Source: Granulicatella elegans
GTDB lineage: Bacteria; Bacillota; Bacilli; Lactobacillales; Aerococcaceae
Assembly (NCBI RefSeq): GCF_020735385.1
Contig: NZ_CP085953.1
Location: 558,001-622,000, forward strand
Direction of reading: 5' to 3'
Length of the DNA: 64,000 nucleotides
Part shown: positions 1 through 64,000 of the stretch, piece after piece
Position numbering within the stretch: position 1 is the stretch's first letter
Layout: each line of letters opens with the position of its first letter
The notes under the pieces: model-generated
Told to the model about the DNA's origin: nothing
The model's database searches: none
What the model saw: the letters and a program-made list of their open reading frames with translations, nothing else
Program-made: the position numbers and the translations under genes

Positions 1-480
1 GCAGGATATGATTTTGAAGCAGCAGAAACAATTGTGTTACCAAGTATTTGGAAGATGATTTTTAAATATTGTGCTGTTCAATTAAAACAATGGGTGTACC
101 GTAGCGATAGAAAAGTAGTGGAAGCTGAATTAGAAAAAGAACAAAAAGTATTAAAACCGATTTTAGTTCCTACAGGAATTAAAGCATATATGCAAGAAGA
201 TGAATATTTACAATTAGCAAACCGTTCTAGTAATCCATTAAAACACTTCTTAGTATTACCAAATGGAGTAGGAGTTGTGGATAGCGATTACTATAATAAT
301 GAAGGGAATGAAGGACATATTTATTTCCAATTATTGAATTTTGGATTATTTGATAAGGAAATTCAAAAAGGTAATCGTATCGGTCAAGGAATTTTCCATT
401 CATTCTTGAAAGTAGATGAAGATGATGAACAAGAAGCGAATGAGAGAACAGGTGGATTTGGTTCATCAGGCGTTCGCTAG
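1..480 (+). CDS. dut: dUTP diphosphatase (dUTPase), 5' end cut by window
   Basis: The frame is open from base 1 and the first residues read A-G-Y-D-F-E-A-A-E, the first conserved dUTPase motif. The true start is therefore upstream and 159 residues are visible. A later block (N-P-L-K-H-F-L-V-L-P-N-G-V-G-V-V-D-S-D-Y) matches the central uracil-binding and metal-site region, and G-G-F-G-S-S-G-V-R at the C-terminus is the glycine-rich motif 5 that closes over the nucleotide. The enzyme hydrolyses dUTP to dUMP and PPi in the cytosol, keeping uracil out of DNA and feeding thymidylate synthesis. The stop is 12 nt before radA, and dut-radA is a common Lactobacillales pairing, so the two are probably co-transcribed. 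Confidence 0.93.
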   Translation, partial: AGYDFEAAETIVLPSIWKMIFKYCAVQLKQWVYRSDRKVVEAELEKEQKVLKPILVPTGIKAYMQEDEYLQLANRSSNPLKHFLVLPNGVGVVDSDYYNNEGNEGHIYFQLLNFGLFDKEIQKGNRIGQGIFHSFLKVDEDDEQEANERTGGFGSSGVR

Positions 481-492
481 GAAGGAGTTTTT

Positions 493-1869
493 ATGGCAAA
501 AGCAACCGTTAGCTATCTATGTTCAGAATGTGGGTATGTTTCTCCTAGATATTTAGGGAAATGTCCAAATTGTGGACAATGGAGTACGATGGAAGAATAT
601 AAGGAAGTTGCTACAAGTAGTACTAAAAAACAATCTTTAGTGAGTCATTCTGAAGAAAAAAATCGAGCAAAACCACTTCGTATTGATCAAGTTGCTTATG
701 AACGTGTCAAACGTGTAGAAACTTCGATGCAAGAATTAGATCGTGTATTAGGTGGTGGAGTCGTTCCTGGTTCTCTTGTATTAATTGGTGGAGACCCTGG
801 AATTGGGAAGTCTACTTTGTTATTACAAGTATCGAGTCAATTACAAAAATCAGGAGGCAGTGTTTTATATGTTTCAGGTGAGGAAAGTGCTGCACAAGTA
901 AAAATGCGTGCAGAACGTTTAGGGATGCAAGCAGATGGGTTTTATATTTATCCGGAAACAAATTTACAGGCTGTAGTGACACAAGTCGAACAATTAAAGC
1001 CAGACTATGTGATTATCGATTCGATTCAGACAATGGCTCATCCGCAAGCAACAGGAATTGCAGGAAGTGTTTCTCAAGTAAGAGAATCAACGGCAACATT
1101 GATGAGATTAGCGAAGTTAAATCAAATTGCGATTTTTATTGTAGGACATGTAACGAAAGAAGGAGCTTTGGCAGGGCCTAGAATGTTGGAACATATGGTG
1201 GATACGGTATTGTATTTTGAAGGGGAAAAACACCATAGTTTTAGGATTTTACGTTCGGTAAAAAATCGTTTCGGTTCGACAAATGAAATTGGTGTATTTG
1301 AGATGATGCAAGATGGATTAAAAGAAGTGGTGAATCCGTCAGAAGTTTTCTTAGAGGAACGATTAAAAGGGGCAACAGGATCTGCAATTGTTGTGTCGCT
1401 TGAAGGAACTCGTCCAATCTTAGCAGAAGTTCAATGTTTATTATCTCCAGCAATTTTTGGAAATGCTCGAAGAACAACGAGTGGATTGGATTATAATCGT
1501 GTAGCTCTACTAATGGCAGTATTAGAAAAGAGAGCCGGATTATTGTTACAAAATCAAGATGCTTATTTCAAATCTACAGGCGGTTTGAAATTAAATGAAC
1601 CAGCAATTGATTTAGCGATTGCGATGAGTATTGTTTCAAGTTATAAAGAACAGGGAACAGCAGTAGATGATTGTTTTGTAGGAGAAATTGGATTAACGGG
1701 AGAAATTCGTCGTGTCAATCGTATTAGCGATCGTGTAAAGGAAGCACAAAAATTAGGGTTTAAACGAATTTTTATCCCAAAAAATAATATCGATGGATGG
1801 GAATTTCCAAAAGGAATTGAAGTTGTCGGAGTTTCCTCTGTGAAAGAAGCCATTCAAAAAGCATTTTAA
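493..1869 (+). CDS. radA: DNA repair protein RadA (Sms)
   Basis: The 458-residue protein has the full RadA layout: an N-terminal zinc finger (C-S-E-C ... C-P-N-C, residues about 10-27), a RecA-like ATPase with Walker [11 protein letters not shown] near residue 100, the RadA-specific K-N-R-F-G motif, and a Lon-protease-like C-terminal domain. RadA is a cytosolic DnaB-type helicase that helps RecA drive branch migration during recombination repair and transformation. The ATG has GAAGGAGT just upstream. Length is normal for the family and the context dut-radA-yacL is conserved among Lactobacillales. Confidence 0.97.
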
Positions 1870-1899
1870 TAAAATCATCAAATAAGGAGGTTGAATAAC

Positions 1900-3030
1900 A
1901 TGGATTCATCCGTAAAAGGTCAACTTTTTGCTAAACGAATGATTAGCCTTATCTTTGTCATTTTAGGCGGTAGTTTGGGAGTGACCTATTTATCATTATT
2001 TTGGGAATTAATAGGAATTTCCAATGATTGGTTGAATTCTGCTGTGTGTAGCGCGGTGATTGGTGCCATTATTTTCTTTTTTATTTCTTTATTATTAACT
2101 AAACCAATCATGGCAGGATTTAAAAAATTAGAAAAACTAGTAAATCAATTATCCGTTACTTATTTAGTATTTGGATTATTAGGAATGTTACTAGGATTAG
2201 TAGTCGCTTCATTTATTAGTTTACCACTAACAAATTTACAAATACCGGCGATTACACAAGTTGCACCAATAGTATTAAGTATTATTTTTGGATATTTAGG
2301 ATTTTATATAGGAACGAGTCGTCGTGGGGATTTTCAGAAATTAGTAAGTTTAAAGAAAAAAACAGAAGAACCTCAAGTGCTTGAAAGAAAAGTGGATGAT
2401 GCTTTCCATAAATATAAAATTTTGGATACGAGCGTGATTATAGATGGACGAATTTATGATATTGCGCAAACAGGATTTTTAGAAGGAGTATTAGTGATTC
2501 CAGTCTTTGTACTGAATGAATTACAATATATTGCGGATAGCTCTGATAGTGTAAAACGAGTTCGTGGACGTAGAGGATTAGATATTCTGAATGCTTTACA
2601 AAAAGAATCGAAAGTTCCTGTTGAAACATATGATGGAGACTATGATGATATTACTGAAGTGGATCGTAAGTTAATTCGATTAGCTAAAGCGATTGATGGT
2701 GTTATTATTACGAATGACTATAATTTGAATAAAGTTAGCGAATTTCAAAATGTTCCGGTCTTCAATATTAACGCATTAGCAAATGCCATTAAACCTGTTG
2801 TAATTCCTGGAGAAATGATGAAAATTCAAGTTATCAAATCGGGGACTGAAAGACAACAAGGGGTTGCTTATATGGATGATGGGACAATGATTGTAGTCGA
2901 AGATGGTCAGTATTATATGAATCAAGAAATTGACGTCATTGTAACGAGTGCATTACAAACAGCAGCTGGAAGAATGATTTTCGCAAAACCTGCTCATTCA
3001 CAAAAGAAAATGAATAAACCAGAAGAGTAG
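1900..3030 (+). CDS. PIN and TRAM domain membrane protein (YacL family)
   Basis: This is a 376-residue protein with four hydrophobic segments in its first ~130 residues, then a PIN nuclease fold (L-D-T-S-V-I-I-D-G-R near residue 180; a later I-I-T-N-D-Y supplies acidic residues) and a C-terminal TRAM RNA-binding domain. This is the YacL architecture, thought to be a membrane-anchored RNase, although its substrate is not known. I chose ATG at 1900 over the in-frame TTG at 1891: AAGGAGG ends at 1890, which is 9 nt from the ATG but touches the TTG. The gene directly follows radA and is closed by the terminator at 3048-3083. Confidence 0.9.
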   Translation: MDSSVKGQLFAKRMISLIFVILGGSLGVTYLSLFWELIGISNDWLNSAVCSAVIGAIIFFFISLLLTKPIMAGFKKLEKLVNQLSVTYLVFGLLGMLLGLVVASFISLPLTNLQIPAITQVAPIVLSIIFGYLGFYIGTSRRGDFQKLVSLKKKTEEPQVLERKVDDAFHKYKILDTSVIIDGRIYDIAQTGFLEGVLVIPVFVLNELQYIADSSDSVKRVRGRRGLDILNALQKESKVPVETYDGDYDDITEVDRKLIRLAKAIDGVIITNDYNLNKVSEFQNVPVFNINALANAIKPVVIPGEMMKIQVIKSGTERQQGVAYMDDGTMIVVEDGQYYMNQEIDVIVTSALQTAAGRMIFAKPAHSQKKMNKPEE

Positions 3031-3047
3031 ACTGAATAAATTTGTAG

Positions 3048-3083
3048 AAGTGAGAAAAACTTTTTTGTTTTTCTCACTTTTTT
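3048..3083 (+). terminator. Intrinsic terminator after yacL
   Basis: A perfect 13-bp stem (AAGTGAGAAAAAC / GTTTTTCTCACTT) with a six-T loop is followed by T residues, 17 nt after the yacL stop codon. It ends the dut-radA-yacL transcription unit. Confidence 0.88.
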
Positions 3084-3096
3084 GTGTTGAAAAAAG

Positions 3097-4580
3097 GGCT
3101 CTTTGTCAAATAGGGTTGATGAAACAATTTTAGTGAAGGAATTAAGCAGCGTCAGGTTGCTTAATTCCTTTTTTAGTTGTTGGAGTAAATAGTTTAGACA
3201 TTAGTAGAATTCTATTTCTAAAATGAGTAAAACTGCTGTAGCCATATGCATTTCTTTTAAGTACTTTTATCTTGTTGTTAATCCCTTCAATAGGTCCATT
3301 TGAAAGTGTTGGATACTCACAAGAATTTTGTAAATACGGTAAAAATTTCTTAAATGTTTGGAGAACACGATTTAATCCATCAGACAGAAGTTTTGGTTGT
3401 ACACTTATCAATTCTTCTTTAAATTCAATGAAATTTCTCTCTTTAAAAACTTCTCTTAATTGATGTACTGTTTCATATTCTGGTTTAAGTGAAGGTACTT
3501 CTTGTAATAAATAATCTACAATTCCTTGAGAATGCGTTAACCAATCGAATAATCTGTAATAGCTGTAGTGATAGGATTGAAGGTCATCTCGATTTTTTAA
3601 GATTAGTTTCCAGTAACGTTTTAATTTATTATAAAGACGTCTATCTTTAAAGCGTACTTGATTCATTTTTCTTGTTCTTGTCTTGTTTAATTCTCTATTT
3701 AAAGCTTGAATAATATGAAATGGATCAATAATAATTTTAGCCTTAGGGAATAAATGTTTAATCACTTTAATGTATGGAGCATACATATCAATCGAAATTG
3801 TTTTAACATTTAAACGTGTTTGTAGAGGAAACTGGTTGAAATAACGAACTAAATTCTTCATTTTTCTATCTTGAATAACATCAACAAGTTGATGAGTAAT
3901 AGCGTCACAATAAGCAAAACTCATACTAGCTTCAGCGGAGGCTACAGACTTAAATTCATCCCAACACATATGTTCAGGTAACTCATTTAAAGGCTTAATT
4001 CTAAGAGATTCAGCAGTTTCATTGACAACTCTGCGAACAGTATGAACAGAAACATTCATTTCTTTAGCGATATGAGATTCAGAAACTGTTTTGCAAGCTT
4101 TGACTTTAATTTCATTTTTTACATTTTTAGAAATAAAAGCATTAAGGTCTACGATACTAGTTGTATCAGCAGTAAAACTATGAGAGCATTCACGGCAGAA
4201 GAAACGCTGTTTTCTTAATTTAAGAAAAGCAGGCAATCCAGAAACCGGATTAAGCGTAATTCTAGAAGTACGAGTACCGTTTTTAACAATAGAAAAATCA
4301 CGATTTACACAACTACAGTTAGGGCAAGCGTCTGGGCAATAGGTATAGGTAGCGAAGAAAAACAAGCTTTTTTTCTTCTTAAAATACCCTTCTTCTACAT
4401 TATCTTCCCATTTTACATTTTTATCTTTGATTTGTAGCACAACTTCTTGTATAGTAGTCATAGGGTTTCATCTCCTCTTAAATAGTTTAGACGCTTTTAA
4501 TATAAGGGATGAAGCCCTTTTTGTATACACTAAAATAGGGTTGGTGGATTTTCTCCATCAACCCTATAAATTATAGAACC
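3097..4580 (-). mobile_element. ISL3-family insertion sequence
   Basis: The element is 1484 bp. Its ends form an imperfect ~26-bp inverted repeat: the left end starts GGCTCTTTGTC..TAGGGTTGATG, and the right end read inward starts GGTTCTATAA..TAGGGTTGATG. It is flanked by a perfect 8-bp direct repeat, GAAAAAAG, at 3089-3096 and 4581-4588, the duplication length expected for ISL3. It carries one intact transposase gene on the minus strand. It landed between the yacL terminator and the ABC-transporter operon and breaks no gene that I can see. The right end also contains a near-palindrome (4536-4565). Confidence 0.93.
3142..4461 (-). CDS. ISL3-family transposase
   Basis: This 439-residue protein has an N-terminal zinc-binding region (C-P-D-A-C-P-N-C, then C-R-E-C), a helix-turn-helix (residues ~120-150), and the DDE transposase_12 domain with I-S-I-D-M-Y-A-P-Y and I-I-I-D-P-F-H-I-I-Q containing the first catalytic aspartates. 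The C-terminal N-G-P-I-E-G-I-N-N-K-I-K carries the final acidic residue and is diagnostic of ISL3. It catalyses cut-and-paste transposition of the surrounding element. The start ATG follows GAGGAGAT. The reading frame is intact, so the copy may be active. Confidence 0.96.
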   Translation of the reverse strand: MTTIQEVVLQIKDKNVKWEDNVEEGYFKKKKSLFFFATYTYCPDACPNCSCVNRDFSIVKNGTRTSRITLNPVSGLPAFLKLRKQRFFCRECSHSFTADTTSIVDLNAFISKNVKNEIKVKACKTVSESHIAKEMNVSVHTVRRVVNETAESLRIKPLNELPEHMCWDEFKSVASAEASMSFAYCDAITHQLVDVIQDRKMKNLVRYFNQFPLQTRLNVKTISIDMYAPYIKVIKHLFPKAKIIIDPFHIIQALNRELNKTRTRKMNQVRFKDRRLYNKLKRYWKLILKNRDDLQSYHYSYYRLFDWLTHSQGIVDYLLQEVPSLKPEYETVHQLREVFKERNFIEFKEELISVQPKLLSDGLNRVLQTFKKFLPYLQNSCEYPTLSNGPIEGINNKIKVLKRNAYGYSSFTHFRNRILLMSKLFTPTTKKGIKQPDAA

Positions 4581-4682
4581 GAAAAAAGTGACTAAAGTCA
4601 TTCCAGTTGGTGACGAAAGTCAGTAGGCGAGTGTAGGAATAATTTATATAATAAGGATACAATAAAGTGAAGGGAAGAGTAT

Positions 4683-4760
4683 ATGATGACCTATCAAAAA
4701 GAAAAAGAAAAAATTGTAATCGTCATATTAGGAATACTCTTAACTTTTGTTTTTTTATAA
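4683..4760 (+). CDS. Possible 25-residue single-span membrane peptide
   Basis: A short frame begins ATG-ATG after GGGAAGAG and reads M-M-T-Y-Q-K-E-K-E-K followed by 15 mostly hydrophobic residues (I-V-I-V-I-L-G-I-L-L-T-F-V-F-L). That is a charged head plus one possible membrane span. It stands 45 nt upstream of the ABC ATPase gene and points the same way. No homologue comes to mind. It could be a real small protein of the transporter operon or a chance frame; the ribosome site and clean amphipathic layout favour the former modestly. Confidence 0.4.
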   Translation: MMTYQKEKEKIVIVILGILLTFVFL

Positions 4761-4805
4761 ATTTTTCTTACATTAATGACAATCAATATATAAAGGAGAA
4801 CAAAT

Positions 4806-5744
4806 ATGGCATACGTTGAAATTCAATCTATTACAAAATCATTTGATGAGAAAAAAGTATTAAATCAAGTTTCTTTTGAAATGATGAAAGGGGAATGCTT
4901 TGGATTATTAGGTCCTAATGGAGCTGGTAAATCAACATTGATTGATATTATTACTGGATTAAAGAAAACAGACCAAGGAGATGTCTTGATTGATGGGATG
5001 TCGATTAAAGAAGACGCCTTGATGATTCGACAAAAATTAGGAGTCGTTCCACAAGAATTAGCGATTATTGAAGAATTAAATGCTGTCGATAATTTAACAT
5101 ATTTTGGTGGGTTATATGGCTTATATGGGAATACGCTAAAAGAGAGAATTGCAGAAATTCTAGCTGTAACTGGATTAGAAGAAAAGAAAAAAGAAAAAGT
5201 AAAAACTTTTTCAGGCGGGATGAAGAGACGATTGAATATGGGGATTACTCTCTTACATCAACCAGAATTTTTAATTTTAGATGAGCCAACAGTTGGTGTT
5301 GACCCACAATCGAGACAACATATTTTTGACTTTTTAGAAACTTTAAATCAAAAAGGAACTACTATTTTATATACTTCGCATTATATGGAAGAAGTGGAAG
5401 CATTATGTGATCGTGTATTTATTATGGACCTTGGAGAAGAAGTGGCCTATGGAACAAAAGAACATGTGAAGGAATTAGTCGGTTTAACGTATTCTATTGA
5501 AGTAGTAATGGATCGTGTTCCACAAGGATTCGAGCAAGTAGTGCTAGATAGCGAAAACGGGATTCAAGAAGTAACAGTTTCAAATCGTCAAATGAACTTA
5601 GTCGTGGATCGTTCGATTTATTCGATGATGAAATTTATTTCTTTAGTAGAAGAAAATCACTTAGTCATTAAAAAAGTTTCAGTCAATGAAACAACATTAG
5701 AAGAAGCCTTCTTGAAATTAACGGGAAAAGCACTACGAGATTAA
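4806..5744 (+). CDS. ABC-2 type transporter, ATP-binding subunit
   Basis: This 312-residue ATPase has Walker A (G-P-N-G-A-G-K-S-T), the signature F-S-G-G-M-K-R-R and Walker B with the D-loop (L-I-L-D-E-P-T-V-G-V-D-P). The ~90-residue C-terminal extension is typical of CcmA/DrrA-like exporters. It energises export through the two permeases that follow (gaps of 11 nt and -1 nt). The substrate cannot be read from the sequence; the group includes multidrug, antibiotic and lipid exporters. Start ATG is preceded by AAAGGAG. Confidence 0.93.
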   Translation: MAYVEIQSITKSFDEKKVLNQVSFEMMKGECFGLLGPNGAGKSTLIDIITGLKKTDQGDVLIDGMSIKEDALMIRQKLGVVPQELAIIEELNAVDNLTYFGGLYGLYGNTLKERIAEILAVTGLEEKKKEKVKTFSGGMKRRLNMGITLLHQPEFLILDEPTVGVDPQSRQHIFDFLETLNQKGTTILYTSHYMEEVEALCDRVFIMDLGEEVAYGTKEHVKELVGLTYSIEVVMDRVPQGFEQVVLDSENGIQEVTVSNRQMNLVVDRSIYSMMKFISLVEENHLVIKKVSVNETTLEEAFLKLTGKALRD

Positions 5745-5755
5745 AGGAGAGTACT

Positions 5756-6925
5756 ATGAAGTTTTGGTATTTTTTAAAAGTAAATATTCAGATGATGTTC
5801 AAACAGTTTCATATGCTGTTTTTTATGATTGTATTAGCTCCGCTAGTAGTAGGACTGTTTATTAATTTTTCATGTAAAAATGTCATTGAACGTAAACCGA
5901 ATAAAGTAGATACATTATTATATGTAGAAAATCAAGATCAAGAAGTGCTAGGAAATATTGTCCAAAAAACGCTTGAACAATTATATGAACAAGAAATCAT
6001 CGCCCTTACAACTGATAAAGAAAAGGCAGAATTGATTGCTATTATTCCAACAGATTTTTCCAAAACCGTATCAGAGGGTCAGCAAACAAATCCAATTCAA
6101 GTACAAAAGAAATCAAAAGTTTCAACGAGTGATCAATTGACGTATGAAATTATCTTGAAAAATATTACAGGTCAATTATTCGAGCAAGCAGAATTGAAGG
6201 AATTGGTGAAGGATAAAAAACAAGTGGATGATGCAACGGCAGCTGTAGTATCTACGCAGATTCTTCAAAAAACAAATGAGGTTCTTAGTACAGAACTCTA
6301 TCAACGAAATGATTATCAAACAAGTCGAATGTTGACAAGCGAGCAATATTTCTCTACGGCACAATTAACGATGATTTTGGCTATAGTTTTTTCAACAGTG
6401 GTGGCAAGTGCTGTGAAGCCTGAATTAAGTGGGCTAAATAAACGAGTGAAATTATTACCCCTTAGTGTTCGCCAAAGAGAAACGTATGGATTGATTTCGA
6501 ATTTTATCCAATTTTATTTTTTTACTTTATTATATGTAGGAATTTGGAAGCTCATTAATCCATCAACTTTTAATGGCAATCTATTGGGAATTGCAGGGAT
6601 TTTAGCGATTCAATTATTTGCAATACTATCGATAGCAGGATTTGTAAGTATATTTATTACGGAGAAAACGTTAGGATTATTTTCTTCTATTATCTCTATT
6701 GGATTTGTTCTTTTTTCAGGAGCTCTTCCACTCGATAAAATGAGTCCAATGTTCCATGGATTTGCAGATAATCTATTTAGAAGAGTATTAGTTGAACCAA
6801 TTATTCGTATGATGCAACAAGAATCTGTAGCAGAATTTATCATAGTCTATTTGGTTATTATCATTGTAAGTTTAATCATTATGGAATTACAAATTTGTTG
6901 TTTACAAAGAAGGGAGGAATACTAA
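5756..6925 (+). CDS. ABC-2 type transporter permease, first subunit
   Basis: This 389-residue membrane protein has one N-terminal span (residues ~20-40), a ~170-residue external loop rich in E, K and Q, then five or six spans in the C-terminal half. That topology is the ABC-2/YhaP-like permease pattern. The gene starts 11 nt after the ATPase stop (AAAGGAG) and its stop codon overlaps the next permease start (TAATG), which indicates translational coupling. It probably pairs with the next permease to form the export channel. Confidence 0.88.
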   Translation: MKFWYFLKVNIQMMFKQFHMLFFMIVLAPLVVGLFINFSCKNVIERKPNKVDTLLYVENQDQEVLGNIVQKTLEQLYEQEIIALTTDKEKAELIAIIPTDFSKTVSEGQQTNPIQVQKKSKVSTSDQLTYEIILKNITGQLFEQAELKELVKDKKQVDDATAAVVSTQILQKTNEVLSTELYQRNDYQTSRMLTSEQYFSTAQLTMILAIVFSTVVASAVKPELSGLNKRVKLLPLSVRQRETYGLISNFIQFYFFTLLYVGIWKLINPSTFNGNLLGIAGILAIQLFAILSIAGFVSIFITEKTLGLFSSIISIGFVLFSGALPLDKMSPMFHGFADNLFRRVLVEPIIRMMQQESVAEFIIVYLVIIIVSLIIMELQICCLQRREEY

Positions 6926-8019
6926 TGGATTTATTAAGAGGTATCTGGTTTCATATTAAAAGAATCGTAAAGAGTCCAGCATTAATAGGTCAAATGGTGA
7001 TTCTTCCAACAGTTGTGACGCTTCTAATGGTGTTTATTCAACTATCGTCTACAAATAAAAATAATACAACAACTTCTTCATCAACTCCTTCACTAGCAAT
7101 GGTTTTAGAAGAAGGAAATGAAGAGTTTCAAAAAGAATTAGAAAGTTTATATTCTGAAAATATTTTTTATACGGATAAAGAAAAAGCCTTAAACGATTTG
7201 GAAAAAGGTTATATTCGAAGTGTGTATGTAGTTCCTAAAAATTTTGTTCAATCTTTAGGAAATGGACAAAAAATACAGATGGAAGTGTATAGTCGTCAAA
7301 AACAAAAAGAAGTTTTATTAGAACAAGATATTCAAGGAATCTTGAAAAAACAATTAGTCAATACAGCTATTCAAAAAGAAGGAATATTAGAAAAGGGAGA
7401 ATTATTCAAACAAAGTGAAAATCAACTGATTCATTTTGAAGAAGAAAACTCAACAACTGTAAGATATGTGTTATTGCTATTATTAGTAATGTTTTATATT
7501 TTATTTAATATCGCTTCTATTTCGTTTGACTTAATTACTTTTAAGAAAAATTATGTATTAAAACGTTCATTATTAGCGCCACGTTCAAATGCGTGGATTA
7601 CAAAGAGCTTTTTAGGGGCATATTTTGTAGTCATGTTTGTTGCGAATCTATTCATTATCTTCTTTATTGATGAAGCAATGTCTGTAGGTATTCCAAATTG
7701 GTTCAATGTTTGTTTATTAGTGGCAAGTGGGATTATTTATAGTTTGAGTCTAGGATTGTTTTTATTTAGAATTTTTAAAAATCCAATGATAGCTCAACAA
7801 GTAGGGGTTTTCGGTTCCCTTTTACTTGCGGGACTAGGAATGGCACCAAAACTATTTCAGTCTGAGATTATTGATATTGTAGCGCATTTTAGTCCAGTTT
7901 ACTGGTTTGTTCAAATCGTTGATCGTCAAGAATTACTTCCAGGCATTCCAATGATATTAGTCATGGCACTTGTATTTTTCACAGCTGGGAACTATCGTTT
8001 AGAAACGTATGTCGATTAA
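6925..8019 (+). CDS. ABC-2 type transporter permease, second subunit
   Basis: This 364-residue protein has the same layout as its upstream partner: one N-terminal span, a large outer loop (residues ~45-185) and about five C-terminal spans. I placed the start at ATG 6925, which follows AAGGGAGG by 8 nt and overlaps the upstream stop by one base. A longer in-frame TTG start at 6895 has no ribosome site. Substrate unknown. Confidence 0.88.
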   Translation: MDLLRGIWFHIKRIVKSPALIGQMVILPTVVTLLMVFIQLSSTNKNNTTTSSSTPSLAMVLEEGNEEFQKELESLYSENIFYTDKEKALNDLEKGYIRSVYVVPKNFVQSLGNGQKIQMEVYSRQKQKEVLLEQDIQGILKKQLVNTAIQKEGILEKGELFKQSENQLIHFEEENSTTVRYVLLLLLVMFYILFNIASISFDLITFKKNYVLKRSLLAPRSNAWITKSFLGAYFVVMFVANLFIIFFIDEAMSVGIPNWFNVCLLVASGIIYSLSLGLFLFRIFKNPMIAQQVGVFGSLLLAGLGMAPKLFQSEIIDIVAHFSPVYWFVQIVDRQELLPGIPMILVMALVFFTAGNYRLETYVD

Positions 8020-8086
8020 GAAGGTTTGCATCAAATTTTGAATAATGGTAGGATGAATTGAAAAAATATTAAACGAAGGAGATTAT

Positions 8087-8576
8087 ATGCCGGTAGGAAT
8101 TATTATAAATTCATTTGCCATTTTATTAGGGAATTGTTGGAGGGGTTGCCGAACATAAAACTCTATCGGAAATCAACATTCAATTAAACTTAATTTTTGG
8201 ATTGTCTGCTATGATGCTAGGAATTACTTCTATAGGATTAGTAAAAAATATTTCAGCAGTTATTCTATCTATGATTATAGGAACAATTGTGGGAATATTT
8301 TGTAAAGTAGGAGTAAAAATCAATCAATTGGAGCAATTATTGGAACGTCCAGTGGCGAGATTTAGTAGTGGAGGTCATGGTGGATTAAGTCAGGAAGAAT
8401 TTTTTTCGCAATTAGTAACAGTAATCGTATTATTTTGCTTTAGTGGAACAGGGATTTATGGTTCGCTTGATTCTGGAATGACAGGAGATCATAGTATCTT
8501 AATTGCAAAATCTATTTTAGATTTTTTCACGGCTACTATTTTTGCTTGTTATGCCGATAAGTTGGAGATGGGTTAA
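8087..8576 (+). pseudogene. DUF554 (YdfK-like) membrane protein, frameshifted and truncated
   Basis: ATG 8087 after GAAGGAG opens a DUF554 start (M-P-V-G-I-I-I-N-S-F-A-I-L-L-G). The frame breaks near 8131, where the run of G residues is too short, and the family sequence resumes in another frame (I-V-G-G-V-A-E-H-K ... L-N-L-I-F-G-L). It then stops early: only ~160 residues can be assembled against roughly 230 in the family, with the last spans missing. Two independent lesions suggest real decay. DUF554 proteins are predicted transporters of unknown substrate. Confidence 0.75.
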
Positions 8577-8651
8577 TTGGATTCTCCCATTGATTATGCA
8601 GTAGAATAGGTGTAAAATAAATTGATAAAAAACACAAAAGGAGTGGTTAGA

Positions 8652-8969
8652 ATGATTATTACAACAACGCCAATAATTGAAGGACATCATATTGTTGAAT
8701 ATAAGGGAATTACTTTTGGAGAAGTTATTTCAGGGGTAAATGTGTTAAAAGACCTTGGAGCAAGTTTTCGTGATTTCTTCGGTGGTCGTTCTCAAGGGTA
8801 TGAGGGAGAATTGTTAAAAGCTCGTGAAGATGCTCTTCGTGAATTAGAAAAACGTGCAGTTCAAATGGGAGCAAATGCAGTTGTGGGAGTAAAAATCGAT
8901 GCTGAAACAGTAGGAACAGCTGGTATGTTAATGGTAATGGCATCTGGTACTGCGGTCGTGATTGACTAA
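8652..8969 (+). CDS. YbjQ/UPF0145 family protein
   Basis: This 105-residue cytosolic protein has the characteristic [24 protein letters not shown] and [13 protein letters not shown] blocks of the YbjQ family (DUF74, a pentameric fold sometimes called heavy-metal-binding). The function is not established. ATG 8652 follows AAAGGAGTGG; an upstream in-frame TTG at 8622 lacks a ribosome site. It stands alone with its own terminator. Confidence 0.9.
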
Positions 8970-8994
8970 GCTCCTTATTAAAAGATAGAAATAG

Positions 8995-9023
8995 GGTTGA
9001 TGGATTTTCCATCAACCTTTTTT
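8995..9023 (+). terminator. Intrinsic terminator after ybjQ-like gene
   Basis: A perfect 10-bp stem GGTTGATGGA / TCCATCAACC with a TTT loop is followed by T6. The same stem words occur at the right end of the ISL3 element (4536-4565). Confidence 0.88.
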
Positions 9024-9560
9024 AGTGCACATGAAAAGAAGTAAAGATAATATAAAGTAGTAGTTAAATATAAAGATAAAGAAGAAGTGTATTATATACA
9101 GTTATAAAAAATAGGGAATCTTTCATATATTTTTGATGATAAAAATTTCTTTTACGAAATGAATGGAGAAGTTTAAATAAAATAGAAGAATAAGAAAACG
9201 TGGTAATTACAGCGTTCTCATTGTTTTTTTAAAAGACTGTTGTTCGATTTTAAGTCAATGATTTTATTCTAAACATTTTTAAAACCACTTAATTTCTAGG
9301 CGTCTGTATTAATACAGTTTATTAGAGGTGTTATATTTATAGAGAAATAATCTGTTTTTTTACGAAAAGCTTTAAAAATAGGTTTTTCAATAGTTTTTAT
9401 TTATAATTTTTGAACAAATTACTTGTATTAAATATCACTTATTTGAAAAAATAGTACAGATTTTTGTGATTATTCCATTGCTAATTCTTGAGAAAAGATG
9501 TATAATGTATTTGTTAAAAGAAAAACAAAAATAAAAAAATATAAGAAAAGAGGAAAATAA
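9024..9560. other. Intergenic region ahead of pfl
   Basis: About 540 A/T-rich bases hold no credible gene. Apart from the pfl promoter at 9478-9506 I see only short degenerate frames and no clear riboswitch or operator. The long leader upstream of a fermentation gene would be a natural place for redox or catabolite control, but I cannot point to a specific site. Confidence 0.5.
9478..9506 (+). promoter_or_regulatory. Predicted pfl promoter
   Basis: TTGCTA (9478-9483) and TATAAT (9501-9506) are separated by 17 bp, 54 nt upstream of the pfl start. The -35 box matches 4 of 6 consensus bases and the -10 box all six. Confidence 0.65.
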
Positions 9561-11876
9561 ATGGTTAATAAAGCAGTTGTTGAATCCCAAGATTTTTTTG
9601 AAAAAGCTTGGGAAGGCTTCAAAGGTGTAGATTGGAAAAAGAAAGCAAGTGTATCTCGCTTCGTTCAAGCTAACTACACACCTTACGATGGAGATGAAAG
9701 CTTCCTTGCTGGGCCAACAGAACGTTCACTACACATTAAAAAAGTAGTAGAAGAAACTAAAGCTCATTATGAAGCAACTCGTTTCCCAATGGATACTCGT
9801 CCAACTTCTATTGCTGATATTCCTGCTGGATATATCGACAAAGAAAACGAAATAATCTACGGTATTCAAAATGATGAATTGTTCAAATTGAACTTCATGC
9901 CAAAAGGTGGTATCCGTATGGCGGAAACTACTTTGAAAGAAAATGGATATGAACCAGATCCAGCTATTCACGAAATCTTTACAAAATATGTAACAACAGT
10001 TAACGATGGTATTTTCCGTGCTTATACTTCAAACATTCGTCGTGCTCGTCACGCTCACACTGTAACTGGTCTTCCAGATGCATACTCTCGTGGACGTATC
10101 ATCGGTGTTTATGCACGTCTTGCTTTATATGGTGCAGACTACTTAATGCAAGAAAAATTAAACGACTGGAACTCAATCGAAGAAATCGATGAAGAAACAA
10201 TCCGTCTTCGTGAAGAAATCAATCTTCAATATCAAGCATTGCAACAAGTTGTTCGCTTGGGTGACCTTTACGGAGTTGATGTTCGCAAACCAGCGATGAA
10301 CACTAAAGAAGCAATCCAATGGGTTAACATCGCATTCATGGCTGTCTGCCGTGTTATCAACGGTGCTGCTACATCTCTAGGACGTGTGCCAATCGTATTG
10401 GACATCTTTGCAGAGCGTGACCTTGCTCGTGGTACATTTACTGAATCAGAAATCCAAGAATTCGTTGATGATTTCGTTATGAAACTTCGTACAGTTAAAT
10501 TTGCTCGTACAAAAGCTTATGACCAATTGTACTCAGGTGACCCAACTTTCATCACAACTTCTATGGCTGGTATGGGTAACGATGGTCGTCACCGTGTTAC
10601 TAAGATGGACTACCGTTTCTTGAACACTCTTGACAACATCGGTAACTCTCCAGAACCAAACTTGACAGTTCTTTGGACTGACAAATTGCCATACAACTTC
10701 CGTCGCTACTGTATGCACATGAGCCACAAACACTCTTCTATCCAATACGAAGGTGTTACAACAATGGCTAAAGATGGATATGGTGAAATGAGCTGTATCT
10801 CATGCTGTGTATCACCACTTGACCCAGAAAACGAAGAACAACGTCACAACATCCAATACTTTGGAGCTCGTGTAAACGTGTTGAAAGCACTTCTAACTGG
10901 TTTGAACGGTGGTTACGACGATGTACACAAAGACTACAAAGTATTTGACATCGATCCAATCCGTGATGAAGTTCTTGAATTCGAATCAGTTAAAGCTAAC
11001 TTCGAAAAATCTCTTGACTGGTTAACAGACACTTATGTAGATGCATTAAATATCATCCACTACATGACAGATAAATACAACTATGAAGCTGTTCAAATGG
11101 CATTCTTACCAACTAAACAACGTGCTAACATGGGATTTGGTATCTGTGGATTTGCTAATACAGTTGATACATTATCAGCTATTAAATACGCTACAGTTAA
11201 ACCAATTCGTGATGAAGATGGATACATCTATGACTATGAAACAATTGGTGAATACCCACGTTGGGGTGAAGATGATCCTCGTTCAAACGAATTAGCAGAA
11301 TGGTTAATCGAAGCTTATACAACTCGTCTACGTAGCCATAAACTATATAAAGACGCAGAAGCTACAGTTTCATTATTAACAATTACTTCTAACGTTGCTT
11401 ACTCTAAACAAACTGGTAACTCTCCAGTTCATAAAGGGGTATTCTTAAACGAAGACGGTACTGTAAACTTATCTAAACTTGAATTCTTCTCACCAGGTGC
11501 TAACCCATCTAACAAAGCTAAAGGTGGATGGTTGCAAAACTTGAACTCACTTTCTAGTCTTGACTTTAGTTATGCAGCTGATGGTATCTCATTGACTACA
11601 CAAGTATCACCTCGTGCTCTTGGTAAGACTCGTGACGAACAAGTTGATAACTTGGTGACAATCCTTGATGGTTACTTCGAAAACGGTGGACAACACGTTA
11701 ACTTAAACGTAATGGACTTAAACGACGTTAAAGATAAAATCTTATCAGGTGAAGATGTTATCGTACGTATCTCAGGATACTGTGTAAACACTAAATACTT
11801 AACTCCAGAACAAAAAGCTGAGTTAACTCAACGTGTATTCCACGAAATCTTATCTATGGACGATACATTAGCGTAA
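9561..11876 (+). CDS. pflB: Pyruvate formate-lyase (formate C-acetyltransferase)
   Basis: This 771-residue glycyl-radical enzyme converts pyruvate and CoA to formate and acetyl-CoA during anaerobic fermentation in the cytosol. The adjacent active-site cysteines are Cys415-Cys416 (in [11 protein letters not shown]). The radical glycine is Gly739 in R-I-S-G-Y-C-V-N. Length and motifs match streptococcal and enterococcal PflB. No activating enzyme gene lies next to it. Codon use is richer in C-ending codons than the neighbours, as expected for a very highly expressed protein. The ribosome site AGAGGAAA and promoter lie upstream; its terminator is split by an insertion sequence. Confidence 0.97.
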
Positions 11877-11888
11877 AAAAAAACATAC

Positions 11889-11905
11889 ACCACCTAGCCA
11901 ACGGC
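11889..11905 (+). terminator. pfl terminator, 5' arm (split by IS)
   Basis: ACCACCTAGCC, loop AAC and the first GGC of the 3' arm lie here, 12 nt after the pfl stop. The rest of the 3' arm (GGCTAGGTGGT) and the T-tract lie at 13486-13502, on the far side of the IS3-type element. Removing the element and one GGC copy restores a perfect 11-bp stem with a T tail. Confidence 0.85.
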
Positions 11906-11935
11906 TGAAGTGACCCCAAAAAGTTAGACTTTTTT

Positions 11936-12028
11936 GAGACGACTTAAGTCGTCTCTTTTTGATTAATAAAACAAAATGTATGAATAACCCCCTAGGGGGT
12001 TCGCGCCAAAATTTTTGGCGCGTTTTTT
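11936..12028 (+). terminator. Cluster of three palindromes inside the IS3-type element
   Basis: Three hairpins follow one another: GAGACGACTTAAGTCGTCTC plus T5 (11936-11960), AACCCCCTAGGGGGTT (11986-12001) and CGCGCCAAAA / TTTTGGCGCG plus T6 (12002-12028). The first and third look like intrinsic terminators for rightward transcription, which would reach the element from pfl. Confidence 0.7.
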
Positions 12029-12066
12029 CTTGGAAATATTATTAAACTTTCAATTAGATTTACTAG

Positions 12067-12900
12067 TTAAGCAATACGAGCAGAGTTTGAATGAGTTATT
12101 CTGTAATTTACAGGACTTAGTCCATCCAGTTTAATTTTTATACGTTTGTTGTTGTAATAATCAATATAATCGATAATAGCTTTCTCTAATTCCTCAAGAG
12201 ACTTAAATTCTTTTTCAAATCCATAAAACATTTCTGATTTCAAAATACCAAAGAAAGATTCCATCATACCATTATCTGCACTGTTCCCCTTACGTGACAT
12301 AGACGGCTTTATATCTTTACTTTCTAAAAATCGATGATAAGAATCATGCTGGTATTGCCAACCTTGGTCACTGTGGAGAATAGTATTTTTGTATTTTTCA
12401 TCTGTAAATGCCTCGTTTAACATTGCCTTTAGTTGATGTAAGTTAGGTGAACGAGAAAGATTGAACGCAATAATTTCACTGTTAAATCCATCTAAGACTG
12501 GTGATAAATATAGTTTCTGTTCACTACTTGGAATGGCAAACTCCGTTACATCTGTGTAACATTTTTCCATTGGTTTAGATCCTTCAAAATCACGTTGAAT
12601 CAGATTATCTGATTTCTTTCCAACATCTCCTTGGTATGAATAATATTTGCGTTTACGACGAATACGGGCAATTAAACCAAGTGCTTTCATTAAGCGTTGT
12701 ACCTTCTTATGATTCACTTTAAAGCCACGATTTCTTAATTCTAAATGAATTCTACGGTAACCATAGTTTTCCTTATGTTCTGTAAAAATATCTTGTATTT
12801 CATCTTTAAGCTGTTGATCCTTATCCGGTTGGTTCATTTGTTTTAAATGGTAATAGTACGTTGAACGAGCTAAATTAATTACTTTAAGAAGAATATCCAA
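12067..12900 (-). CDS. IS3-family transposase OrfB (DDE integrase domain)
   Basis: This is the catalytic half of the transposase, about 277 residues from the TTG at 12900. The region starts with the A-R-S-T-Y-Y-Y motif, continues with an H-K-K-V-Q-R-L-M-K HTH_21-like segment, and has the rve integrase core with D(V-T-E-F), D(Q-G-W-Q-Y) and E (M-M-E-S-F-F-G-I-L-K). The same frame continues upstream of 12900 (V-Q-E-L-I-N-E-F-P), so the usual product is probably an OrfAB fusion made by -1 frameshifting at the A5 run near the end of orfA. The frame is intact. Confidence 0.93.
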   Translation of the reverse strand: MDILLKVINLARSTYYYHLKQMNQPDKDQQLKDEIQDIFTEHKENYGYRRIHLELRNRGFKVNHKKVQRLMKALGLIARIRRKRKYYSYQGDVGKKSDNLIQRDFEGSKPMEKCYTDVTEFAIPSSEQKLYLSPVLDGFNSEIIAFNLSRSPNLHQLKAMLNEAFTDEKYKNTILHSDQGWQYQHDSYHRFLESKDIKPSMSRKGNSADNGMMESFFGILKSEMFYGFEKEFKSLEELEKAIIDYIDYYNNKRIKIKLDGLSPVNYRITHSNSARIA

Positions 12901-12914
12901 TGGAAATTCATTGA

Positions 12915-13430
12915 TTAATTCTTGAACAATTTCAGTTTTTCTTCTTTCTCTTTTTCCTCCTTCAATCGTAGTTCCCTCAACTTTTTTAGAACAGCAATTT
13001 CCGCCTTTAAGTATAGATTTTCTAATTCAAGATGTTCTAATTCTGTCATTTCTTCTAATTTTTTCTTTGGCTTACGTCCCATTGAATTTGGTCTCCCTCT
13101 TGTTTTCTCAACAATAGTATACCCATTTTTCTTATATTGTGCTAGCCAATTTGAAAGTAGGGAACGATTAGGAAGTGCATAATCAATAGCCACACTTGTT
13201 TGTGAACGACCTTCTAAAAGAACTTTATTCATTATTTCCTGCTTTAGTTTTGGTGAATAGTAACGATTTTTTTCTTTTTTAACAATTTCTATTCCATATT
13301 GATCAATCAATCGAACTAAGTATTTAATATTAGAATCGGCAATATCGTATTTCTTTGAAAGATTCTTTAAACTTTCACCTTGTTTTCTTAGTTGATAAAT
13401 TTCTATTTTATCTTCATAAGTTAATTTCAT
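12915..13430 (-). CDS. IS3-family transposase OrfA (helix-turn-helix protein)
   Basis: This 171-residue DNA-binding subunit starts M-K-L-T-Y-E-D-K-I and has two helix-turn-helix segments and a C-terminal coiled coil rich in E, K and L (roughly residues 115-165). I placed the start at ATG 13430, inside the right inverted repeat region, rather than the longer frame at 13445. The end of the frame overlaps the upstream extension of orfB, the normal IS150 arrangement for programmed -1 frameshifting. Confidence 0.9.
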
Positions 13431-13531
13431 TAAAAAACACCCCAAAAGTTAGATTTTTCATGTCTAACTTTTGGGGTGCAGTACAGGCTAGGTGGTTTTT
13501 TTAATGACGGACTAAAAGTCACTAATTAAAA

Positions 13532-13560
13532 AAGGCTGGAGAATAACTCCAACCTTTTTT
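13532..13560 (-). terminator. Bidirectional terminator after the aga-type operon
   Basis: The stem AAGGCTGGAG / CTCCAACCTT (one mismatch) is flanked by A and T runs, just past the lacD stop. It ends the minus-strand lacD operon and would also act as a back-up for plus-strand transcripts. Confidence 0.75.
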
Positions 13561-13572
13561 GTATTTATAAAC

Positions 13573-14577
13573 TTATTTTACTTCTACACGATCTAACCAT
13601 GAAGTAGCTGTTGCATCTAATACAACATTTAAGTCTTCAATATTTTGACGACCAGTTGAAGCTAACCATTCACGACCTTTTTCGTCTCCTTCGTTAGCAT
13701 AAACTGCTACTGAATCTTTCCAAGTTGCACGTCCACATAATACTCCGTTAAATTTAGAGCCTGCTTCTTGAGCGAAACGTAATGTTTCTTGGAATAATGC
13801 TGCAGATACACCCGCACTTAAGAAGATAAATGGTAAGTGTGTGATTTCTGATTGTTCTTTGAAGTATGCTAAAGCTTCTTGACGAGTATAAACTGGTTCA
13901 ACGCCTTCTGCTGTAAAGCCTTCTACGAAGTTCATATTTACAGGAACTTCAACTTTTAATACATCTACTTGATAACGTGGATCAGAGAATACTTTCATCG
14001 CATCATTTACTTTATGAGGTTTTAAGCCTGCATAGTGAGCAGATTTTACATCTTCATTACTTGCATCATAAGAAACGATTTCTAAGAAGAAAGGAATATC
14101 TTCCGCAGTACATTCACTACCAACACGTTCTACCCATGCGTGTTTAATATCGTTAATTGCTGGATCTTCGTCAATATCATAGTATAGTAATACTTTTACT
14201 GCATCTGCTCCGATTTCTTTAATACGTTTAGCTGACCAGATTGGTAATAAATCAGGTAAGCGGCCGATTTCAGTAGCGTCATAACCTGTTTTTTCATATG
14301 AAATTAATAATCCACAGTCTGCATTTCTTTTTTCTGCAGCAGGTAAGCCATATTCAGGGTCTAATAAAATTGAGCTTGAATATTTCGTTAATTCTTCAGA
14401 AATTAATTCTTTAAAATGAATAATACCTTCATCACCTGTTTGGTCTGGATTTCCAGCAGCAATCATTTTTTTAAGTGAACCACGTTGGTCGATAGCTAAT
14501 GCACCGATGACCTGATTTTTATTTGATAAACGAACTAGATGTTCATATTTTCCTTTTGTTACAGTTAGTTTTGACAT
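13573..14577 (-). CDS. lacD: Tagatose 1,6-diphosphate aldolase (LacD family)
   Basis: This 334-residue cytosolic class I aldolase splits tagatose-1,6-bisphosphate into glyceraldehyde-3-phosphate and dihydroxyacetone phosphate. Family features include the [13 protein letters not shown] start, [18 protein letters not shown], and [10 protein letters not shown], which carries the lysine expected to form the Schiff base. I chose ATG 14577 because AGGAG lies 8 nt upstream; the GTG at 14586 overlaps that site. It is the last gene of the gntR-agaS-nagA-lacD operon and completes galactosamine or N-acetylgalactosamine breakdown, although no tagatose-6-phosphate kinase or sugar PTS gene is nearby. Confidence 0.92.
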
Positions 14578-14643
14578 AATTAACACTCCTAATCATTTTA
14601 TTGCAAGGGTTTCTCACGCCTTATATTCTCTGTTTAACCTTTT

Positions 14644-15804
14644 TTATTTTTCAAAATAAGCTTTACCGTCTAAATAAGTTGCTTGTAATTGTAAGTCATC
14701 ATCTAATACGATAAAGTCAGCTGCATATCCTGGATTTAGATGTCCACAAACATCGTCAATTCCAACTGATTTTGCAGGGACTAAACTAGCCATTAATAAA
14801 GCTTCGTGAGGAGTTGCAATTCCCCATTTTACAACATTTTGAACTCCTTGGATTAGTTCTAAAATACTTCCAGCAAGGCTACCGTTATGTTTCAATCGAG
14901 CTGTTCCATCTTTTACAATGACATCAAATTCTCCTAATGTAGATTCACATTCACCTAATCCACCAGCACGCATACAGTCTGTAATTAAAGCTGTACGGTG
15001 TCGGCCACAACAATTCATGACAATATTAGCAGAAACTGGATGAACATGGTGACCATCACAAATTAATTCGTCAAATACATTAAATTCATTTGGGAGAGTA
15101 AGAGCAGCTCCAACAACACCTGGTTCACGGTGGTGAAGTCCACGCATACCGTTATAAGTATGAACGAAAATATTTGCACCTGCTTCAACTGCATTTTTAC
15201 ATTCTTCATATGTTGCATCTGTATGAGCTAAGGCAACGTAGATATCTTCTTTGACAGCATGTTTGATAAAGTCAACGGCTCCATCACGTTCAGGAGCAAT
15301 CGCAATTTTTTTCACCCAACCATTTGCTTTTTGTTGCCATTCATCTAAAATTTCTGTTTTTGGATCTCCCATGTATTTAGGATTTTGGGCACCTTTATAC
15401 GTTTCACTAAAGAAAGGCCCTTCTAAGAAAATCCCTCTAATTTTAGCTCCTGAGATAGATGCGGCATTTTCTCCAATAGTTTGACAGACATCATTTAATA
15501 ATTCTCTAGAAGCGGTTAAAGTAGTTGGTAAGTAGGAAGTAACCCCGCAACTAGGTAAGCCAGCAGAAATCGTTTTCAAGCCTTCTACATCATTATCCAT
15601 TACATCTGCGCCTTTGTATCCATGAATATGTGTGTCCACAAGACCTGGGGCAATGCTATAGGCAGAATAGTCTACAATAGAACCGTCCGTTGGTTTTTCT
15701 TCTTGAAATTCTCCGAACACTCCAGAATCTAATATAGGTAAATATCCAGGACCTTTTACACTGTTTTCAAAATAAAATTGTTTTGCATAAATATAAGTAG
15801 TCAT
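14644..15804 (-). CDS. nagA: N-acetylglucosamine/N-acetylgalactosamine-6-phosphate deacetylase
   Basis: This 386-residue amidohydrolase removes acetate from GlcNAc-6-P or GalNAc-6-P. It has the metal-binding signature D-T-H-I-H-G-Y, E-G-P-F, A-H-T-D-A-T-Y, H-T-Y-N-G-M-R and D-C-M-R-A-G-G, all with the expected catalytic residues. GGAGGG precedes ATG 15804. It sits between agaS and lacD with short gaps in a minus-strand operon. That context makes GalNAc-6-P a likely substrate here (an AgaA-like role), but the family sequence alone cannot separate the two sugars. Confidence 0.92.
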   Translation of the reverse strand: MTTYIYAKQFYFENSVKGPGYLPILDSGVFGEFQEEKPTDGSIVDYSAYSIAPGLVDTHIHGYKGADVMDNDVEGLKTISAGLPSCGVTSYLPTTLTASRELLNDVCQTIGENAASISGAKIRGIFLEGPFFSETYKGAQNPKYMGDPKTEILDEWQQKANGWVKKIAIAPERDGAVDFIKHAVKEDIYVALAHTDATYEECKNAVEAGANIFVHTYNGMRGLHHREPGVVGAALTLPNEFNVFDELICDGHHVHPVSANIVMNCCGRHRTALITDCMRAGGLGECESTLGEFDVIVKDGTARLKHNGSLAGSILELIQGVQNVVKWGIATPHEALLMASLVPAKSVGIDDVCGHLNPGYAADFIVLDDDLQLQATYLDGKAYFEK

Positions 15805-15849
15805 AATAGCCCTCCTTTTAATCTTTTTTACGATATATTTATGAACGAA

Positions 15850-17016
15850 TTAAACATTTAATGGGTGAATGGTTACCCCTTTTACAACACGGTTTACTGT
15901 TCCGCTTGGAGAAGGTGTGTCAGGTTTGTTCCCAACTTTAACAGAAGATAGTAATCCAATCGTTTGACCGAAAATCGCATATGGAAGTGCTAAGTAAGCA
16001 TCTGGAACTGATGAAAATTCTTCTGCAAAATCAAAGCTAGTGCCTTCATATTTACCTTCTACAGATACACCTACTGCACATACTAGAGGTGCAATGCTGT
16101 CTCCATACATTTCTTCTAAAATATCTAAGTCATATTGACGTGTATAAGCATCATTTGAAACAAAGACAAATGCTAGAGAACGAGAATCTACGAATGATTT
16201 TGGACCGTGACGGAATCCCATAGAAGAATCATAGATTGTGGCAATTTTACCAGCTGTTAATTCTAGAATTTTTAATTGTACTTCACGTGCTAGACCTGCT
16301 AATGGGCCAGATCCAAGATAAATGACACGATCATAGTCTAAGTCTACAAATTGTTGTAAGACATGTTCACGTTCTAAAACACTTTCTCCCATTTGACGAA
16401 TAGCTGTTACAAATGCAGCTTTTTCTTCAAGTGAGTGGCCTTCATCGAAAATTAATAAAGCTGTTAATGTCATACAAGTAAAGCTACCAGTCATTGCAAA
16501 ACCAGCATCATTTGAACGAGCAGGCATCATTAATAATAAGTTACGGTCATCGCCAGGTGCTGCTAGAGCTAATTTTCCTTCTGGAGCACAAGTAATGGTA
16601 ATTTGATAGAACTCTTTCACAATTTGTTGTCCTAATTGAACGCTTGCTAAACTTTCTGGAGAATTTCCGCTACGTGCAAATGAAACTAAAATAGTAGGGA
16701 TTTCTGCTTTAAAATAATCTAATGGATTACTTACTAAATTAGTTGTTCCTACAGATTGGAATTCAAAACGATCTTCACGTCCATGACGTTTTAAATAAGG
16801 TAAAATTGTATCTCCTACATATTGAGATGTACCTGCACCGGTAAAAATAACACGATAGTGATTATGTGGTAATGACTCTAAGAATGCTTGAATTCGGTTT
16901 AAGTTTTCTGCATAATAGTCAAATGCTTCCTGCCATAATTCTGGTTGTTGGCGAATTTCACGAGTTGTGATTTCCGCTGTTAGTGCTTCTAGTTGTTCTT
17001 TTGAAAATTGAAACAT
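15850..17016 (-). CDS. agaS: SIS-domain sugar isomerase/deaminase (AgaS)
   Basis: This 388-residue protein has two SIS phosphosugar-binding domains, marked by F-T-G-A-G-T-S-Q-Y, S-F-A-R-S-G-N-S-P-E-S and later Y-L-G-S-G-P-L-A-G-L and M-G-F-R-H-G-P-K-S. AgaS deaminates and isomerises galactosamine-6-phosphate to tagatose-6-phosphate, which fits the LacD aldolase downstream. ATG 17016 is supported by GGGAGG 7 nt upstream; a longer in-frame start would run into gntR. It is the second gene of the operon. Confidence 0.92.
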   Translation of the reverse strand: MFQFSKEQLEALTAEITTREIRQQPELWQEAFDYYAENLNRIQAFLESLPHNHYRVIFTGAGTSQYVGDTILPYLKRHGREDRFEFQSVGTTNLVSNPLDYFKAEIPTILVSFARSGNSPESLASVQLGQQIVKEFYQITITCAPEGKLALAAPGDDRNLLLMMPARSNDAGFAMTGSFTCMTLTALLIFDEGHSLEEKAAFVTAIRQMGESVLEREHVLQQFVDLDYDRVIYLGSGPLAGLAREVQLKILELTAGKIATIYDSSMGFRHGPKSFVDSRSLAFVFVSNDAYTRQYDLDILEEMYGDSIAPLVCAVGVSVEGKYEGTSFDFAEEFSSVPDAYLALPYAIFGQTIGLLSSVKVGNKPDTPSPSGTVNRVVKGVTIHPLNV

Positions 17017-17041
17017 TTCAAAACCTCCCATATTTGATTGT

Positions 17042-17773
17042 TTAATGTTTATTTCTATGATAACGAACTTTATAAAAGAATTGGTCACTTCTAGCAACGC
17101 TTAATGTAAATTCAATCACATGATTTTCGCTATTGACACTTGTTCTCTTTAAACGCAAGCAAGCAGCATGAATTGAACCGTCCAATATTGGAGCTTCATC
17201 TTTTGTTAAAATACTCGCTGAAAATTCTTCATCTGCATAAATGATTTTTTGTTGAAAATCATCAGAGAAAACTTCATATAAGGAACGATTTTGTAGTTGT
17301 TCTTGTGTGAGGTTAGGGAATAGTCTAGCGGGTAGGAAGGTTGTCTCTTTCATCATTGGAATACCATCTGCAAACCGAATACGTTTGAGTCGATAAATAT
17401 ATTCGCCCGTTTCAATTCCTAGTTGCTGAGCGATATAACTATCTGCTTTATAGTAGTGAAAAGCTGTAATGATAGTAGAAGGAGTTCTTCCTAATTCTTT
17501 CATTTGTTCTGTAAAACTGTAACCTTCTAGTAAATTTTGACGTTCTTTCCATTGACTAGAAATAAAAGTGCCTTTTCCATGGCGTTTGTAAATATAGCCT
17601 AATGTTTCTAATTCTTTTAATGCCGTACGGACAGTGGTTCTGCTAACTCCATACTCTTTACAGATTTCTCTTTCCGACAACATTTTTTGGTGAACCTGTC
17701 CATGTGTCGTAATATATTCGATTAAGTCAAAACTAAGCTTGGAATAAAGTGGCACTTGTTCAGTTTCTACCAT
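17042..17773 (-). CDS. GntR-family (HutC/YvoA-type) repressor of the amino-sugar operon
   Basis: This 243-residue regulator has an N-terminal winged helix (L-S-E-R-E-I-C-K-E-Y-G-V-S-R-T-T-V-R-T-A, residues ~35-60) and a UTRA effector domain (Y-R-L-K-R-I-R-F-A-D-G-I-P-M) that in relatives binds amino-sugar phosphates. Start ATG 17773 follows AAAGGAGG. It leads the operon gntR-agaS-nagA-lacD and probably represses its own promoter through the dyad at 17807-17822, with relief by a phosphorylated amino sugar. Confidence 0.9.
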   Translation of the reverse strand: MVETEQVPLYSKLSFDLIEYITTHGQVHQKMLSEREICKEYGVSRTTVRTALKELETLGYIYKRHGKGTFISSQWKERQNLLEGYSFTEQMKELGRTPSTIITAFHYYKADSYIAQQLGIETGEYIYRLKRIRFADGIPMMKETTFLPARLFPNLTQEQLQNRSLYEVFSDDFQQKIIYADEEFSASILTKDEAPILDGSIHAACLRLKRTSVNSENHVIEFTLSVARSDQFFYKVRYHRNKH

Positions 17774-17806
17774 ATCATTTCCTCCTTTCCAAATCATGTA
17801 ACGTCT

Positions 17807-17822
17807 ACTGGTCATTACCAGT
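17807..17822 (-). promoter_or_regulatory. Predicted GntR/YvoA-type operator
   Basis: The perfect dyad ACTGGT-CATT-ACCAGT has the TGGT-N4-ACCA shape of HutC-subfamily operators. It lies 7 bp downstream of the -10 box of the divergently facing operon promoter (17830-17858), a good position for blocking initiation. Confidence 0.72.
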
Positions 17823-17829
17823 TAACTAT

Positions 17830-17858
17830 ATTGTAAGTTTATTAAGGACATAAGTCAA
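17830..17858 (-). promoter_or_regulatory. Promoter of the gntR-agaS-nagA-lacD operon
   Basis: On the minus strand TTGACT (17858-17853) and TACAAT (17835-17830) are 17 bp apart, each one base off consensus. This is the best-formed promoter in the chromosomal part of the window. Confidence 0.82.
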
Positions 17859-17979
17859 GAAGACACTGAAAAATAATTGTTGGTAACCATAGAATGAGGA
17901 AGGTGCTTTTAGATAAAGACTATAGCAAAAAACGATTAGTCGTTCGTATTTTTTTGAATAAGCTAAGAAAGTTGGAAAC

Positions 17980-18009
17980 TTGACGAGCTTCCTAGAAAAA
18001 AAGTAAAAT
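17980..18009 (+). promoter_or_regulatory. Predicted sdaAB-sdaAA promoter
   Basis: TTGACG (17980-17985) and TAAAAT (18004-18009) lie 18 bp apart, 29 nt before the GTG start of sdaAB. Confidence 0.6.
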
Positions 18010-18038
18010 AAAGGGTACGAGAAGAGAGGGGGATTATT

Positions 18039-18710
18039 GTGGATAAAGTGTTCAATTATAAAAGTTGTTTCGATATTATCGGTCCCATTATGATTGGACC
18101 ATCAAGTTCTCATACGGCAGGAGCGCTTGCGATTGGAAGATATGCCAGACAATTATTTGGAGGAACTCCTACAAGTGTTCAATGTATTTATTACGAATCA
18201 TTTGCTCAGACTCATAAAGGACATGGAACGGACTTTGCGGTTATTAGTGGTGTTCTGGGATTTGAAACGGATGATGAACGTGTTCCACAAGCGGTGGAAA
18301 TTGCTACGGAACAAGGCGTTTCCATTGAATTTATCGAAAGAGATGATCCAAGCCCAGTCGCTCATGCGAATACGGCGGATTTAACATTGATGTCTGCCAC
18401 AAGACGAGTCCGTTTAATTGGGACTTCTATTGGTGGAGGAACTGTGGAAATCAAATATGTGGAAGTAGATGGATTCATCTCTAATCTTTCAGGACCACTA
18501 CCGATTATTTTAGAAATTCTTCCAATTGAAGAAGCTTCAACAGTGGAACTTCTATTAGAAGAATTTAGTGTTTCGATTGGAAAACGAAAAGAATTGAAGG
18601 AAGGTTCATCTCGTTTTATTCGGTATGAATTGAATGGATTAATTTCCCCAACTCTTCAAGAAAAATTACAATTGATTCAACAAGAAAAAACAATCTATGT
18701 TTTTACATAA
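18039..18710 (+). CDS. sdaAB: L-serine dehydratase, beta subunit
   Basis: This 223-residue subunit starts F-D-I-I-G-P-I-M-I-G-P-S-S-S-H-T-A-G-A, the beta-chain signature of the Fe-S serine dehydratase, and has a C-terminal ACT-like segment. With the alpha subunit it deaminates L-serine to pyruvate and ammonia. The start is GTG after AGAGGGGG. The alpha gene begins 21 nt later, so the two are one operon. Confidence 0.95.
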   Translation: MDKVFNYKSCFDIIGPIMIGPSSSHTAGALAIGRYARQLFGGTPTSVQCIYYESFAQTHKGHGTDFAVISGVLGFETDDERVPQAVEIATEQGVSIEFIERDDPSPVAHANTADLTLMSATRRVRLIGTSIGGGTVEIKYVEVDGFISNLSGPLPIILEILPIEEASTVELLLEEFSVSIGKRKELKEGSSRFIRYELNGLISPTLQEKLQLIQQEKTIYVFT

Positions 18711-18731
18711 AATTAAGAAAGGAATTTCGTG

Positions 18732-19634
18732 ATGTTTGTTAGCATACAGGAATTAGTCGCATTAGCAACTAGCCAAAATAAATCTATTTCTGAAGTCATG
18801 ATTGAACAAGAAATGGAAACGACCCAACAAAGTCGAGAATTTATTTGGGCGAAGATGGATAAAAATCTTCAAACTATGAAAAATGCGGTAGAAAGAAGTG
18901 TACAGGGTCAGGGAGTATTCTCTCCAACAGGACTAACCGGTGGGGATGCTGTAAAAATGAAAAAATATCGCGAAAAGGGAAAAACTTTATCCGGAGATAA
19001 CATTTTAGCAGGAGTGCAGTACGCTCTAGGAACGAATGAAGTGAATGCAGCAATGGGGATTGTGTGTGCAACTCCAACTGCGGGAGCAAGTGGGACATTA
19101 CCAGGCGTTATATTCTCCATTGCAGATAGCATGGACTTAACTCATGAGCAACAAGTTAGATTCCTATTCACTGCTTCAGCATTCGGAATGGTTGTAGCCA
19201 ATAATGCGATGATTGCAGGAGCAATGGGTGGTTGTCAGGCAGAAGTTGGTAGTGCTAGTGCGATGTCTGCAGCTGCAGCTGTTGAAGCTTCCGGAGGAAC
19301 CCCACAACAATGTTCAGAAGCTTTTTCGATTGCATTAGGGAATTTGTTAGGATTAGTGTGTGACCCTGTTGCCGGCTTAGTAGAAATCCCATGCGTGAAG
19401 CGAAATGCGATTGGAGCAGGAAATGCATTAATTGCGGCTGATATGGCGTTAGCAGGAATTACAAATGTTATTCCGGCAGATGAAACGATTGAAGCAATGC
19501 GTTCTATCGGAAGAAAAATGCCAAGTGAATTAAGAGAAACAGGGATAGGTGGAACCGCGGGTACTCGAACAGGACTAGCAATTAAAATGAAAATTTTTGG
19601 ACAAGATGTTTCGTTAGAAAAAGAGGAGGAATAA
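18732..19634 (+). CDS. sdaAA: L-serine dehydratase, alpha subunit (4Fe-4S)
   Basis: This 300-residue catalytic subunit has the alpha-chain blocks [42 protein letters not shown] and G-G-T-A-G-T-R-T-G. The cysteines in these blocks are the iron-sulfur ligands. I prefer ATG 18732; the preceding GTG at 18729 is an equally spaced alternative after AAAGGA. The end overlaps nothing, and msrA begins 3 nt on. Confidence 0.95.
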
Positions 19635-19636
19635 CG

Positions 19637-20158
19637 ATGGTAAAAGAAGTTGCAACATTTGCAGGAGGATGCTTCTGGTGTATGATTAAACCGTTTGATA
19701 CACAACCAGGAATTGAATCTGTCATTGCAGGTTATACAGGAGGGCATAAGGAGAATCCTACTTATAAAGAAGTTTGTTCAGGAACAACAGGACATACAGA
19801 AGCTGTACAAATTACTTTTGATCCAGAAATCTTCTCTTATGAGCAATTAGTTGAAGTCTATTGGCAACAAACAGACCCAACCGATGCGATGGGACAATTT
19901 GTAGATAGAGGCGATTCTTATCGACCAGTGATTTTCTATCACTCTCCAGAACAAAAAGCAATCGCAGAAGCTTCGAAAAAAGCTTTACAAGAAAGCGGAC
20001 GTTTTAAAAAAGATATTGTTACAAAAATCGAACCAGCAAGTACATTTTATCCAGCAGAAGAGTATCATCAAGATTTTTATAAGAAAAATCCAGACCATTA
20101 CTACCGTTACCGTGGTATGTCTGGACGTGATACGTTTATTGAAGAGAGTTGGAGATAG
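19637..20158 (+). CDS. msrA: Peptide-methionine (S)-S-oxide reductase MsrA
   Basis: This 173-residue enzyme repairs methionine-S-sulfoxide. It carries the family motif with G-G-C-F-W-C as the catalytic cysteine block, followed by [10 protein letters not shown] and T-G-H-T-E-A-V. It has M-I-K-P-F where many relatives have M-E-P-P-F. The ribosome site AGAGGAGG lies in the end of sdaAA, so translation is likely coupled. No MsrB domain is fused. Confidence 0.95.
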
Positions 20159-20171
20159 GAGTATACAAAAT

Positions 20172-20210
20172 AAACCCGAGGAATTTCGAAAAATGAAATT
20201 CCTCGGGTTT
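20172..20210. terminator. Bidirectional terminator between msrA and brnQ
   Basis: The 16-bp perfect stem AAACCCGAGGAATTTC / GAAATTCCTCGGGTTT has a 7-base loop and lies between two converging genes, so it serves both. Confidence 0.92.
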
Positions 20211-20222
20211 CTTATGTTACTC

Positions 20223-21539
20223 CTAAACTCTCTTACTACCCATTCCAGTAAATTTACTAATAACAGTAAACACAACTGAACCAATAATAGCAGGTACTAA
20301 CCATTCGAATCCGAATTGATGTAATGGTAAGGTATTTGTCCAAGCGGCTAATTCAGCTAGGAAGTTGCCACCTTGCATTTGTGAGAATAAATGAATCGCT
20401 TGAATTCCTCCAATGAAGAATGCTCCAACAACTGCACCTGTATAAGTCCAGTTATAAACAATATAGCGATCAAAAATGGATAAGAAGATTAAGGCGATGA
20501 CCATTGGGAAAATAGCACTTAGTACTGGAACGGCTAATTGTAATAAGGCATCCACTCCTAAAAGTGATAGAAGGAATGAAAGAACAACTGATACTACAAC
20601 AATTTTTTTATATTCTAATTTTCCATTTGTTAAAGTTGAAAAATAATGCCCACAAGTTGTAATTAATCCAACAGATGTTGTTAAGCAAGCAAAGGATATG
20701 GCAATCCCCATAGCGACTTTACCGAATGAGCCTAACAATTTTTCAATTAATCCGATTAATAATGCAGGTCGTTGAACGGTTGAATCATAAACCGTACTTA
20801 CAGTTGCTCCGACATAAGTTAAGCTGCTGTACACTGATGCTAGTAAAATGAAAGAGACAATCCCTACTCCAAACATCATTTGATGTTGTTCTTTTTTCTC
20901 TGTATAGCCACGTCTAGTTAAGTCTGATATCACAATTCCTGCCATTAAGGCTGCTCCAAGTGCATCCATTGTTTGATAGCCTTCTTTGAAGCTTTGAGAA
21001 AATAATCCTGTAGAAGTTGTTGTTTGGAAACCTGCATTTGGCTGAACTACAGCCGCAATAAATACAAGTAGTAAAATGAATAATAAAATAGGTGTTAAAT
21101 ATTTTCCAATCGCATCAATAACGGTGTGTGAATGAATCGCAATATATAACGTTAACCCGAAAAAGATAAGAGACGTTATCCATTGTGGAGCAGTGGGTAC
21201 AAGTGATTGTACAAAAATCTCATGAGTCGTAGATCCGGTTCTTGGAACAGCAAATAATGGTCCAATTAAGATGATGGAAATCGCTCCAATAATGATAGAA
21301 AAATGTTTACTAACTCTTTTTCCTAAATCTGTTGCTTGTCCTCCTAACAGAGTTGTTACAATAACCCCAAGAATTGGTAATAGTGGGTCTGATAATAAAA
21401 AGGCGATAGTGGCAATTCCCCAATTATTTCCAGAGATAACTCCTAGATAAGGGGGGAAGATTAAATTTCCAGCGCCAAAGAAGATAGCAAATAATGCAAA
21501 TCCACAAATAATAATGTCAGTGATTTTCTTTCGAGACAT
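20223..21539 (-). CDS. brnQ: Branched-chain amino acid transporter BrnQ
   Basis: This 438-residue polytopic membrane protein has about 12 hydrophobic spans and the LIVCS family start (F-A-I-F-F-G-A-G-N-L-I-F-P-P-Y-L-G). It couples leucine, isoleucine and valine uptake to sodium or protons. ATG 21539 is preceded by GGAGGAAT. It is a single-gene unit converging on msrA. Confidence 0.94.
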   Translation of the reverse strand: MSRKKITDIIICGFALFAIFFGAGNLIFPPYLGVISGNNWGIATIAFLLSDPLLPILGVIVTTLLGGQATDLGKRVSKHFSIIIGAISIILIGPLFAVPRTGSTTHEIFVQSLVPTAPQWITSLIFFGLTLYIAIHSHTVIDAIGKYLTPILLFILLLVFIAAVVQPNAGFQTTTSTGLFSQSFKEGYQTMDALGAALMAGIVISDLTRRGYTEKKEQHQMMFGVGIVSFILLASVYSSLTYVGATVSTVYDSTVQRPALLIGLIEKLLGSFGKVAMGIAISFACLTTSVGLITTCGHYFSTLTNGKLEYKKIVVVSVVLSFLLSLLGVDALLQLAVPVLSAIFPMVIALIFLSIFDRYIVYNWTYTGAVVGAFFIGGIQAIHLFSQMQGGNFLAELAAWTNTLPLHQFGFEWLVPAIIGSVVFTVISKFTGMGSKRV

Positions 21540-21691
21540 AAAATTCCTCCTGTGTTTCTTAAAAAATGATTAAAAAATTATAAATAGTGTACCATTTCTT
21601 TTTCTATAATGCTAGTAATATTTTTTTAAAATCCACAAATGTTTTGTAGGCTAAAAATAGATCATGATAATACACGAATGTTGGCTATCTA

Positions 21692-21700
21692 TGGTACAAT
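21692..21700 (+). promoter_or_regulatory. Extended -10 promoter of dusB
   Basis: TGGTACAAT is an extended -10 element, 35 nt before the dusB ATG. No good -35 box is present. The same 9-mer with the same flank (TGGTACAATAG) precedes lysS. Confidence 0.55.
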
Positions 21701-21734
21701 AGCTAAGCAGAATGATTGAAAGTGAGGAAATGAA

Positions 21735-22754
21735 ATGAGTTTTAAGATTGGCAATATTCAAATTGACAATCCAGTAGTTGTTGCACCGATGGCGGGAATT
21801 AGTAATTCAGCCTTTCGTGTAACAGTAAAAGAATTTGGAGCAGGATTAGTTGTTTGCGAAATGATTAGTGATAAAGGGATTCAATTTAGAAATGAAAAAA
21901 CATTAAGCATGTTGCATATTGAACCGAATGAATACCCATTGAGCGTCCAAATTATGGGCGGAAATAAAGATACATTAGTAGAAGCTGCCAAATATGTAGC
22001 TGAAAATACAGAGGCTGCGATTATCGATATTAATATGGGATGTCCTGTTAATAAAGTGATTAAAGCTGAAGCAGGCGCAAAATGGTTATTAAATCCAAAT
22101 AAAGTTTATGAAATGGTTGCCGCAGTAGTGGATGCAGTGGATAAACCTGTAACAGTGAAAATGCGTACCGGTTGGGATGATGAACATTTATATGCCGTTG
22201 AAAATGCACTTGCAGCTGAACGAGCAGGTGCAAGTGCTGTTGCGATGCATGGTAGAACTCGTGTACAAATGTATGATGGAAAAGCAAACTGGGAAATTCT
22301 TGGAGAAGTGAAGAAAAACTTAACACGTATTCCATTAATTGGAAATGGAGATGTACGTTCTCCTCAAGATGCTAAGAAAATGATTGACATTGCGGGTGTA
22401 GATGGTGTTATGATTGGACGAGCTGCTCTAGCGAATCCATGGATGATTAAACAAACCGTTCATTATTTAGAAACGGGAGAATTATTACCAGAAAATACTG
22501 TTCCAGAAAAAATTGAGATTGCTAAAACACATTTAGACCGTTTAGCGTCGTTAAAAGGAGAAGCAGTAGCGACAAAAGAATTCCGTAAATTAGCTGCTTA
22601 TTACTTAAAAGGAATTCCACGTGCAACGAAGACAAAAGTTGAGATTAATGAGTCTACAACGGTATCTCAAGTGAATCAACTTTTAGATCAATTTGTCCAA
22701 GAACATTTAGAGCGTGTTGAAAGACAGTTAGAGCGTGGAAAAGAAGTAAAGTAA
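21735..22754 (+). CDS. dusB: tRNA-dihydrouridine synthase
   Basis: This 339-residue FMN-dependent reductase makes dihydrouridine in tRNA. It has the TIM-barrel signature V-A-P-M-A-G-I-S-N, the catalytic-cysteine block [17 protein letters not shown] and the FMN-binding G-N-G-D-V / M-I-G-R-A-A-L blocks. The pair dusB-lysS is conserved in many Lactobacillales. Ribosome site GTGAGGAAA. Confidence 0.95.
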
Positions 22755-22830
22755 GTCTTTTATCATATGTTAAAGAGATCAAATTGAATTTTTTTCGATG
22801 ATATAAACGCTTTATTTATCTGACAATAAT

Positions 22831-24837
<2,007 letters not shown>

Positions 24838-24854
24838 AGGACACGCTAATTATG

Positions 24855-24890
24855 AAACTGGGGTTTGTTATGAATCCCAGTTTAATTTTT
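24855..24890 (+). terminator. Terminator after lysS
   Basis: The stem AAACTGGG / CCCAGTTT with a 13-nt loop and a T5-containing tail starts 18 nt after the chimeric lysS stop. The start codon of the next gene follows 17 nt after the stem. Confidence 0.72.
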
Positions 24891-24900
24891 AGGAGTATGT

Positions 24901-25182
24901 ATGAGATGGATAATTAGAATAATTTTATTACCGATAAGATTAGTGTTGAGTTTGCTCATAGCTTTTTTAACCTTCATATTAAGTTTGAGTACTGCGTTGT
25001 TAAGCGTAGTTTCTACTTTGATTTTTATAATTGGATTAGCTAGCATATTTCAAGGAGACAAGCAAATTGTAATTGAAGCACTAATATTAGCATTTTTATT
25101 TAGTCCATTTGGATTACCTAAATTAGGTATATATGTTATTGGATTATTAGAATTATTAAACTATACAATAAAATCAATTTGA
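24901..25182 (+). CDS. CD1845-family small membrane protein
   Basis: This 93-residue, very hydrophobic protein has three predicted spans and the family pattern M-R-W-I-I-R-I-I-L-L-P-I-R-L-V-L-S near the start and F-S-P-F-G-L-P near residue 70. CD1845-type proteins are a regular first gene of Tn1549-like ICEs; the function is unknown. The ribosome site AGGAG sits directly after the lysS terminator. Confidence 0.8.
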   Translation: MRWIIRIILLPIRLVLSLLIAFLTFILSLSTALLSVVSTLIFIIGLASIFQGDKQIVIEALILAFLFSPFGLPKLGIYVIGLLELLNYTIKSI

Positions 25183-25207
25183 AGAAAAATAAATATTAGA
25201 CAATCGT

Positions 25208-25244
25208 AGACGATAGAAAGTAATAATTCTGTCGTCTTTTTTTT
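25208..25244 (+). promoter_or_regulatory. Leader hairpin with T-tract upstream of repA
   Basis: The 11-bp stem AGACGATAGAA / TTCTGTCGTCT (one G-T pair) has loop AGTAATAA and a following T8 run. It ends 29 nt before the repA ATG. One of a recurring set (see findings). Confidence 0.75.
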
Positions 25245-25266
25245 ATTTCAAAGAAAGGAGGTAAGA

Positions 25267-26040
25267 ATGAATTTTGATTATTTTTATAATAGGCAATCTG
25301 AGATGTATAACTTCATTAGGTTACCTATGGTATTAATGAAAGATGAGATTTTCGAGAGCATTTCTATTGAAGCTAAAGTTTTGTATTCATATATGCTTAA
25401 TCGAATGGGTCTTTCATATAAAAATGGTTGGATAGATGAAGATGGAAAAGTCTTTATTTACTACACAATAGAAAGTATAAAAGATCAATTTAATTGTGCA
25501 AGTGAAAAAGCAAATAAATTAATAGCTGAACTTGATATTAAATCAGGAATAGGACTGATTGAAAAGAAAAGACAAGGACTTGGAAAGCCTAATAGAATCT
25601 ATGTTAAAGACTTTATGAGCATATTTAATAATATGGAATTAAAAAATCAAGAAGTTCGAAAAACAAAATTTCAGAAGTTCGATAATCGAAATTCAAGAGA
25701 TTCGAATATCGAAAGTCAAGATTTTCGAAAATCGGAAAGTAACTATAACAATATTAGTAATAATGAGTTAAGAAATAATGATTTTAGTAAAGGGCAAAAG
25801 CCTTATGGAATATATAAAAATATATTTTTGACTGATGAAGAATACAAGGACTTAACAAATGAGTTAGGAAGTAGAATTAGTGAATATATTGATAGGTTGT
25901 CGTCGTATATGAAAGCAAATGACAGAGTCTATCAAGATCACAAGGCAACCATAATCAATTGGTATCTTAATGATCAGGCAAAAAACATTAATGATAATAC
26001 AACAAGGAAAATGAATTACGATATAGGAGAGAGTTTATGA
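25267..26040 (+). CDS. Replication initiator protein A (RepA_N type)
   Basis: This 257-residue protein has an N-terminal RepA_N winged-helix domain (F-Y-N-F-I-R-L-P region through S-I-K-D-Q-F-N-C-A-S, residues ~10-120), a hydrophilic linker, and a C-terminal ~70-residue domain that recurs in the IME replisome organiser (Y-Q-D-H-K-A-T-I-I-N-W-Y; final M-N-Y-D-I-G-E-S-L). It probably initiates autonomous replication of the excised ICE. The linker is encoded by four DNA iterons. AAAGGAGG precedes the ATG. The last codons overlap the DnaC-like gene (ATGA). Confidence 0.9.
   Translation: MNFDYFYNRQSEMYNFIRLPMVLMKDEIFESISIEAKVLYSYMLNRMGLSYKNGWIDEDGKVFIYYTIESIKDQFNCASEKANKLIAELDIKSGIGLIEKKRQGLGKPNRIYVKDFMSIFNNMELKNQEVRKTKFQKFDNRNSRDSNIESQDFRKSESNYNNISNNELRNNDFSKGQKPYGIYKNIFLTDEEYKDLTNELGSRISEYIDRLSSYMKANDRVYQDHKATIINWYLNDQAKNINDNTTRKMNYDIGESL
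25653..25740 (+). repeat. Four 23-bp iterons inside repA (candidate origin)
   Basis: TTCG words at 25655, 25678, 25701 and 25724 are spaced by exactly 23 bp. The shared pattern is TTCGA-wAATCGAAA-TCAAGA, diverging in copies 1 and 4. As 23 is not a multiple of 3, the repeat is read in three different frames and must be selected as DNA. RepA_N replicons commonly have their origin within the initiator gene. Confidence 0.8.
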
Positions 26041-26864
26041 AAAGCTTAAAAGATTTTGTATTAAGAAAAAATGATATTGAAAGAAATGGACATATCTATT
26101 GTAAATCATGTGGTAAAAGAGTCGATGGAGAATTAGTTGACCTTGGATTTACAAAGTTTATTCCAAGAATTAAATGTGAATGTGAAATAAAAAGAGATAA
26201 GGAAAATGAAGAAAGAGAAAGACTGATGAAAATATCATCATTGAAAAGAGATTGCTTCTCATCGCCGCTCCAACACCAATATACTTTTGAGAAATTCTTA
26301 AATGAAAAAGGTCAAGCCTATAAGGTTGCCTATAATTATGCCAAAAGTTTTGAGCAAATGAAGGAAGACAATGTTGGACTTTTATTTTATGGAGATGTTG
26401 GCAGTGGAAAGACTTATCTTGCTTGTTCTATTGCAAATGAATTAATTGAAAGAGAACAAGTTAAAGTTAAGATTATGAATTTATCTCAAGTTATAAACCA
26501 AATACAAAAATCAGCATTTAAACTAGATTCAAATGAAATAATAAGTAACCTCTCTAATATTCCTTTGTTAATTTTAGATGACCTTGGAATTGAAAGGGAT
26601 ACATCTTATGCAAGAGAACAGGTATATAACATTATAAACTCAAGATACTTAAAGGGTAGGCCGACAATTTTTACTACAAACTTATCATTGGAAATTATTC
26701 AAAATCCTAATATTGACCTTGAGTATCAGAGGATATATTCAAGAATACTTGAAATGACAATACCAGTTAAAGTTACGGGAGAAGATTTTAGAAGAAAAAT
26801 CCATCAAGAGAAGTTAAGAAAATACAAAGAGTTACTTTTATATGGAGGTGGAATAGATGATTAA
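26037..26864 (+). CDS. DnaC/IstB-like helicase loader
   Basis: This 275-residue AAA+ ATPase has an N-terminal zinc-binding region (C-K-S-C-G-K ... C-E-C), Walker A (G-D-V-G-S-G-K-T) and Walker B (L-L-I-L-D-D-L-G). It would load the host replicative helicase at the ICE origin opened by RepA. It overlaps repA by four bases and the next gene by eight, so the three genes are translationally coupled. Confidence 0.92.
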   Translation: MKSLKDFVLRKNDIERNGHIYCKSCGKRVDGELVDLGFTKFIPRIKCECEIKRDKENEERERLMKISSLKRDCFSSPLQHQYTFEKFLNEKGQAYKVAYNYAKSFEQMKEDNVGLLFYGDVGSGKTYLACSIANELIEREQVKVKIMNLSQVINQIQKSAFKLDSNEIISNLSNIPLLILDDLGIERDTSYAREQVYNIINSRYLKGRPTIFTTNLSLEIIQNPNIDLEYQRIYSRILEMTIPVKVTGEDFRRKIHQEKLRKYKELLLYGGGIDD

Positions 26865-27342
26865 TGAAGAAGTATCTAGGTCAAGTCTTAATCTTGAAGT
26901 AAGACTTGCAAAAGCAACAAGTAAAGCAATTCTTGATGCCTTAAAGAAAGTACACAAGCAAATAGAAGAACAAGGAGGCTTGAAAAATGTAATAAAAAAT
27001 AACGGAGAAGAAGTAAAGCTAAAGGATATGGTTAAAAAGGGACAGTTAGAAGAAATTAATCTAAAAGATCCTGAGTTAAAAGAACTAAAGAAAATTTTAA
27101 ATAAACACGGAGTTAAGTTTTCTGTTATGAAAGATAAGGAAACTGGTAACCACTCTGTGTTTTTTCAATCTAAGGATATAAAGGTAATGGAACATGCCTT
27201 TAAAAAAGCAGTTAAGGAATCTGAAAGAAAGGCCGATAGAAAAGATTCAATAACGAAGACAATAAATAAGTTTAAAGATATGGCTAAGGATACCATTAGC
27301 AAAGATAAGGTTAAAAATAAACATAAGGAGCAAAGCTTATGA
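26857..27342 (+). CDS. PcfB-like relaxosome/coupling adaptor (DUF3801)
   Basis: This 161-residue protein has the DUF3801 core (L-K-D-M-V-K-K-G-Q-L-E-E-I, G-V-K-F-S-V-M-K-D, F-Q-S-K-D-I-K-V-M-E-H-A-F). In enterococcal pCF10, PcfB links the relaxase-DNA complex to the VirD4-type coupling protein. A clear paralogue is carried by the IME (45308-45829). It overlaps its neighbours on both sides in the replication-transfer operon. Confidence 0.88.
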   Translation: MINEEVSRSSLNLEVRLAKATSKAILDALKKVHKQIEEQGGLKNVIKNNGEEVKLKDMVKKGQLEEINLKDPELKELKKILNKHGVKFSVMKDKETGNHSVFFQSKDIKVMEHAFKKAVKESERKADRKDSITKTINKFKDMAKDTISKDKVKNKHKEQSL

Positions 27343-28073
27343 TAAGTAATTTAAAAACATTTGAAAATAAGAATTTTGGGAAACTCACTGTTATAGAAAA
27401 AGACGGTGAGTTTTTCTTTATAGCAAATGAAGTAGCAACTATGTTAGGATATGTCAATCCAAGAAAAGCTGTTTATGACCATGTAGATGAGGAAGATAAG
27501 GGTGTAACGAAATGGAACACCCCTGGAGGAATACAGAATATTTCAATAATTAACGAATCAGGATTGTATTCACTTATCCTCTCATCAAAACTACCACAAG
27601 CAAAAATATTCAAAGCTTGGGTAACTAGAGAAGTCTTACCAAGTATTAGAAAAAACGGAGGATATATAGTAGGGCAAGAAAAGAAAACTAATGAAGATCT
27701 ACTTGCAGATGCAATTCTTGTAGCCAATAGAATTATTGCTGAAAGAGAAGAAGAAATTGAAGAATTAAGACCAAAGGCAGATTATTATGACAAATTAGTA
27801 GATTATAACCTACTTACAAACTTTAGAAATACTGCCAAAGAGTTAGGAATACCACAAAATCAATTTATAAGTTTTCTAATGGATAAGGGATTAATTTACA
27901 GAGATAAGAAAAAGAAACTCTTACCTTATGCAGATAAGAACAAGGGATATTTTGAAGTAAAAGAATGGATTGATCCACTAGGTACACTTGTAGGCATACA
28001 AACATTTATAACACCAAAGGGAAGACACTACCTACTAATTTTATTAGATAGTGAAGGTTTCTACGATGAATAA
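27339..28073 (+). CDS. Phage-type antirepressor (BRO-N and ANT domains)
   Basis: This 244-residue protein has an N-terminal BRO-N/KilA-like domain (F-F-I-A-N-E-V-A-T-M-L-G-Y, L-I-L-S-S-K-L-P-Q-A-K-I-F-K-A-W-V-T-R-E-V-L-P-S as two blocks) and a C-terminal ANT domain with a winged-helix pattern. In phages such proteins lift repression; here it sits between pcfB and traG, overlapping both (4 and 8 nt), so it probably helps time ICE transfer. The target is unknown. Confidence 0.85.
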   Translation: MISNLKTFENKNFGKLTVIEKDGEFFFIANEVATMLGYVNPRKAVYDHVDEEDKGVTKWNTPGGIQNISIINESGLYSLILSSKLPQAKIFKAWVTREVLPSIRKNGGYIVGQEKKTNEDLLADAILVANRIIAEREEEIEELRPKADYYDKLVDYNLLTNFRNTAKELGIPQNQFISFLMDKGLIYRDKKKKLLPYADKNKGYFEVKEWIDPLGTLVGIQTFITPKGRHYLLILLDSEGFYDE

Positions 28074-29856
28074 GATATTAGAAGCCATTCTTTCTGATAT
28101 TAAATACTTAATTAAAATAGACAACCCAAAGAAATTTATATTAGCAAACATTCCTTATCTATCTTTCTTCTACATTGGAAATATCTTTTCTAAGCACATC
28201 AATTCTTATGTAGGAGGAGATATTATTGATAGAATAATGGTGGGAATTTCTGATATAGGAACTTTATCTTATATACCAAGCCTTAATCCAAGGGACTTGT
28301 TAGTAGGTATTTCAGTTGCTGGTCTTGTTAAGCTAATTGTTTATAGTAAAGGTAAAAATAAAAAGAAATATAGGCAAGGCAAGGAATATGGATCTGCAAG
28401 ATGGGGAGAAAGCAAGGATATTGCTCCATACATTGACCCTAAGTTTGAAAATAATGTTCTCATAACTAATACCGAAAGACTTACAATGAACTCAAGACCT
28501 AAAAATCCTAAATATGCTAGAAATAAAAATGTATTAGTAATAGGTGGTTCTGGATCAGGTAAGACAAGATTTTATGTAAAGCCAAATCTAATGCAAATGC
28601 ACTCTTCCTATGTAGTAACAGACCCTAAAGGCACACTTGTGTTAGAGTGTGGAAAAATGCTTTATGAAAATGGATACGATATAAAGATATTAAACACAAT
28701 AAACTTCAAAAAGTCCATGAAATACAATCCCTTTGCATACTTGAGAAGTGAAAAAGATATTTTAAAGCTTGTCCAAACAATTATTGCCAACACCAAGGGA
28801 GATGGAGAAAAGGCAGGAGAAGATTTTTGGGTAAAGGCTGAAAAGTTATATTACACTGCTCTTATTGGGTATATTTATTATGAAGCACCTGAAGAAGAAA
28901 AGAACTTTAAGACACTTTTGGATATGATTGACGCAAGTGAAGTTAGAGAAGATGACGAAACCTATATGAACCCAATTGATAGGCTCTTTGAAGCTCTTGA
29001 AAAGAAAGACCCAAGTCATTTTGCAGTTAAGCAATACAAGAAATATAAGCTGGCAGCAGGAAAAACTGCCAAGTCAATTCTAATATCTTGTGGAGCAAGA
29101 CTTGCACCTTTTGACATAAGAGAGCTTAGAGAACTAATGAGTGAAGACGAACTAGAACTTGATAAAATTGGAGATAGGAAAACTGCCTTGTTCGTAATAA
29201 TATCAGATACTGATGATACCTTTAATTTTGTAGTATCAATAATGTATTCCCAATTATTTAATCTCCTATGTGATAAGGCAGATGATGTGTATGGTGGAAG
29301 ACTTCCAGTTCATGTTAGGTGTCTACTTGATGAGTTTGCAAATATTGGTTTGATTCCTAAATTTGAAAAACTGATTGCGACAATTCGTTCAAGAGAAATA
29401 TCAGCAAGCATAATACTGCAAGCACAATCTCAATTAAAAGCAATTTACAAAGACCATGCAGATACAATAGTTGGTAACTGTGACTCAACACTCTTTCTAG
29501 GAGGAAAAGAAAAAACAACAGTAAAAGAGTTATCTGAAACCTTAGGAAAAGAAACCATAGACCTATATAACACATCAGAAACAAGATCAAACCAGAAATC
29601 TTTTGGTCTAAATTACCAAAAAACTGGGAAGGAACTTATGAGCCAAGATGAAATAACTGTAATGGATGGTGGTAAGTGTATTTATCAGTTAAGAGGAGTA
29701 AGACCTTTCTTGTCTGATAAATTTGATATTACAAAGCATAAGAATTACAAGTTGTTGGAAGATTATGATAAGAAGAACTTGTTTGATGTGGAAGAGTATT
29801 TAACAAATAGAGATAAAATAAAAATAAACAGGAACAGTTTGATTACAAGATTATGA
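28066..29856 (+). CDS. Type IV coupling protein (VirD4/TraG family)
   Basis: This 596-residue membrane ATPase brings the relaxosome to the secretion channel. Two N-terminal hydrophobic segments (residues ~25-110) are followed by Walker A I-G-G-S-G-S-G-K-T-R-F near residue 160 and Walker B C-L-L-D-E-F-A-N-I-G. Length and motifs match TraG of Tn1549-like elements. I placed the start at ATG 28066, overlapping the antirepressor stop. It is the only coupling protein in the window, so the IME must rely on it or on a foreign one. Confidence 0.94.
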   Translation: MNKILEAILSDIKYLIKIDNPKKFILANIPYLSFFYIGNIFSKHINSYVGGDIIDRIMVGISDIGTLSYIPSLNPRDLLVGISVAGLVKLIVYSKGKNKKKYRQGKEYGSARWGESKDIAPYIDPKFENNVLITNTERLTMNSRPKNPKYARNKNVLVIGGSGSGKTRFYVKPNLMQMHSSYVVTDPKGTLVLECGKMLYENGYDIKILNTINFKKSMKYNPFAYLRSEKDILKLVQTIIANTKGDGEKAGEDFWVKAEKLYYTALIGYIYYEAPEEEKNFKTLLDMIDASEVREDDETYMNPIDRLFEALEKKDPSHFAVKQYKKYKLAAGKTAKSILISCGARLAPFDIRELRELMSEDELELDKIGDRKTALFVIISDTDDTFNFVVSIMYSQLFNLLCDKADDVYGGRLPVHVRCLLDEFANIGLIPKFEKLIATIRSREISASIILQAQSQLKAIYKDHADTIVGNCDSTLFLGGKEKTTVKELSETLGKETIDLYNTSETRSNQKSFGLNYQKTGKELMSQDEITVMDGGKCIYQLRGVRPFLSDKFDITKHKNYKLLEDYDKKNLFDVEEYLTNRDKIKINRNSLITRL

Positions 29857-29881
29857 ATTAAGCCTAGGATAAAAATATTTT

Positions 29882-29890
29882 TGGTATAAT
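29882..29890 (+). promoter_or_regulatory. Extended -10 promoter of the ICE cargo genes
   Basis: TGGTATAAT is an ideal extended -10 element, 27 nt before the ClbS-like gene, so this cargo has its own promoter after traG. No -35 box is obvious. Confidence 0.6.
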
Positions 29891-29917
29891 ATCTATATAA
29901 ACCATGGAGGTAGGCAT

Positions 29918-30454
29918 ATGAGGTCTTATGAAAGTAAGGAAGAATTAAAAAATGAGATAAAGAAAACTTTTGGAAAATATATTTCAGAGTTTGATAATAT
30001 CCCAGAAGAATTAAAAGATAAAAGAGTAGATCAAGTTGATAGGACACCAGCTGAAAATCTTGCCTATCAAGTAGGTTGGACAACTTTAGTTTTGAAATGG
30101 GAAGAAGATGAAAAAAAGGGAATTGAGGTTAAAACGCCATCTGACAAATTTAAGTGGAATCAACTTGGAGAATTGTATCAATGGTTTACAGATACCTATG
30201 CTCATAAATCGTTAAAGGAATTAAAAGAACAACTATCACAGAATATAGAAGATATTTACTCTTTGATAGATAATCTTACAGAGGAAGAATTATTTAAACC
30301 ACATATGAGAAAATGGGCAGATGAAGCAACAAAAACTGCAACTTGGGAAGTATATAAATTTATCCATGTAAATACAGTAGCACCATTTGGAACATTTAGG
30401 ACTAAGATTAGAAAATGGAAAAAACTTAATAATTTTGTGAATGTAATTAAATAA
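29918..30454 (+). CDS. ClbS/DfsB-family four-helix bundle protein
   Basis: This 178-residue soluble protein begins with the family-type helix Y-E-S-K-E-E-L-K-N-E-I-K-K-T-F and contains P-A-E-N-L-A-Y-Q-V-G-W and a C-terminal F-I-H-V-N-T-V-A-P-F. This is the DfsB/DUF1706 (ClbS) pattern. ClbS protects E. coli against colibactin; most relatives are unassigned, so the role here is open. It is cargo between the coupling-protein gene and the SSB gene, with ribosome site GGAGG. Confidence 0.82.
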   Translation: MRSYESKEELKNEIKKTFGKYISEFDNIPEELKDKRVDQVDRTPAENLAYQVGWTTLVLKWEEDEKKGIEVKTPSDKFKWNQLGELYQWFTDTYAHKSLKELKEQLSQNIEDIYSLIDNLTEEELFKPHMRKWADEATKTATWEVYKFIHVNTVAPFGTFRTKIRKWKKLNNFVNVIK

Positions 30455-30471
30455 TAAGGTTGGTGCTTTAA

Positions 30472-31940
30472 TTGAATTATGAAAAATTTAAAAAAATAAT
30501 AAATAGAAAAACCTCTATAATAGTATTAGATACAAATGTAATACTTGACTTAGCTCGATATTCATTATACAGTAGCAAAAACATATTAGAAATTTTCAAG
30601 GAGTGTAAGGATTTAATATGGATTCCGAATCAAGTGTATAAAGAATTTAATAAAAATAAATATAGCGTATTCGGACAATTGAAAAAAAGTATCAAAATTT
30701 TGAAAAAGATTTACTAAGAGTAATTGAAAGGAGTCAAAAAAATTTAGAGAGTGTCTTGATTAAATCATCTAAATATAATTATTTTGGAAGAAAAAATTTG
30801 GAGAATGAATTAAATAACAAGTTAGTTGAATTAAAACAAATAATCAAATCTTATAAAAATAGTGTTGGTATTGAATATGATGAAATAACAACAGATTCTC
30901 CTGAAATAATTAAAGATATAGATAATCTTATTTCATATTTAGAAAAAAATAATAGGATAGGTAATAGGATAAGGTTTAGTGAACAATTAAAAATTATTAG
31001 AGAGGGTGAACTTAGGTATAAATATAAAATTCCGCCTGGATATGAGGACATTAATAAAGATGGAGTTGAAAAATTTGGAGATTTATTTGTTTGGAAAGAG
31101 ATATTAGATTTACCAGTTGAAAAATCAGTAAAAGATATTATTTTTATTACGAATGATATAAAAGAAGACTGGTGGAGTAAGGATAGTCAAGATAATTTAG
31201 TAGTTCACGATAAATTATTAAGTGAATTTAAAGAAAAAAATCCAAATGTAAATATTGAATTTTTAACAACAGGAATGTTTCAGAATTTCGCTTCAAAAGT
31301 ATATGATAGATATGATTTTAATGTTTATGTAGATTTAAATAGAAAAGATGTGTCATATGTAGAAAGAGTAAAACAAGATATTTCTAATGATATAGTTGAC
31401 AGTATTTATAATAACAACTATTATTATCTAGAATCGTATGTTATTGGAAGTGAGGGTATTGAAGAATTAGATATAAATAATTGTGAATTCAATGAGATAT
31501 TAGATACTTATGAAGAGTTTACAGACGAGATTGTTAGTATAACTTATGAGCTAGAATATTTAATAAATTTAAGTTGTGTATCCTTTGATTATTGGGGACG
31601 TGATGATGATACAAAAGAAGTCATACAATCACCACCAATAGAACAAGAATTTAGTGGAAGTGTCATAGTTAATGTCACAAGATTAATTAATAAAGATGAT
31701 ATCGAAGAAGATTCTTTTTATATTAATAATGATAAAGAATATACAGATATTGAAATAATTGAAATTCAGATAGATCAAGATTCTATAAACAAAAATGAAG
31801 AAGACTACGATGACTCTTATTTAGAAGAGGAGAATTACAATAATGATTATGCATTTATTTGCTCTAAATGTGGAAAGGGATTTAAGGATAGGCGAGAAGA
31901 TGTAGGTGGTATTTGTCGAGATTGTTCATTTAATGATTAA
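30472..31940 (+). pseudogene. PIN-like domain protein (DUF4935 type), frameshifted in an A7 run
   Basis: The TTG start at 30472 opens a PIN domain (I-I-V-L-D-T-N-V-I-L-D-L, W-I-P-N-Q-V-Y-K-E-F). The frame ends at 30717, and the protein resumes one frame over in 30690-31940. Adding one A to the A7 run at 30682-30688 gives a single ~490-residue protein. Its second part has D-I-I-F-I-T-N-D-I-K-E-D-W-W, which completes the PIN acidic site, and a C-terminal zinc ribbon (C-S-K-C-G ... C-R-D-C). DUF4935 proteins look like RNase effectors and could be a defence gene. Phase variation, RNA-polymerase slippage, a real mutation or a sequencing error are all possible. Confidence 0.75.
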
Positions 31941-31960
31941 TAATATAGGATATTTTATTA

Positions 31961-31993
31961 AAGCAGTAATTATAAAGTTTACTGCTTTTTTTA
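31961..31993 (+). promoter_or_regulatory. Terminator-like leader hairpin before an 8-codon frame
   Basis: The perfect 9-bp stem AAGCAGTAA / TTACTGCTT with T7 (to 31992) ends 28 nt before the ATG at 32016. Confidence 0.75.
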
Positions 31994-32015
31994 TACTCAA
32001 AATTAGGAGGTTAAG

Positions 32016-32042
32016 ATGTTAAGGATAAGAGCTCCTACTTAG
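32016..32042 (+). CDS. Possible 8-residue leader peptide
   Basis: M-L-R-I-R-A-P-T and a stop follow an excellent AGGAGG ribosome site. TAGGAG of that site (32004-32009) can pair with CTCCTA (32032-32037), and a terminator-like hairpin (32068-32097) follows before the SSB gene. The layout resembles an attenuator leader, but it could also be the remnant of a deleted gene. Confidence 0.35.
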   Translation: MLRIRAPT

Positions 32043-32067
32043 AACAATTTAATAAGGAATAATGTAT

Positions 32068-32103
32068 AGCGATTGGAAATAAATAGATCCAGTCGCTTTT
32101 TTA
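32068..32103 (+). promoter_or_regulatory. Terminator-like hairpin before the SSB gene
   Basis: The 10-bp stem AGCGATTGGA / TCCAGTCGCT (one G-T pair) with loop AATAAATAGA and a T tail ends 38 nt before the SSB ATG. Confidence 0.72.
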
Positions 32104-32135
32104 ATTGAAATTTATAGATTAAGGAGAAGAAATTA

Positions 32136-32447
32136 ATGGATAGAGAAATGATAAATATTAATGCAAATTTAGTTAAAGAAGTGGAATTATCAGAATTTGA
32201 AAGAGATGGAGAAAAAGTAGATGTAGCAAATTTTACTCTCATTAAAAAATATGGTAAAGGAAAAGAATATATAAATTGTTCAGTCTACGGAGAAAAAAGC
32301 GAACGTGCAAAAGAATTAGATAAAGGAGATCTAATCCATGTCTTTGGATATTTCAAAGAAAACAAAAAAGGAGATAAGGTCTACAAGAATTTTATAGTTA
32401 AATCACTAAATAAAATAGAAAATAAGAAAGAAAACGAGGAGGAATAA
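32136..32447 (+). CDS. Single-stranded DNA-binding protein (OB fold)
   Basis: This 103-residue OB-fold protein has V-A-N-F-T-L-I, E-Y-I-N-C-S-V-Y-G-E-K, D-K-G-D-L-I-H-V-F-G-Y-F and a short acidic tail (E-N-E-E-E). It is a compact relative of bacterial SSB that regularly stands just before maff2 in Tn1549-like ICEs, and probably coats the transferred strand during replication or conjugation. The maff2 ATG follows after one base. Confidence 0.82.
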   Translation: MDREMININANLVKEVELSEFERDGEKVDVANFTLIKKYGKGKEYINCSVYGEKSERAKELDKGDLIHVFGYFKENKKGDKVYKNFIVKSLNKIENKKENEEE

Positions 32448-32563
32448 TATGGAATTTTTTACAGCTGGAGTTGGAGTTTTAAAGACACTTGTAACTGCAA
32501 TTGGTGCAGGTTTAGGAGCATGGGGAGTTATTAACTTAATGGAAGGTTATGGTAATGATAACC

Positions 32564-35313
32564 GTGCGACACGTTCATAAGTGAAAAGCTTATGCACTAA
32601 GTCGAAGGACTAAAAGTTCAAAACTTAGGAGAACTGACAATCTGATAGGTAGAATGATGGGGTAACGCCCTGAAATGCCTACACTGATACTCCGATTGGC
32701 AATGAATATTAGACTATTTCATTGTCAAAAGCTCGGTGAAGTCGGCAGAGAGTAGCCGTAAGACTGATATTTCATATCAGACACGAAAGCTGTTCAGAGG
32801 TGGACGGTGCTACCTATATGCCGGGTGTCGAATACGCATGGTGAGAATGTGTATACCAAAGCACTGACGTACTTCCGAATGTACAAGTCTAAACGTTTGA
32901 ATTTGCCTAACGGCAATTCCCATCAAAGATGGGGTGTTTGTGGATGAGTAAGAATGGTTGTTATAAAAATCCATATATTGTTACAGGCGATATGGTGAAA
33001 ACTAAACACAGGCTTAGAGGAAGAACCTAAACGTATTCAATGATAAGATTGTCGGAACGTGGTAAGCCAAGAACACGGAAGCAGTCTAATGCTAAAGAAG
33101 TGTTGAATGGGAAAATGACTGTAAAAACAGCATATAACCGTTCTTTATCTTGGTGAAAGCGGTGGCACAGTACCTATGAAGCGAAAATAATAAGTTCGTG
33201 GAGGGATAGCCACCAGTCACAGGAAAGTACAAGAACTGAAATTAAGACAAACACAGCTTCGAGTATGACAAAGAAAATCAAATCCGAAAGGAGATGGTGA
33301 CTGTGTCCACTTCGAAACAAACACTGAAACAAAGCAAAATCCGTTATACGGAATACTATGACTTGCAAAAAGTCCTTGATGATTTATATGAAGATAGCGG
33401 TAATAATAAAGTATTTTCAAATTTAATGGAGTTGATAACTTCAAGAGAAAATATTAAACTTGCCTATCGTAGTATAAAAGGGAACAAAGGAAGTCATACA
33501 GCCGGAGTAGATGGCAGAACAATAAAACATCTATCAAGGCTAAATGAAGAAGAATACATTTCTCTCATACAAAAACAGTTTCATTGGTATAAACCACGCC
33601 CTGTAAAGAGAGTGGAGATACTAAAGCCTAATGGGAAAATAAGACCTTTAGGAATACCGACTATTGTAGACAGAATTGTACAACAATGTATCTTGCAAAT
33701 ATTAGAGCCGATATGTGAAGCCAAGTTTCATGACAGTTCCTATGGGTTTCGACCTAACAGGAGTACGGAACACGCTATTGCAGAATGTGCAAGACTAATG
33801 CAGATACAGCACTTACACTATGTAGTCGATATTGATATACAAGGATTTTTCGATAACGTATATCATGCAAAGCTCATAAGGCAGCTTTGGAATTTAGGAA
33901 TCCAAGACAAAAAGTTACTTTGTATCATTAAGGAAATGCTTAAAGCAGACATAGTTATGCCCGATAAAAAGGTAATTACACCAACAAAGGGAACACCACA
34001 AGGCGGAATATTATCACCGCTACTATCTAATGTAGTCTTGAACGAATTAGATTGGTGGGTTTCATCTCAATGGCTGACAATGCCTACGCATTATCCATAT
34101 AAACAGAGAACGAACAGTCAAGGAACAGAGATAAAAAGCCATACTTACAGAGCTTTAAGAACAAGCAACCTAAAAGAAATATACATTGTAAGGTATGCTG
34201 ATGATTTTAAGATATTTTGCCGTAATTACTACGATGCAAAAAGAACCTATCAGGCAGTTACAAAATGGTTGCAAGACCGATTAAAACTAAATGTGAGTGA
34301 AGAAAAATCTAAAATAACAAATCTAAAACAAAGGTATTCGGAGTTCTTAGGATTTAAGCTTAAGGTTAAACCAAAAGGCAAAAAGTTTGTTGTACAGTCG
34401 CATATAAGTGATAAGGCACTGAAAAATGCAAAAGAAGATATTTCTAAATGTGTTGCGGATATAAAAAGACCTGCAAACGAAAAGGAACAGTACAAAGCAA
34501 TAGCCAAGTATAATGCCACTGTTTCAGGCTTGCATAATTACTACCAAATAGCAACAAATGTAAGTTTGGACTTTGCTAAAATAGCCTTTCACATTAAAAA
34601 GCAGATGAACAACAGACTTGATATTAAAACCAGTGGAACGCTAAACAAAGGATTTATCAAAGCAAAATATGGAAAAAGTAAACAGCTTCGCTTCCTTAAT
34701 GGACATCCGCTAATTCCAGTTGGATATATTAGGACAAAGGACGCAAAACACAAGAAAAAGATTGTAAATAAATACACTGTAAAGGGCAGAGCTTTTATTC
34801 ATAAAAATCTGCAAATTGATGTAGATACACTTGTTTGGTTGATGAGACATCCTGTGCTTGATAAAAGCATAGAGTTTGCAGACAACAGAATCTCGCTCTT
34901 TGCAGCTCAATATGGCAGATGTGGAGTAACAGGTGTAAAACTTATACCAAACGACATACATTGCCATCACAAGATACCGCTTGAACAAGGCGGTACAGAC
35001 AGTTACAGCAACTTAATTCTTGTTACAGAAGCAGTTCATATACTCATCCATGCAACAAAAGTAGATACAATCCAAAAATATATAAAAGAGCTTGGGTTAA
35101 CAGTCAAGCAGATTGAGAAATGTAATAAGCTTAGAAAAATGGCAGAATTGCCACTAATTTAGAGAAAAAAATAATTTGTTACGAAGTGTGTAAGTCTTAG
35201 TTAAAACGTGAAAATCTTTCTTGTGATGGAACGCCGTGTGCGGTGAAAGTCGCATGCACGGTGTGAAGTGGGGGAAAATCCGGAGATAACATCAAAGGAT
35301 TACCTATCACTAT
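32564..35313 (+). mobile_element. Group II intron in maff2
   Basis: The 2750-bp intron starts GTGCGAC, a typical group II 5' end. It has ~700 nt of structured ribozyme sequence, then an intron-encoded protein, then domain V (GCCGTGTGCGGTGAAAGTCG region, about 35230-35265) and domain VI. The 3' end ..CACTAT fits the AY rule and restores the maff2 frame. It is complete, so splicing and retrohoming are plausible. Confidence 0.92.
33303..35162 (+). CDS. ltrA: Group II intron reverse transcriptase/maturase
   Basis: This 619-residue protein has the RT domain with Y-A-D-D near residue 298, preceded by G-T-P-Q-G-G-I-L-S-P-L-L-S-N, then the maturase X domain and a C-terminal HNH endonuclease (C-G-V-T-G, C-H-H-K-I-P-L-E, N-L-I-L-V, H). 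It helps its RNA fold for splicing and copies it into new DNA sites. I prefer the GTG at 33303, 9 nt after AAAGGAG; ATG 33294 touches that site. It lies in intron domain IV. Confidence 0.93.
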   Translation: MSTSKQTLKQSKIRYTEYYDLQKVLDDLYEDSGNNKVFSNLMELITSRENIKLAYRSIKGNKGSHTAGVDGRTIKHLSRLNEEEYISLIQKQFHWYKPRPVKRVEILKPNGKIRPLGIPTIVDRIVQQCILQILEPICEAKFHDSSYGFRPNRSTEHAIAECARLMQIQHLHYVVDIDIQGFFDNVYHAKLIRQLWNLGIQDKKLLCIIKEMLKADIVMPDKKVITPTKGTPQGGILSPLLSNVVLNELDWWVSSQWLTMPTHYPYKQRTNSQGTEIKSHTYRALRTSNLKEIYIVRYADDFKIFCRNYYDAKRTYQAVTKWLQDRLKLNVSEEKSKITNLKQRYSEFLGFKLKVKPKGKKFVVQSHISDKALKNAKEDISKCVADIKRPANEKEQYKAIAKYNATVSGLHNYYQIATNVSLDFAKIAFHIKKQMNNRLDIKTSGTLNKGFIKAKYGKSKQLRFLNGHPLIPVGYIRTKDAKHKKKIVNKYTVKGRAFIHKNLQIDVDTLVWLMRHPVLDKSIEFADNRISLFAAQYGRCGVTGVKLIPNDIHCHHKIPLEQGGTDSYSNLILVTEAVHILIHATKVDTIQKYIKELGLTVKQIEKCNKLRKMAELPLI

Positions 35314-35410
35314 CTGGTGCTAAATCTCAAGGTATTAAGCAATTTATGGCAAAATAAGGACGGAATAACACAACAAATTCTCTAAAACAAATCACTAAAT
35401 CAATGTAAGA

Positions 35411-35439
35411 TTGAATGAAATCAATATTTATGCTATAAT
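35411..35439 (+). promoter_or_regulatory. Promoter of the IME XRE regulator
   Basis: TTGAAT (35411-35416) and TATAAT (35434-35439) are 17 bp apart, with an extended TGC in front of the -10 box. An ATTGA-N6-TCAAT dyad overlaps the -35 box and may bind the regulator. Confidence 0.75.
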
Positions 35440-35474
35440 TAAATAAATCTAATGAAGAGAAAAAGAGGGATATT

Positions 35475-35681
35475 ATGGCACTAAACTATAAACCATTATG
35501 GATACAGTTGGCAAAAAAAGGATTAAAAAAAACAGATGTAATAGCTATGGCAGGACTAACAACAAATGTTATGGCACAAATGGGCAAGGATAAACCAATT
35601 ACATTTAAAAATTTAGAAAGAATATGTAAGGCTCTATCTTGCACTCCTAATGATATTATTAGTTTTGAAGATGAATTTTAA
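35475..35681 (+). CDS. XRE/Cro-type helix-turn-helix regulator
   Basis: This 68-residue protein is almost all HTH: L-K-K-T-D-V-I-A-M-A-G-L-T-T-N-V-M-A-Q-M (residues ~17-36) and the C-terminal P-N-D-I-I-S-F of YozG/Cro-like short repressors. It is the first gene inside the IME and may control the cargo or excision. Ribosome site GAGGGAT. Confidence 0.88.
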   Translation: MALNYKPLWIQLAKKGLKKTDVIAMAGLTTNVMAQMGKDKPITFKNLERICKALSCTPNDIISFEDEF

Positions 35682-35733
35682 AAAGAAATTTACAACGGAA
35701 CAGATATGTATTAAAATAAAAAAACATTATTTT

Positions 35734-35777
35734 AAATGGTCAAAACACTTGACCATTTTTAAAAACCGTGGTATACT
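35734..35777 (+). promoter_or_regulatory. Promoter and overlapping dyad of the BlaI-M56 operon
   Basis: TTGACC (35749-35754) and TATACT (35772-35777) are 17 bp apart. A perfect 10-bp dyad, AAATGGTCAA-AACAC-TTGACCATTT (35734-35758), has the -35 box in its right arm. It could be the BlaI operator, the terminator of the XRE gene, or both. Confidence 0.72.
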
Positions 35778-35850
35778 CAAGATGAAGATAATTAAATTAA
35801 CAAAAATAGAAAAATAAACGAAACTGTAATTTACAAAGGAGGAAATATAG

Positions 35851-36270
35851 TTGGAATTTTCAGATGGAGAACTACTAGTAATGGAAGAGTTGTGGAAGGG
35901 CGATGTATTAGATGAAAATGGAGAAATCCAAGCCTTAGAATTATCTAAAGTATTGATGGAAAGGCACAATATAAGCAAAACATCTTGCTACACATTTTTT
36001 GGAAGATTAGTAGAAAAAGGAGCTATAGCTAGGAGGTATCCTAAATATACAATTAGGGTCCTTGTATCAAGGGAAGATGCACTTTTGAATAAGCAAAAAG
36101 AAGCCTTTCACAAACTTTTTAAGGGATCACTTTTAAATATTTGTAAAACGTTTTTACAAAATGAAGAAGTTACAAAAGAAGAAATAGAAGAGATGAAAAA
36201 ATTAATAGCAAGCTTTGACGAAGAGGAAGAAGACCAAGAGGAAAAAAAGGATGACACTAAGTCTAACTAG
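35851..36270 (+). CDS. BlaI/MecI-family repressor
   Basis: This 139-residue repressor has a winged-helix domain (F-S-D-G-E-L-L-V-M-E-E-L-W, K-T-S-C-Y-T-F-F-G-R-L-V-E-K-G-A-I) and a C-terminal dimerisation segment. Its start is TTG 35851, 8 nt after AAAGGAGG. BlaI-type proteins are inactivated by an M56 membrane protease, and such a gene follows, overlapping by 20 nt. No beta-lactamase or PBP gene is near, so the pair probably controls the bacteriocin locus. Confidence 0.88.
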   Translation: MEFSDGELLVMEELWKGDVLDENGEIQALELSKVLMERHNISKTSCYTFFGRLVEKGAIARRYPKYTIRVLVSREDALLNKQKEAFHKLFKGSLLNICKTFLQNEEVTKEEIEEMKKLIASFDEEEEDQEEKKDDTKSN

Positions 36271-37615
36271 TGTTTTTATACTCGAAAAATCAATAAAAAG
36301 TCTTTTAATATTAGCCATAATTTTCCTAGTTAGACCAATCTTAAATAAAAAAGCCTTCAGGTCAGCAAGTATCATCTTGTGGATTCTCTTAATAATCTAT
36401 TTAATAACTCCCTACGAACTCGATATTGGAATAGAAAACGTAAGAGGAAATTCTATATTATTTGTTATAACAAATTTCTTTGATTCATCCCTAGGATGGT
36501 TAGCAAATGAAATAGGCTGTATCTTTTTTAAACTAAACCGCCTAATAGGTTCGATTTTGATTTTTACTTATCTAGGAATAAAAATTTATAAATTCCATAA
36601 AGTTATGAAAGGCTCAGTCCTGATTGACAATAGCTTGTGCAAGGAAAAAATAAGGGAATTTGGACTAAAAAGAAAAGTAGAGATTTATATCAATAACAAT
36701 TTAAAAACTCCCCTTACCTTTGGGATTTTAAAACCCAAGATAATCTTACAAGATCATATCCTAGCAGATGAAAAATTACTAGACCATGTTTTGATTCATG
36801 AACTAATCCATATAAAGAAATTTCATATCCTACTCAACCACCTTGTAAATATATTAGCCTGCCTATATTGGTTCAATCCACTCTTATGGTTAAGCTTAAA
36901 ATACCTAGACCAGGATATCGAAATCAACTGCGATAAGCTAGTGGTTGAAAACTTAGGCGATACTGTAAAAAATAGAAAAGAATATTGCATGTCAATGCTA
37001 AAATTATTAGAAATAGGAAGTAATACAAATAATTTATTTTTAAAATTAAACCCAAATAAAGAAAGGATACTTATTATGAAACAATGTAAGAAGACACTTA
37101 CAGGACTGGTAGTTTTTATATCGACATTTATATTTTGTTTACCAGCCTTTGCCAATGTGGCTGATCTAAATCAAGATAGGATTGATACAAAAGGTGAAAT
37201 AGTCACTAATATTAATTCGGAATTTGGAGATAGAGTTCAAATAATAAGTGACGAAGAGTACCAAAAATTGGAATTAGGAGAAGTATCGAGAACAGGTCTT
37301 AGAGCAGCAAATGTTGATGAGAATATAAGGTTAAAAAGTTTTGATAAGATAGACTATAAATTTAACATGGATACATGGACAGGTCCAGTTCATGATGGTT
37401 TTACAGTTAGATTAAAAGATATGTCTTGTTCCGGAGGAATTAAATATCAGGTAATTATTCAAGAAGATGGAAAAATTATATATAATAAATTTTTTGCTTC
37501 AGACTCAATATTAAAGGTTAAGGCTAATAGGAGAAGTAATTATATAGTTACAATTGATAATGAATTAAATAAAATATTATCAGGCAAGGTAAAGATAAAC
37601 TCATATGTAAGGTAG
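36251..37615 (+). CDS. M56-family membrane metalloprotease (BlaR1-like) with unusual sensor domain
   Basis: This 454-residue protein has four or five spans and the zinc protease motif H-E-L-I-H near residue 183, with E-I-N-C-D-K-L supplying the third ligand. In BlaR1 this site triggers cleavage of BlaI. After a final span (G-L-V-V-F-I-S-T-F-I-F-C-L-P-A-F-A, residues ~285-302) lies an external domain of ~150 residues that is not a penicillin-binding domain and that I do not recognise. It should sense something outside the cell. I chose ATG 36251, after GGAAAAAAAGG, inside the end of blaI. Confidence 0.88.
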   Translation: MTLSLTSVFILEKSIKSLLILAIIFLVRPILNKKAFRSASIILWILLIIYLITPYELDIGIENVRGNSILFVITNFFDSSLGWLANEIGCIFFKLNRLIGSILIFTYLGIKIYKFHKVMKGSVLIDNSLCKEKIREFGLKRKVEIYINNNLKTPLTFGILKPKIILQDHILADEKLLDHVLIHELIHIKKFHILLNHLVNILACLYWFNPLLWLSLKYLDQDIEINCDKLVVENLGDTVKNRKEYCMSMLKLLEIGSNTNNLFLKLNPNKERILIMKQCKKTLTGLVVFISTFIFCLPAFANVADLNQDRIDTKGEIVTNINSEFGDRVQIISDEEYQKLELGEVSRTGLRAANVDENIRLKSFDKIDYKFNMDTWTGPVHDGFTVRLKDMSCSGGIKYQVIIQEDGKIIYNKFFASDSILKVKANRRSNYIVTIDNELNKILSGKVKINSYVR

Positions 37616-37633
37616 ATAGGAGGTGAATTGATA

Positions 37634-37699
37634 ATGAACTTAAATCCTATGAGGTATAAGAATGGTGATATATTAAACTATATTTTCACTTTTGGATAA
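37634..37699 (+). CDS. 21-residue peptide, RYKNGD family, copy 1
   Basis: ATG 37634 follows GGAGG with a 10-nt gap. The peptide is M-N-L-N-P-M, R-Y-K-N-G-D, then I-L-N-Y-I-F-T-F-G. A second peptide of exactly the same length with the same R-Y-K-N-G-D and a following L two residues on is encoded at 38911. The motif codons differ only by synonymous third bases (AAG/AAA, AAT/AAC, GGT/GGA), which indicates selection on the peptide. It stands between the M56 gene and the secreted Cys-His protein. Function unknown; signal, toxin or leader peptide are all open. Confidence 0.65.
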   Translation: MNLNPMRYKNGDILNYIFTFG

Positions 37700-37775
37700 A
37701 TGTATAGTTGAAATTCTAAGCTTAATAAAAAATATTTCGGGTTATAAAAATTTAGTGCATAAAGTGAGGTTTTTT

Positions 37776-38828
37776 ATGAAAAAGAATTTTAAATTAATTG
37801 TATTGATGCTATTAGGAATAATAATATCACCTAGTATTGTAAGTGCAAAATGCAATAATGAATTTGAATATTTTATTACACCAAAATCAGAAGAATGGAA
37901 AAAATATAGTGCTTATGAATTACAGGATAAATTAAATATCCCTAAAGAAAATGTGGATAAATTAAATACAAAAGACTTGTTAGACTTAGTCTTAGATTAT
38001 CCATTCATTGGAGATGTCTATGCTTTTAATACTGTAGAAGATGGAATTAACGAGATTAGAAAGAGATTTAATCCACTAGATGTTCTATTAAATAGAGAAG
38101 ATATAGCAAAAGTATTATATAATAGATATATTAATTTAGAAAATCCAGTTATATCAAAAAATATAAAATGCGAAGAGAGTGATGATTGTTTAAAGATTAA
38201 TTTCATAGAATTTCTTCTTGAAAAAAATGAAGTGTTCATAAAGTTAAATGAAGAACAGATCAGAGAAATATCAAAAAAAGCTGTGAAGATGAGTCTTGAA
38301 TCAGAAATTGAATCAGAATTTGAAAAAAAAGACTCGGTATTTAGTGAGTGTTATACTGATGAATTAAAAAAATCATCTTCTGGTGTGTATACGCCTAGAG
38401 GAACGTATGTGGAAGCTTTTATATTAGGCGAACAGTTATCACAATCAAAGAAAAATGAAATAAATTCATATTTTGACAAGACTTATCCTAATGCAAAAAG
38501 ATTAAGAGGTGCAACTACAAATTATAATTGCCATTCTTATGCATGGTATAGTACGTCAGCGAATAATAGATATTGGATAAACGATACATCTCCATATAAA
38601 AATGATGGAAGCTATACAAATGTTGGATTTCTACCAAAACATTCTGGCCAAATATTATATTATCCAGTTGAAGGAGGACATAGTGCAATTGTTAATAGAA
38701 CAAGCTCTAATATTTGGGGAGTTAATATGACTTCTAAGTGGGGCAGGGCAGGACTTTACAATCATAACTATGGAAATGATCCTTATGCATCTGGAGCTCT
38801 TAATATAAGTAATTGGAGAAAAAATTAA
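37776..38828 (+). CDS. Secreted Cys-His hydrolase-like protein
   Basis: This 350-residue protein has a signal peptide (K-K-N-F-K then a hydrophobic core and S-A-K, residues 1-25). An N-terminal helical half contains D-L-V-L-D-Y-P-F-I-G-D-V-Y-A-F-N-T and R-F-N-P-L-D-V-L-L-N-R-E-D. The C-terminal half has N-Y-N-C-H-S-Y-A-W and, ~85 residues later, G-G-H-S-A-I-V. This resembles the Cys and His of papain-like (CHAP/NlpC) amidases. The start ATG 37776 gives the signal peptide and follows GTGAGG. It could attack cell walls or process the bacteriocin; the function is not proven. Confidence 0.7.
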   Translation: MKKNFKLIVLMLLGIIISPSIVSAKCNNEFEYFITPKSEEWKKYSAYELQDKLNIPKENVDKLNTKDLLDLVLDYPFIGDVYAFNTVEDGINEIRKRFNPLDVLLNREDIAKVLYNRYINLENPVISKNIKCEESDDCLKINFIEFLLEKNEVFIKLNEEQIREISKKAVKMSLESEIESEFEKKDSVFSECYTDELKKSSSGVYTPRGTYVEAFILGEQLSQSKKNEINSYFDKTYPNAKRLRGATTNYNCHSYAWYSTSANNRYWINDTSPYKNDGSYTNVGFLPKHSGQILYYPVEGGHSAIVNRTSSNIWGVNMTSKWGRAGLYNHNYGNDPYASGALNISNWRKN

Positions 38829-38910
38829 GATTTTTATAACACTTTAATTAAAATAATAAAAATATATGGTAGTTATTATAGCAACTAAAATTTATAAAGA
38901 GGTTAATTTT

Positions 38911-38976
38911 ATGATTTATGAAAATTCTTATAGGTATAAAAACGGAGATAGTTTAATTTTTAGAATGATTTTATAA
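38911..38976 (+). CDS. 21-residue peptide, RYKNGD family, copy 2
   Basis: ATG 38911 follows AGAGG at a 9-nt gap. The peptide is M-I-Y-E-N-S-Y, R-Y-K-N-G-D, then S-L-I-F-R-M-I-L. It is as long as copy 1 (37634) and, like it, directly precedes a gene for an exported protein, here the lactococcin-972-like precursor 36 nt on. The flanks of the motif differ between copies, so this is not a recent DNA duplication. Confidence 0.65.
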   Translation: MIYENSYRYKNGDSLIFRMIL

Positions 38977-39012
38977 TTTGAAAAATTTATATTTTAATTT
39001 AGGAGGAATATT

Positions 39013-39441
39013 ATGAAATTTAAAAATAAAGTTATCAGTAGTTTTTTATTAGTAAGTGCTTTAGTTACTCCGATAGTTGCATATGCAGCTAAAGAGAGTC
39101 TGGATGGAGGAAGCGGAACTTGGCTTGGTGGTATAGATAACCATGTTGTCTATTCTAAAGTATGGGATAATAAAGTGGATGGAAGAAGGTATCATGTAAC
39201 TGTATGGGTTAAAGATGATAATGGAGATAAAGATGAATTAACAGGGACAACCTATGGTGTTAAGGAAGCTGGTGAAGTGAAGATTACCAAAACTGCATCT
39301 TACGATCACTGGTTTACTCCTAATAAGGCTGGTTATAAGAATTTCAGTGTTATAACAAATTATAGTATGGATTATAATGAAATGGATACTGCACCTACTC
39401 CTGCTGAACTTGAAGTTAATTTGTGGGATGAGTTACAATAG
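39013..39441 (+). CDS. Lactococcin-972 family bacteriocin precursor
   Basis: This 142-residue protein has a Sec signal peptide (residues 1-25, ending A-Y-A-A) and then G-G-S-G-T-W-L-G-G, V-V-Y-S-K-V-W, Y-H-V-T-V-W-V-K, a layout like the G-x-W ... Y-S ... H-x-A-x-V pattern of lactococcin 972. Lactococcin 972 blocks septum formation by binding lipid II. The precursor here is longer than the ~91 residues of the archetype. The permease and ATPase that always accompany this family follow directly. AGGAGGAAT precedes the ATG. Confidence 0.85.
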   Translation: MKFKNKVISSFLLVSALVTPIVAYAAKESLDGGSGTWLGGIDNHVVYSKVWDNKVDGRRYHVTVWVKDDNGDKDELTGTTYGVKEAGEVKITKTASYDHWFTPNKAGYKNFSVITNYSMDYNEMDTAPTPAELEVNLWDELQ

Positions 39442-39461
39442 TATTGAATTGTAATAACATG

Positions 39462-39490
39462 GGGAGTGAGAATTCTCACTCCCTTACTTT
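39462..39490 (+). terminator. Terminator/leader hairpin between bacteriocin and permease genes
   Basis: The 22-bp perfect palindrome GGGAGTGAGAA-TTCTCACTCCC (39462-39483) with a weak T-rich tail lies 20 nt after the bacteriocin stop and 27 nt before the permease ATG. It probably sets the bacteriocin-to-transporter expression ratio. Confidence 0.78.
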
Positions 39491-39510
39491 TATTATTGAA
39501 GGTGATTATT

Positions 39511-41394
39511 ATGAAAAAATTATTTACATTGACAGGTGTTTTTGCAGGAATATACTTAGTATTTTTATTCATACTTTTTTCAAGTTCTCTGATTTTCCCT
39601 AATACTCAGGGACAGTTGTATGACTGTATGTTAGAAAAAACAATTACTGCAAATGAATTAAGTTCCATATCGAATAAATATAAAATTACAACATTTACAA
39701 CTGAATATAAAAACACTAGTTTTTTTGAAAAAGACATAACCTTTAATTATTTTAATAATTCAGATGCCGACAATATTAGATATGGATTGCAAAAAAAGAT
39801 AATTAGAACTAATAAAATCGTGTATGAGGAAAATTTAAATAAGGAATTAAAAATACAAAGATTTTGGGCTATAAATAATGATGAAACCAATTTCAAGTTG
39901 TTTTCTGAAGATTTAAAAGAGTATGGATTACAAAAAGAGGCATTTGAAAGTCATAGAATGAATTTCTCCATTGTTTTTGCGGAAAGAAACATTGAGTTTT
40001 TTATATGTGTAATGATGTTTTTGATTTTTTGCGTAAGTATATATTATATATTGCGAAGCAAGGAAATTGCAATAATGAAATTGAATGGGTACAATGTCTT
40101 TCTTATATCTATGAAAATTTTAGTAAGAGCAATTAAACAGATTTCGATAGGATATACCTTAATAGGGTTGGTTTTTATTGTTTATTTAAGTTTGCTGAAT
40201 AAGACTTTGATTGGTGATTTTTTAAGATTATATATATATATTTTTGTTTGCTTATTTGTCGTAATGTCAGTTATATTAATAATCGGTGCAATTTTTGTTA
40301 AAATATTAAAAATAGTGCCGGCTTTAAAAAATAACAAAAACAATAAAATTCTTATTATCTTGTTGGTGGTGTTTAAGGTAGCTATAACAGGAATATTTAT
40401 ATTTTCTGCAACTCATTTATGTAATGACTATTTAGACTACAAATTAACCGGTGAGGGTTATGAAAGCATAGAAAATAAGAATTTTAATTATATAAAAACA
40501 TCAAAAACACCAGATGAAAATTTAATGAAAAATATTTTGATTGCTATGGGAAATAGTAATTCACAAGATATTTATAATTATTCAAACCCAACCTATAGTC
40601 TAAGTGGACATGAGGTATTTAATAATATCAAAAAAAGAGAAGAAATGATTACTAACCCACCTGTAATTAGAATGTCTCATAATATGCTAAAATATATAAA
40701 GATATATTCAGAGGATAATTCTGTTCTTGATGTAAAATCTTTTGTTAACAGTAAAGAAACGATTTTATTGTTACCTAACAACTTGAAAAATAGAGAAAAT
40801 GAAATACTAAAAAAATTTGATTATATATCAAATCCAAAAGTTATATATATAAAAGATAAACAAGAACATTTTAATTTCTTAAGACCTAACGAAAAAGTTT
40901 ATAATGCTATTTATTTATTGAAGCCTATAGAAAGAAGTATTTATTTTAATAATGGTAGAGTTATTTTTGGCAAAGAAGCAACAACTAAAATGGAAAAATA
41001 TTTACTGAAAATAGGAGCAGATAAAGGAACAGTACAACTTGTTAACTTGGAGTCTGAACACAAAAAAATGTTAGATAATATGCAATTGAAATTGATAGAT
41101 AATATTCAATTATTTTTAATAAATACGTTATCGTTTTTCTTAGCAATTATTGCAGTTGGTGTTGTTTACTGCGAATTTAGAAAAAAAGAGATTGCGATAA
41201 TGAAAGTATCGTCACAAAAACCACTCAGGGTGATTTTTGTATTATGTAGTATAAATATAGCAATTACAACAGGAATAAGTTTGATTTTGAATCCGTTGTT
41301 ATGTGTGGTTTGTGGATTGGAAATTGTAGTATATCTTCTAATTGTTTATTTATATTATACGAGAAAAGCTGTGAGTGTTTTGAAGGGTGAATAA
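39511..41394 (+). CDS. Bacteriocin-associated integral membrane protein (lactococcin-972 group permease)
   Basis: This 627-residue protein has eight or so spans: one near residue 15, three near 165-265, one near 290, and three in the last 120. The two internal copies of E-I-A-I-M-K (R-S-K-E-I-A-I-M-K-L and R-K-K-E-I-A-I-M-K-V) mark the FtsX-like halves of this family. It forms, with the ATPase that follows, the transporter assigned to bacteriocin export or immunity in lactococcin-972 loci. ATG 39511 follows GAAGGTG. Confidence 0.87.
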   Translation: MKKLFTLTGVFAGIYLVFLFILFSSSLIFPNTQGQLYDCMLEKTITANELSSISNKYKITTFTTEYKNTSFFEKDITFNYFNNSDADNIRYGLQKKIIRTNKIVYEENLNKELKIQRFWAINNDETNFKLFSEDLKEYGLQKEAFESHRMNFSIVFAERNIEFFICVMMFLIFCVSIYYILRSKEIAIMKLNGYNVFLISMKILVRAIKQISIGYTLIGLVFIVYLSLLNKTLIGDFLRLYIYIFVCLFVVMSVILIIGAIFVKILKIVPALKNNKNNKILIILLVVFKVAITGIFIFSATHLCNDYLDYKLTGEGYESIENKNFNYIKTSKTPDENLMKNILIAMGNSNSQDIYNYSNPTYSLSGHEVFNNIKKREEMITNPPVIRMSHNMLKYIKIYSEDNSVLDVKSFVNSKETILLLPNNLKNRENEILKKFDYISNPKVIYIKDKQEHFNFLRPNEKVYNAIYLLKPIERSIYFNNGRVIFGKEATTKMEKYLLKIGADKGTVQLVNLESEHKKMLDNMQLKLIDNIQLFLINTLSFFLAIIAVGVVYCEFRKKEIAIMKVSSQKPLRVIFVLCSINIAITTGISLILNPLLCVVCGLEIVVYLLIVYLYYTRKAVSVLKGE

Positions 41395-41413
41395 TTTTCA
41401 CAAGGAGGATTTT

Positions 41414-42034
41414 ATGATTGAGCTTAAAAAAGTATCCAAATCGTATGGAGAAAAAATATTATTTCAAAATTTTGATTGTAATGTAAAAAAAGGAGAGTTT
41501 GTAGGTATTAAAGGTTGCTCAGGAAGTGGCAAATCAACCCTTTTAAATATAATAGGCTTGTTAGAAAACTGTGATAGTGGAGATATCATAATAGATGGCC
41601 ATAAAGTAGATCATAAAGATAAGAAGATGATAAATAAATTATTAAAAACATATATAGGTTATCTATTTCAAAATTTTGCGTTGATAGATGACTTTACAGT
41701 TTTAGATAATTTATCAATAGGAATTAGTGGCAACAAGAACGAAAAAATTAATAAGATAAAAAAGGTTCTTGAAGATTTAAATTTAGATGTCGATTTAAAT
41801 ACGAAAATATTCAAACTTTCTGGAGGTGAGCAACAGAGAATTGCAATAGCAAGACTTATATTACAAAATAAGTCTATAATATTAGCGGATGAACCAACTG
41901 CATCGGTTGATCCGCAAAACAGAGATATAATTTTAGATATATTAAAAAAATTGAACAAAGAAGGAAAAACGATTATTTTAGTTTCACATGATGACTATGT
42001 GATAGAACATACAGATAGAGTTATATTCTTATAA
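41414..42034 (+). CDS. Lactococcin-972 group ABC transporter ATPase
   Basis: This 206-residue ATPase has Walker A (G-C-S-G-S-G-K-S-T), Q-loop (Y-L-F-Q-N-F-A), signature L-S-G-G-E-Q-Q-R and Walker B (I-I-L-A-D-E-P-T-A-S-V-D). It is the MacB/LolD-like short subtype linked to lactococcin-972 loci. ATG 41414 follows AAGGAGG. It powers the preceding permease for export or self-immunity. Confidence 0.92.
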   Translation: MIELKKVSKSYGEKILFQNFDCNVKKGEFVGIKGCSGSGKSTLLNIIGLLENCDSGDIIIDGHKVDHKDKKMINKLLKTYIGYLFQNFALIDDFTVLDNLSIGISGNKNEKINKIKKVLEDLNLDVDLNTKIFKLSGGEQQRIAIARLILQNKSIILADEPTASVDPQNRDIILDILKKLNKEGKTIILVSHDDYVIEHTDRVIFL

Positions 42035-42038
42035 ATTA

Positions 42039-42087
42039 TATTATAAAAGGACTATGGTAAAATACTTTAGTCCTTTTATAATATTTT
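42039..42087 (+). terminator. Terminator after the bacteriocin transporter
   Basis: The perfect 16-bp stem TATTATAAAAGGACTA / TAGTCCTTTTATAATA with loop TGGTAAAATACTT starts five bases after the ATPase stop and is followed by T4. The loop contains GTAAAA. Confidence 0.88.
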
Positions 42088-42096
42088 AGATTTAGT

Positions 42097-42132
42097 AACT
42101 CGGATTGGAGAGTAAAACTTCCAACCTGAGTT
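42097..42132 (+). promoter_or_regulatory. GTAAAA-loop leader hairpin before the mobilization genes
   Basis: The 13-bp stem AACTCGGATTGGA / TCCAACCTGAGTT (one mismatch, one G-T) has loop GAGTAAAACT and no T-tract. It ends 30 nt before the ATG of the first DUF3847 gene. Confidence 0.7.
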
Positions 42133-42162
42133 GATTGAAAAATAGAAACGGAGAAAATAAAT

Positions 42163-42567
42163 ATGAAAGAATTAGAAAATGTAATGATTAAATTAGAAAA
42201 AGTTACAAAGAAAAAAGAGCAGATGGACAATCAAATTAAGCTATTGAAACAGAAAGAAAAGAAGCTTAAAAGAAGTGCAAAAACAAAAAGAAAAGTAAGG
42301 AAAGGTGGAGTGTTTGAAGCCTTTGAAAGAGAAATTACAGGTATGCAGGAAGAAACAAATAATGATTTGATCTATGACTTTTTAGACTATATCCTATCAG
42401 ATAATAGGAATAGAGAAAAACTAAAGGAACTTACAGAAATTTATCTTAGAGACAGAGAAATTCCTGTAGAAGAAATTGAAAATCTTGATGATGAAAATGA
42501 TAGCTTAGATAATCTAAAAGACGAAAACTTAGATGAAGATTTGGAAGCTGGCTTTTTAGAAAGTTAA
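42163..42567 (+). CDS. DUF3847-type mobilization accessory protein, first copy
   Basis: This 134-residue protein has an N-terminal coiled coil (K-K-K-E-Q-M-D-N-Q-I-K-L-L-K-Q), a basic patch (K-R-K-V-R-K-G-G-V-F-E-A-F) and an acidic tail. Proteins like this precede MobA/MobL relaxases and are thought to be relaxosome components that bind oriT; that role is inferred from position. The next gene shares the layout at shorter length. Confidence 0.7.
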   Translation: MKELENVMIKLEKVTKKKEQMDNQIKLLKQKEKKLKRSAKTKRKVRKGGVFEAFEREITGMQEETNNDLIYDFLDYILSDNRNREKLKELTEIYLRDREIPVEEIENLDDENDSLDNLKDENLDEDLEAGFLES

Positions 42568-42600
42568 GATTAAAAAATAAAGAATAGATAGGTGGCTTTT

Positions 42601-42891
42601 ATGAAAAAATTAGAGCAAATAAGACAAGAATCAAAAGAAATAAAAGATAAAATAGATGATACAGAAGAAAAACTAAGGCAACTAAAAAATCAAGAAAAAA
42701 AGATACTAAAACAAGACATAGTAAAAAGAAGAAAAGAAAGAACTCATAGGCTCATAACAAGAGGAGCAATCTTAGAAAGCCTTATAGAAAATGCAGAAGA
42801 ACTAACAGATGAAGAAATAAAAATCTTACTTGAAGAAGCAACAAAGACAAAAGAATTTAAAGAAACACTAAAAATAATAAGAGAAAATTAG
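42601..42891 (+). CDS. DUF3847-type mobilization accessory protein, second copy
   Basis: This 96-residue protein has a coiled-coil start (L-R-Q-L-K-N-Q-E-K-K-I-L) and H-R-L-I-T-R-G-A-I-L-E-S-L, the DUF3847 core. I placed the start at ATG 42601 after AGGTGG; the in-frame upstream GTG overlaps that site. It ends just before the oriT-like region and probably binds there with the relaxase. Confidence 0.75.
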   Translation: MKKLEQIRQESKEIKDKIDDTEEKLRQLKNQEKKILKQDIVKRRKERTHRLITRGAILESLIENAEELTDEEIKILLEEATKTKEFKETLKIIREN

Positions 42892-42913
42892 GGAAAATAA
42901 AATAACCAAATCT

Positions 42914-42956
42914 CCCTTAGATTTTCTAAGGGCGCAATTATACACCCTAAAGGGTG
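42914..42956 (-). other. Predicted MOBQ-type origin of transfer (oriT)
   Basis: On the minus strand the 14-bp dyad CACCCTTTAGGGTG is followed by TATAATTGCGCCCT and then the hairpin CCCTTAG-AAAAT-CTAAGGG. A dyad followed by TAA-x-TGCGCCCT is the organisation of the IncQ/RSF1010 nic region. It lies directly upstream of the MobA/MobL gene, as is usual for this relaxase family. Confidence 0.62.
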
Positions 42957-43006
42957 CTTGCGTGCCTTTAGAGCCAAACCCTTGCAGAGACCAACAACCA
43001 TTCGCT

Positions 43007-43060
43007 TTTTAAAAGTCAAGGGTAAATAAACTCGCTAACGCTCGCCCTTGACTTTTAAAA
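43007..43060. repeat. Perfect 16-bp inverted repeat in the oriT region
   Basis: TTTTAAAAGTCAAGGG and CCCTTGACTTTTAAAA enclose 22 bases that repeat CTCGC/GCTCG words. It may be a relaxosome protein site, a double-strand origin or a terminator. With the neighbouring hairpins it fills the 350-bp gap before the relaxase gene. Confidence 0.7.
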
Positions 43061-43081
43061 TTTGAAATGAACAAAACAATT

Positions 43082-43148
43082 AAGCCGACTAACTGCCTGT
43101 ACCCGTAAGGGTGAAACAACAAAAATTAATTCAGTAGTCGGCTTTTTC
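43082..43148 (+). terminator. Long-loop terminator-like structure before the relaxase gene
   Basis: AAGCCGACTA (43082-43091) and TAGTCGGCTT (43135-43144) pair perfectly around 43 bases that hold a smaller hairpin (ACCC-GTAA-GGGT), and a T5 run follows. Confidence 0.6.
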
Positions 43149-43243
43149 TATTCTATCATTTCAAAACGCTCATTCACAAAGTGGATATAGAAAATCTTCT
43201 AAGCCTCCACCTAAAACAACAAAAAAAGAAAGGAAGTGATATA

Positions 43244-44878
43244 ATGGCAGACAGTTTTCATTTTTCAGTAAACATAATATCAAGAGGAAAAGGAAAAAGT
43301 GCAGTAGCAAGTGCAGCATATATAAGTGGAGAAAAAATAAAAAATGAATGGGACGGAGTAACCCATGACTATACAAGAAAAGAAAAAGTATTAGTAAAAA
43401 ATATAATATTACCTGATCATATACCAAAAGAATTTAATGATAGGTCTACCTTATGGAATAAAGTAGAAATGGCAGAAAAAAATTCTAATGCACAACTAGC
43501 AAGACAATTCATAATAGGACTACCAAAAGAATTAACTTTAAGTGAAAATAAAAACCTAGTCGAAAGATTTATAAAAGAAAATCTAACATCCCAAGGAATG
43601 ATAGTAGATTATGCAATTCATGGTGAGAGTCAAGATAAAAATGGAAATATCCATTGTCATATCATGACCATAATGCGACCCATAAACGAAAAAGGAGAGT
43701 TCTTAGCAAAGTCAAAAAAAGAATATATCCTAGATGAAAAAGGAGAAAAAGTTTTAAACAAAAATGGAAAACCCAAGACAAGAAAAGTAGAACTAACAAC
43801 CTGGAATGATAAGGGCAATGTAGAAAAATGGAGAGAAAATTTTTCAGACCTTTGCAATGAATATCTATCAAAAAACAAGATAGAAAAAAGAGTAGACCAT
43901 AGGAGTTTTAAAAGGCAAGGCATAAAACAAATACCAACAATACATCTAGGAGCAAGTGCTAGTGCAATGGAAAGAAAAGGGATAAGAACGGAAAAAGGAG
44001 ATATAAATCGTGAAATAAAAAAACAGAATGAACTATTAAAAAACATAGGCAATGAAATAAAGAAAATAACATCTTGGTTAGCAGGCTTTAAAGATAAGCT
44101 AAAAGAATCATATAGGGAATATAAAGACCAAAGTAAAAAGCAAATCGAAAATGAATCAGGACTCTTTAACCTTTATGAATATTTAAGCTTCTATCAAGAA
44201 ATGCAAGAAAATAATAGAGCTGAATTATCATTTTATGGGAAAAGAAACAAGGCAATCTATGATCTAAAAAGATATGCAAGTGGAATAAATTATCTAAGAG
44301 AAAATAAAATAAAAACCATATCAGATCTACAAGGACATATAAACACCCTAAGAAGTAAAAACACTGAGATATATAAGACCATAAAAGAAAACAGTCAAAA
44401 GATAGAAGACCTTAATAAATGCTTAGCCTATGCAAAGACTGTAAGAAAAACAAAAGCAACCTACCAAGAATATGAAAGCAAGAAAATATTCAAAGAAAGC
44501 TTCTACAAGAATAATCAAAAGGAAATAGACCAACATATAAGGGCAAGAAACTTAATTGAAAAAATCAGCGGAAAGAAAAATTTAAGAGAAAAAGAATGGT
44601 TAGGAGAAATTAAAAGCTTAGAAGATGAAATTAATATATTAAATACAGAGTCAGAAAAGATAAGGGAAAGATACAAGGAAATAAATCATATCAAATATGC
44701 AGTAGAAGTAGTGAATAAAGAATATGGTATCGACCTATCAATAGAAATTGACAAGGCAATCAAGAGAGGAGAAAAAGAAAGTATCATAGAAAAGATAAAA
44801 GAATATAAGCAAGATAGTGATAGCTTTAATAAAAAAAGACAAATGACTAAAGACTATTACAAAAATCAAGAAAGATAA
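43244..44878 (+). CDS. MobA/MobL-family relaxase (MOBQ)
   Basis: This 544-residue protein has the N-terminal relaxase domain: A-D-S-F-H-F-S-V-N with motif I, A-A-Y-I-S-G-E, and the metal-binding motif I-H-C-H-I-M with His137 and His139. The C-terminal ~270 residues are coiled coil. It nicks the IME at oriT and pilots the strand through a borrowed channel. I chose ATG 43244, which opens the conserved M-A-D-S-F-H-F and follows AGGAAG. Confidence 0.92.
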   Translation: MADSFHFSVNIISRGKGKSAVASAAYISGEKIKNEWDGVTHDYTRKEKVLVKNIILPDHIPKEFNDRSTLWNKVEMAEKNSNAQLARQFIIGLPKELTLSENKNLVERFIKENLTSQGMIVDYAIHGESQDKNGNIHCHIMTIMRPINEKGEFLAKSKKEYILDEKGEKVLNKNGKPKTRKVELTTWNDKGNVEKWRENFSDLCNEYLSKNKIEKRVDHRSFKRQGIKQIPTIHLGASASAMERKGIRTEKGDINREIKKQNELLKNIGNEIKKITSWLAGFKDKLKESYREYKDQSKKQIENESGLFNLYEYLSFYQEMQENNRAELSFYGKRNKAIYDLKRYASGINYLRENKIKTISDLQGHINTLRSKNTEIYKTIKENSQKIEDLNKCLAYAKTVRKTKATYQEYESKKIFKESFYKNNQKEIDQHIRARNLIEKISGKKNLREKEWLGEIKSLEDEINILNTESEKIRERYKEINHIKYAVEVVNKEYGIDLSIEIDKAIKRGEKESIIEKIKEYKQDSDSFNKKRQMTKDYYKNQER

Positions 44879-44951
44879 GACCTGGTAAAAATATCTTATC
44901 CAAGCTATAATATGACCAAGAAAATAAAGGCAGATCTAGGAGGTAATAGAG

Positions 44952-45125
44952 ATGAATAAAAGGCAAGAGCTAATAGATGAACTCATAAAAGCAGATCAAG
45001 ATGGAACATACAAAACATATAAAAGCACAGAAGAAATAAAAGTAATGAGCAATGAGGAAATACAAGTTTTACACTCCAACATGAAAAACTATCTATCAGA
45101 CAAAAGAACACACATAAACTACTAA
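44952..45125 (+). CDS. Small hypothetical protein downstream of the relaxase
   Basis: This 57-residue frame starts M-N-K-R-Q-E-L-I-D-E-L-I-K-A-D and is preceded by AGGAGG with an 8-nt gap. It is charged and helical in character, with no membrane span. I do not recognise it. The strong ribosome site and element-like codon use support it. Confidence 0.65.
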   Translation: MNKRQELIDELIKADQDGTYKTYKSTEEIKVMSNEEIQVLHSNMKNYLSDKRTHINY

Positions 45126-45241
45126 AGGTGGAAAGGCATTGTAAGCTATTTAAAAGTATAAAAGGTACAAAGACCTAAGAAATATATAAAAACATCAAAA
45201 TAAGCGTTCCACCACCAAGAACAATAAAATAAAAACAAGCA

Positions 45242-45285
45242 AAGGGAAGTATAGAAAAATTAAAGCCTATACTTCCCTTTTTTTA
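45242..45285 (+). promoter_or_regulatory. Terminator-like leader hairpin before the IME pcfB gene
   Basis: The perfect 13-bp stem AAGGGAAGTATAG / CTATACTTCCCTT with loop AAAAATTAAAGC and T7 ends 28 nt before the ATG at 45308. Confidence 0.82.
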
Positions 45286-45307
45286 ATTCAAACAAAGGAG
45301 ATAAAAC

Positions 45308-45829
45308 ATGATAAACGAAGAAATAAGCAAAGAAGCAGGTCAAGCAGCACAAACCATAATAACATACACAATAAAGGCAGCAAAAGAATCAATCAACTTA
45401 GACAAAGAAATAAGAAAAAAGATGAATGAAACTTTAGAGAAAGCCAATGGAAACCTAAAAAGCCTTATGGGCGATGAAATGAAAATAAAAGACCTCTACA
45501 AAAAAGGACAACTAGAAAATATAAGCATAGATCAAAGCGACCTAAAAGACTTAAAAAAAGAACTAAACAAACTTGGAGTAAGTTTCTCAGTAATGAAAAA
45601 CAAAGAAAGCAAAAACTATGAAATATTCTTCCAAGCCAAAGACATAAAAGTAATGGAATATGCCTTTAAGCAAGTCATAGCCAAAGAAAATAAAAAAGAA
45701 AAAGAAAGTATCCTAAAGCAAATAAAGAAATACAAAGACCTATCTAAGAACAAGGATAAGACAAAAGAAAAAGTCAAAAGGAAAGTAAAAGAAAAAGTAA
45801 AACCAAGCAAAAAAGATATGACCAGATAA
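45308..45829 (+). CDS. PcfB-like adaptor (DUF3801), IME copy
   Basis: This 173-residue paralogue of the ICE protein at 26857 shares K-D-L-Y-K-K-G-Q-L-E-N-I, V-S-F-S-V-M-K-N-K-E, F-F-Q-A-K-D-I-K-V-M-E-Y-A-F. The C-terminus is a long basic stretch of K-V-K repeats. The IME carries this adaptor without a coupling protein, so it may dock the IME relaxosome on the TraG of the ICE. AAAGGAG precedes the ATG. Confidence 0.87.
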   Translation: MINEEISKEAGQAAQTIITYTIKAAKESINLDKEIRKKMNETLEKANGNLKSLMGDEMKIKDLYKKGQLENISIDQSDLKDLKKELNKLGVSFSVMKNKESKNYEIFFQAKDIKVMEYAFKQVIAKENKKEKESILKQIKKYKDLSKNKDKTKEKVKRKVKEKVKPSKKDMTR

Positions 45830-45880
45830 ATCTAAGGGAGTAACGAAAAGTTACACCCTTAAATAACCACAATAACAAGA

Positions 45881-45926
45881 CTTCCGAAAATCGGAAATCA
45901 AGAATTTCGATTATCGAAAATCAAGA
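45881..45926 (+). repeat. Two 23-bp iterons matching the ICE repA iterons
   Basis: Two tandem units (CTTCCGAAAATCGGAAATCA.. and ATTTCGATTATCGAAAATCA.., both ending AAGA) are spaced 23 bp and follow the consensus of the four repeats in the ICE repA gene (25653-25740). They sit upstream of a dead replisome-organiser gene. Confidence 0.75.
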
Positions 45927-45937
45927 AAGGAGCAGAT

Positions 45938-46110
45938 ATGGCAACAAACAAAAGATATTATTGGATAAAATTAAAAAAAGAATTTTTTACAGACAAAATA
46001 AACAGAGGACATTGTCCTTAATGAGTCCAACCCATGTCCGACAAGAGATAGAGATAGAGAAAGATATAGAGATAGATAAAGAGAGAGAGGGAGAGATAGA
46101 AAAAATTTAA
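45938..46110 (+). pseudogene. Replisome organiser remnant with internal deletion
   Basis: After GAAAGGAG the frame reads M-A-T-N-K-R-Y-Y-W-I-K-L-K-K-E-F-F, the usual start of a phage-type replisome organiser, but stops after 27 residues. The following bases encode the typical linker S-P-T-H-V-R-Q-E-I-E-I-E-K-D-I-E-I-D-K in another frame. Most of the gene has been deleted. The GAGATA-rich tract here is coding-derived low complexity. Confidence 0.75.
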
Positions 46111-46260
46111 CGTTTTTGGTATAATCACATTAATTAAACTAAATGTGTAATGATAAAATGAGCTTGTTTACCGTAAGCTGATTGTGATAAAAAGATTAAA
46201 ACTCCCACCATTGGAGCAAGAAATAGATAAAATAAAGAAAATCAGATTGGAGTGATGAGA
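46111..46260. promoter_or_regulatory. Promoter region of the DUF1016 nuclease gene
   Basis: TTGGTATAAT (about 46118-46127) contains an extended -10 box (TGGTATAAT) and probably starts the nuclease transcript. A loose dyad CACATT-N10-AATGTG follows. I see nothing else in these 150 bases. Confidence 0.45.
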
Positions 46261-47331
46261 ATGAATAAAAAAGATTTAGCTATTGTAGGAGATAGTGAAT
46301 ATATAAAAATGCTTGAGAAAATAAAAAAATCATATACAAGCAGGCAACTTAAAGCAGCAGTTTCGGTCAATTCTGAAATGCTAAAGTTTTATTATAGTTT
46401 AGGAGAAGAAATTATTAGCTTAAAAGCAGAAAGCAGATGGGGAAGCGGATTCTATAAAAAATTAAGTTCGGATTTAAAAAATGAAATTCCCAATGTTAAA
46501 GGATTTTCTGTTACTAATTTAAAATATATGAAGAAATTTTATGAAATGTATTCGCCATTAAATCGTCCACAGTTTGTGGACGATTTACAAATATCTAAAG
46601 TCGGTGGAGATTTTAATATGATTTTTAGTATCCCATGGGGACATCAAAGATATATTATGGATAGATGTGAGGGAAATTTGAATAAAGCATTTTTCTTTAT
46701 ATCTAAAACATTAGAAAATAGCTGGAGTAGAGCTGTGCTTTTAAATTTCTTGGATACAGATCTGTTTGAGAGACAAGGAAAAGCAATAACAAATTTCACA
46801 AATAATTTGCCTGCAACCCAAAGTGATTTAGCTAATGAAATGACAAGAGATCCGTATAATTTTGACTTTATATCTATAAGGCAAAATTATGATGAAAAAG
46901 AATTGAAAGACGCTTTGATGGATAATATTCAAAAATTCTTATTGGAACTAGGGACAGGTTTTTCGTTCGTGGGCAGAGAATATAGACTTGTAGTTGGAAA
47001 TTCAGAAGAATTTATTGATATGTTATTCTACAACATTAAGCTACATTGCTATGTAGTTGTGGAGGTTAAAATTTCCGCATTTAAACCTGCGGATATAGGA
47101 CAACTTGGAACCTATGTAACATCTGTAAACCATATATTAAAGGGAGATGGGGATAATCAAACAATAGGTCTTTTAATCTGTAAGACAAAGGATAATGTAT
47201 TGGCAAAATATGCTTCTGAAAGCTCCAGAGAGCCTATTGGAATTTCAGAATATCATCTACAAAACTTAATTCCTGAAAGTTTAAAGGGAGCATTACCAAC
47301 CATAGAAGAAATTGAAAACGAACTAAAATAA
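46261..47331 (+). CDS. DUF1016 (YhcG) PD-(D/E)XK nuclease-domain protein
   Basis: This 356-residue protein has an N-terminal DUF1016_N winged-helix region (Y-Y-S-L-G-E-E-I, W-G-S-G-F-Y-K-K-L-S-S-D-L, W-G-H-Q-R-Y-I-M-D) and a C-terminal nuclease fold with F-I-D-M-L-F-Y and V-V-V-E-V-K-I (D and ExK of the active site). Relatives are common in restriction islands and on mobile elements, and a role in DNA processing or defence is likely but unproven. I chose ATG 46261, 8 nt after GGAG. It sits between two replisome-organiser sequences like an inserted cargo gene. Confidence 0.87.
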   Translation: MNKKDLAIVGDSEYIKMLEKIKKSYTSRQLKAAVSVNSEMLKFYYSLGEEIISLKAESRWGSGFYKKLSSDLKNEIPNVKGFSVTNLKYMKKFYEMYSPLNRPQFVDDLQISKVGGDFNMIFSIPWGHQRYIMDRCEGNLNKAFFFISKTLENSWSRAVLLNFLDTDLFERQGKAITNFTNNLPATQSDLANEMTRDPYNFDFISIRQNYDEKELKDALMDNIQKFLLELGTGFSFVGREYRLVVGNSEEFIDMLFYNIKLHCYVVVEVKISAFKPADIGQLGTYVTSVNHILKGDGDNQTIGLLICKTKDNVLAKYASESSREPIGISEYHLQNLIPESLKGALPTIEEIENELK

Positions 47332-47357
47332 ATTTTAAAAACATAATAAATGTACAC

Positions 47358-47392
47358 AAGGCGGTAGAAGTAAAAACTATCGTCTTTTTTTA
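47358..47392 (+). promoter_or_regulatory. GTAAAA-loop leader hairpin before the replisome organiser
   Basis: The 10-bp stem AAGGCGGTAG / CTATCGTCTT (two G-T pairs) with loop AAGTAAAAA and T7 ends 27 nt before the ATG at 47414 (47387-47413 between). Confidence 0.78.
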
Positions 47393-47413
47393 TTTGAAGA
47401 AAGGTAGGAGAGC

Positions 47414-48115
47414 ATGGCAGATAAAAGAATGTTTTCACTAAAGATAGTGGATAGCGACTTATTTTTGGATATGCCACTAAGTAGTCAATGTCTGTATTTT
47501 CATCTATCAATGAGGGCAGATGATGATGGTTTTGTAAATAATCCTAAGAAAATCATCAAGATTATCGGAGCTAATGAAGATGACCTAAAAATACTTATTA
47601 CCAAAGGCTTTGTGATAGTCTTTGATCAGGGAATTATCGTCATTACTCATTGGAAGATAAATAACTTTATTAGAAAAGACAGATACAAGCCAACAATGTA
47701 TATCGATCAGAAACAACAGCTTTATCAAACGGAAAATGGAGCATATATTTCAGAAGAAAAAGTTGGTTGTCATCTGGTTAACCAAAGGTTGTCAAGTGGT
47801 CAACCCAGTATAGGTAAGGGTAGATTAGATAAGGTTAGTATAGATAAGGGGAGAGAAGAACAGTCCACCCCCATCTTTTATGGAGAATTCAAAAATGTAA
47901 GGTTAAGCAAAGAAGAATATAAAAATCTTAAAGAAAAATTAAACTCACACAAAGAAATAATGATAAATAAGCTATCAAGATACATGAAAAGTAGTGGCAA
48001 GACCTATCAAAACCACTATGCAACAATCTTAAAATGGTATGAAGAAGATAAAGAAAAACTAACACATCAAGGTGGAAATAAAAAAATGAACTATGATGTA
48101 GGAGAATCTTTATAG
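47414..48115 (+). CDS. Replisome organiser / replication initiation protein of the IME
   Basis: This 233-residue protein has an N-terminal phage replisome-organiser domain (R-M-F-S-L-K-I-V-D-S-D-L-F-L-D-M, Q-C-L-Y-F-H-L-S-M-R-A-D-D-D-G-F-V) and a C-terminal domain shared with the ICE RepA (L-S-K-E-E-Y-K-N-L, Y-Q-N-H-Y-A-T-I-L-K-W-Y, M-N-Y-D-V-G-E-S-L). The IME and ICE initiators thus have different heads and the same tail. It may support replication of the excised IME. Ribosome site GGTAGGAG. Confidence 0.85.
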   Translation: MADKRMFSLKIVDSDLFLDMPLSSQCLYFHLSMRADDDGFVNNPKKIIKIIGANEDDLKILITKGFVIVFDQGIIVITHWKINNFIRKDRYKPTMYIDQKQQLYQTENGAYISEEKVGCHLVNQRLSSGQPSIGKGRLDKVSIDKGREEQSTPIFYGEFKNVRLSKEEYKNLKEKLNSHKEIMINKLSRYMKSSGKTYQNHYATILKWYEEDKEKLTHQGGNKKMNYDVGESL

Positions 48116-48210
48116 ATAAAAAGAGGTGGAAAGGCATTATTAAAGACTTTAAGTCTAAAAAGGTATCAAAGTATGCCAGAGATAATAAAAATGTAAATAT
48201 GACACTTTAA

Positions 48211-48249
48211 AGGCGATTAGAAAATTAAAAATCTAATCGCCTTTTTTTA
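48211..48249 (+). promoter_or_regulatory. Terminator-like leader hairpin before the recombinase operon
   Basis: The perfect 11-bp stem AGGCGATTAGA / TCTAATCGCCT with loop AAATTAAAAA and T7 ends 26 nt before the ATG at 48269. Confidence 0.83.
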
Positions 48250-48268
48250 TTGCATGAAAGGATAAGCT

Positions 48269-48493
48269 ATGACAAAAAGACAAACAAAATACATTGTAAA
48301 AAGAAATTATGATAATAGAAGAACAGACACAGAAGCTTTTCTAAGACTAATAAAAAAATCAAGCAAATTAAATAAGGCTAATGAAATTGAGTATAACAAA
48401 TATAATATTGATAGTAATAAAAAAGAGTGCTATAATAAAAATAGTTTTAGAGAAAGTTGTGTTATTTCCGAAAACTCAAATAAGGAGGAATAG
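48269..48493 (+). CDS. Small hypothetical protein upstream of the serine recombinase
   Basis: This 74-residue, strongly basic protein starts M-T-K-R-Q-T-K-Y-I-V-K-R-N-Y. I do not recognise a family. Its stop is three bases before the recombinase ATG and the recombinase ribosome site lies in its last codons, so the two are coupled. A recombination accessory role is possible by position only. Confidence 0.6.
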   Translation: MTKRQTKYIVKRNYDNRRTDTEAFLRLIKKSSKLNKANEIEYNKYNIDSNKKECYNKNSFRESCVISENSNKEE

Positions 48494-48496
48494 GAA

Positions 48497-50143
48497 ATGA
48501 TACAAACAAATTCAAATCACTTTTCATTCAAAGCTGCAATTTATTGCAGACTATCTAAAGATGATGAGCAGAAAGGAGAGAGTGCCAGCATACAAAACCA
48601 AAAGGAACTTTTAGAAAACTATGTAAAATCAAGGGGTTGGAGTATTTACGATGTATATATAGATGATGGATATACTGGATTAAATACAAATAGACCATCA
48701 TTTCAAAGACTAATTAGAGATATTGAAAATAAAAAAGTGGATATAGTCATCACTAAGGACTTATCAAGGCTTGGAAGAAACTATTTGCAGACTGGATACT
48801 ATACAGAAAATTTTTTCCCAAAGAACAATGTCAGATATATAGCTTTAAATGATGGAGTAGATACCTTTCAAGAAAACAACGAAATAGTTCCTTTTAAAAA
48901 TGTTTTAAACGAGTTTTATTCAAGAGATGTTTCCAAAAAGATGAAATCTGCTTATATGACAAGGGCAAGGCAAGGAAAATTTATTGGTTGTCTTGCTCCA
49001 ATAGGATATAGGAAAGACAATGATGATCCACATAAACTAGTAATCGATGATGAAACTTCATGGATTGTTGAAAAAATTTTTGATCTTGCTTTTAGTGGTT
49101 ATGGAGTACAAGCAATTAGAAGAAGACTTTTTGAAGAAAAAATACCTACACCTACCTGGTGGAATAGAAAAAAAGGACTTAGAAATAAAAAAACTAAGTT
49201 AGAAATGACCGTAGATGGTGGAGAGTATTGGTGGGACTGCACAACCCTAAAAGAAATTATTGAAAACCCAGTTTATATTGGTCATATTGCTAGTCAAAAA
49301 GTTAATTATAAATTCAAAGTAGGTTGGTTATCCGATAAACCTAAAGAGGAATGGATAATAGTAGAAAATACACACGAACCAATTATTTCTGAAGATATTT
49401 ATAATATAGCAAATGAAAAATTAAAGAGCAGGAGAAGACCATTTAAAAATGGAGAAGAAAGCATATTTGCAGGCATTGTGAAATGTCCCGATTGTGGAAA
49501 ATCTTTAAATCTTGGAAGAAACAAATCGAAAAAAAGAGAAAAGTTACTCACTTGTAACACTTATAGAAGATACGGAAAGTCATTATGTAGTCAACATAGA
49601 ATTTATTACGATACTCTTTATGAGATAGTGCTTAAGGATATTAGAAAAAATGCAGAAATAGCATTAAAAGATGAAAAAGAAATTATAAAAGCACTTGAAA
49701 AATCACGAGAAATTGATAATGAAGAAGAACAAAAATTTATTATGGATAAGATTTACGAAGATCAAATAAGAGTAGAAGACTTAACTAAAAAGATTGAAAG
49801 ATTATATGATGACTGGCTAGACAATAAGATAAGTGAAAGTAACTTCCAAAAAATTCTTGAAAAATCACAAAACGAACAAGATTATCTAAATCAAAGAATA
49901 AAAGATAATCAAAAATTGATTGTCAAAGAAGATCTTGAAGATATTAATGTTAAAAAATGGATTGAACTCATAAAAAAACATAGGGATATAAAGAAGCTGG
50001 ACAAAGAAACCTTAAACGAACTCATCTCAAAAATCTATGTTCACGAAAAAGAAGTAGTGAATGGAGAAATCACCCAAACAATTGATATTTACTACAATTT
50101 CATAGGAAATACAGACACACTACAAGTATTTTACAATCTCTAA
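48497..50143 (+). CDS. Large serine recombinase (IME integrase)
   Basis: This 548-residue protein has an N-terminal resolvase catalytic domain (Y-C-R-L-S-K-D-D with nucleophile Ser20; later D-L-S-R-L-G-R-N), a recombinase domain (residues ~165-300), a zinc ribbon (C-P-D-C-G-K ... C-N-T ... C) and a C-terminal coiled coil. This is the TnpX/TndX layout. It should integrate and excise the IME at maff2; its stop codon is three bases from the maff2 remnant. GGAGGAAT precedes the ATG. Confidence 0.94.
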   Translation: MIQTNSNHFSFKAAIYCRLSKDDEQKGESASIQNQKELLENYVKSRGWSIYDVYIDDGYTGLNTNRPSFQRLIRDIENKKVDIVITKDLSRLGRNYLQTGYYTENFFPKNNVRYIALNDGVDTFQENNEIVPFKNVLNEFYSRDVSKKMKSAYMTRARQGKFIGCLAPIGYRKDNDDPHKLVIDDETSWIVEKIFDLAFSGYGVQAIRRRLFEEKIPTPTWWNRKKGLRNKKTKLEMTVDGGEYWWDCTTLKEIIENPVYIGHIASQKVNYKFKVGWLSDKPKEEWIIVENTHEPIISEDIYNIANEKLKSRRRPFKNGEESIFAGIVKCPDCGKSLNLGRNKSKKREKLLTCNTYRRYGKSLCSQHRIYYDTLYEIVLKDIRKNAEIALKDEKEIIKALEKSREIDNEEEQKFIMDKIYEDQIRVEDLTKKIERLYDDWLDNKISESNFQKILEKSQNEQDYLNQRIKDNQKLIVKEDLEDINVKKWIELIKKHRDIKKLDKETLNELISKIYVHEKEVVNGEITQTIDIYYNFIGNTDTLQVFYNL

Positions 50144-50146
50144 TTA

Positions 50147-50230
50147 GGCATAAAGCAGCTTATGGCTGGTGGGGGAATTGTACTAATCGGTATTAAATTA
50201 ATTCCACTACTTGCAAATGTACTCAAGTAA
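50147..50230 (+). pseudogene. maff2 3' part, cut off by the IME
   Basis: The bases encode G-I-K-Q-L-M-A-G-G-G-I-V-L-I-G-I-K-L-I-P-L-L-A-N-V-L-K and a stop, the normal Maff2 C-terminus, without any start or ribosome site. The first codons repeat, with synonymous changes, the last codons of the 5' part (35331-35350), marking the attachment site. Confidence 0.88.
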
Positions 50231-50249
50231 GAAGAAAAGGAGAAATTAA

Positions 50250-51113
50250 ATGTTTGGGATATTCGACAAGATAGAGGAGTTTTTCAAAGACCTTCTACTG
50301 GGCGGTATCCAAGCAAATCTTGAGTCCATGTTTCTTGACATCAACGATAAAGTTGGTGCGATTGCAACGGATGTGGGAAAGACACCAATGGGGTGGAACG
50401 GTCAGGTTTTCAGTTTTATTAAAAGCATTAACGATTCCGTTATCATTCCCATTGCAGGGCTAATCATTACGGCAGTCCTTTGTATCGAGCTTATCAATAT
50501 GGTTATGCAAAAGAACAATATGCACGATACGGATACCTTTGAATTTTTCAAATACATCATAAAGATGTGGATTGCCGTATGGTTAGTGTCTCATGCTTTT
50601 CAGTTTTCTATGGCAGTCTTTGATGTGGCACAGCACATGGTAAATAAAGCGGCAGGGGTTATCAATACCTCTGCCGTTATCTCCGGAGATCAGATTGTAA
50701 CGATGGTAGAAGGCTTAAAGGAAAAAGGTCTTGGAGAGCTTGTCATGATACTCTTTGAAACCTCGCTCATAAAGGTGGCAATACAGGTCATTTCCATTGT
50801 GATTATGCTTGTAGTGTACGGAAGAATGTTTGAAATTTATGTTTACTCATCCGTTTCAGCCATTCCATTTGCCACAATGGGAAACAAAGAGTGGGGACAG
50901 ATTGGAACGAACTATATCAAAGGCTTATTTGCCATAGGACTACAAGGACTCTTTTTAATGGTTTGTCTTGGAATATACGCAGTATTAGTTAAGACAATAC
51001 AGATAACAGATATACACACAAGTACCTTTACGATACTTGGATATGCGGTTTTGCTGGGGTTAATGATGCTAAAGAGCGGAACACTGGCCAAAAGCGTATT
51101 AAATGCACACTAA
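50250..51113 (+). CDS. VirB6/TrbL-like conjugation membrane protein
   Basis: This 287-residue protein has six or seven spans, a conserved start with two amphipathic helices, and G-R-M-F-E-I-Y-V-Y-S-S-V-S-A-I-P-F-A-T in the centre, typical of the CD0415/CD1112-type channel component of Tn1549-like ICEs. It probably forms the inner-membrane pore of the transfer machine. Codon use is visibly richer in G and C than in the left arm of the ICE. AAAGGAG precedes the ATG. Confidence 0.88.
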   Translation: MFGIFDKIEEFFKDLLLGGIQANLESMFLDINDKVGAIATDVGKTPMGWNGQVFSFIKSINDSVIIPIAGLIITAVLCIELINMVMQKNNMHDTDTFEFFKYIIKMWIAVWLVSHAFQFSMAVFDVAQHMVNKAAGVINTSAVISGDQIVTMVEGLKEKGLGELVMILFETSLIKVAIQVISIVIMLVVYGRMFEIYVYSSVSAIPFATMGNKEWGQIGTNYIKGLFAIGLQGLFLMVCLGIYAVLVKTIQITDIHTSTFTILGYAVLLGLMMLKSGTLAKSVLNAH

Positions 51114-51127
51114 AAGAAAGGATAGAT

Positions 51128-51394
51128 ATGATGAACAAAAGAAAAACAGTATTGATAGCAGTAGCAGTTGGAACAGGTATTTTGGCAGTGATGGATAGAA
51201 TCAGGCTTCACAGCAAAGTGAATGACTTGGAAGAAAGAACAAAGGACATCGGTCGCTGCCATAATGATTTTTGTCTAATGCAGGAAAGATATAACAGAAG
51301 TACAAATGAACAGATTGCAAGCATTCAGGAAGAAATCGGCTCCGTATATGAGCATATAGAGGAGCTTTCAAAGGGTAAAGAAGATGGGAGGTAA
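51128..51394 (+). CDS. Small membrane-anchored conjugation protein
   Basis: This 88-residue protein has one N-terminal span (T-V-L-I-A-V-A-V-G-T-G-I-L-A-V) and a coiled-coil C-terminal part. It lies between the VirB6-like and PrgI genes, 14 and 3 nt away, inside the transfer operon. Proteins of this shape recur here in related ICEs, but no function is known to me. Confidence 0.7.
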   Translation: MMNKRKTVLIAVAVGTGILAVMDRIRLHSKVNDLEERTKDIGRCHNDFCLMQERYNRSTNEQIASIQEEIGSVYEHIEELSKGKEDGR

Positions 51395-51397
51395 GTT

Positions 51398-51787
51398 ATG
51401 GCGTATGTACCTATCCCAAAAGACTTAAAGAAGGTAAAAACAAAGGTAGCATTCAACTTGACGAAAAGACAGCTTATCGGTTTTACGATTGCAGGACTGA
51501 TTGGAATACCAATCTATTTATTTATGCGAAAGGTTGTTCCAAATGATATAGCAGTCATCTTTCTCATTGTGTCTACTCTCCCAATATTTTTTATCACTCT
51601 TTTTGAAAAGGACGGACTTAGCTTTGAGAAATACTTTAAGTATATTTACCTTCATAAATTTTATCAGCCACAAAAAAGAGTGAGAAAGGAGGTTTACCTT
51701 GAAAGACAAAAGAAAGATTCAGCAGCTAAAGTTAGAACAAAATCAAAAGAAGTTAAGAAGTCAAAAACAGGACTTAAAGCAAAATAA
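51398..51787 (+). CDS. PrgI-family conjugation protein
   Basis: This 129-residue protein starts M-A-Y-V-P-I-P-K-D-L-K-K-V-K-T-K and has two adjacent spans (residues ~29-45 and 52-70), then a basic tail with Y-I-Y-L-H-K-F-Y. That is the PrgI/TcpE-like pattern found before VirB4 genes in Gram-positive systems. It overlaps the VirB4 gene by 89 nt. Confidence 0.9.
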   Translation: MAYVPIPKDLKKVKTKVAFNLTKRQLIGFTIAGLIGIPIYLFMRKVVPNDIAVIFLIVSTLPIFFITLFEKDGLSFEKYFKYIYLHKFYQPQKRVRKEVYLERQKKDSAAKVRTKSKEVKKSKTGLKAK

Positions 51788-54128
51788 GGGAAAGTCTAAA
51801 AAAGACAGGGGCGGATTACTTGACCTTATCTTTAGGAAAGAACCGAAAAGATACACTGTTGAAGATACCATTCCCTATCTTAGACTCTTAAAAAGCGGGA
51901 TATGTCAGATTGATGAAAAGCATTTTAATAAGAGTATTGCCTTTGAGGATATAAACTATCAGCTTGCCTTAGAAGAAGATAGAGATTTGATTTTTAATCA
52001 GTTTGCAAATTTTCTTAATTCCTTTGATCCAAGTGTCAGCATAGAGTTTTCATATATTAATCAGCTTGGCAGAAATGAAGAAATGAAATCAGCTATTCAA
52101 ATACCGGATAAAAAGGACGGGTTTGACGATATTCGCCTTGAGTTTAGAGAAATGCTGAAAAGTCAGATTGTAAAGGGAAATAACGGACTGAAAAAATCAA
52201 AGTATGTAACCTTTACGGTGGAAGCGGATAATTTAGAGCAGGCAACATCAAAACTGGAAAGACTGGAGATAGATATATTATCGAGTCTTAAAAGTATGGG
52301 AGTAAGAGCAGAAAGCCTTAACGGAGAGGAAAGGCTAAAGATACTTCATGATGTTTTAAATCCGAATAAGACCTTTGAATTTTCATATAAGGACTTAAAG
52401 AAGAAAGAAAGCACAAAGACATACATTGCTCCTGATGAATTTAACTTTACACCGTCAAGGTATTTTAAGTTTGGAAAATTTATCGGAGCAGCAAGTCATT
52501 TTCAAATCCTTGCAAGTGAGCTTTCAGACCGTATGCTTGCCGAGTTTTTGGATATAGATGATAACATCAATATTTCTTTTCACATCAAGGCAATCGAACA
52601 GTCAGAAGCCATCAAGATGGTAAAAAGGAAAAATACCGATATTGACAAGATGAAGATTGAGGAAAACAAAAAGGCTGTAAGGTCGGGATATGATATGGAC
52701 ATTCTTCCAAGTGATTTAATCACCTATGGGGAAGATGTAAAAAGCCTCTTAAAAGATCTTCAGACAAGAGATGAAAGAATGTTTGTTGTAACCATTATCT
52801 TTATGAACTTTGCAAGGACAATTCAAAAGCTGGACAATACCATTTCTCAAATCAGCTCTATTGCCAATCAGCATAATTGCAAGTTAAAAAGGCTTGACCA
52901 TTCCCAAGAGCAGGGCTTAATCAGTGTACTTCCACTTGGGGTAAATAAGATTGAAATTGACAGAGGACTAACCTCATCATCTACGGCAGTATTTATGCCT
53001 TTTACCACAGAGGAGCTTTTCATAAATTCGGCGAACAGTTTGTACTATGGACTAAATGCCCTAAGTCATAACCTGATTATGGCAGACAGAAAGAAACTGA
53101 AAAATCCAAACGGTCTAATTCTCGGAACTCCGGGAAGCGGTAAGTCCTTTAGTGCAAAAAGAGAAATGGCAAATGCCATTCTTACAACCGATGACGATGT
53201 TATTATCTGCGATCCGGAGGGCGAGTATGGAAACCTTGTGCGTCAGTTTAAAGGAGAAGTCATAAAGGTCAGCAGTAAGTCAAAAGACTATCTCAATCCT
53301 TTAGATATAAATATGAACTATGGCGATGGGGACGCACCGCTGAAAGATAAGGCAAACTTCATTATGTCAATGCTTGAGCTTGTAGTAGGTGGTAGCGGTC
53401 TTACGGCAGAAGAAAAGTCGGTTATAGATAGATGCCTACCTAAGATTTATGAAAAGTATTTTGAAAATCCAAAGCCTTGGAATATGCCTATTCTTCAAAA
53501 CCTGTATGATATGTTAAAAAATCAGGAAGAAAAAGTCGGCAAAAAACTGGCAACGGAAATGGAGATTTATGTAACAGGCTCTCTTAATGTATTTAACCAT
53601 CAGTCCAATGTGGACTTAAATAAGCAGCTTCTTTGTTTTGATATTAAGGAACTTGGAAGTCAGCTTAAAAAAATCGGAATGCTTGTTATTCAGGATCAGG
53701 TGTGGAATAAGGTATCGCAAAACAGAGGAAATAAGGCTACAAGGTACTATATCGACGAGTTTCACTTGCTTTTAAAAGACGAGCAGACAGCTTCCTATTC
53801 CGTAGAGATTTGGAAAAGATTTCGTAAGTGGGGAGGAATCCCGACAGGCATTACACAGAATGTCAAAGACCTACTGATGAGTAAGGAGATAGAAAATATC
53901 TTTGACAATACGGACTTTGTCTTAATGCTTAATCAAGCAAGCGGCGATAGAGAAATTTTAGCAAGGAAACTTAAAATATCACAGCCACAGCTAAAATATG
54001 TAACCAATTCCAATGCAGGGGAAGGACTTTTGTTCTTTGGAAATACCATTGTTCCTTTCCTTGATAAGTTCCCGAAAGACACAATCCTTTATCAGAAGAT
54101 GACAACCAAGCCTGAAGAAGTGAGGTAG
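51699..54128 (+). CDS. VirB4/TraE-like transfer ATPase
   Basis: This 809-residue ATPase energises the type IV secretion channel. Walker A is G-T-P-G-S-G-K-S-F near residue 477, Walker B regions are I-I-C-D-P-E-G-E-Y and Y-Y-I-D-E-F-H-L-L, and the first 300 residues form the VirB4 N-terminal domain. The start is TTG 51699 inside prgI, supported by AAAGGAGG 7 nt upstream. The long overlap with prgI is unusual but the ribosome site is excellent. Confidence 0.94.
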   Translation: MKDKRKIQQLKLEQNQKKLRSQKQDLKQNKGKSKKDRGGLLDLIFRKEPKRYTVEDTIPYLRLLKSGICQIDEKHFNKSIAFEDINYQLALEEDRDLIFNQFANFLNSFDPSVSIEFSYINQLGRNEEMKSAIQIPDKKDGFDDIRLEFREMLKSQIVKGNNGLKKSKYVTFTVEADNLEQATSKLERLEIDILSSLKSMGVRAESLNGEERLKILHDVLNPNKTFEFSYKDLKKKESTKTYIAPDEFNFTPSRYFKFGKFIGAASHFQILASELSDRMLAEFLDIDDNINISFHIKAIEQSEAIKMVKRKNTDIDKMKIEENKKAVRSGYDMDILPSDLITYGEDVKSLLKDLQTRDERMFVVTIIFMNFARTIQKLDNTISQISSIANQHNCKLKRLDHSQEQGLISVLPLGVNKIEIDRGLTSSSTAVFMPFTTEELFINSANSLYYGLNALSHNLIMADRKKLKNPNGLILGTPGSGKSFSAKREMANAILTTDDDVIICDPEGEYGNLVRQFKGEVIKVSSKSKDYLNPLDINMNYGDGDAPLKDKANFIMSMLELVVGGSGLTAEEKSVIDRCLPKIYEKYFENPKPWNMPILQNLYDMLKNQEEKVGKKLATEMEIYVTGSLNVFNHQSNVDLNKQLLCFDIKELGSQLKKIGMLVIQDQVWNKVSQNRGNKATRYYIDEFHLLLKDEQTASYSVEIWKRFRKWGGIPTGITQNVKDLLMSKEIENIFDNTDFVLMLNQASGDREILARKLKISQPQLKYVTNSNAGEGLLFFGNTIVPFLDKFPKDTILYQKMTTKPEEVR

Positions 54129-54132
54129 GCTT

Positions 54133-56265
54133 ATGGGAAAGAAACTGAAAAAGGACTTTAAGGAAAGGCAAAGGGCAAGGATTGAAAAGGAAAGGCTGCA
54201 AAGTAATGGCAGCATAGAGCCTGAAGAAAGTAAGTTAAAGCATAACGATGATTACAGAGGGAAAATCGTCCATGACAAAGACAGATTTCAAGATAAGGTT
54301 TATGAAAAGGTCAGTAAGAGAAGTTCAGAAACTGAATTAAACAGGAAAACTTCTAAAAGCAATGCAAGGTATAGAAGTCCTGAAACAGGAAGTGTAAGTC
54401 AGGAAGAAATTGGAAAAGCTGATTATATTACTGAGGTTAAAGATGGAAAAATCTATGATCCTTTAGGAAAAGACCTCGACAATGATGGGATTATAGACAG
54501 ATATGACAATGACTTTAGGGATAGCGACTATTTTGAGTCAACCTATGATGTAGAGGATAATCTTCATCATAAAGTAGAAGATACAAAAGGCTTTTCAAAA
54601 AGCCAAAAAGCTCAAAAGAAAAATTATAAGAGAAAAAACTATTCCGATAAGCTCTATACCAGAAAAAAGGACAAAGAAGCCAAAGAGGAAAAGGCGGACA
54701 GTAAAAAAAGGGGAAAAGAAGCCATTCTGGATAGAGAAAAGAAAAACAGGCTTTCTAAAGAACAGGAAAGAACTTTTAGGGATAAGGCTTCTAAGGTGTC
54801 CGCTTTATCAGGACTTGCTAAAGGAAGTGAAACCGTAAGAGATTACTTATCACATGGAAGTGATGAAAATCAAGGTGTAGAGGCAGGAGAAAAAACAGCC
54901 GACACAAGCTCAAAACTCATTCATGGCATTAAGAACTATTCAGATAAGAAAAGAGCAAAAAAAGGATATGACCTTACGAATAAGGACTATAAAATTAGAA
55001 AGCGAAAATCCAAGTTAGAGTTTCGAGATGCCAAAGAAGAACTGAAAAAGACACAGGAGTATCAAAAAGCAAATAACTTTAAGCGATTTCAAAAGCGAAA
55101 GCAGATGAAAGATTCCATTAAAAGGCAGAATAAGTCAAGGCTTAGAGATCGCATTAAGGAAGGGCTTATAGGAAGTCTTAAAAGTTCAAAGGAAGTTATA
55201 TTAAGAAAAGCGAAGGGACTTATGATTATTTTCATAGGTCTTATTATTTTGGGAACTTTCTTTATCAACTTTGCAGGAACGGGAATGACAGGCTTTATGA
55301 ACTCCACAAGTTCTGTTCTTACAACAAGCTATTTGTCAAAGCCAAATGTCCTAAATGAAATCAATCAGAACTTTTCCGCTATGGAAAGTGAGCTTCAAAA
55401 CGAGGTTGATCATGTCAAAGAGAATTATCCCGGATATGACGAGTACATCCTAAATAACACAGAGTACATCGGGCATAATGTCCATGAGCTTTTATCCTAC
55501 ATTACATCAAGGTGCGGAGAAGTAAAGAATGTATCGGAAGTAAGCTCTGTATTAAATGAGCTTTTTAAGTCCATGTATGACCTTGAGTATAAGGAAGAAG
55601 TAGAAATCAGATACAGGACAGTTACAGAAACCTATACCGATGAAGATGGAAATGAATATACCGAAAGCCATGAAGAACCTTACGAGTACAAGAAACTCAT
55701 TGTAACCCTTCATAAAAGGGAAATGGACAGCATTATAAAGGAAGTCTTTGCAAACTATCCTGACAATCTGAAACACTATGAAGCTTTATTCCTTGCTCAA
55801 GGCAATATGGGAGAAGCCTTTGGTAATAGCGACCTTATTGCTTCCAATGGAGGTATCGGAGGTGGAAAAGAATATGAAGCTTCTACGGAAGTTCAAAAGA
55901 AGATTGTAAATGCTGCATACATTACGCCATCTCCGGGTGCAGGCTGGTGTGCTATGTGGGTATCGCAGGTTTATCAAAATGCAGGACTTGGATATATCGG
56001 AGGAAATGCCTGTGATATGTACCGAAACCACACCTTTACATCAGATAAATCAAAACTCAAGGTAGGAATGCTTATTGCAGTTGAAAGCAGTAGTAGTGGA
56101 AGTACAGCAGGACTTACCTATGGTCATGTAGGAATTTATATAGGCGATGGCAAGGTAATAGATAATATCGGTCGAATCAGAGTAACAACTTTAGATGATT
56201 GGATAGCAACTTTCTGCAAGCACCATCCAGTAGGCTTCGGCTTTCCGCCAAATGTAAACAGATAA
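54133..56265 (+). CDS. Cell-wall hydrolase of the transfer apparatus (CD1108-like, CHAP/NlpC domain)
   Basis: This 710-residue protein has a very charged N-terminal ~350 residues (K/R/E/D-rich), one span (M-I-I-F-I-G-L-I-I-L-G-T-F-F-I, residues ~358-375), a middle VirB8-like region and a C-terminal amidase with G-A-G-W-C-A-M-W-V-S-Q-V and Y-G-H-V-G-I-Y-I-G (Cys and His of a CHAP/NlpC fold). It would open peptidoglycan for the channel. ATG follows GAGGTAGG, 4 nt after virB4. Confidence 0.9.
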   Translation: MGKKLKKDFKERQRARIEKERLQSNGSIEPEESKLKHNDDYRGKIVHDKDRFQDKVYEKVSKRSSETELNRKTSKSNARYRSPETGSVSQEEIGKADYITEVKDGKIYDPLGKDLDNDGIIDRYDNDFRDSDYFESTYDVEDNLHHKVEDTKGFSKSQKAQKKNYKRKNYSDKLYTRKKDKEAKEEKADSKKRGKEAILDREKKNRLSKEQERTFRDKASKVSALSGLAKGSETVRDYLSHGSDENQGVEAGEKTADTSSKLIHGIKNYSDKKRAKKGYDLTNKDYKIRKRKSKLEFRDAKEELKKTQEYQKANNFKRFQKRKQMKDSIKRQNKSRLRDRIKEGLIGSLKSSKEVILRKAKGLMIIFIGLIILGTFFINFAGTGMTGFMNSTSSVLTTSYLSKPNVLNEINQNFSAMESELQNEVDHVKENYPGYDEYILNNTEYIGHNVHELLSYITSRCGEVKNVSEVSSVLNELFKSMYDLEYKEEVEIRYRTVTETYTDEDGNEYTESHEEPYEYKKLIVTLHKREMDSIIKEVFANYPDNLKHYEALFLAQGNMGEAFGNSDLIASNGGIGGGKEYEASTEVQKKIVNAAYITPSPGAGWCAMWVSQVYQNAGLGYIGGNACDMYRNHTFTSDKSKLKVGMLIAVESSSSGSTAGLTYGHVGIYIGDGKVIDNIGRIRVTTLDDWIATFCKHHPVGFGFPPNVNR

Positions 56266-56277
56266 GGAGGACACAAT

Positions 56278-56514
56278 TTGAAAAAAGAACTGACAGCAGT
56301 AAAAAACAGAATAAAGAAGTTAAAGGATAAAAAGGCTCTGATTGATGAAGAATTGGAGCCTTTGTTCATTCGTGAGGAAGAACTTGAAAACGAAGAAATT
56401 ATTGCCATTTGCAGAAAGAACAACATTACAATCAGTGATTTAATGGCAAAAGTAAACAGAGAAAAAGCAGAAGTGAAAAAGGAGAAAACAAATGAAAACC
56501 AGTTTGAAAAATAA
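56278..56514 (+). CDS. DUF4315 family conjugation protein
   Basis: This 78-residue helical protein starts (TTG after AAGGAGG) K-K-E-L-T-A-V-K-N-R-I-K-K-L and has the E-L-E-N-E-E-I-I-A-I-C-R-K family block. It always sits between the hydrolase and DUF4366 genes in Tn1549-like ICEs. The function is unknown. Its end overlaps the next start by 23 nt. Confidence 0.85.
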   Translation: MKKELTAVKNRIKKLKDKKALIDEELEPLFIREEELENEEIIAICRKNNITISDLMAKVNREKAEVKKEKTNENQFEK

Positions 56515-58681
56515 AAGAATTACAGCTATTGTTGTAGCTTTTACCCTGTTAATGGGTGGAGTTTTAGGGGTGTTAAAAGTTGGTGCAAAGACAGTATTTG
56601 CGTCAAATGAACCGCCTGAAAAATATGAAACATATTATGAACTGAAATTTGAGGATCATACTTCAGATGACACCTTTAGAGGATTTTATTATGTAGGAAA
56701 AGAAAATAAAGAAGGTCAGCCATTGAACTTTAAGTTTTCCTTATCAAAATCCTTTGAAGAAAAGGGCGGTGTGGTTGTCGATAAGTATAATGAAACCTTT
56801 ACCAATGAGAACATGGACAAGGAAAATGAGTTAGATGATCTAAGATATATGACAAAGAAAACTTATCCTTATTATCGAATTCATAATGTAGGGACAGGTG
56901 CTTTTACAAGTATCGTTTCTCCAAGAGATAAAGATAATTACTATATTGGAGATATTACAGAAAATGCGGAAGAGCGAACCGTAAAAGGAAAGAAAGTAAA
57001 TGTCATTGTCTATACCTGCCCTGTTTTACAGTTAAATAGAAAAATTGAGAAAGTAACAGTTGACTATGAGGGAGAGCTTAAAGAGGAAACAAAGAACGCT
57101 ATTATTGGCAGAGTAAAGGAAGCAAATCCCAATATCAATAATGTAAAAGAAATTAAGATTGTTAAGGACAAGCTGATTATTGAAACATGGAACAGATTTC
57201 ATACCGGTGTACCATACCTTGAATTACCTTTAGAGGATTTATATAAGAGGGTAGCGAATGCGTCAGCTCAAACAGATAATAAGGATACAAAGGATCAGGA
57301 AAGTCAGACAAAAAGTGAAGTAAAGGTCAAATATCAATATCAGGACGGAAAGGTATATAAGGAGTATTCAGCTTTCTTTGACAAAAATCAGATGATTGAT
57401 GCGTCTGACCTTGAAATGCTTCCTGATAATATGAGTTTTAATGACGATTTTGTAAGCTACACAGTAAAAGGTGATGGAAGCGATAGTATTATCCGAATTG
57501 TAAAGAAGTTAGAAAGTAATGCTCAGACGCAGACGGAAAAGCCAAAAACAGAAGATAAGGGAACTCAAACAGAGCTTAGCAAAGATGATATTTCCAAAAT
57601 GGAAAAGGAATCTAAGGAACTTCAGGAAAAACTTGATAAGCTAAGTCAGGAGATTAAGGACAAGGATAAATTAAGCGACAAGCAAAAGGAGAAAATCAAA
57701 GACCTTGAGGAAAAAATAGATAAGCTGAAGGAAAAACTTGAAAAGGGCAAAGACGATAAGGACTTATCGGCAGATATGAAAAAGGAGATTGAGAAGCTAA
57801 CTGAGAAAATTAAGGAGCTTGAGAAAAAGACGAATGAGGTTGGCAAGGCTACAGTTACGCATAATCCTACTGTAACACCAATCAGCCCTATCTCCGGAAT
57901 GAAAACAGGAACAGGAAACTTTCCTCAAACATCTGTAAGTGATACGGGTAAAGGCTCATCATCACAGGATAATACAGGAAAGATTACAAAGGACACAAAT
58001 ATTGGTAAGAATAATGGCAAAGAAAAAGAAGTTCGTTATCCCAATAAGCTGACACCGAAACAACCTGCCAATAACAGCGGTCAGGATTCCTCTATGGATG
58101 GTTCAAGTAAGAATGTAAATACCAATAAAGGAGTTGCTTCTGCTCCATCAAAGGCACGAGGAACTGTTACGGAAAATAAGGATAATGCGAACAAGGATTA
58201 TCCAATTCACCATAATGACAGTAAAGATAATAAAGAAACGGATAAATATTCTGCTGATGCAAGACAGTTTGTTACCTTTACTACTAAGAATGGCAAGACC
58301 TTTCATTTAATCATCAATCACGATGAGGATAGCGAGAATGTCATGCTCCTAACAGAAGTATCAGAAGATGATCTTCTCAATATGGTTGAAAAGAAAGAAG
58401 CTCCGAAACAGGAAATTAAAAAGGAAGAACCTGAAAAAGAAGAACCTAAGCCAGTAAAAAAAGAAGAAAGCAGCAATATGGGAACTTACTTAATTCTCAT
58501 TCTTGTAGTAGCAGGAGCATTAGGGGCAGGATATTATTTCAAGGTCATTAAGAAAAAAGAAGATAAGGAGCTTGAAGGCTTTGAGGAGGAAGATGATGAT
58601 TTCTTTTCGGAGGCAGAAGAAAGTGAAAATGAAACAGATGAAACAGAAACAGAAGATAAAGAAGATGATGAGTTAGAGTAG
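56492..58681 (+). CDS. DUF4366 family surface protein (CD1107-like)
   Basis: This 729-residue protein has a signal peptide (residues 1-37), a ~330-residue ectodomain, a coiled coil of E/K/L/D heptads (residues ~370-450), a low-complexity S/T/N/K stretch, the conserved D-A-R-Q-F-V-T-F-T-T-K-N-G-K-T-F-H-L block of DUF4366, and a C-terminal span with an acidic cytoplasmic tail. It is an ICE-encoded cell-surface protein, perhaps for mating-pair contact. AAGGAG precedes the ATG within DUF4315. Confidence 0.87.
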   Translation: MKTSLKNKRITAIVVAFTLLMGGVLGVLKVGAKTVFASNEPPEKYETYYELKFEDHTSDDTFRGFYYVGKENKEGQPLNFKFSLSKSFEEKGGVVVDKYNETFTNENMDKENELDDLRYMTKKTYPYYRIHNVGTGAFTSIVSPRDKDNYYIGDITENAEERTVKGKKVNVIVYTCPVLQLNRKIEKVTVDYEGELKEETKNAIIGRVKEANPNINNVKEIKIVKDKLIIETWNRFHTGVPYLELPLEDLYKRVANASAQTDNKDTKDQESQTKSEVKVKYQYQDGKVYKEYSAFFDKNQMIDASDLEMLPDNMSFNDDFVSYTVKGDGSDSIIRIVKKLESNAQTQTEKPKTEDKGTQTELSKDDISKMEKESKELQEKLDKLSQEIKDKDKLSDKQKEKIKDLEEKIDKLKEKLEKGKDDKDLSADMKKEIEKLTEKIKELEKKTNEVGKATVTHNPTVTPISPISGMKTGTGNFPQTSVSDTGKGSSSQDNTGKITKDTNIGKNNGKEKEVRYPNKLTPKQPANNSGQDSSMDGSSKNVNTNKGVASAPSKARGTVTENKDNANKDYPIHHNDSKDNKETDKYSADARQFVTFTTKNGKTFHLIINHDEDSENVMLLTEVSEDDLLNMVEKKEAPKQEIKKEEPEKEEPKPVKKEESSNMGTYLILILVVAGALGAGYYFKVIKKKEDKELEGFEEEDDDFFSEAEESENETDETETEDKEDDELE

Positions 58682-58720
58682 ATTTGCACCTAAAACTATA
58701 CAATATTTGGGGCAAAATAC

Positions 58721-58755
58721 AGGGCGAGAGAGTAAAATCTTTCGCCCTCTTATTT
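58721..58755 (+). promoter_or_regulatory. GTAAAA-loop leader hairpin before topB
   Basis: The 11-bp stem AGGGCGAGAGA / TCTTTCGCCCT (one G-T pair) closes the hexaloop GTAAAA. A mixed T-rich tail follows. It ends 31 nt before the topB ATG. Confidence 0.8.
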
Positions 58756-58779
58756 TGAAAAACAGGAGGATAAATATAT

Positions 58780-60486
58780 ATGAAACTTGTAATTGCTGAA
58801 AAACCAAGTGTTGCAATCTCTATTGCAAAAGTGATTGGAGCTACAAAAAAGAAAGACGGATATTATGAAGGAAACGGATACAAGGTAAGCTGGTGTGTTG
58901 GACATTTAATTCAAATGGCAAATCCTGATAGTTATGATGAAAAATATGCGAAGTGGAATATGGCTGATTTACCGATTATCCCAAAAGAATATAAGTATGA
59001 GATTGCAAAGTCCACAAAGAAACAATTTACGATTCTTAAAAAGCTGATGAATGGTAAGGATATAGACATCGTGATAAATGCCTGCGATGCAGGGCGTGAA
59101 GGAGAAGCCATCTTCAGACTTGTCTACAATCAGGCAAATTGTAAAAAGCAGATGAAACGCCTTTGGATTTCATCAATGGAAGATAGTGCCATAAAGGAGG
59201 GCTTTGATAACCTGAAAGACGGAAGTTTTTACGATAATCTATTTGAATCATCACAAGCAAGGGCGATTGCAGATTGGCTTGTGGGAATGAATTTAAGCAG
59301 ACTGTATTCGTGTCTATACAAGCAAAATTACAGTGTGGGCAGAGTTCAAACACCTACCCTTGCAATGATTGTAAATAGAGATGATGAGATAGCCAATTTC
59401 AAGAAAGAAAAATATTTTACAGTCGAACTTTCTATGAATGGTTTTACACTATCAACAGATAGAATTGATGATGAAATAACAGCGGAACAGCTCTTAAATT
59501 TAGTAGGCGATAAGATAGAAATTACCGATGTTATTCAAAAGGAAAAGATAACAAAGCCTGAGCTGCCATTTGACCTGACAACGCTTCAAAGAGAGTGCAA
59601 TAAATATTTTGGATACTCAGCTAAGCAGACACTTGATTATGCTCAAAGTCTTTACGAAAAGAAACTGATTACCTATCCAAGAACAGACAGCAGATGCCTT
59701 ACTGAAGATATGATTGTAAGTACGGTTAATAACATTTTAGGAAAGAATGATTTTGACACAGGGCGTATCAAGACGGTATTTAATTCTAAAAAGGTTACAG
59801 ACCATCATGCGATTATACCGACAGCAAGCAGTATGAATGGGGACTTAACTTCTCTTCCGGAAAGTGAATTTAAGGTATATGAACTTATTTTAAATAAGCT
59901 ACATGCAAGTGTAGGCTATCCTTTAATTGAGAATACAACGAAGATTGTGGCTGAATTTGATGGATTTGAATTTACAAGTAGTGGAAAGGTGATTGTAAAT
60001 GAGGGCTTTACCAAATACCTAAACGAATATGCAAAAAAGAAAAATGAAGCTACAGTGCTTCCGGATGTAAAGATTGGTTATAGTCTTGATATTAAGAACA
60101 AAGAGATAAAAGAAAAATACACATCACCGGCTAAACATTTTACGGAAGATCTTCTTCTAAAGGCGATGGAGCTTGCAGGAAATGACGCATTGGAAAAAGG
60201 TGTAGAAGTTGAGCGAAAAGGACTTGGAACACCTGCAACAAGAGCAGGAATCATTGAAAATTTAATCTTTAAAGGTTTTGTAGAAAGAGATAAAAAGAAT
60301 CTTATTGCTACATATAAAGGAATCAGCCTTGTAACTATTGTAGCCGATACATTTAAATCGGCAGAAACAACAGCAAAGTGGGAAATGGAGTTATCGGATA
60401 TTGCACAGGGAAAATCTTCAAAGAAAGAATTTTTAGAGGCGATTGAAAATGAGATAAAGGAAGTAGTTTCAACTTATAGCAAGTAA
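58780..60486 (+). CDS. topB: DNA topoisomerase III
   Basis: This 568-residue type IA topoisomerase has the Toprim start (K-L-V-I-A-E-K-P-S-V-A), D-A-G-R-E-G-E and the active-site tyrosine near residue 299 in I-T-Y-P-R-T-D-S-R. It lacks the C-terminal zinc fingers of chromosomal TopB, as usual for ICE versions. It relaxes or decatenates element DNA during transfer. AGGAGG lies just before the start. Confidence 0.95.
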   Translation: MKLVIAEKPSVAISIAKVIGATKKKDGYYEGNGYKVSWCVGHLIQMANPDSYDEKYAKWNMADLPIIPKEYKYEIAKSTKKQFTILKKLMNGKDIDIVINACDAGREGEAIFRLVYNQANCKKQMKRLWISSMEDSAIKEGFDNLKDGSFYDNLFESSQARAIADWLVGMNLSRLYSCLYKQNYSVGRVQTPTLAMIVNRDDEIANFKKEKYFTVELSMNGFTLSTDRIDDEITAEQLLNLVGDKIEITDVIQKEKITKPELPFDLTTLQRECNKYFGYSAKQTLDYAQSLYEKKLITYPRTDSRCLTEDMIVSTVNNILGKNDFDTGRIKTVFNSKKVTDHHAIIPTASSMNGDLTSLPESEFKVYELILNKLHASVGYPLIENTTKIVAEFDGFEFTSSGKVIVNEGFTKYLNEYAKKKNEATVLPDVKIGYSLDIKNKEIKEKYTSPAKHFTEDLLLKAMELAGNDALEKGVEVERKGLGTPATRAGIIENLIFKGFVERDKKNLIATYKGISLVTIVADTFKSAETTAKWEMELSDIAQGKSSKKEFLEAIENEIKEVVSTYSK

Positions 60487-60525
60487 AACACTACCAATTT
60501 CAAGGTGGAAAAAATGCCCTAAAAA

Positions 60526-60534
60526 TGCTATAAT
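60526..60534 (+). promoter_or_regulatory. Extended -10 promoter of the KilA-N gene
   Basis: TGCTATAAT is an extended -10 box 36 nt before the GTG start. The same 9-mer precedes the XRE gene of the IME. Confidence 0.6.
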
Positions 60535-60570
60535 ATAAGGTAATCAATTTAATGATTGAGAGGTGATTAT

Positions 60571-61374
60571 GTGTCTAAAATAAATGTTGAAGGTTCAGAA
60601 ATCAGCATTATTGCCATAGATAATAGGGACTACATTTCTTTGACAGATATGGTTAGAAATATTGAGAACGGCTCTGCTTTAATAGAAAAATGGCTTAGAA
60701 ACAAGAATACAATAGAGTTTTTAGGTATTTGGGAAGAAATGTATAATACAAATTTTAATTCCCCCGAATTCGAGGGAATTAAAAATGAAGCAGGATTTAA
60801 CCGATTTATTTTATCTGTTAAGCAGTGGGTAGAAAAAACGAATTCTATCGGTATAGTTGCGAGAGCAGGAAGATATGGCGGAACTTATGCTCACAAAGAT
60901 ATAGCATTTGAGTTTGCTTCTTGGGTATCTCCATACTTTAAATTGTATTTGATTAAAGAATTTGAACGCCTAAAGGAAGAAGAACAAAAGAAGTTAGGCT
61001 GGGATATAAAAAGGAATTTGGCAAAAATCAATTATAGGATTCATACAGATGCCATTAAAAATAAACTTGTACCTGAAAAACTTTCAAAAGAAAAAATTAA
61101 CTTTATTTATGCAAGTGAGGCAGATATTCTTAATGTTTCTTTGTTTGGAATAACAGCGAAAGAATGGCGTGATGAAAATCCGGATTTGAAAGGAAATATT
61201 AGAGATTATGCAGATATATCGCAGCTTGTATGCCTTTCTAATCTTGAAAATCTTAATGCGGTATTTATAAATGAGGGCATGAGTCAATCTGAAAGACTGG
61301 AAAAACTAAATTCAATAGCAATTGAACAGATGAAGATATTATCCGAGAGTGAATCAATTAAAAAGCTGAAATAG
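60571..61374 (+). CDS. KilA-N domain protein
   Basis: This 267-residue DNA-binding protein has the KilA-N fold (Y-I-S-L-T-D-M-V-R, I-E-K-W-L-R-N-K-N-T-I-E-F-L-G-I-W-E, G-I-V-A-R-A-G-R-Y-G-G-T-Y-A-H-K-D-I-A-F-E-F-A as blocks), common in phages. The start is GTG 60571 after GAGAGGTG. It has its own promoter and may regulate the ICE; the target is unknown. Confidence 0.87.
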   Translation: MSKINVEGSEISIIAIDNRDYISLTDMVRNIENGSALIEKWLRNKNTIEFLGIWEEMYNTNFNSPEFEGIKNEAGFNRFILSVKQWVEKTNSIGIVARAGRYGGTYAHKDIAFEFASWVSPYFKLYLIKEFERLKEEEQKKLGWDIKRNLAKINYRIHTDAIKNKLVPEKLSKEKINFIYASEADILNVSLFGITAKEWRDENPDLKGNIRDYADISQLVCLSNLENLNAVFINEGMSQSERLEKLNSIAIEQMKILSESESIKKLK

Positions 61375-61397
61375 GATGATAATGCAATATTATTACA

Positions 61398-61431
61398 AAG
61401 GTGATTAGAGTAAAATCTAACCGCCTTTTTT
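61398..61431 (+). promoter_or_regulatory. GTAAAA-loop leader hairpin before the helicase gene
   Basis: The 12-bp stem AAGGTGATTAGA / TCTAACCGCCTT (one mismatch, one G-T) closes the hexaloop GTAAAA and is followed by T residues. It ends 30 nt before the helicase ATG. Loop and closing pairs (AGAGTAAAATCT) are identical to those of the topB hairpin. Confidence 0.82.
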
Positions 61432-61457
61432 GTTTGTAAAAAAAGAAGGAGGTAAAC

Positions 61458-64000
61458 ATGCGAATAAATGATTTTCATAACATTTTGGAGCTAATAAAAC
61501 AAGATATTCTGCAGAGTGAAGCAGAGTATCTGAAGCTCTTAAAGGTTGTCGGAAACAATCAGAAATATGATTTTAGAAGTCAGTTAAGTATTTATGATAA
61601 AAATCCTGAAGCGACAGCTTGTGCCAAGTTTGACTACTGGAGAGAACACTTTAACCGAACTGTCATGCGAGGTCAAAAGGGTATTCCCATTTTAGAGGAC
61701 TATGGCACATACAAAAAGGTGGACTATATCTTTGATATTAGTCAGACAGTTTCCAAAAACAGAGATGTCAATGAGGTAAATCTTTGGAGATTTGATAAAG
61801 AAGCTCATAGAGATGTATTAAAAGAAATGATAAAAGCTGAGGGCTATCAAGAAAGCGAAAGCACCTTAGAAAATATCTTTTCCTTAAGTAGGCTTTACGG
61901 AGATGAAAAAATAGATAGCTTGATGAATGAACTTAGAATATCTGATGAGGACAAAATATCCTTTACCAAGTTTGCAAGGGACTCAGTGAGCTATGCAGTA
62001 GCTTCAAGATTTAAGTTAGACTATCCTGTGGATAAGGAGCTGTTAAAGGAAAACTTTGCAATGCTTGACAGCATTTCTCTTATGAGCCTTGGAGAAACGG
62101 TATCGGACATTAGCGGAACAGTCATTGATGCAACCATTCAAAAAAGCAAAGAGTTAGAGCTTCAAAAAGAAGTTTTAAGAGGTAAAGAAGCAGGATATAA
62201 TAAAATAAAAGAAGAATTAGAGGAGGTAGAAGAAAATGTACTTCGACGAGATGATCAGGAAAGAATTAGTGAAAACGAGCGAATTTTCCGAAATGGAGAG
62301 TACGGACGAGATAATAGAGAAAATCAAAGAGAATACACTGAATCAGTTAGAGGAACAGGAGGACTTCATCAAGGAATATCCGAATCCGGTGTACGCAGTG
62401 ATGAGACTGGATTATCTTTCAAGCAGCGAGGAGCAGAGCAACTTCGAGATGTTAGTGGATCTATACAAGGAGAAGAAGCTGATAGGACACCTGATGGATA
62501 CTCAGAAACAGGCGATAGAGTTTATGAGAGCAGAGAAGCCGAAACTGATGATGGCTTGGAAGATAGAGGACGAGAGCCATCCGCAGTACAAAGCGATGAT
62601 TTCAGCCCTCAAAGAAATGACCATCAAGGAGATAGTGGAAATCTAAAAGAAAATACGGATAAAGAGATAAGAGAAGCTGACAAGGCTTCTTTTTCTTTAC
62701 CCGAAAACAGATCAGGGCAGATTAAACTTACAATACCTCTTACTCAAAATGATATTGACAGTATTCTTGTAAATGGTGGAAACCATGAGGGCGAAAGACT
62801 TCCTATCATTGCTGAATTTTCCAAAGGGAAAACAGTAGAAGAATTAGGAGAATACCTTAAAGATACCTTTAGAGGCGGAAACGGTTTATTTCTTAATGGA
62901 GCAGAAGTATCTTCCTGGTATTCGGATAAAGGCATTCATTTAGCTTATGGAACTTCTGCAAGAGAAGATAGCACGCAAATTTTAAGCTGGAGTGATGCTG
63001 CAAGAAGAATCAATGAGCTTTTAGAAAATGGAGAGTTTGCTACAAATGTAGAGATTTTGAAAGCACATGACTATGCAAGAGATAGAGTTTCAGAATCGCT
63101 ATGGTATCTATATCACGATTTAAGCGAAGAAGGAAAAACACAAGGTTATTTTGACTTTATAGAAAGGGGTGGTGGCTTTCCGAAAGAAACAAGACAGTTA
63201 TCGGAAGCTCTTAAAAATCCTGACTATCTAAAAAATGTTATTTCCGAGTACAGTCGCTTTTTGAAAGGATATAGAGAAAACAAAGATGTACTAAGATTTC
63301 ATTATCACAAGGTAGATAGCCTTTATCAGAAATTACAGGAGCTTGCACTTCCAAGAAAGGAATATATCTCTAACCTAACTGAACTTCCAAAAGTACATGG
63401 CTTTATTACAGAAGATGAAGTCCTTGCTACGATTTCAAGGGGAAGTGGAGTCGATAAGGGAAAAGAGCGAATTACTAAGTTTTTCAAAGAAAATCATACC
63501 TTGCAGGAAAAAGCAAATTTCTTAAAAGATGAGTATGGAATCGGAGGTCATTCTCATGCTGTTTCAGGAGCAAAGGGAAGTGATGAATGGCACGATGCAA
63601 AGGGACTTAAATTACAGAAGAATCATTGTAACGATGTATTTCTTACATGGTCAAATGTAGCAAAGCATATAGATGAGCTGCTTTCTAAAAATCTTTATCT
63701 TGAAGAAAAAAATATTGAAAGCAAGGTAGAGATAGAAGAACAAAAAGAGCCAAGTTATTATTCTAAAGATGATCCAAATAATCTAATGACTGATGAAATG
63801 CTTGAGAGAGTGCCTGAGCTTTATGCACAGGAAGATGTAGCCTTAGCAGACAAACAGGTTCATGCAGCATACATCATTCCATTTAGAAGTAACTGGACTT
63901 GGTATATGACGGAGTATGACAGGGAAAGTAAAGATGCTTTTGGACTTGTTTTAGGAATTGAACCTGAATGGGGATATTTTAATCTTGAGGAGCTAAAGGA
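61458..64000 (+). CDS. Giant SNF2-type helicase/methylase-like ICE protein, 3' end beyond window
   Basis: The frame is open from ATG 61458 (after AAGGAGG) to the window end, 847 residues. The start (I-N-D-F-H-N-I-L-E-L-I-K, then Y-D-F-R-S-Q-L-S-I-Y, A-T-A-C-A-K-F-D-Y-W and R-G-Q-K-G-I-P-I-L) is the N-terminal domain of the 2000-3000 residue SNF2-helicase proteins of Tn1549-like ICEs. A polar low-complexity linker follows (residues ~255-400). Its reading frame is overprinted by a TnpV-like gene. The helicase and possible methylase motifs must lie downstream. Function in ICE biology is unproven; anti-restriction or DNA processing is suspected. Confidence 0.88.
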   Translation, partial: MRINDFHNILELIKQDILQSEAEYLKLLKVVGNNQKYDFRSQLSIYDKNPEATACAKFDYWREHFNRTVMRGQKGIPILEDYGTYKKVDYIFDISQTVSKNRDVNEVNLWRFDKEAHRDVLKEMIKAEGYQESESTLENIFSLSRLYGDEKIDSLMNELRISDEDKISFTKFARDSVSYAVASRFKLDYPVDKELLKENFAMLDSISLMSLGETVSDISGTVIDATIQKSKELELQKEVLRGKEAGYNKIKEELEEVEENVLRRDDQERISENERIFRNGEYGRDNRENQREYTESVRGTGGLHQGISESGVRSDETGLSFKQRGAEQLRDVSGSIQGEEADRTPDGYSETGDRVYESREAETDDGLEDRGREPSAVQSDDFSPQRNDHQGDSGNLKENTDKEIREADKASFSLPENRSGQIKLTIPLTQNDIDSILVNGGNHEGERLPIIAEFSKGKTVEELGEYLKDTFRGGNGLFLNGAEVSSWYSDKGIHLAYGTSAREDSTQILSWSDAARRINELLENGEFATNVEILKAHDYARDRVSESLWYLYHDLSEEGKTQGYFDFIERGGGFPKETRQLSEALKNPDYLKNVISEYSRFLKGYRENKDVLRFHYHKVDSLYQKLQELALPRKEYISNLTELPKVHGFITEDEVLATISRGSGVDKGKERITKFFKENHTLQEKANFLKDEYGIGGHSHAVSGAKGSDEWHDAKGLKLQKNHCNDVFLTWSNVAKHIDELLSKNLYLEEKNIESKVEIEEQKEPSYYSKDDPNNLMTDEMLERVPELYAQEDVALADKQVHAAYIIPFRSNWTWYMTEYDRESKDAFGLVLGIEPEWGYFNLEELK
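62236..62646 (+). CDS. Overprinted TnpV-like protein inside the helicase gene
   Basis: This 136-residue frame lies wholly within the helicase gene in another phase. ATG 62236 is preceded by GAGGAGGT at a 9-nt gap. It reads as a normal globular, mostly helical protein (Y-A-V-M-R-L-D-Y-L, E-K-K-L-I-G-H-L-M-D-T-Q-K-Q-A-I-E-F), reminiscent of TnpV (R-L-x-F-L ... G-K-L-x-x-H-L-x-x-I-x-x-x-A). By contrast the host frame here is a polar, low-complexity linker. Both frames are therefore probably used. Confidence 0.62.
   Translation: MYFDEMIRKELVKTSEFSEMESTDEIIEKIKENTLNQLEEQEDFIKEYPNPVYAVMRLDYLSSSEEQSNFEMLVDLYKEKKLIGHLMDTQKQAIEFMRAEKPKLMMAWKIEDESHPQYKAMISALKEMTIKEIVEI

Follow-up and report, generated by a model that had tools for sequence, protein, structure and literature searches.

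Hairpins ahead of element genes

The window, by which we mean the whole 64,000-nucleotide stretch of DNA analysed, carries host genes, an ICE in which ssb precedes the type IV secretion genes, and an IME that lies between ssb and trbL, with no hairpin 5′ of trbL. The features considered here are listed below; R1 is a covariance model built from eight hairpins of this genome, including those of repA, the replisome organiser and topB in the window.

25208..25245, + strand: repA leader hairpin and U-tract; the stretch 25158-25242 matches the RF02434 SpF39 sRNA below cut-off
31961..31995, + strand: hairpin A and U-tract, 5′ of the 8-codon leader frame; no R1 match, retained for its layout and relatives
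32016..32042, + strand: uORF MLRIRAPT*, the window copy of the leader peptide MxRIRSPT, with an AGGAGG ribosome site
32068..32105, + strand: hairpin B and U-tract, 5′ of ssb (ATG at 32136)
39462..39483, + strand: perfect palindrome GGGAGTGAGAATTCTCACTCCC before the permease gene; interrupted T tail, no R1 match
42040..42082, + strand: symmetric terminator-like hairpin 3′ of an ABC gene
42097..42132, + strand: DUF3847 hairpin, with no U-tract; a doubtful member
45242..45287, + strand: pcfB (IME) leader hairpin and U-tract; the same hairpin occurs in element 3 (L014:12486-12525)
47358..47394, + strand: replisome-organiser leader hairpin and U-tract (IME)
48211..48250, + strand: leader hairpin and U-tract, 5′ of a 74-aa ORF at 48269 (IME); R1 42.6 bits, outside the R1 training set
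58683..58716, + strand: second inverted repeat with AT-rich core TATACAAT, past the stop codon of the preceding gene and before the topB terminator hairpin
58721..58757, + strand: topB leader hairpin with interrupted U-tract
61398..61436, + strand: helicase leader hairpin and U-tract

The initial annotation had placed nine of these hairpins at nearly the same distance from a start codon, and that of ssb at 38 nt. On re-measurement in the window sequence all ten were present, and the stated positions, sequences and distances from the ATG proved exact: 29 nt for repA, 28 for the 8-codon frame, 27 for the permease, 30 for DUF3847, 28 for pcfB, 27 for the replisome organiser, 26 for the hairpin at 48211, 31 for topB, 30 for the helicase and 38 for ssb. 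The hairpins are, as had been noted, common to the ICE and the IME, and leave no space for a promoter before the ribosome site. The T-tracts described for most of them were also borne out, with 6–8 T in the 9 nt past the stem for nine of the ten and 2 for DUF3847. Eight of the ten (repA, 8-codon frame, ssb, pcfB, replisome organiser, 48211, topB and helicase) have the anatomy of an intrinsic terminator, a stable stem-loop and then, on the coding strand, a run rich in U. Both the permease hairpin (tail TTACTTTTA) and that of topB (tail CTTATTTTG) have an interrupted T run, with 6 T of 9 each; the former was excluded from the terminator set by judgement, and the latter was kept because of its relatives. 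The permease palindrome sits in a BlaI/M56/ABC cargo region and is a possible operator of the cargo operon. Unlike the window copy, DUF3847-like genes in two relatives (L014 and L162) have the terminator form, and L165 has an R1-type hairpin at the place of hairpin A, before the 8-codon leader frame.

Frequency of the layout

Genes found with one simple gene caller, which did not call pcfB, the 8-codon frame or the helicase, were scored for a terminator-like hairpin ending 15–45 nt 5′ of the start. Such a hairpin preceded 6 of 37 genes in the ICE part of the window (the permease palindrome counting as one), 6 of 97 genes in stretches with two further elements and 62 of 677 in relatives selected by topB. 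The earlier claim that host genes lack these hairpins held inside the window (0 of 22) but not as an absolute, 14 of 407 genes being preceded by one in a 400 kb host control. Terminator-like hairpins 8–160 nt from a start fell at 20–39 nt in 12 of 17 cases for the elements and in 8 of 57 for the host (Fisher p = 2e-5, for a bin picked after the table was seen). In the same operon hairpins were rare 5′ of T4SS genes (virB4 1/46, C40 peptidase gene 0/48, trbL 0/32). In 31 loci 'cna' is preceded, at about 120 nt, by a hairpin that was dropped, as it was taken to be coding sequence of the preceding small frame. Elsewhere, the layout was seen in both further elements that this genome carries, in a vanB element and, across many Firmicutes, in Tn1549-like ICEs; related ICEs, in which the hairpins were to be looked for, do retain them.

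Sequence relationships among the hairpins

The ten hairpins are not one tight sequence family. R1 scored five of the ten window hairpins at E < 0.01, namely those of repA, the replisome organiser and topB, which belong to its training set, and those at 48211 and the helicase; it was weak for pcfB (E 0.08) and ssb (E 0.42), and up to E 5 gave no match to the 8-codon, permease or DUF3847 hairpins. At E up to 1e-3, R1 also found hits in 91 of the 198 genomes searched from the order, the hits scoring mostly about 32–39 bits; matches of that strength were not used as evidence because host terminators score alike in this genome. With an Rfam model made by others, element hairpins provided the top 7 of 16 matches and 12 of 16 overall (E up to 1, all below cut-off). 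In control genomes RF02434 matched 4 of 14 at E up to 1, none over the cut-off, and 0 of 14 at E up to 1e-3. The topB, helicase and ssb genes each have their own hairpin sequence, which tracks the gene across elements, and the vanB element of pMG2200 has an unrelated stem.

Loops across the relatives are variable and A-rich. GTAAAA, first noted in four of the nine loops, is not conserved: GTAAAA, GTAACA, GTATTA, GTAATA, ATAAAA and GGAATA all occur among the topB relatives. Nor is a spacing of about 28 nt held fixed, the distance ranging from 19 to 32 nt at topB and from 19 to 43 nt at ssb. Because the loops vary, a factor binding the GTAAAA loop was rejected; with gene-specific stems and the unrelated pMG2200 stem, the variable loops also stand against an element-made RNA-binding factor for the hairpin. 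The idea of a family of 5′ RNA elements or leader attenuators thus survives in part: hairpins mostly of terminator anatomy are kept beside their downstream genes in both ICE and IME, but a role as targets of one shared factor recognising the hairpin is not supported. No riboswitch or T-box was present among the gathering-score Rfam matches in the window and 11 loci (L010, L011, L013, L164, L165, L014, L152, L155, L160, L166 and L091).

The topB and helicase leaders

A hairpin was present in 43 of 43 distinct topB leaders (one copy per near-duplicate set, T-tract not demanded, related loci not being independent in this or the other counts), ending 27.9 ± 3.2 nt from the start (range 19–32). The survey excluded L115, which has no hairpin, and omitted the partial or distant loci L119-L123, L125-L127 and L129-L131; the hairpin is also absent from the pMG2200 vanB element, in which topB overlaps the preceding gene. 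In pAPRE01 topB keeps its hairpin behind an AbiEii gene. The covariation check that had been suggested was run for topB, and stems were kept by compensating changes, although the excess of two-sided changes over slid controls was modest. The U-tracts of topB are imperfect. A second inverted repeat, with a −10-like core, was found in 27 of the 43 distinct leaders; the window copy is mismatched and fell below the threshold of the finder.

Of the 45 helicase loci surveyed, 26 have an intergenic gap, and 23 of these carry a hairpin (that of L078 being unrelated and T-poor); none of the 10 whose start touches or overlaps the preceding gene does, and 5 of the 9 with no clear upstream ORF do. The contrast between gap and abutting starts is confounded, because all 10 abutting or overlapping helicases belong to a distant lineage (45–54% identity); the divergent helicase of ICE2 (45% over 412 aa) is preceded by a gap with a hairpin. 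Upstream of the helicase hairpin, genes of four families occur (9, 9, 10 and 6 of 34 loci, chosen by the hairpin pattern itself, the unselected count being the 45-locus survey), with at least three unrelated flanks. Between families, identity in the 15 nt before the stem was 0.26–0.35, compared with 0.98 in the stem; the exception was F2-F3 (0.71), which share a spacer. The flank differs between KilA-type, F4-type and F2/F3-type loci, and there is therefore no upstream switch common to all. On this comparison the hairpin belongs with the downstream gene, as is best shown for the helicase.

Cargo was present at the topB-helicase junction in 43 of 45 loci, at cna-topB in 9 of 48, at virB4-C40 in 6 of 47 (gaps that may contain partial alignments) and at C40-cna in 2 of 47, with junctions farther upstream censored by the 10-kb flank. 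Preferential insertion of cargo at hairpin junctions is clear only for topB-helicase. Promoter-like matches were overall at chance (10, compared with 12.0 ± 3.6); one at 60506-60534, 5′ of the inserted KilA-N gene, was not above chance, and another, at 61366-61393, stops 4 nt short of the helicase hairpin.

The repA leader

The repA hairpin lies one 93-aa ORF past a lysS-like gene. The window leader matched RF02434, SpF39, with 54.6 bits (E 1.1e-6), under the gathering cut-off of 60; the hairpin and tail match, and the 5′ half is not conserved. That cut-off was exceeded in 1 of 395 genomes of the order. Full-length matches were given by the repA leaders of two relatives, L165 (114 bits, hairpin 26 nt 5′ of repA) and G344 (118 bits, repA 97.7% identical). 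F39 was found in pneumococcus by RNA-seq and confirmed by qRT-PCR, with a calling procedure that demanded a predicted terminator near the peak end (PMC3395615). As the leader of these relatives matches SpF39 in full, and this RNA was detected in pneumococcus, transcripts probably end at their repA leader hairpin. SpF39 is an RNA of 110 nt whose 5′ end lies some 70 nt before the repA hairpin, so a promoter should lie close by there. In the catalogue it is an independent sRNA, from a pneumococcal island, flanked by SP1029 and SP1030, whereas in these elements it looks like the terminated leader of an ICE repA gene. If this is true, a catalogued pneumococcal sRNA is recast as the leader of an ICE replication gene.

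The ssb leader

A conserved eight-codon peptide, MxRIRSPT, precedes ssb. Its frame was present in the window and in 20 of 21 distinct ssb leaders selected by tblastn, a count free of pattern selection; in L073 the sequence stops before the site. Differences in codons 3–8 were nearly all synonymous, in rows chosen by a pattern fixing codons 3–5, 7 and 8. The upstream frame is open for at most 42 codons and the shared part is MxRIRSPT only, so the uORF was rejected as the end of a longer gene. A conserved translated leader frame, as in a leader-peptide attenuator, is therefore found at ssb. A mutually exclusive antiterminator fold was not found at ssb: hairpin B formed whether or not the uORF region was included in 19 of the 20 leaders with a recognisable hairpin B, the exception being L091, which folds differently, and L153 is without hairpin B.

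In sequence MxRIRSPT resembles macrolide-arrest leader peptides. The Erm(K), Erm(D) and mef(E) leader peptides are encoded by a short frame with an R-[LI]-R motif and a terminator downstream, as at ssb, and in the Erm(K) leader MTHAMRLRFPTLNQ xPT follows R-[LI]-R as in MxRIRSPT (PMC4335068, PMC8298421). Here, in contrast to the Erm leaders, the gene downstream is ssb and not a resistance gene, no mutually exclusive fold was found, and stalling is only putative. RIRSPT occurred in no paper of the literature searched, which was mostly non-subscription. If the frame does stall ribosomes, transfer genes would be linked to translation inhibitors.

Proposed function and alternative explanations

We propose, at about even odds, that the hairpins are check-valve terminators at the 5′ border of core modules, passed by antiterminated polymerase. 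The proposal starts from their anatomy, their conservation, their tie to the downstream gene and the correspondence of the repA leader of relatives to an RNA detected in pneumococcus. Intrinsic terminators would mark the module borders at repA, ssb with its leader frame, topB and the helicase in the ICE, and at pcfB, the replisome organiser and others in the IME. Polymerase from host promoters, or from accessory genes newly placed upstream, would halt just short of the core gene's ribosome site, and polymerase from the main promoter of the element, altered by processive antitermination, would cross all the hairpins; probably, then, only polymerase from the element's own control point enters the core genes. 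Termination in this element, insulation from cargo and antitermination across the long operon are what the proposal predicts. Against it stand the imperfect topB U-tracts, the confounded helicase contrast, the terminator demanded by the F39 caller, the weak cargo preference outside topB-helicase, the place of the IME at a junction with no hairpin 5′ of trbL, and the stem likeness between hairpins of different genes, which a valve does not require. The shared antitermination suggested by the initial annotation is a reasonable requirement of such a system, but a LoaP-type candidate did not emerge: the genome has one NusG match, at 244.5 kb and outside all three elements, and LoaP/NusG-paralogue antitermination was rejected for want of a second, operon-linked NusG-like protein.

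Each core gene might instead have its own promoter and leader, with a stalled ribosome, a ligand or an antisense RNA setting read-through. The local promoter implied by the SpF39 start, the uORF of ssb, the −10-like core of the second topB repeat and the promoter-like match just before the helicase hairpin all point this way. However, flanks before the helicase hairpin differ among locus types, hairpin B folds regardless of the uORF region, conservation of SpF39 in the window does not extend to its 5′ half, and promoter-like matches are at chance; we consider individually regulated attenuators possible but rather unlikely. A single element-encoded protein recognising the hairpins is very improbable. 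Stems are alike across genes and the Rfam model ranks element hairpins highest, but loops vary, the stems of pcfB and the pMG2200 element are unrelated, and there is no candidate factor.

If the hairpins were ordinary 3′ terminators of upstream genes, with the next gene close and expressed by leak or from distant promoters, their position would be explained: six of the nine with an identified upstream stop begin 20–26 nt past it, the usual place of a terminator. Because of the neighbour swap at the helicase, where the hairpin stays while the upstream gene changes, this reading is disfavoured; the topB hairpin is likewise kept in pAPRE01, both hairpins are near-identical across genera, and we judge it distinctly unlikely. 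Intercistronic hairpins could also serve mRNA stability or processing, or a free ribosome site, termination being incidental. Their ends just beyond the ribosome footprint, the interrupted topB U-tracts and the compact layout fit such a role, but U-tracts are long in most, SpF39 is a short RNA, and T4SS genes have almost none, which makes it unlikely.

Comparison with known systems

Tn1549-like ICEs are present in many Firmicutes, and a related element carries vanB. The capping of core modules by terminators would, if true, be a simple and testable answer to how they stay silent when integrated and take cargo without losing control. An extended view, which we consider unlikely, is that Tn1549-like elements are built of terminator-capped exchangeable modules with valves of their own, so that accessory genes could be exchanged on the 5′ side while transfer stays off, and that the ssb valve adds a ribosome-arrest sensor, MxRIRSPT, tying the transfer apparatus to translation stress (e.g. 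macrolides).

No paper in the mostly non-subscription literature searched joins Tn1549 with terminator, transcription and hairpin together. Close systems are known in pLS20 and Tn916. Many intrinsic terminators in the long conjugation operon of pLS20 were taken as a sign of processive antitermination, and the likeness to its bipartite conAn system is that of a long conjugation operon with internal terminators (PMC8955417). In Tn916, T1 terminates more than 95% of transcription, and canT, an antiterminator, is active at T1-T3 as well as at heterologous terminators (PMC11658703). T1 lies near the left end and overlaps the first core gene, orf24, a position that may be comparable to that of the repA hairpin; internal terminators in the conjugation region and insulation from host promoters likewise resemble the check-valve proposal (PMC11658703). 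Unlike in Tn916, several core modules here each bear one terminator, tied to the module's own gene.

Terminator-like hairpins ahead of element genes

The initial annotation had described hairpins at nearly constant distances before start codons of the ICE and IME, and on re-location in the window sequence all of their coordinates and gaps to ATG were borne out. Eight of the ten (before repA, the 8-codon frame, ssb, pcfB, the replisome organiser gene, the 48211 ORF, topB and the helicase gene) have the anatomy of terminators; the palindrome at the permease gene and the DUF3847 hairpin behave unlike these. The former (39462-39483), upstream of the permease gene in a BlaI/M56/ABC cargo operon, is a perfect 22-nt palindrome centred on GAATTC, and is a possible operator. 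Host genes of the window had been said to lack such hairpins, and its host part indeed has none (0 of 22 genes); a 400-kb host sample has some (14 of 407). Hairpin-to-start distances were broadly spread in that sample, whereas in the elements they were mostly 20-39 nt. By the left ICE border, a gene which we take to be lysS-like (22861-24837) has a long C-terminal extension that follows a repeat-like stretch and resembles a tRNA-binding domain, as if its 3′ end had been supplied anew by element insertion.

The window occupies 558-622 kb of the 1.89-Mb chromosome. A second ICE, with a topB at 444.6 kb that is 62% identical to the window topB, has hairpins before repA, the leader frame, ssb, the replisome organiser gene, topB and the helicase gene; a third element (~336-353 kb) has them ahead of pcfB and a DUF3847-like gene. 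A genome scan with R1, a covariance model built from eight hairpins of this genome, gave four more matches of at least 38 bits outside the training set:

1603357, adjoining a leader-frame copy
606208, in the window's IME
344898 and 352593, within or beside the third element

The best R1 match elsewhere scored 37.0 and is a terminator 93 nt ahead of a gene, presumably ruvA. R1 does not match all ten window hairpins. With E up to 1 allowed, the Rfam model RF02434, made by others, produced 16 matches in this genome, none of which reached its 60-bit cut-off; the hairpins described here were the top seven and 12 of the 16.

Conservation of the topB hairpin

Relatives were sampled by a topB search (60 loci). 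The hairpin was present in 43 of 43 distinct topB leaders, 27.9 ± 3.2 nt from the start codon (range 19-32). It was absent from locus L115 and from the pMG2200 vanB element, both outside this count; in the latter, which we take to be of the Tn1549 type, topB overlaps the preceding gene. The pMG2200 element carries U-tailed hairpins 35 nt before a repA-like DUF6017 gene and 29 nt before pcfB, with folds of -25.5 and -22.6 kcal/mol and a common stem, GCGGCGT..GACGCCGC, different from that of the other leaders. At L117, where topB is 47% identical, a terminator-like hairpin of unrelated sequence occupies the equivalent place.

The initial annotation had asked whether the stems covary. Among 25 topB leaders pairing was kept (86.9%, against 44-62% in slid controls), and 9 of 18 pairs changed on both sides, which 0 of 500 shuffles reached; the excess of double-change cells over slid controls was however modest (13 against 7-11). 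One arm is misplaced in at least two rows of the MAFFT alignment.

A second inverted repeat (window 58683-58716) lies ahead of the topB terminator, after the stop codon of the preceding gene, and is found in 27 of the 43 leaders. Its arms read TTTGCACC..GGTGCAAA in relatives and TCCCGAA..TTCGGGA in L165, and its core is AT-rich and -10-like; it may be either an RNA hairpin or an operator.

The leader peptide before ssb

The 8-codon frame proved real and conserved. Of 21 distinct ssb leaders selected by tblastn, 20 encode M-x-R-I-R-S-P-T or a closely similar peptide and have a strong ribosome site, as does the window; the exception (L073) is cut off ahead of the place of the frame. Variants include MLRIRAPT (window 32016-32042), MINIRSPT (L078) and MVRIRNPT (L010), and almost all differences in codons 3-8 leave the amino acid unchanged (AGA to CGA, for example). 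The +X+ motif of macrolide-arrest leader peptides is matched by R-I-R, and Erm(K)L has the sequence MRLRFPT (PMC4335068, PMC8298421), similar to MxRIRSPT. In the literature collection searched, no paper contains RIRSPT. The hairpin between the frame and ssb folds with or without the leader-frame region in 19 of 20 leaders, and a classical attenuator switch is therefore not evident.

Another ICE subtype (L091:456-640, L153, L166:11287) has a conserved stretch of ~150 nt between an R1-type hairpin and the leader frame. It includes inverted repeats CCTATTTTCAATTTATATTGCGATCAATAAATAGG and ACTCGCAAGAGT, and parts of it occur also in L157 and L159.

Linkage of hairpins to downstream genes, and positions of cargo

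Of 45 helicase loci, 26 have an intergenic gap, and 23 of these carry the hairpin; it occurs in 0 of 10 whose start abuts or overlaps the upstream gene, and in 5 of the 9 for which no clear upstream ORF was seen. The contrast is confounded by the fact that all 10 abutting or overlapping loci belong to one distant helicase lineage. The helicase gene of the second ICE, although divergent, has both gap and hairpin. At 34 loci chosen by the hairpin sequence itself, four upstream families with no mutual blastp match precede it. In the 15 nt ahead of the stem, identity between families is 0.26-0.35, compared with 0.98 in the stem; two families, F2 and F3, have a spacer in common and 0.71 identity there. 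Thus at least three unrelated flanks enter one helicase hairpin, and none of the upstream sequence could be a switch shared by all. Counted by gene, hairpins were detected by our caller at topB (32/42), ssb (15/20) and helicase (9/21), but hardly or not at all at virB4 (1/46), the C40 peptidase gene labelled cd1107 (0/48) and trbL (0/32).

Cargo was scored as a gap exceeding the smallest by 800 nt or more, and the counts were pooled for Fisher tests. Enlarged gaps at hairpin junctions numbered 5/17 (virD4-ssb), 9/48 (cna-topB) and 43/45 (topB-helicase), and elsewhere 0/24 (ssb-trbL), 0/41 (trbL-prgI), 0/45 (prgI-virB4), 6/47 (virB4-C40) and 2/47 (C40-cna), the far-junction counts being censored as loci extend 10 kb from topB (ssb in 24 of 55, virD4 in 18 of 55). 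A clear excess was seen at topB-helicase alone. The window's IME is inserted between ssb and trbL, which speaks against a simple rule of cargo at hairpins.

The interval separating topB from the inserted KilA-N gene contains a promoter-like match (60506-60534), TGGAAA-17-TATAAT with TG; such matches are not above chance overall. L013:9604-13443, downstream of the window, holds consecutive genes for an Eco57I-type methylase, a BsuBI/PstI restriction enzyme and a SIR2-STALD protein, followed by an opposite-strand relaxase gene.

Proposed termination and antitermination

The repA leader of L165, an A. prevotii plasmid, is a full-length match to SpF39 (114 bits), with the hairpin ending 26 nt before repA. 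G344, the one genome of 395 in the order with a match above the cut-off, scored 118 bits with an interval of 27 nt. F39 was reported from RNA-seq of S. pneumoniae TIGR4 as an RNA of 110 nt lying between SP1029 and SP1030, and qRT-PCR confirmed it (PMC3395615). SP1029, which is rumA, forms the left flank of an island, and the variable region of that island has been described as the remnant of a Tn5252-like ICE (PMC4321634). The catalogued pneumococcal sRNA SpF39 (RF02434; L165:2085-2193, L173) looks like the terminated leader of repA in an ICE. Its detection supports termination at this leader, short of proof because the F39 study required a predicted terminator (PMC3395615).

The anatomy of the hairpins, their conservation and their linkage to the downstream gene are established here, and several leaders have a common stem flavour. 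Transcription of the operon must pass several of these terminator-like hairpins, and the intervals between hairpin and gene leave no space for promoters. We infer that the hairpins terminate transcription in this element and act as check valves at core genes, stopping transcription from outside and insulating these genes from cargo, while polymerase under processive antitermination would pass. This combination is favoured by the need for read-through together with precedents in Tn916 and pLS20. In Tn916 more than 95% of transcripts stop at terminator T1, while canT, the antiterminator, is cis-acting, probably an RNA, and effective also on heterologous terminators (PMC11658703); in pLS20, conAn serves more than 20 terminators (PMC8955417).
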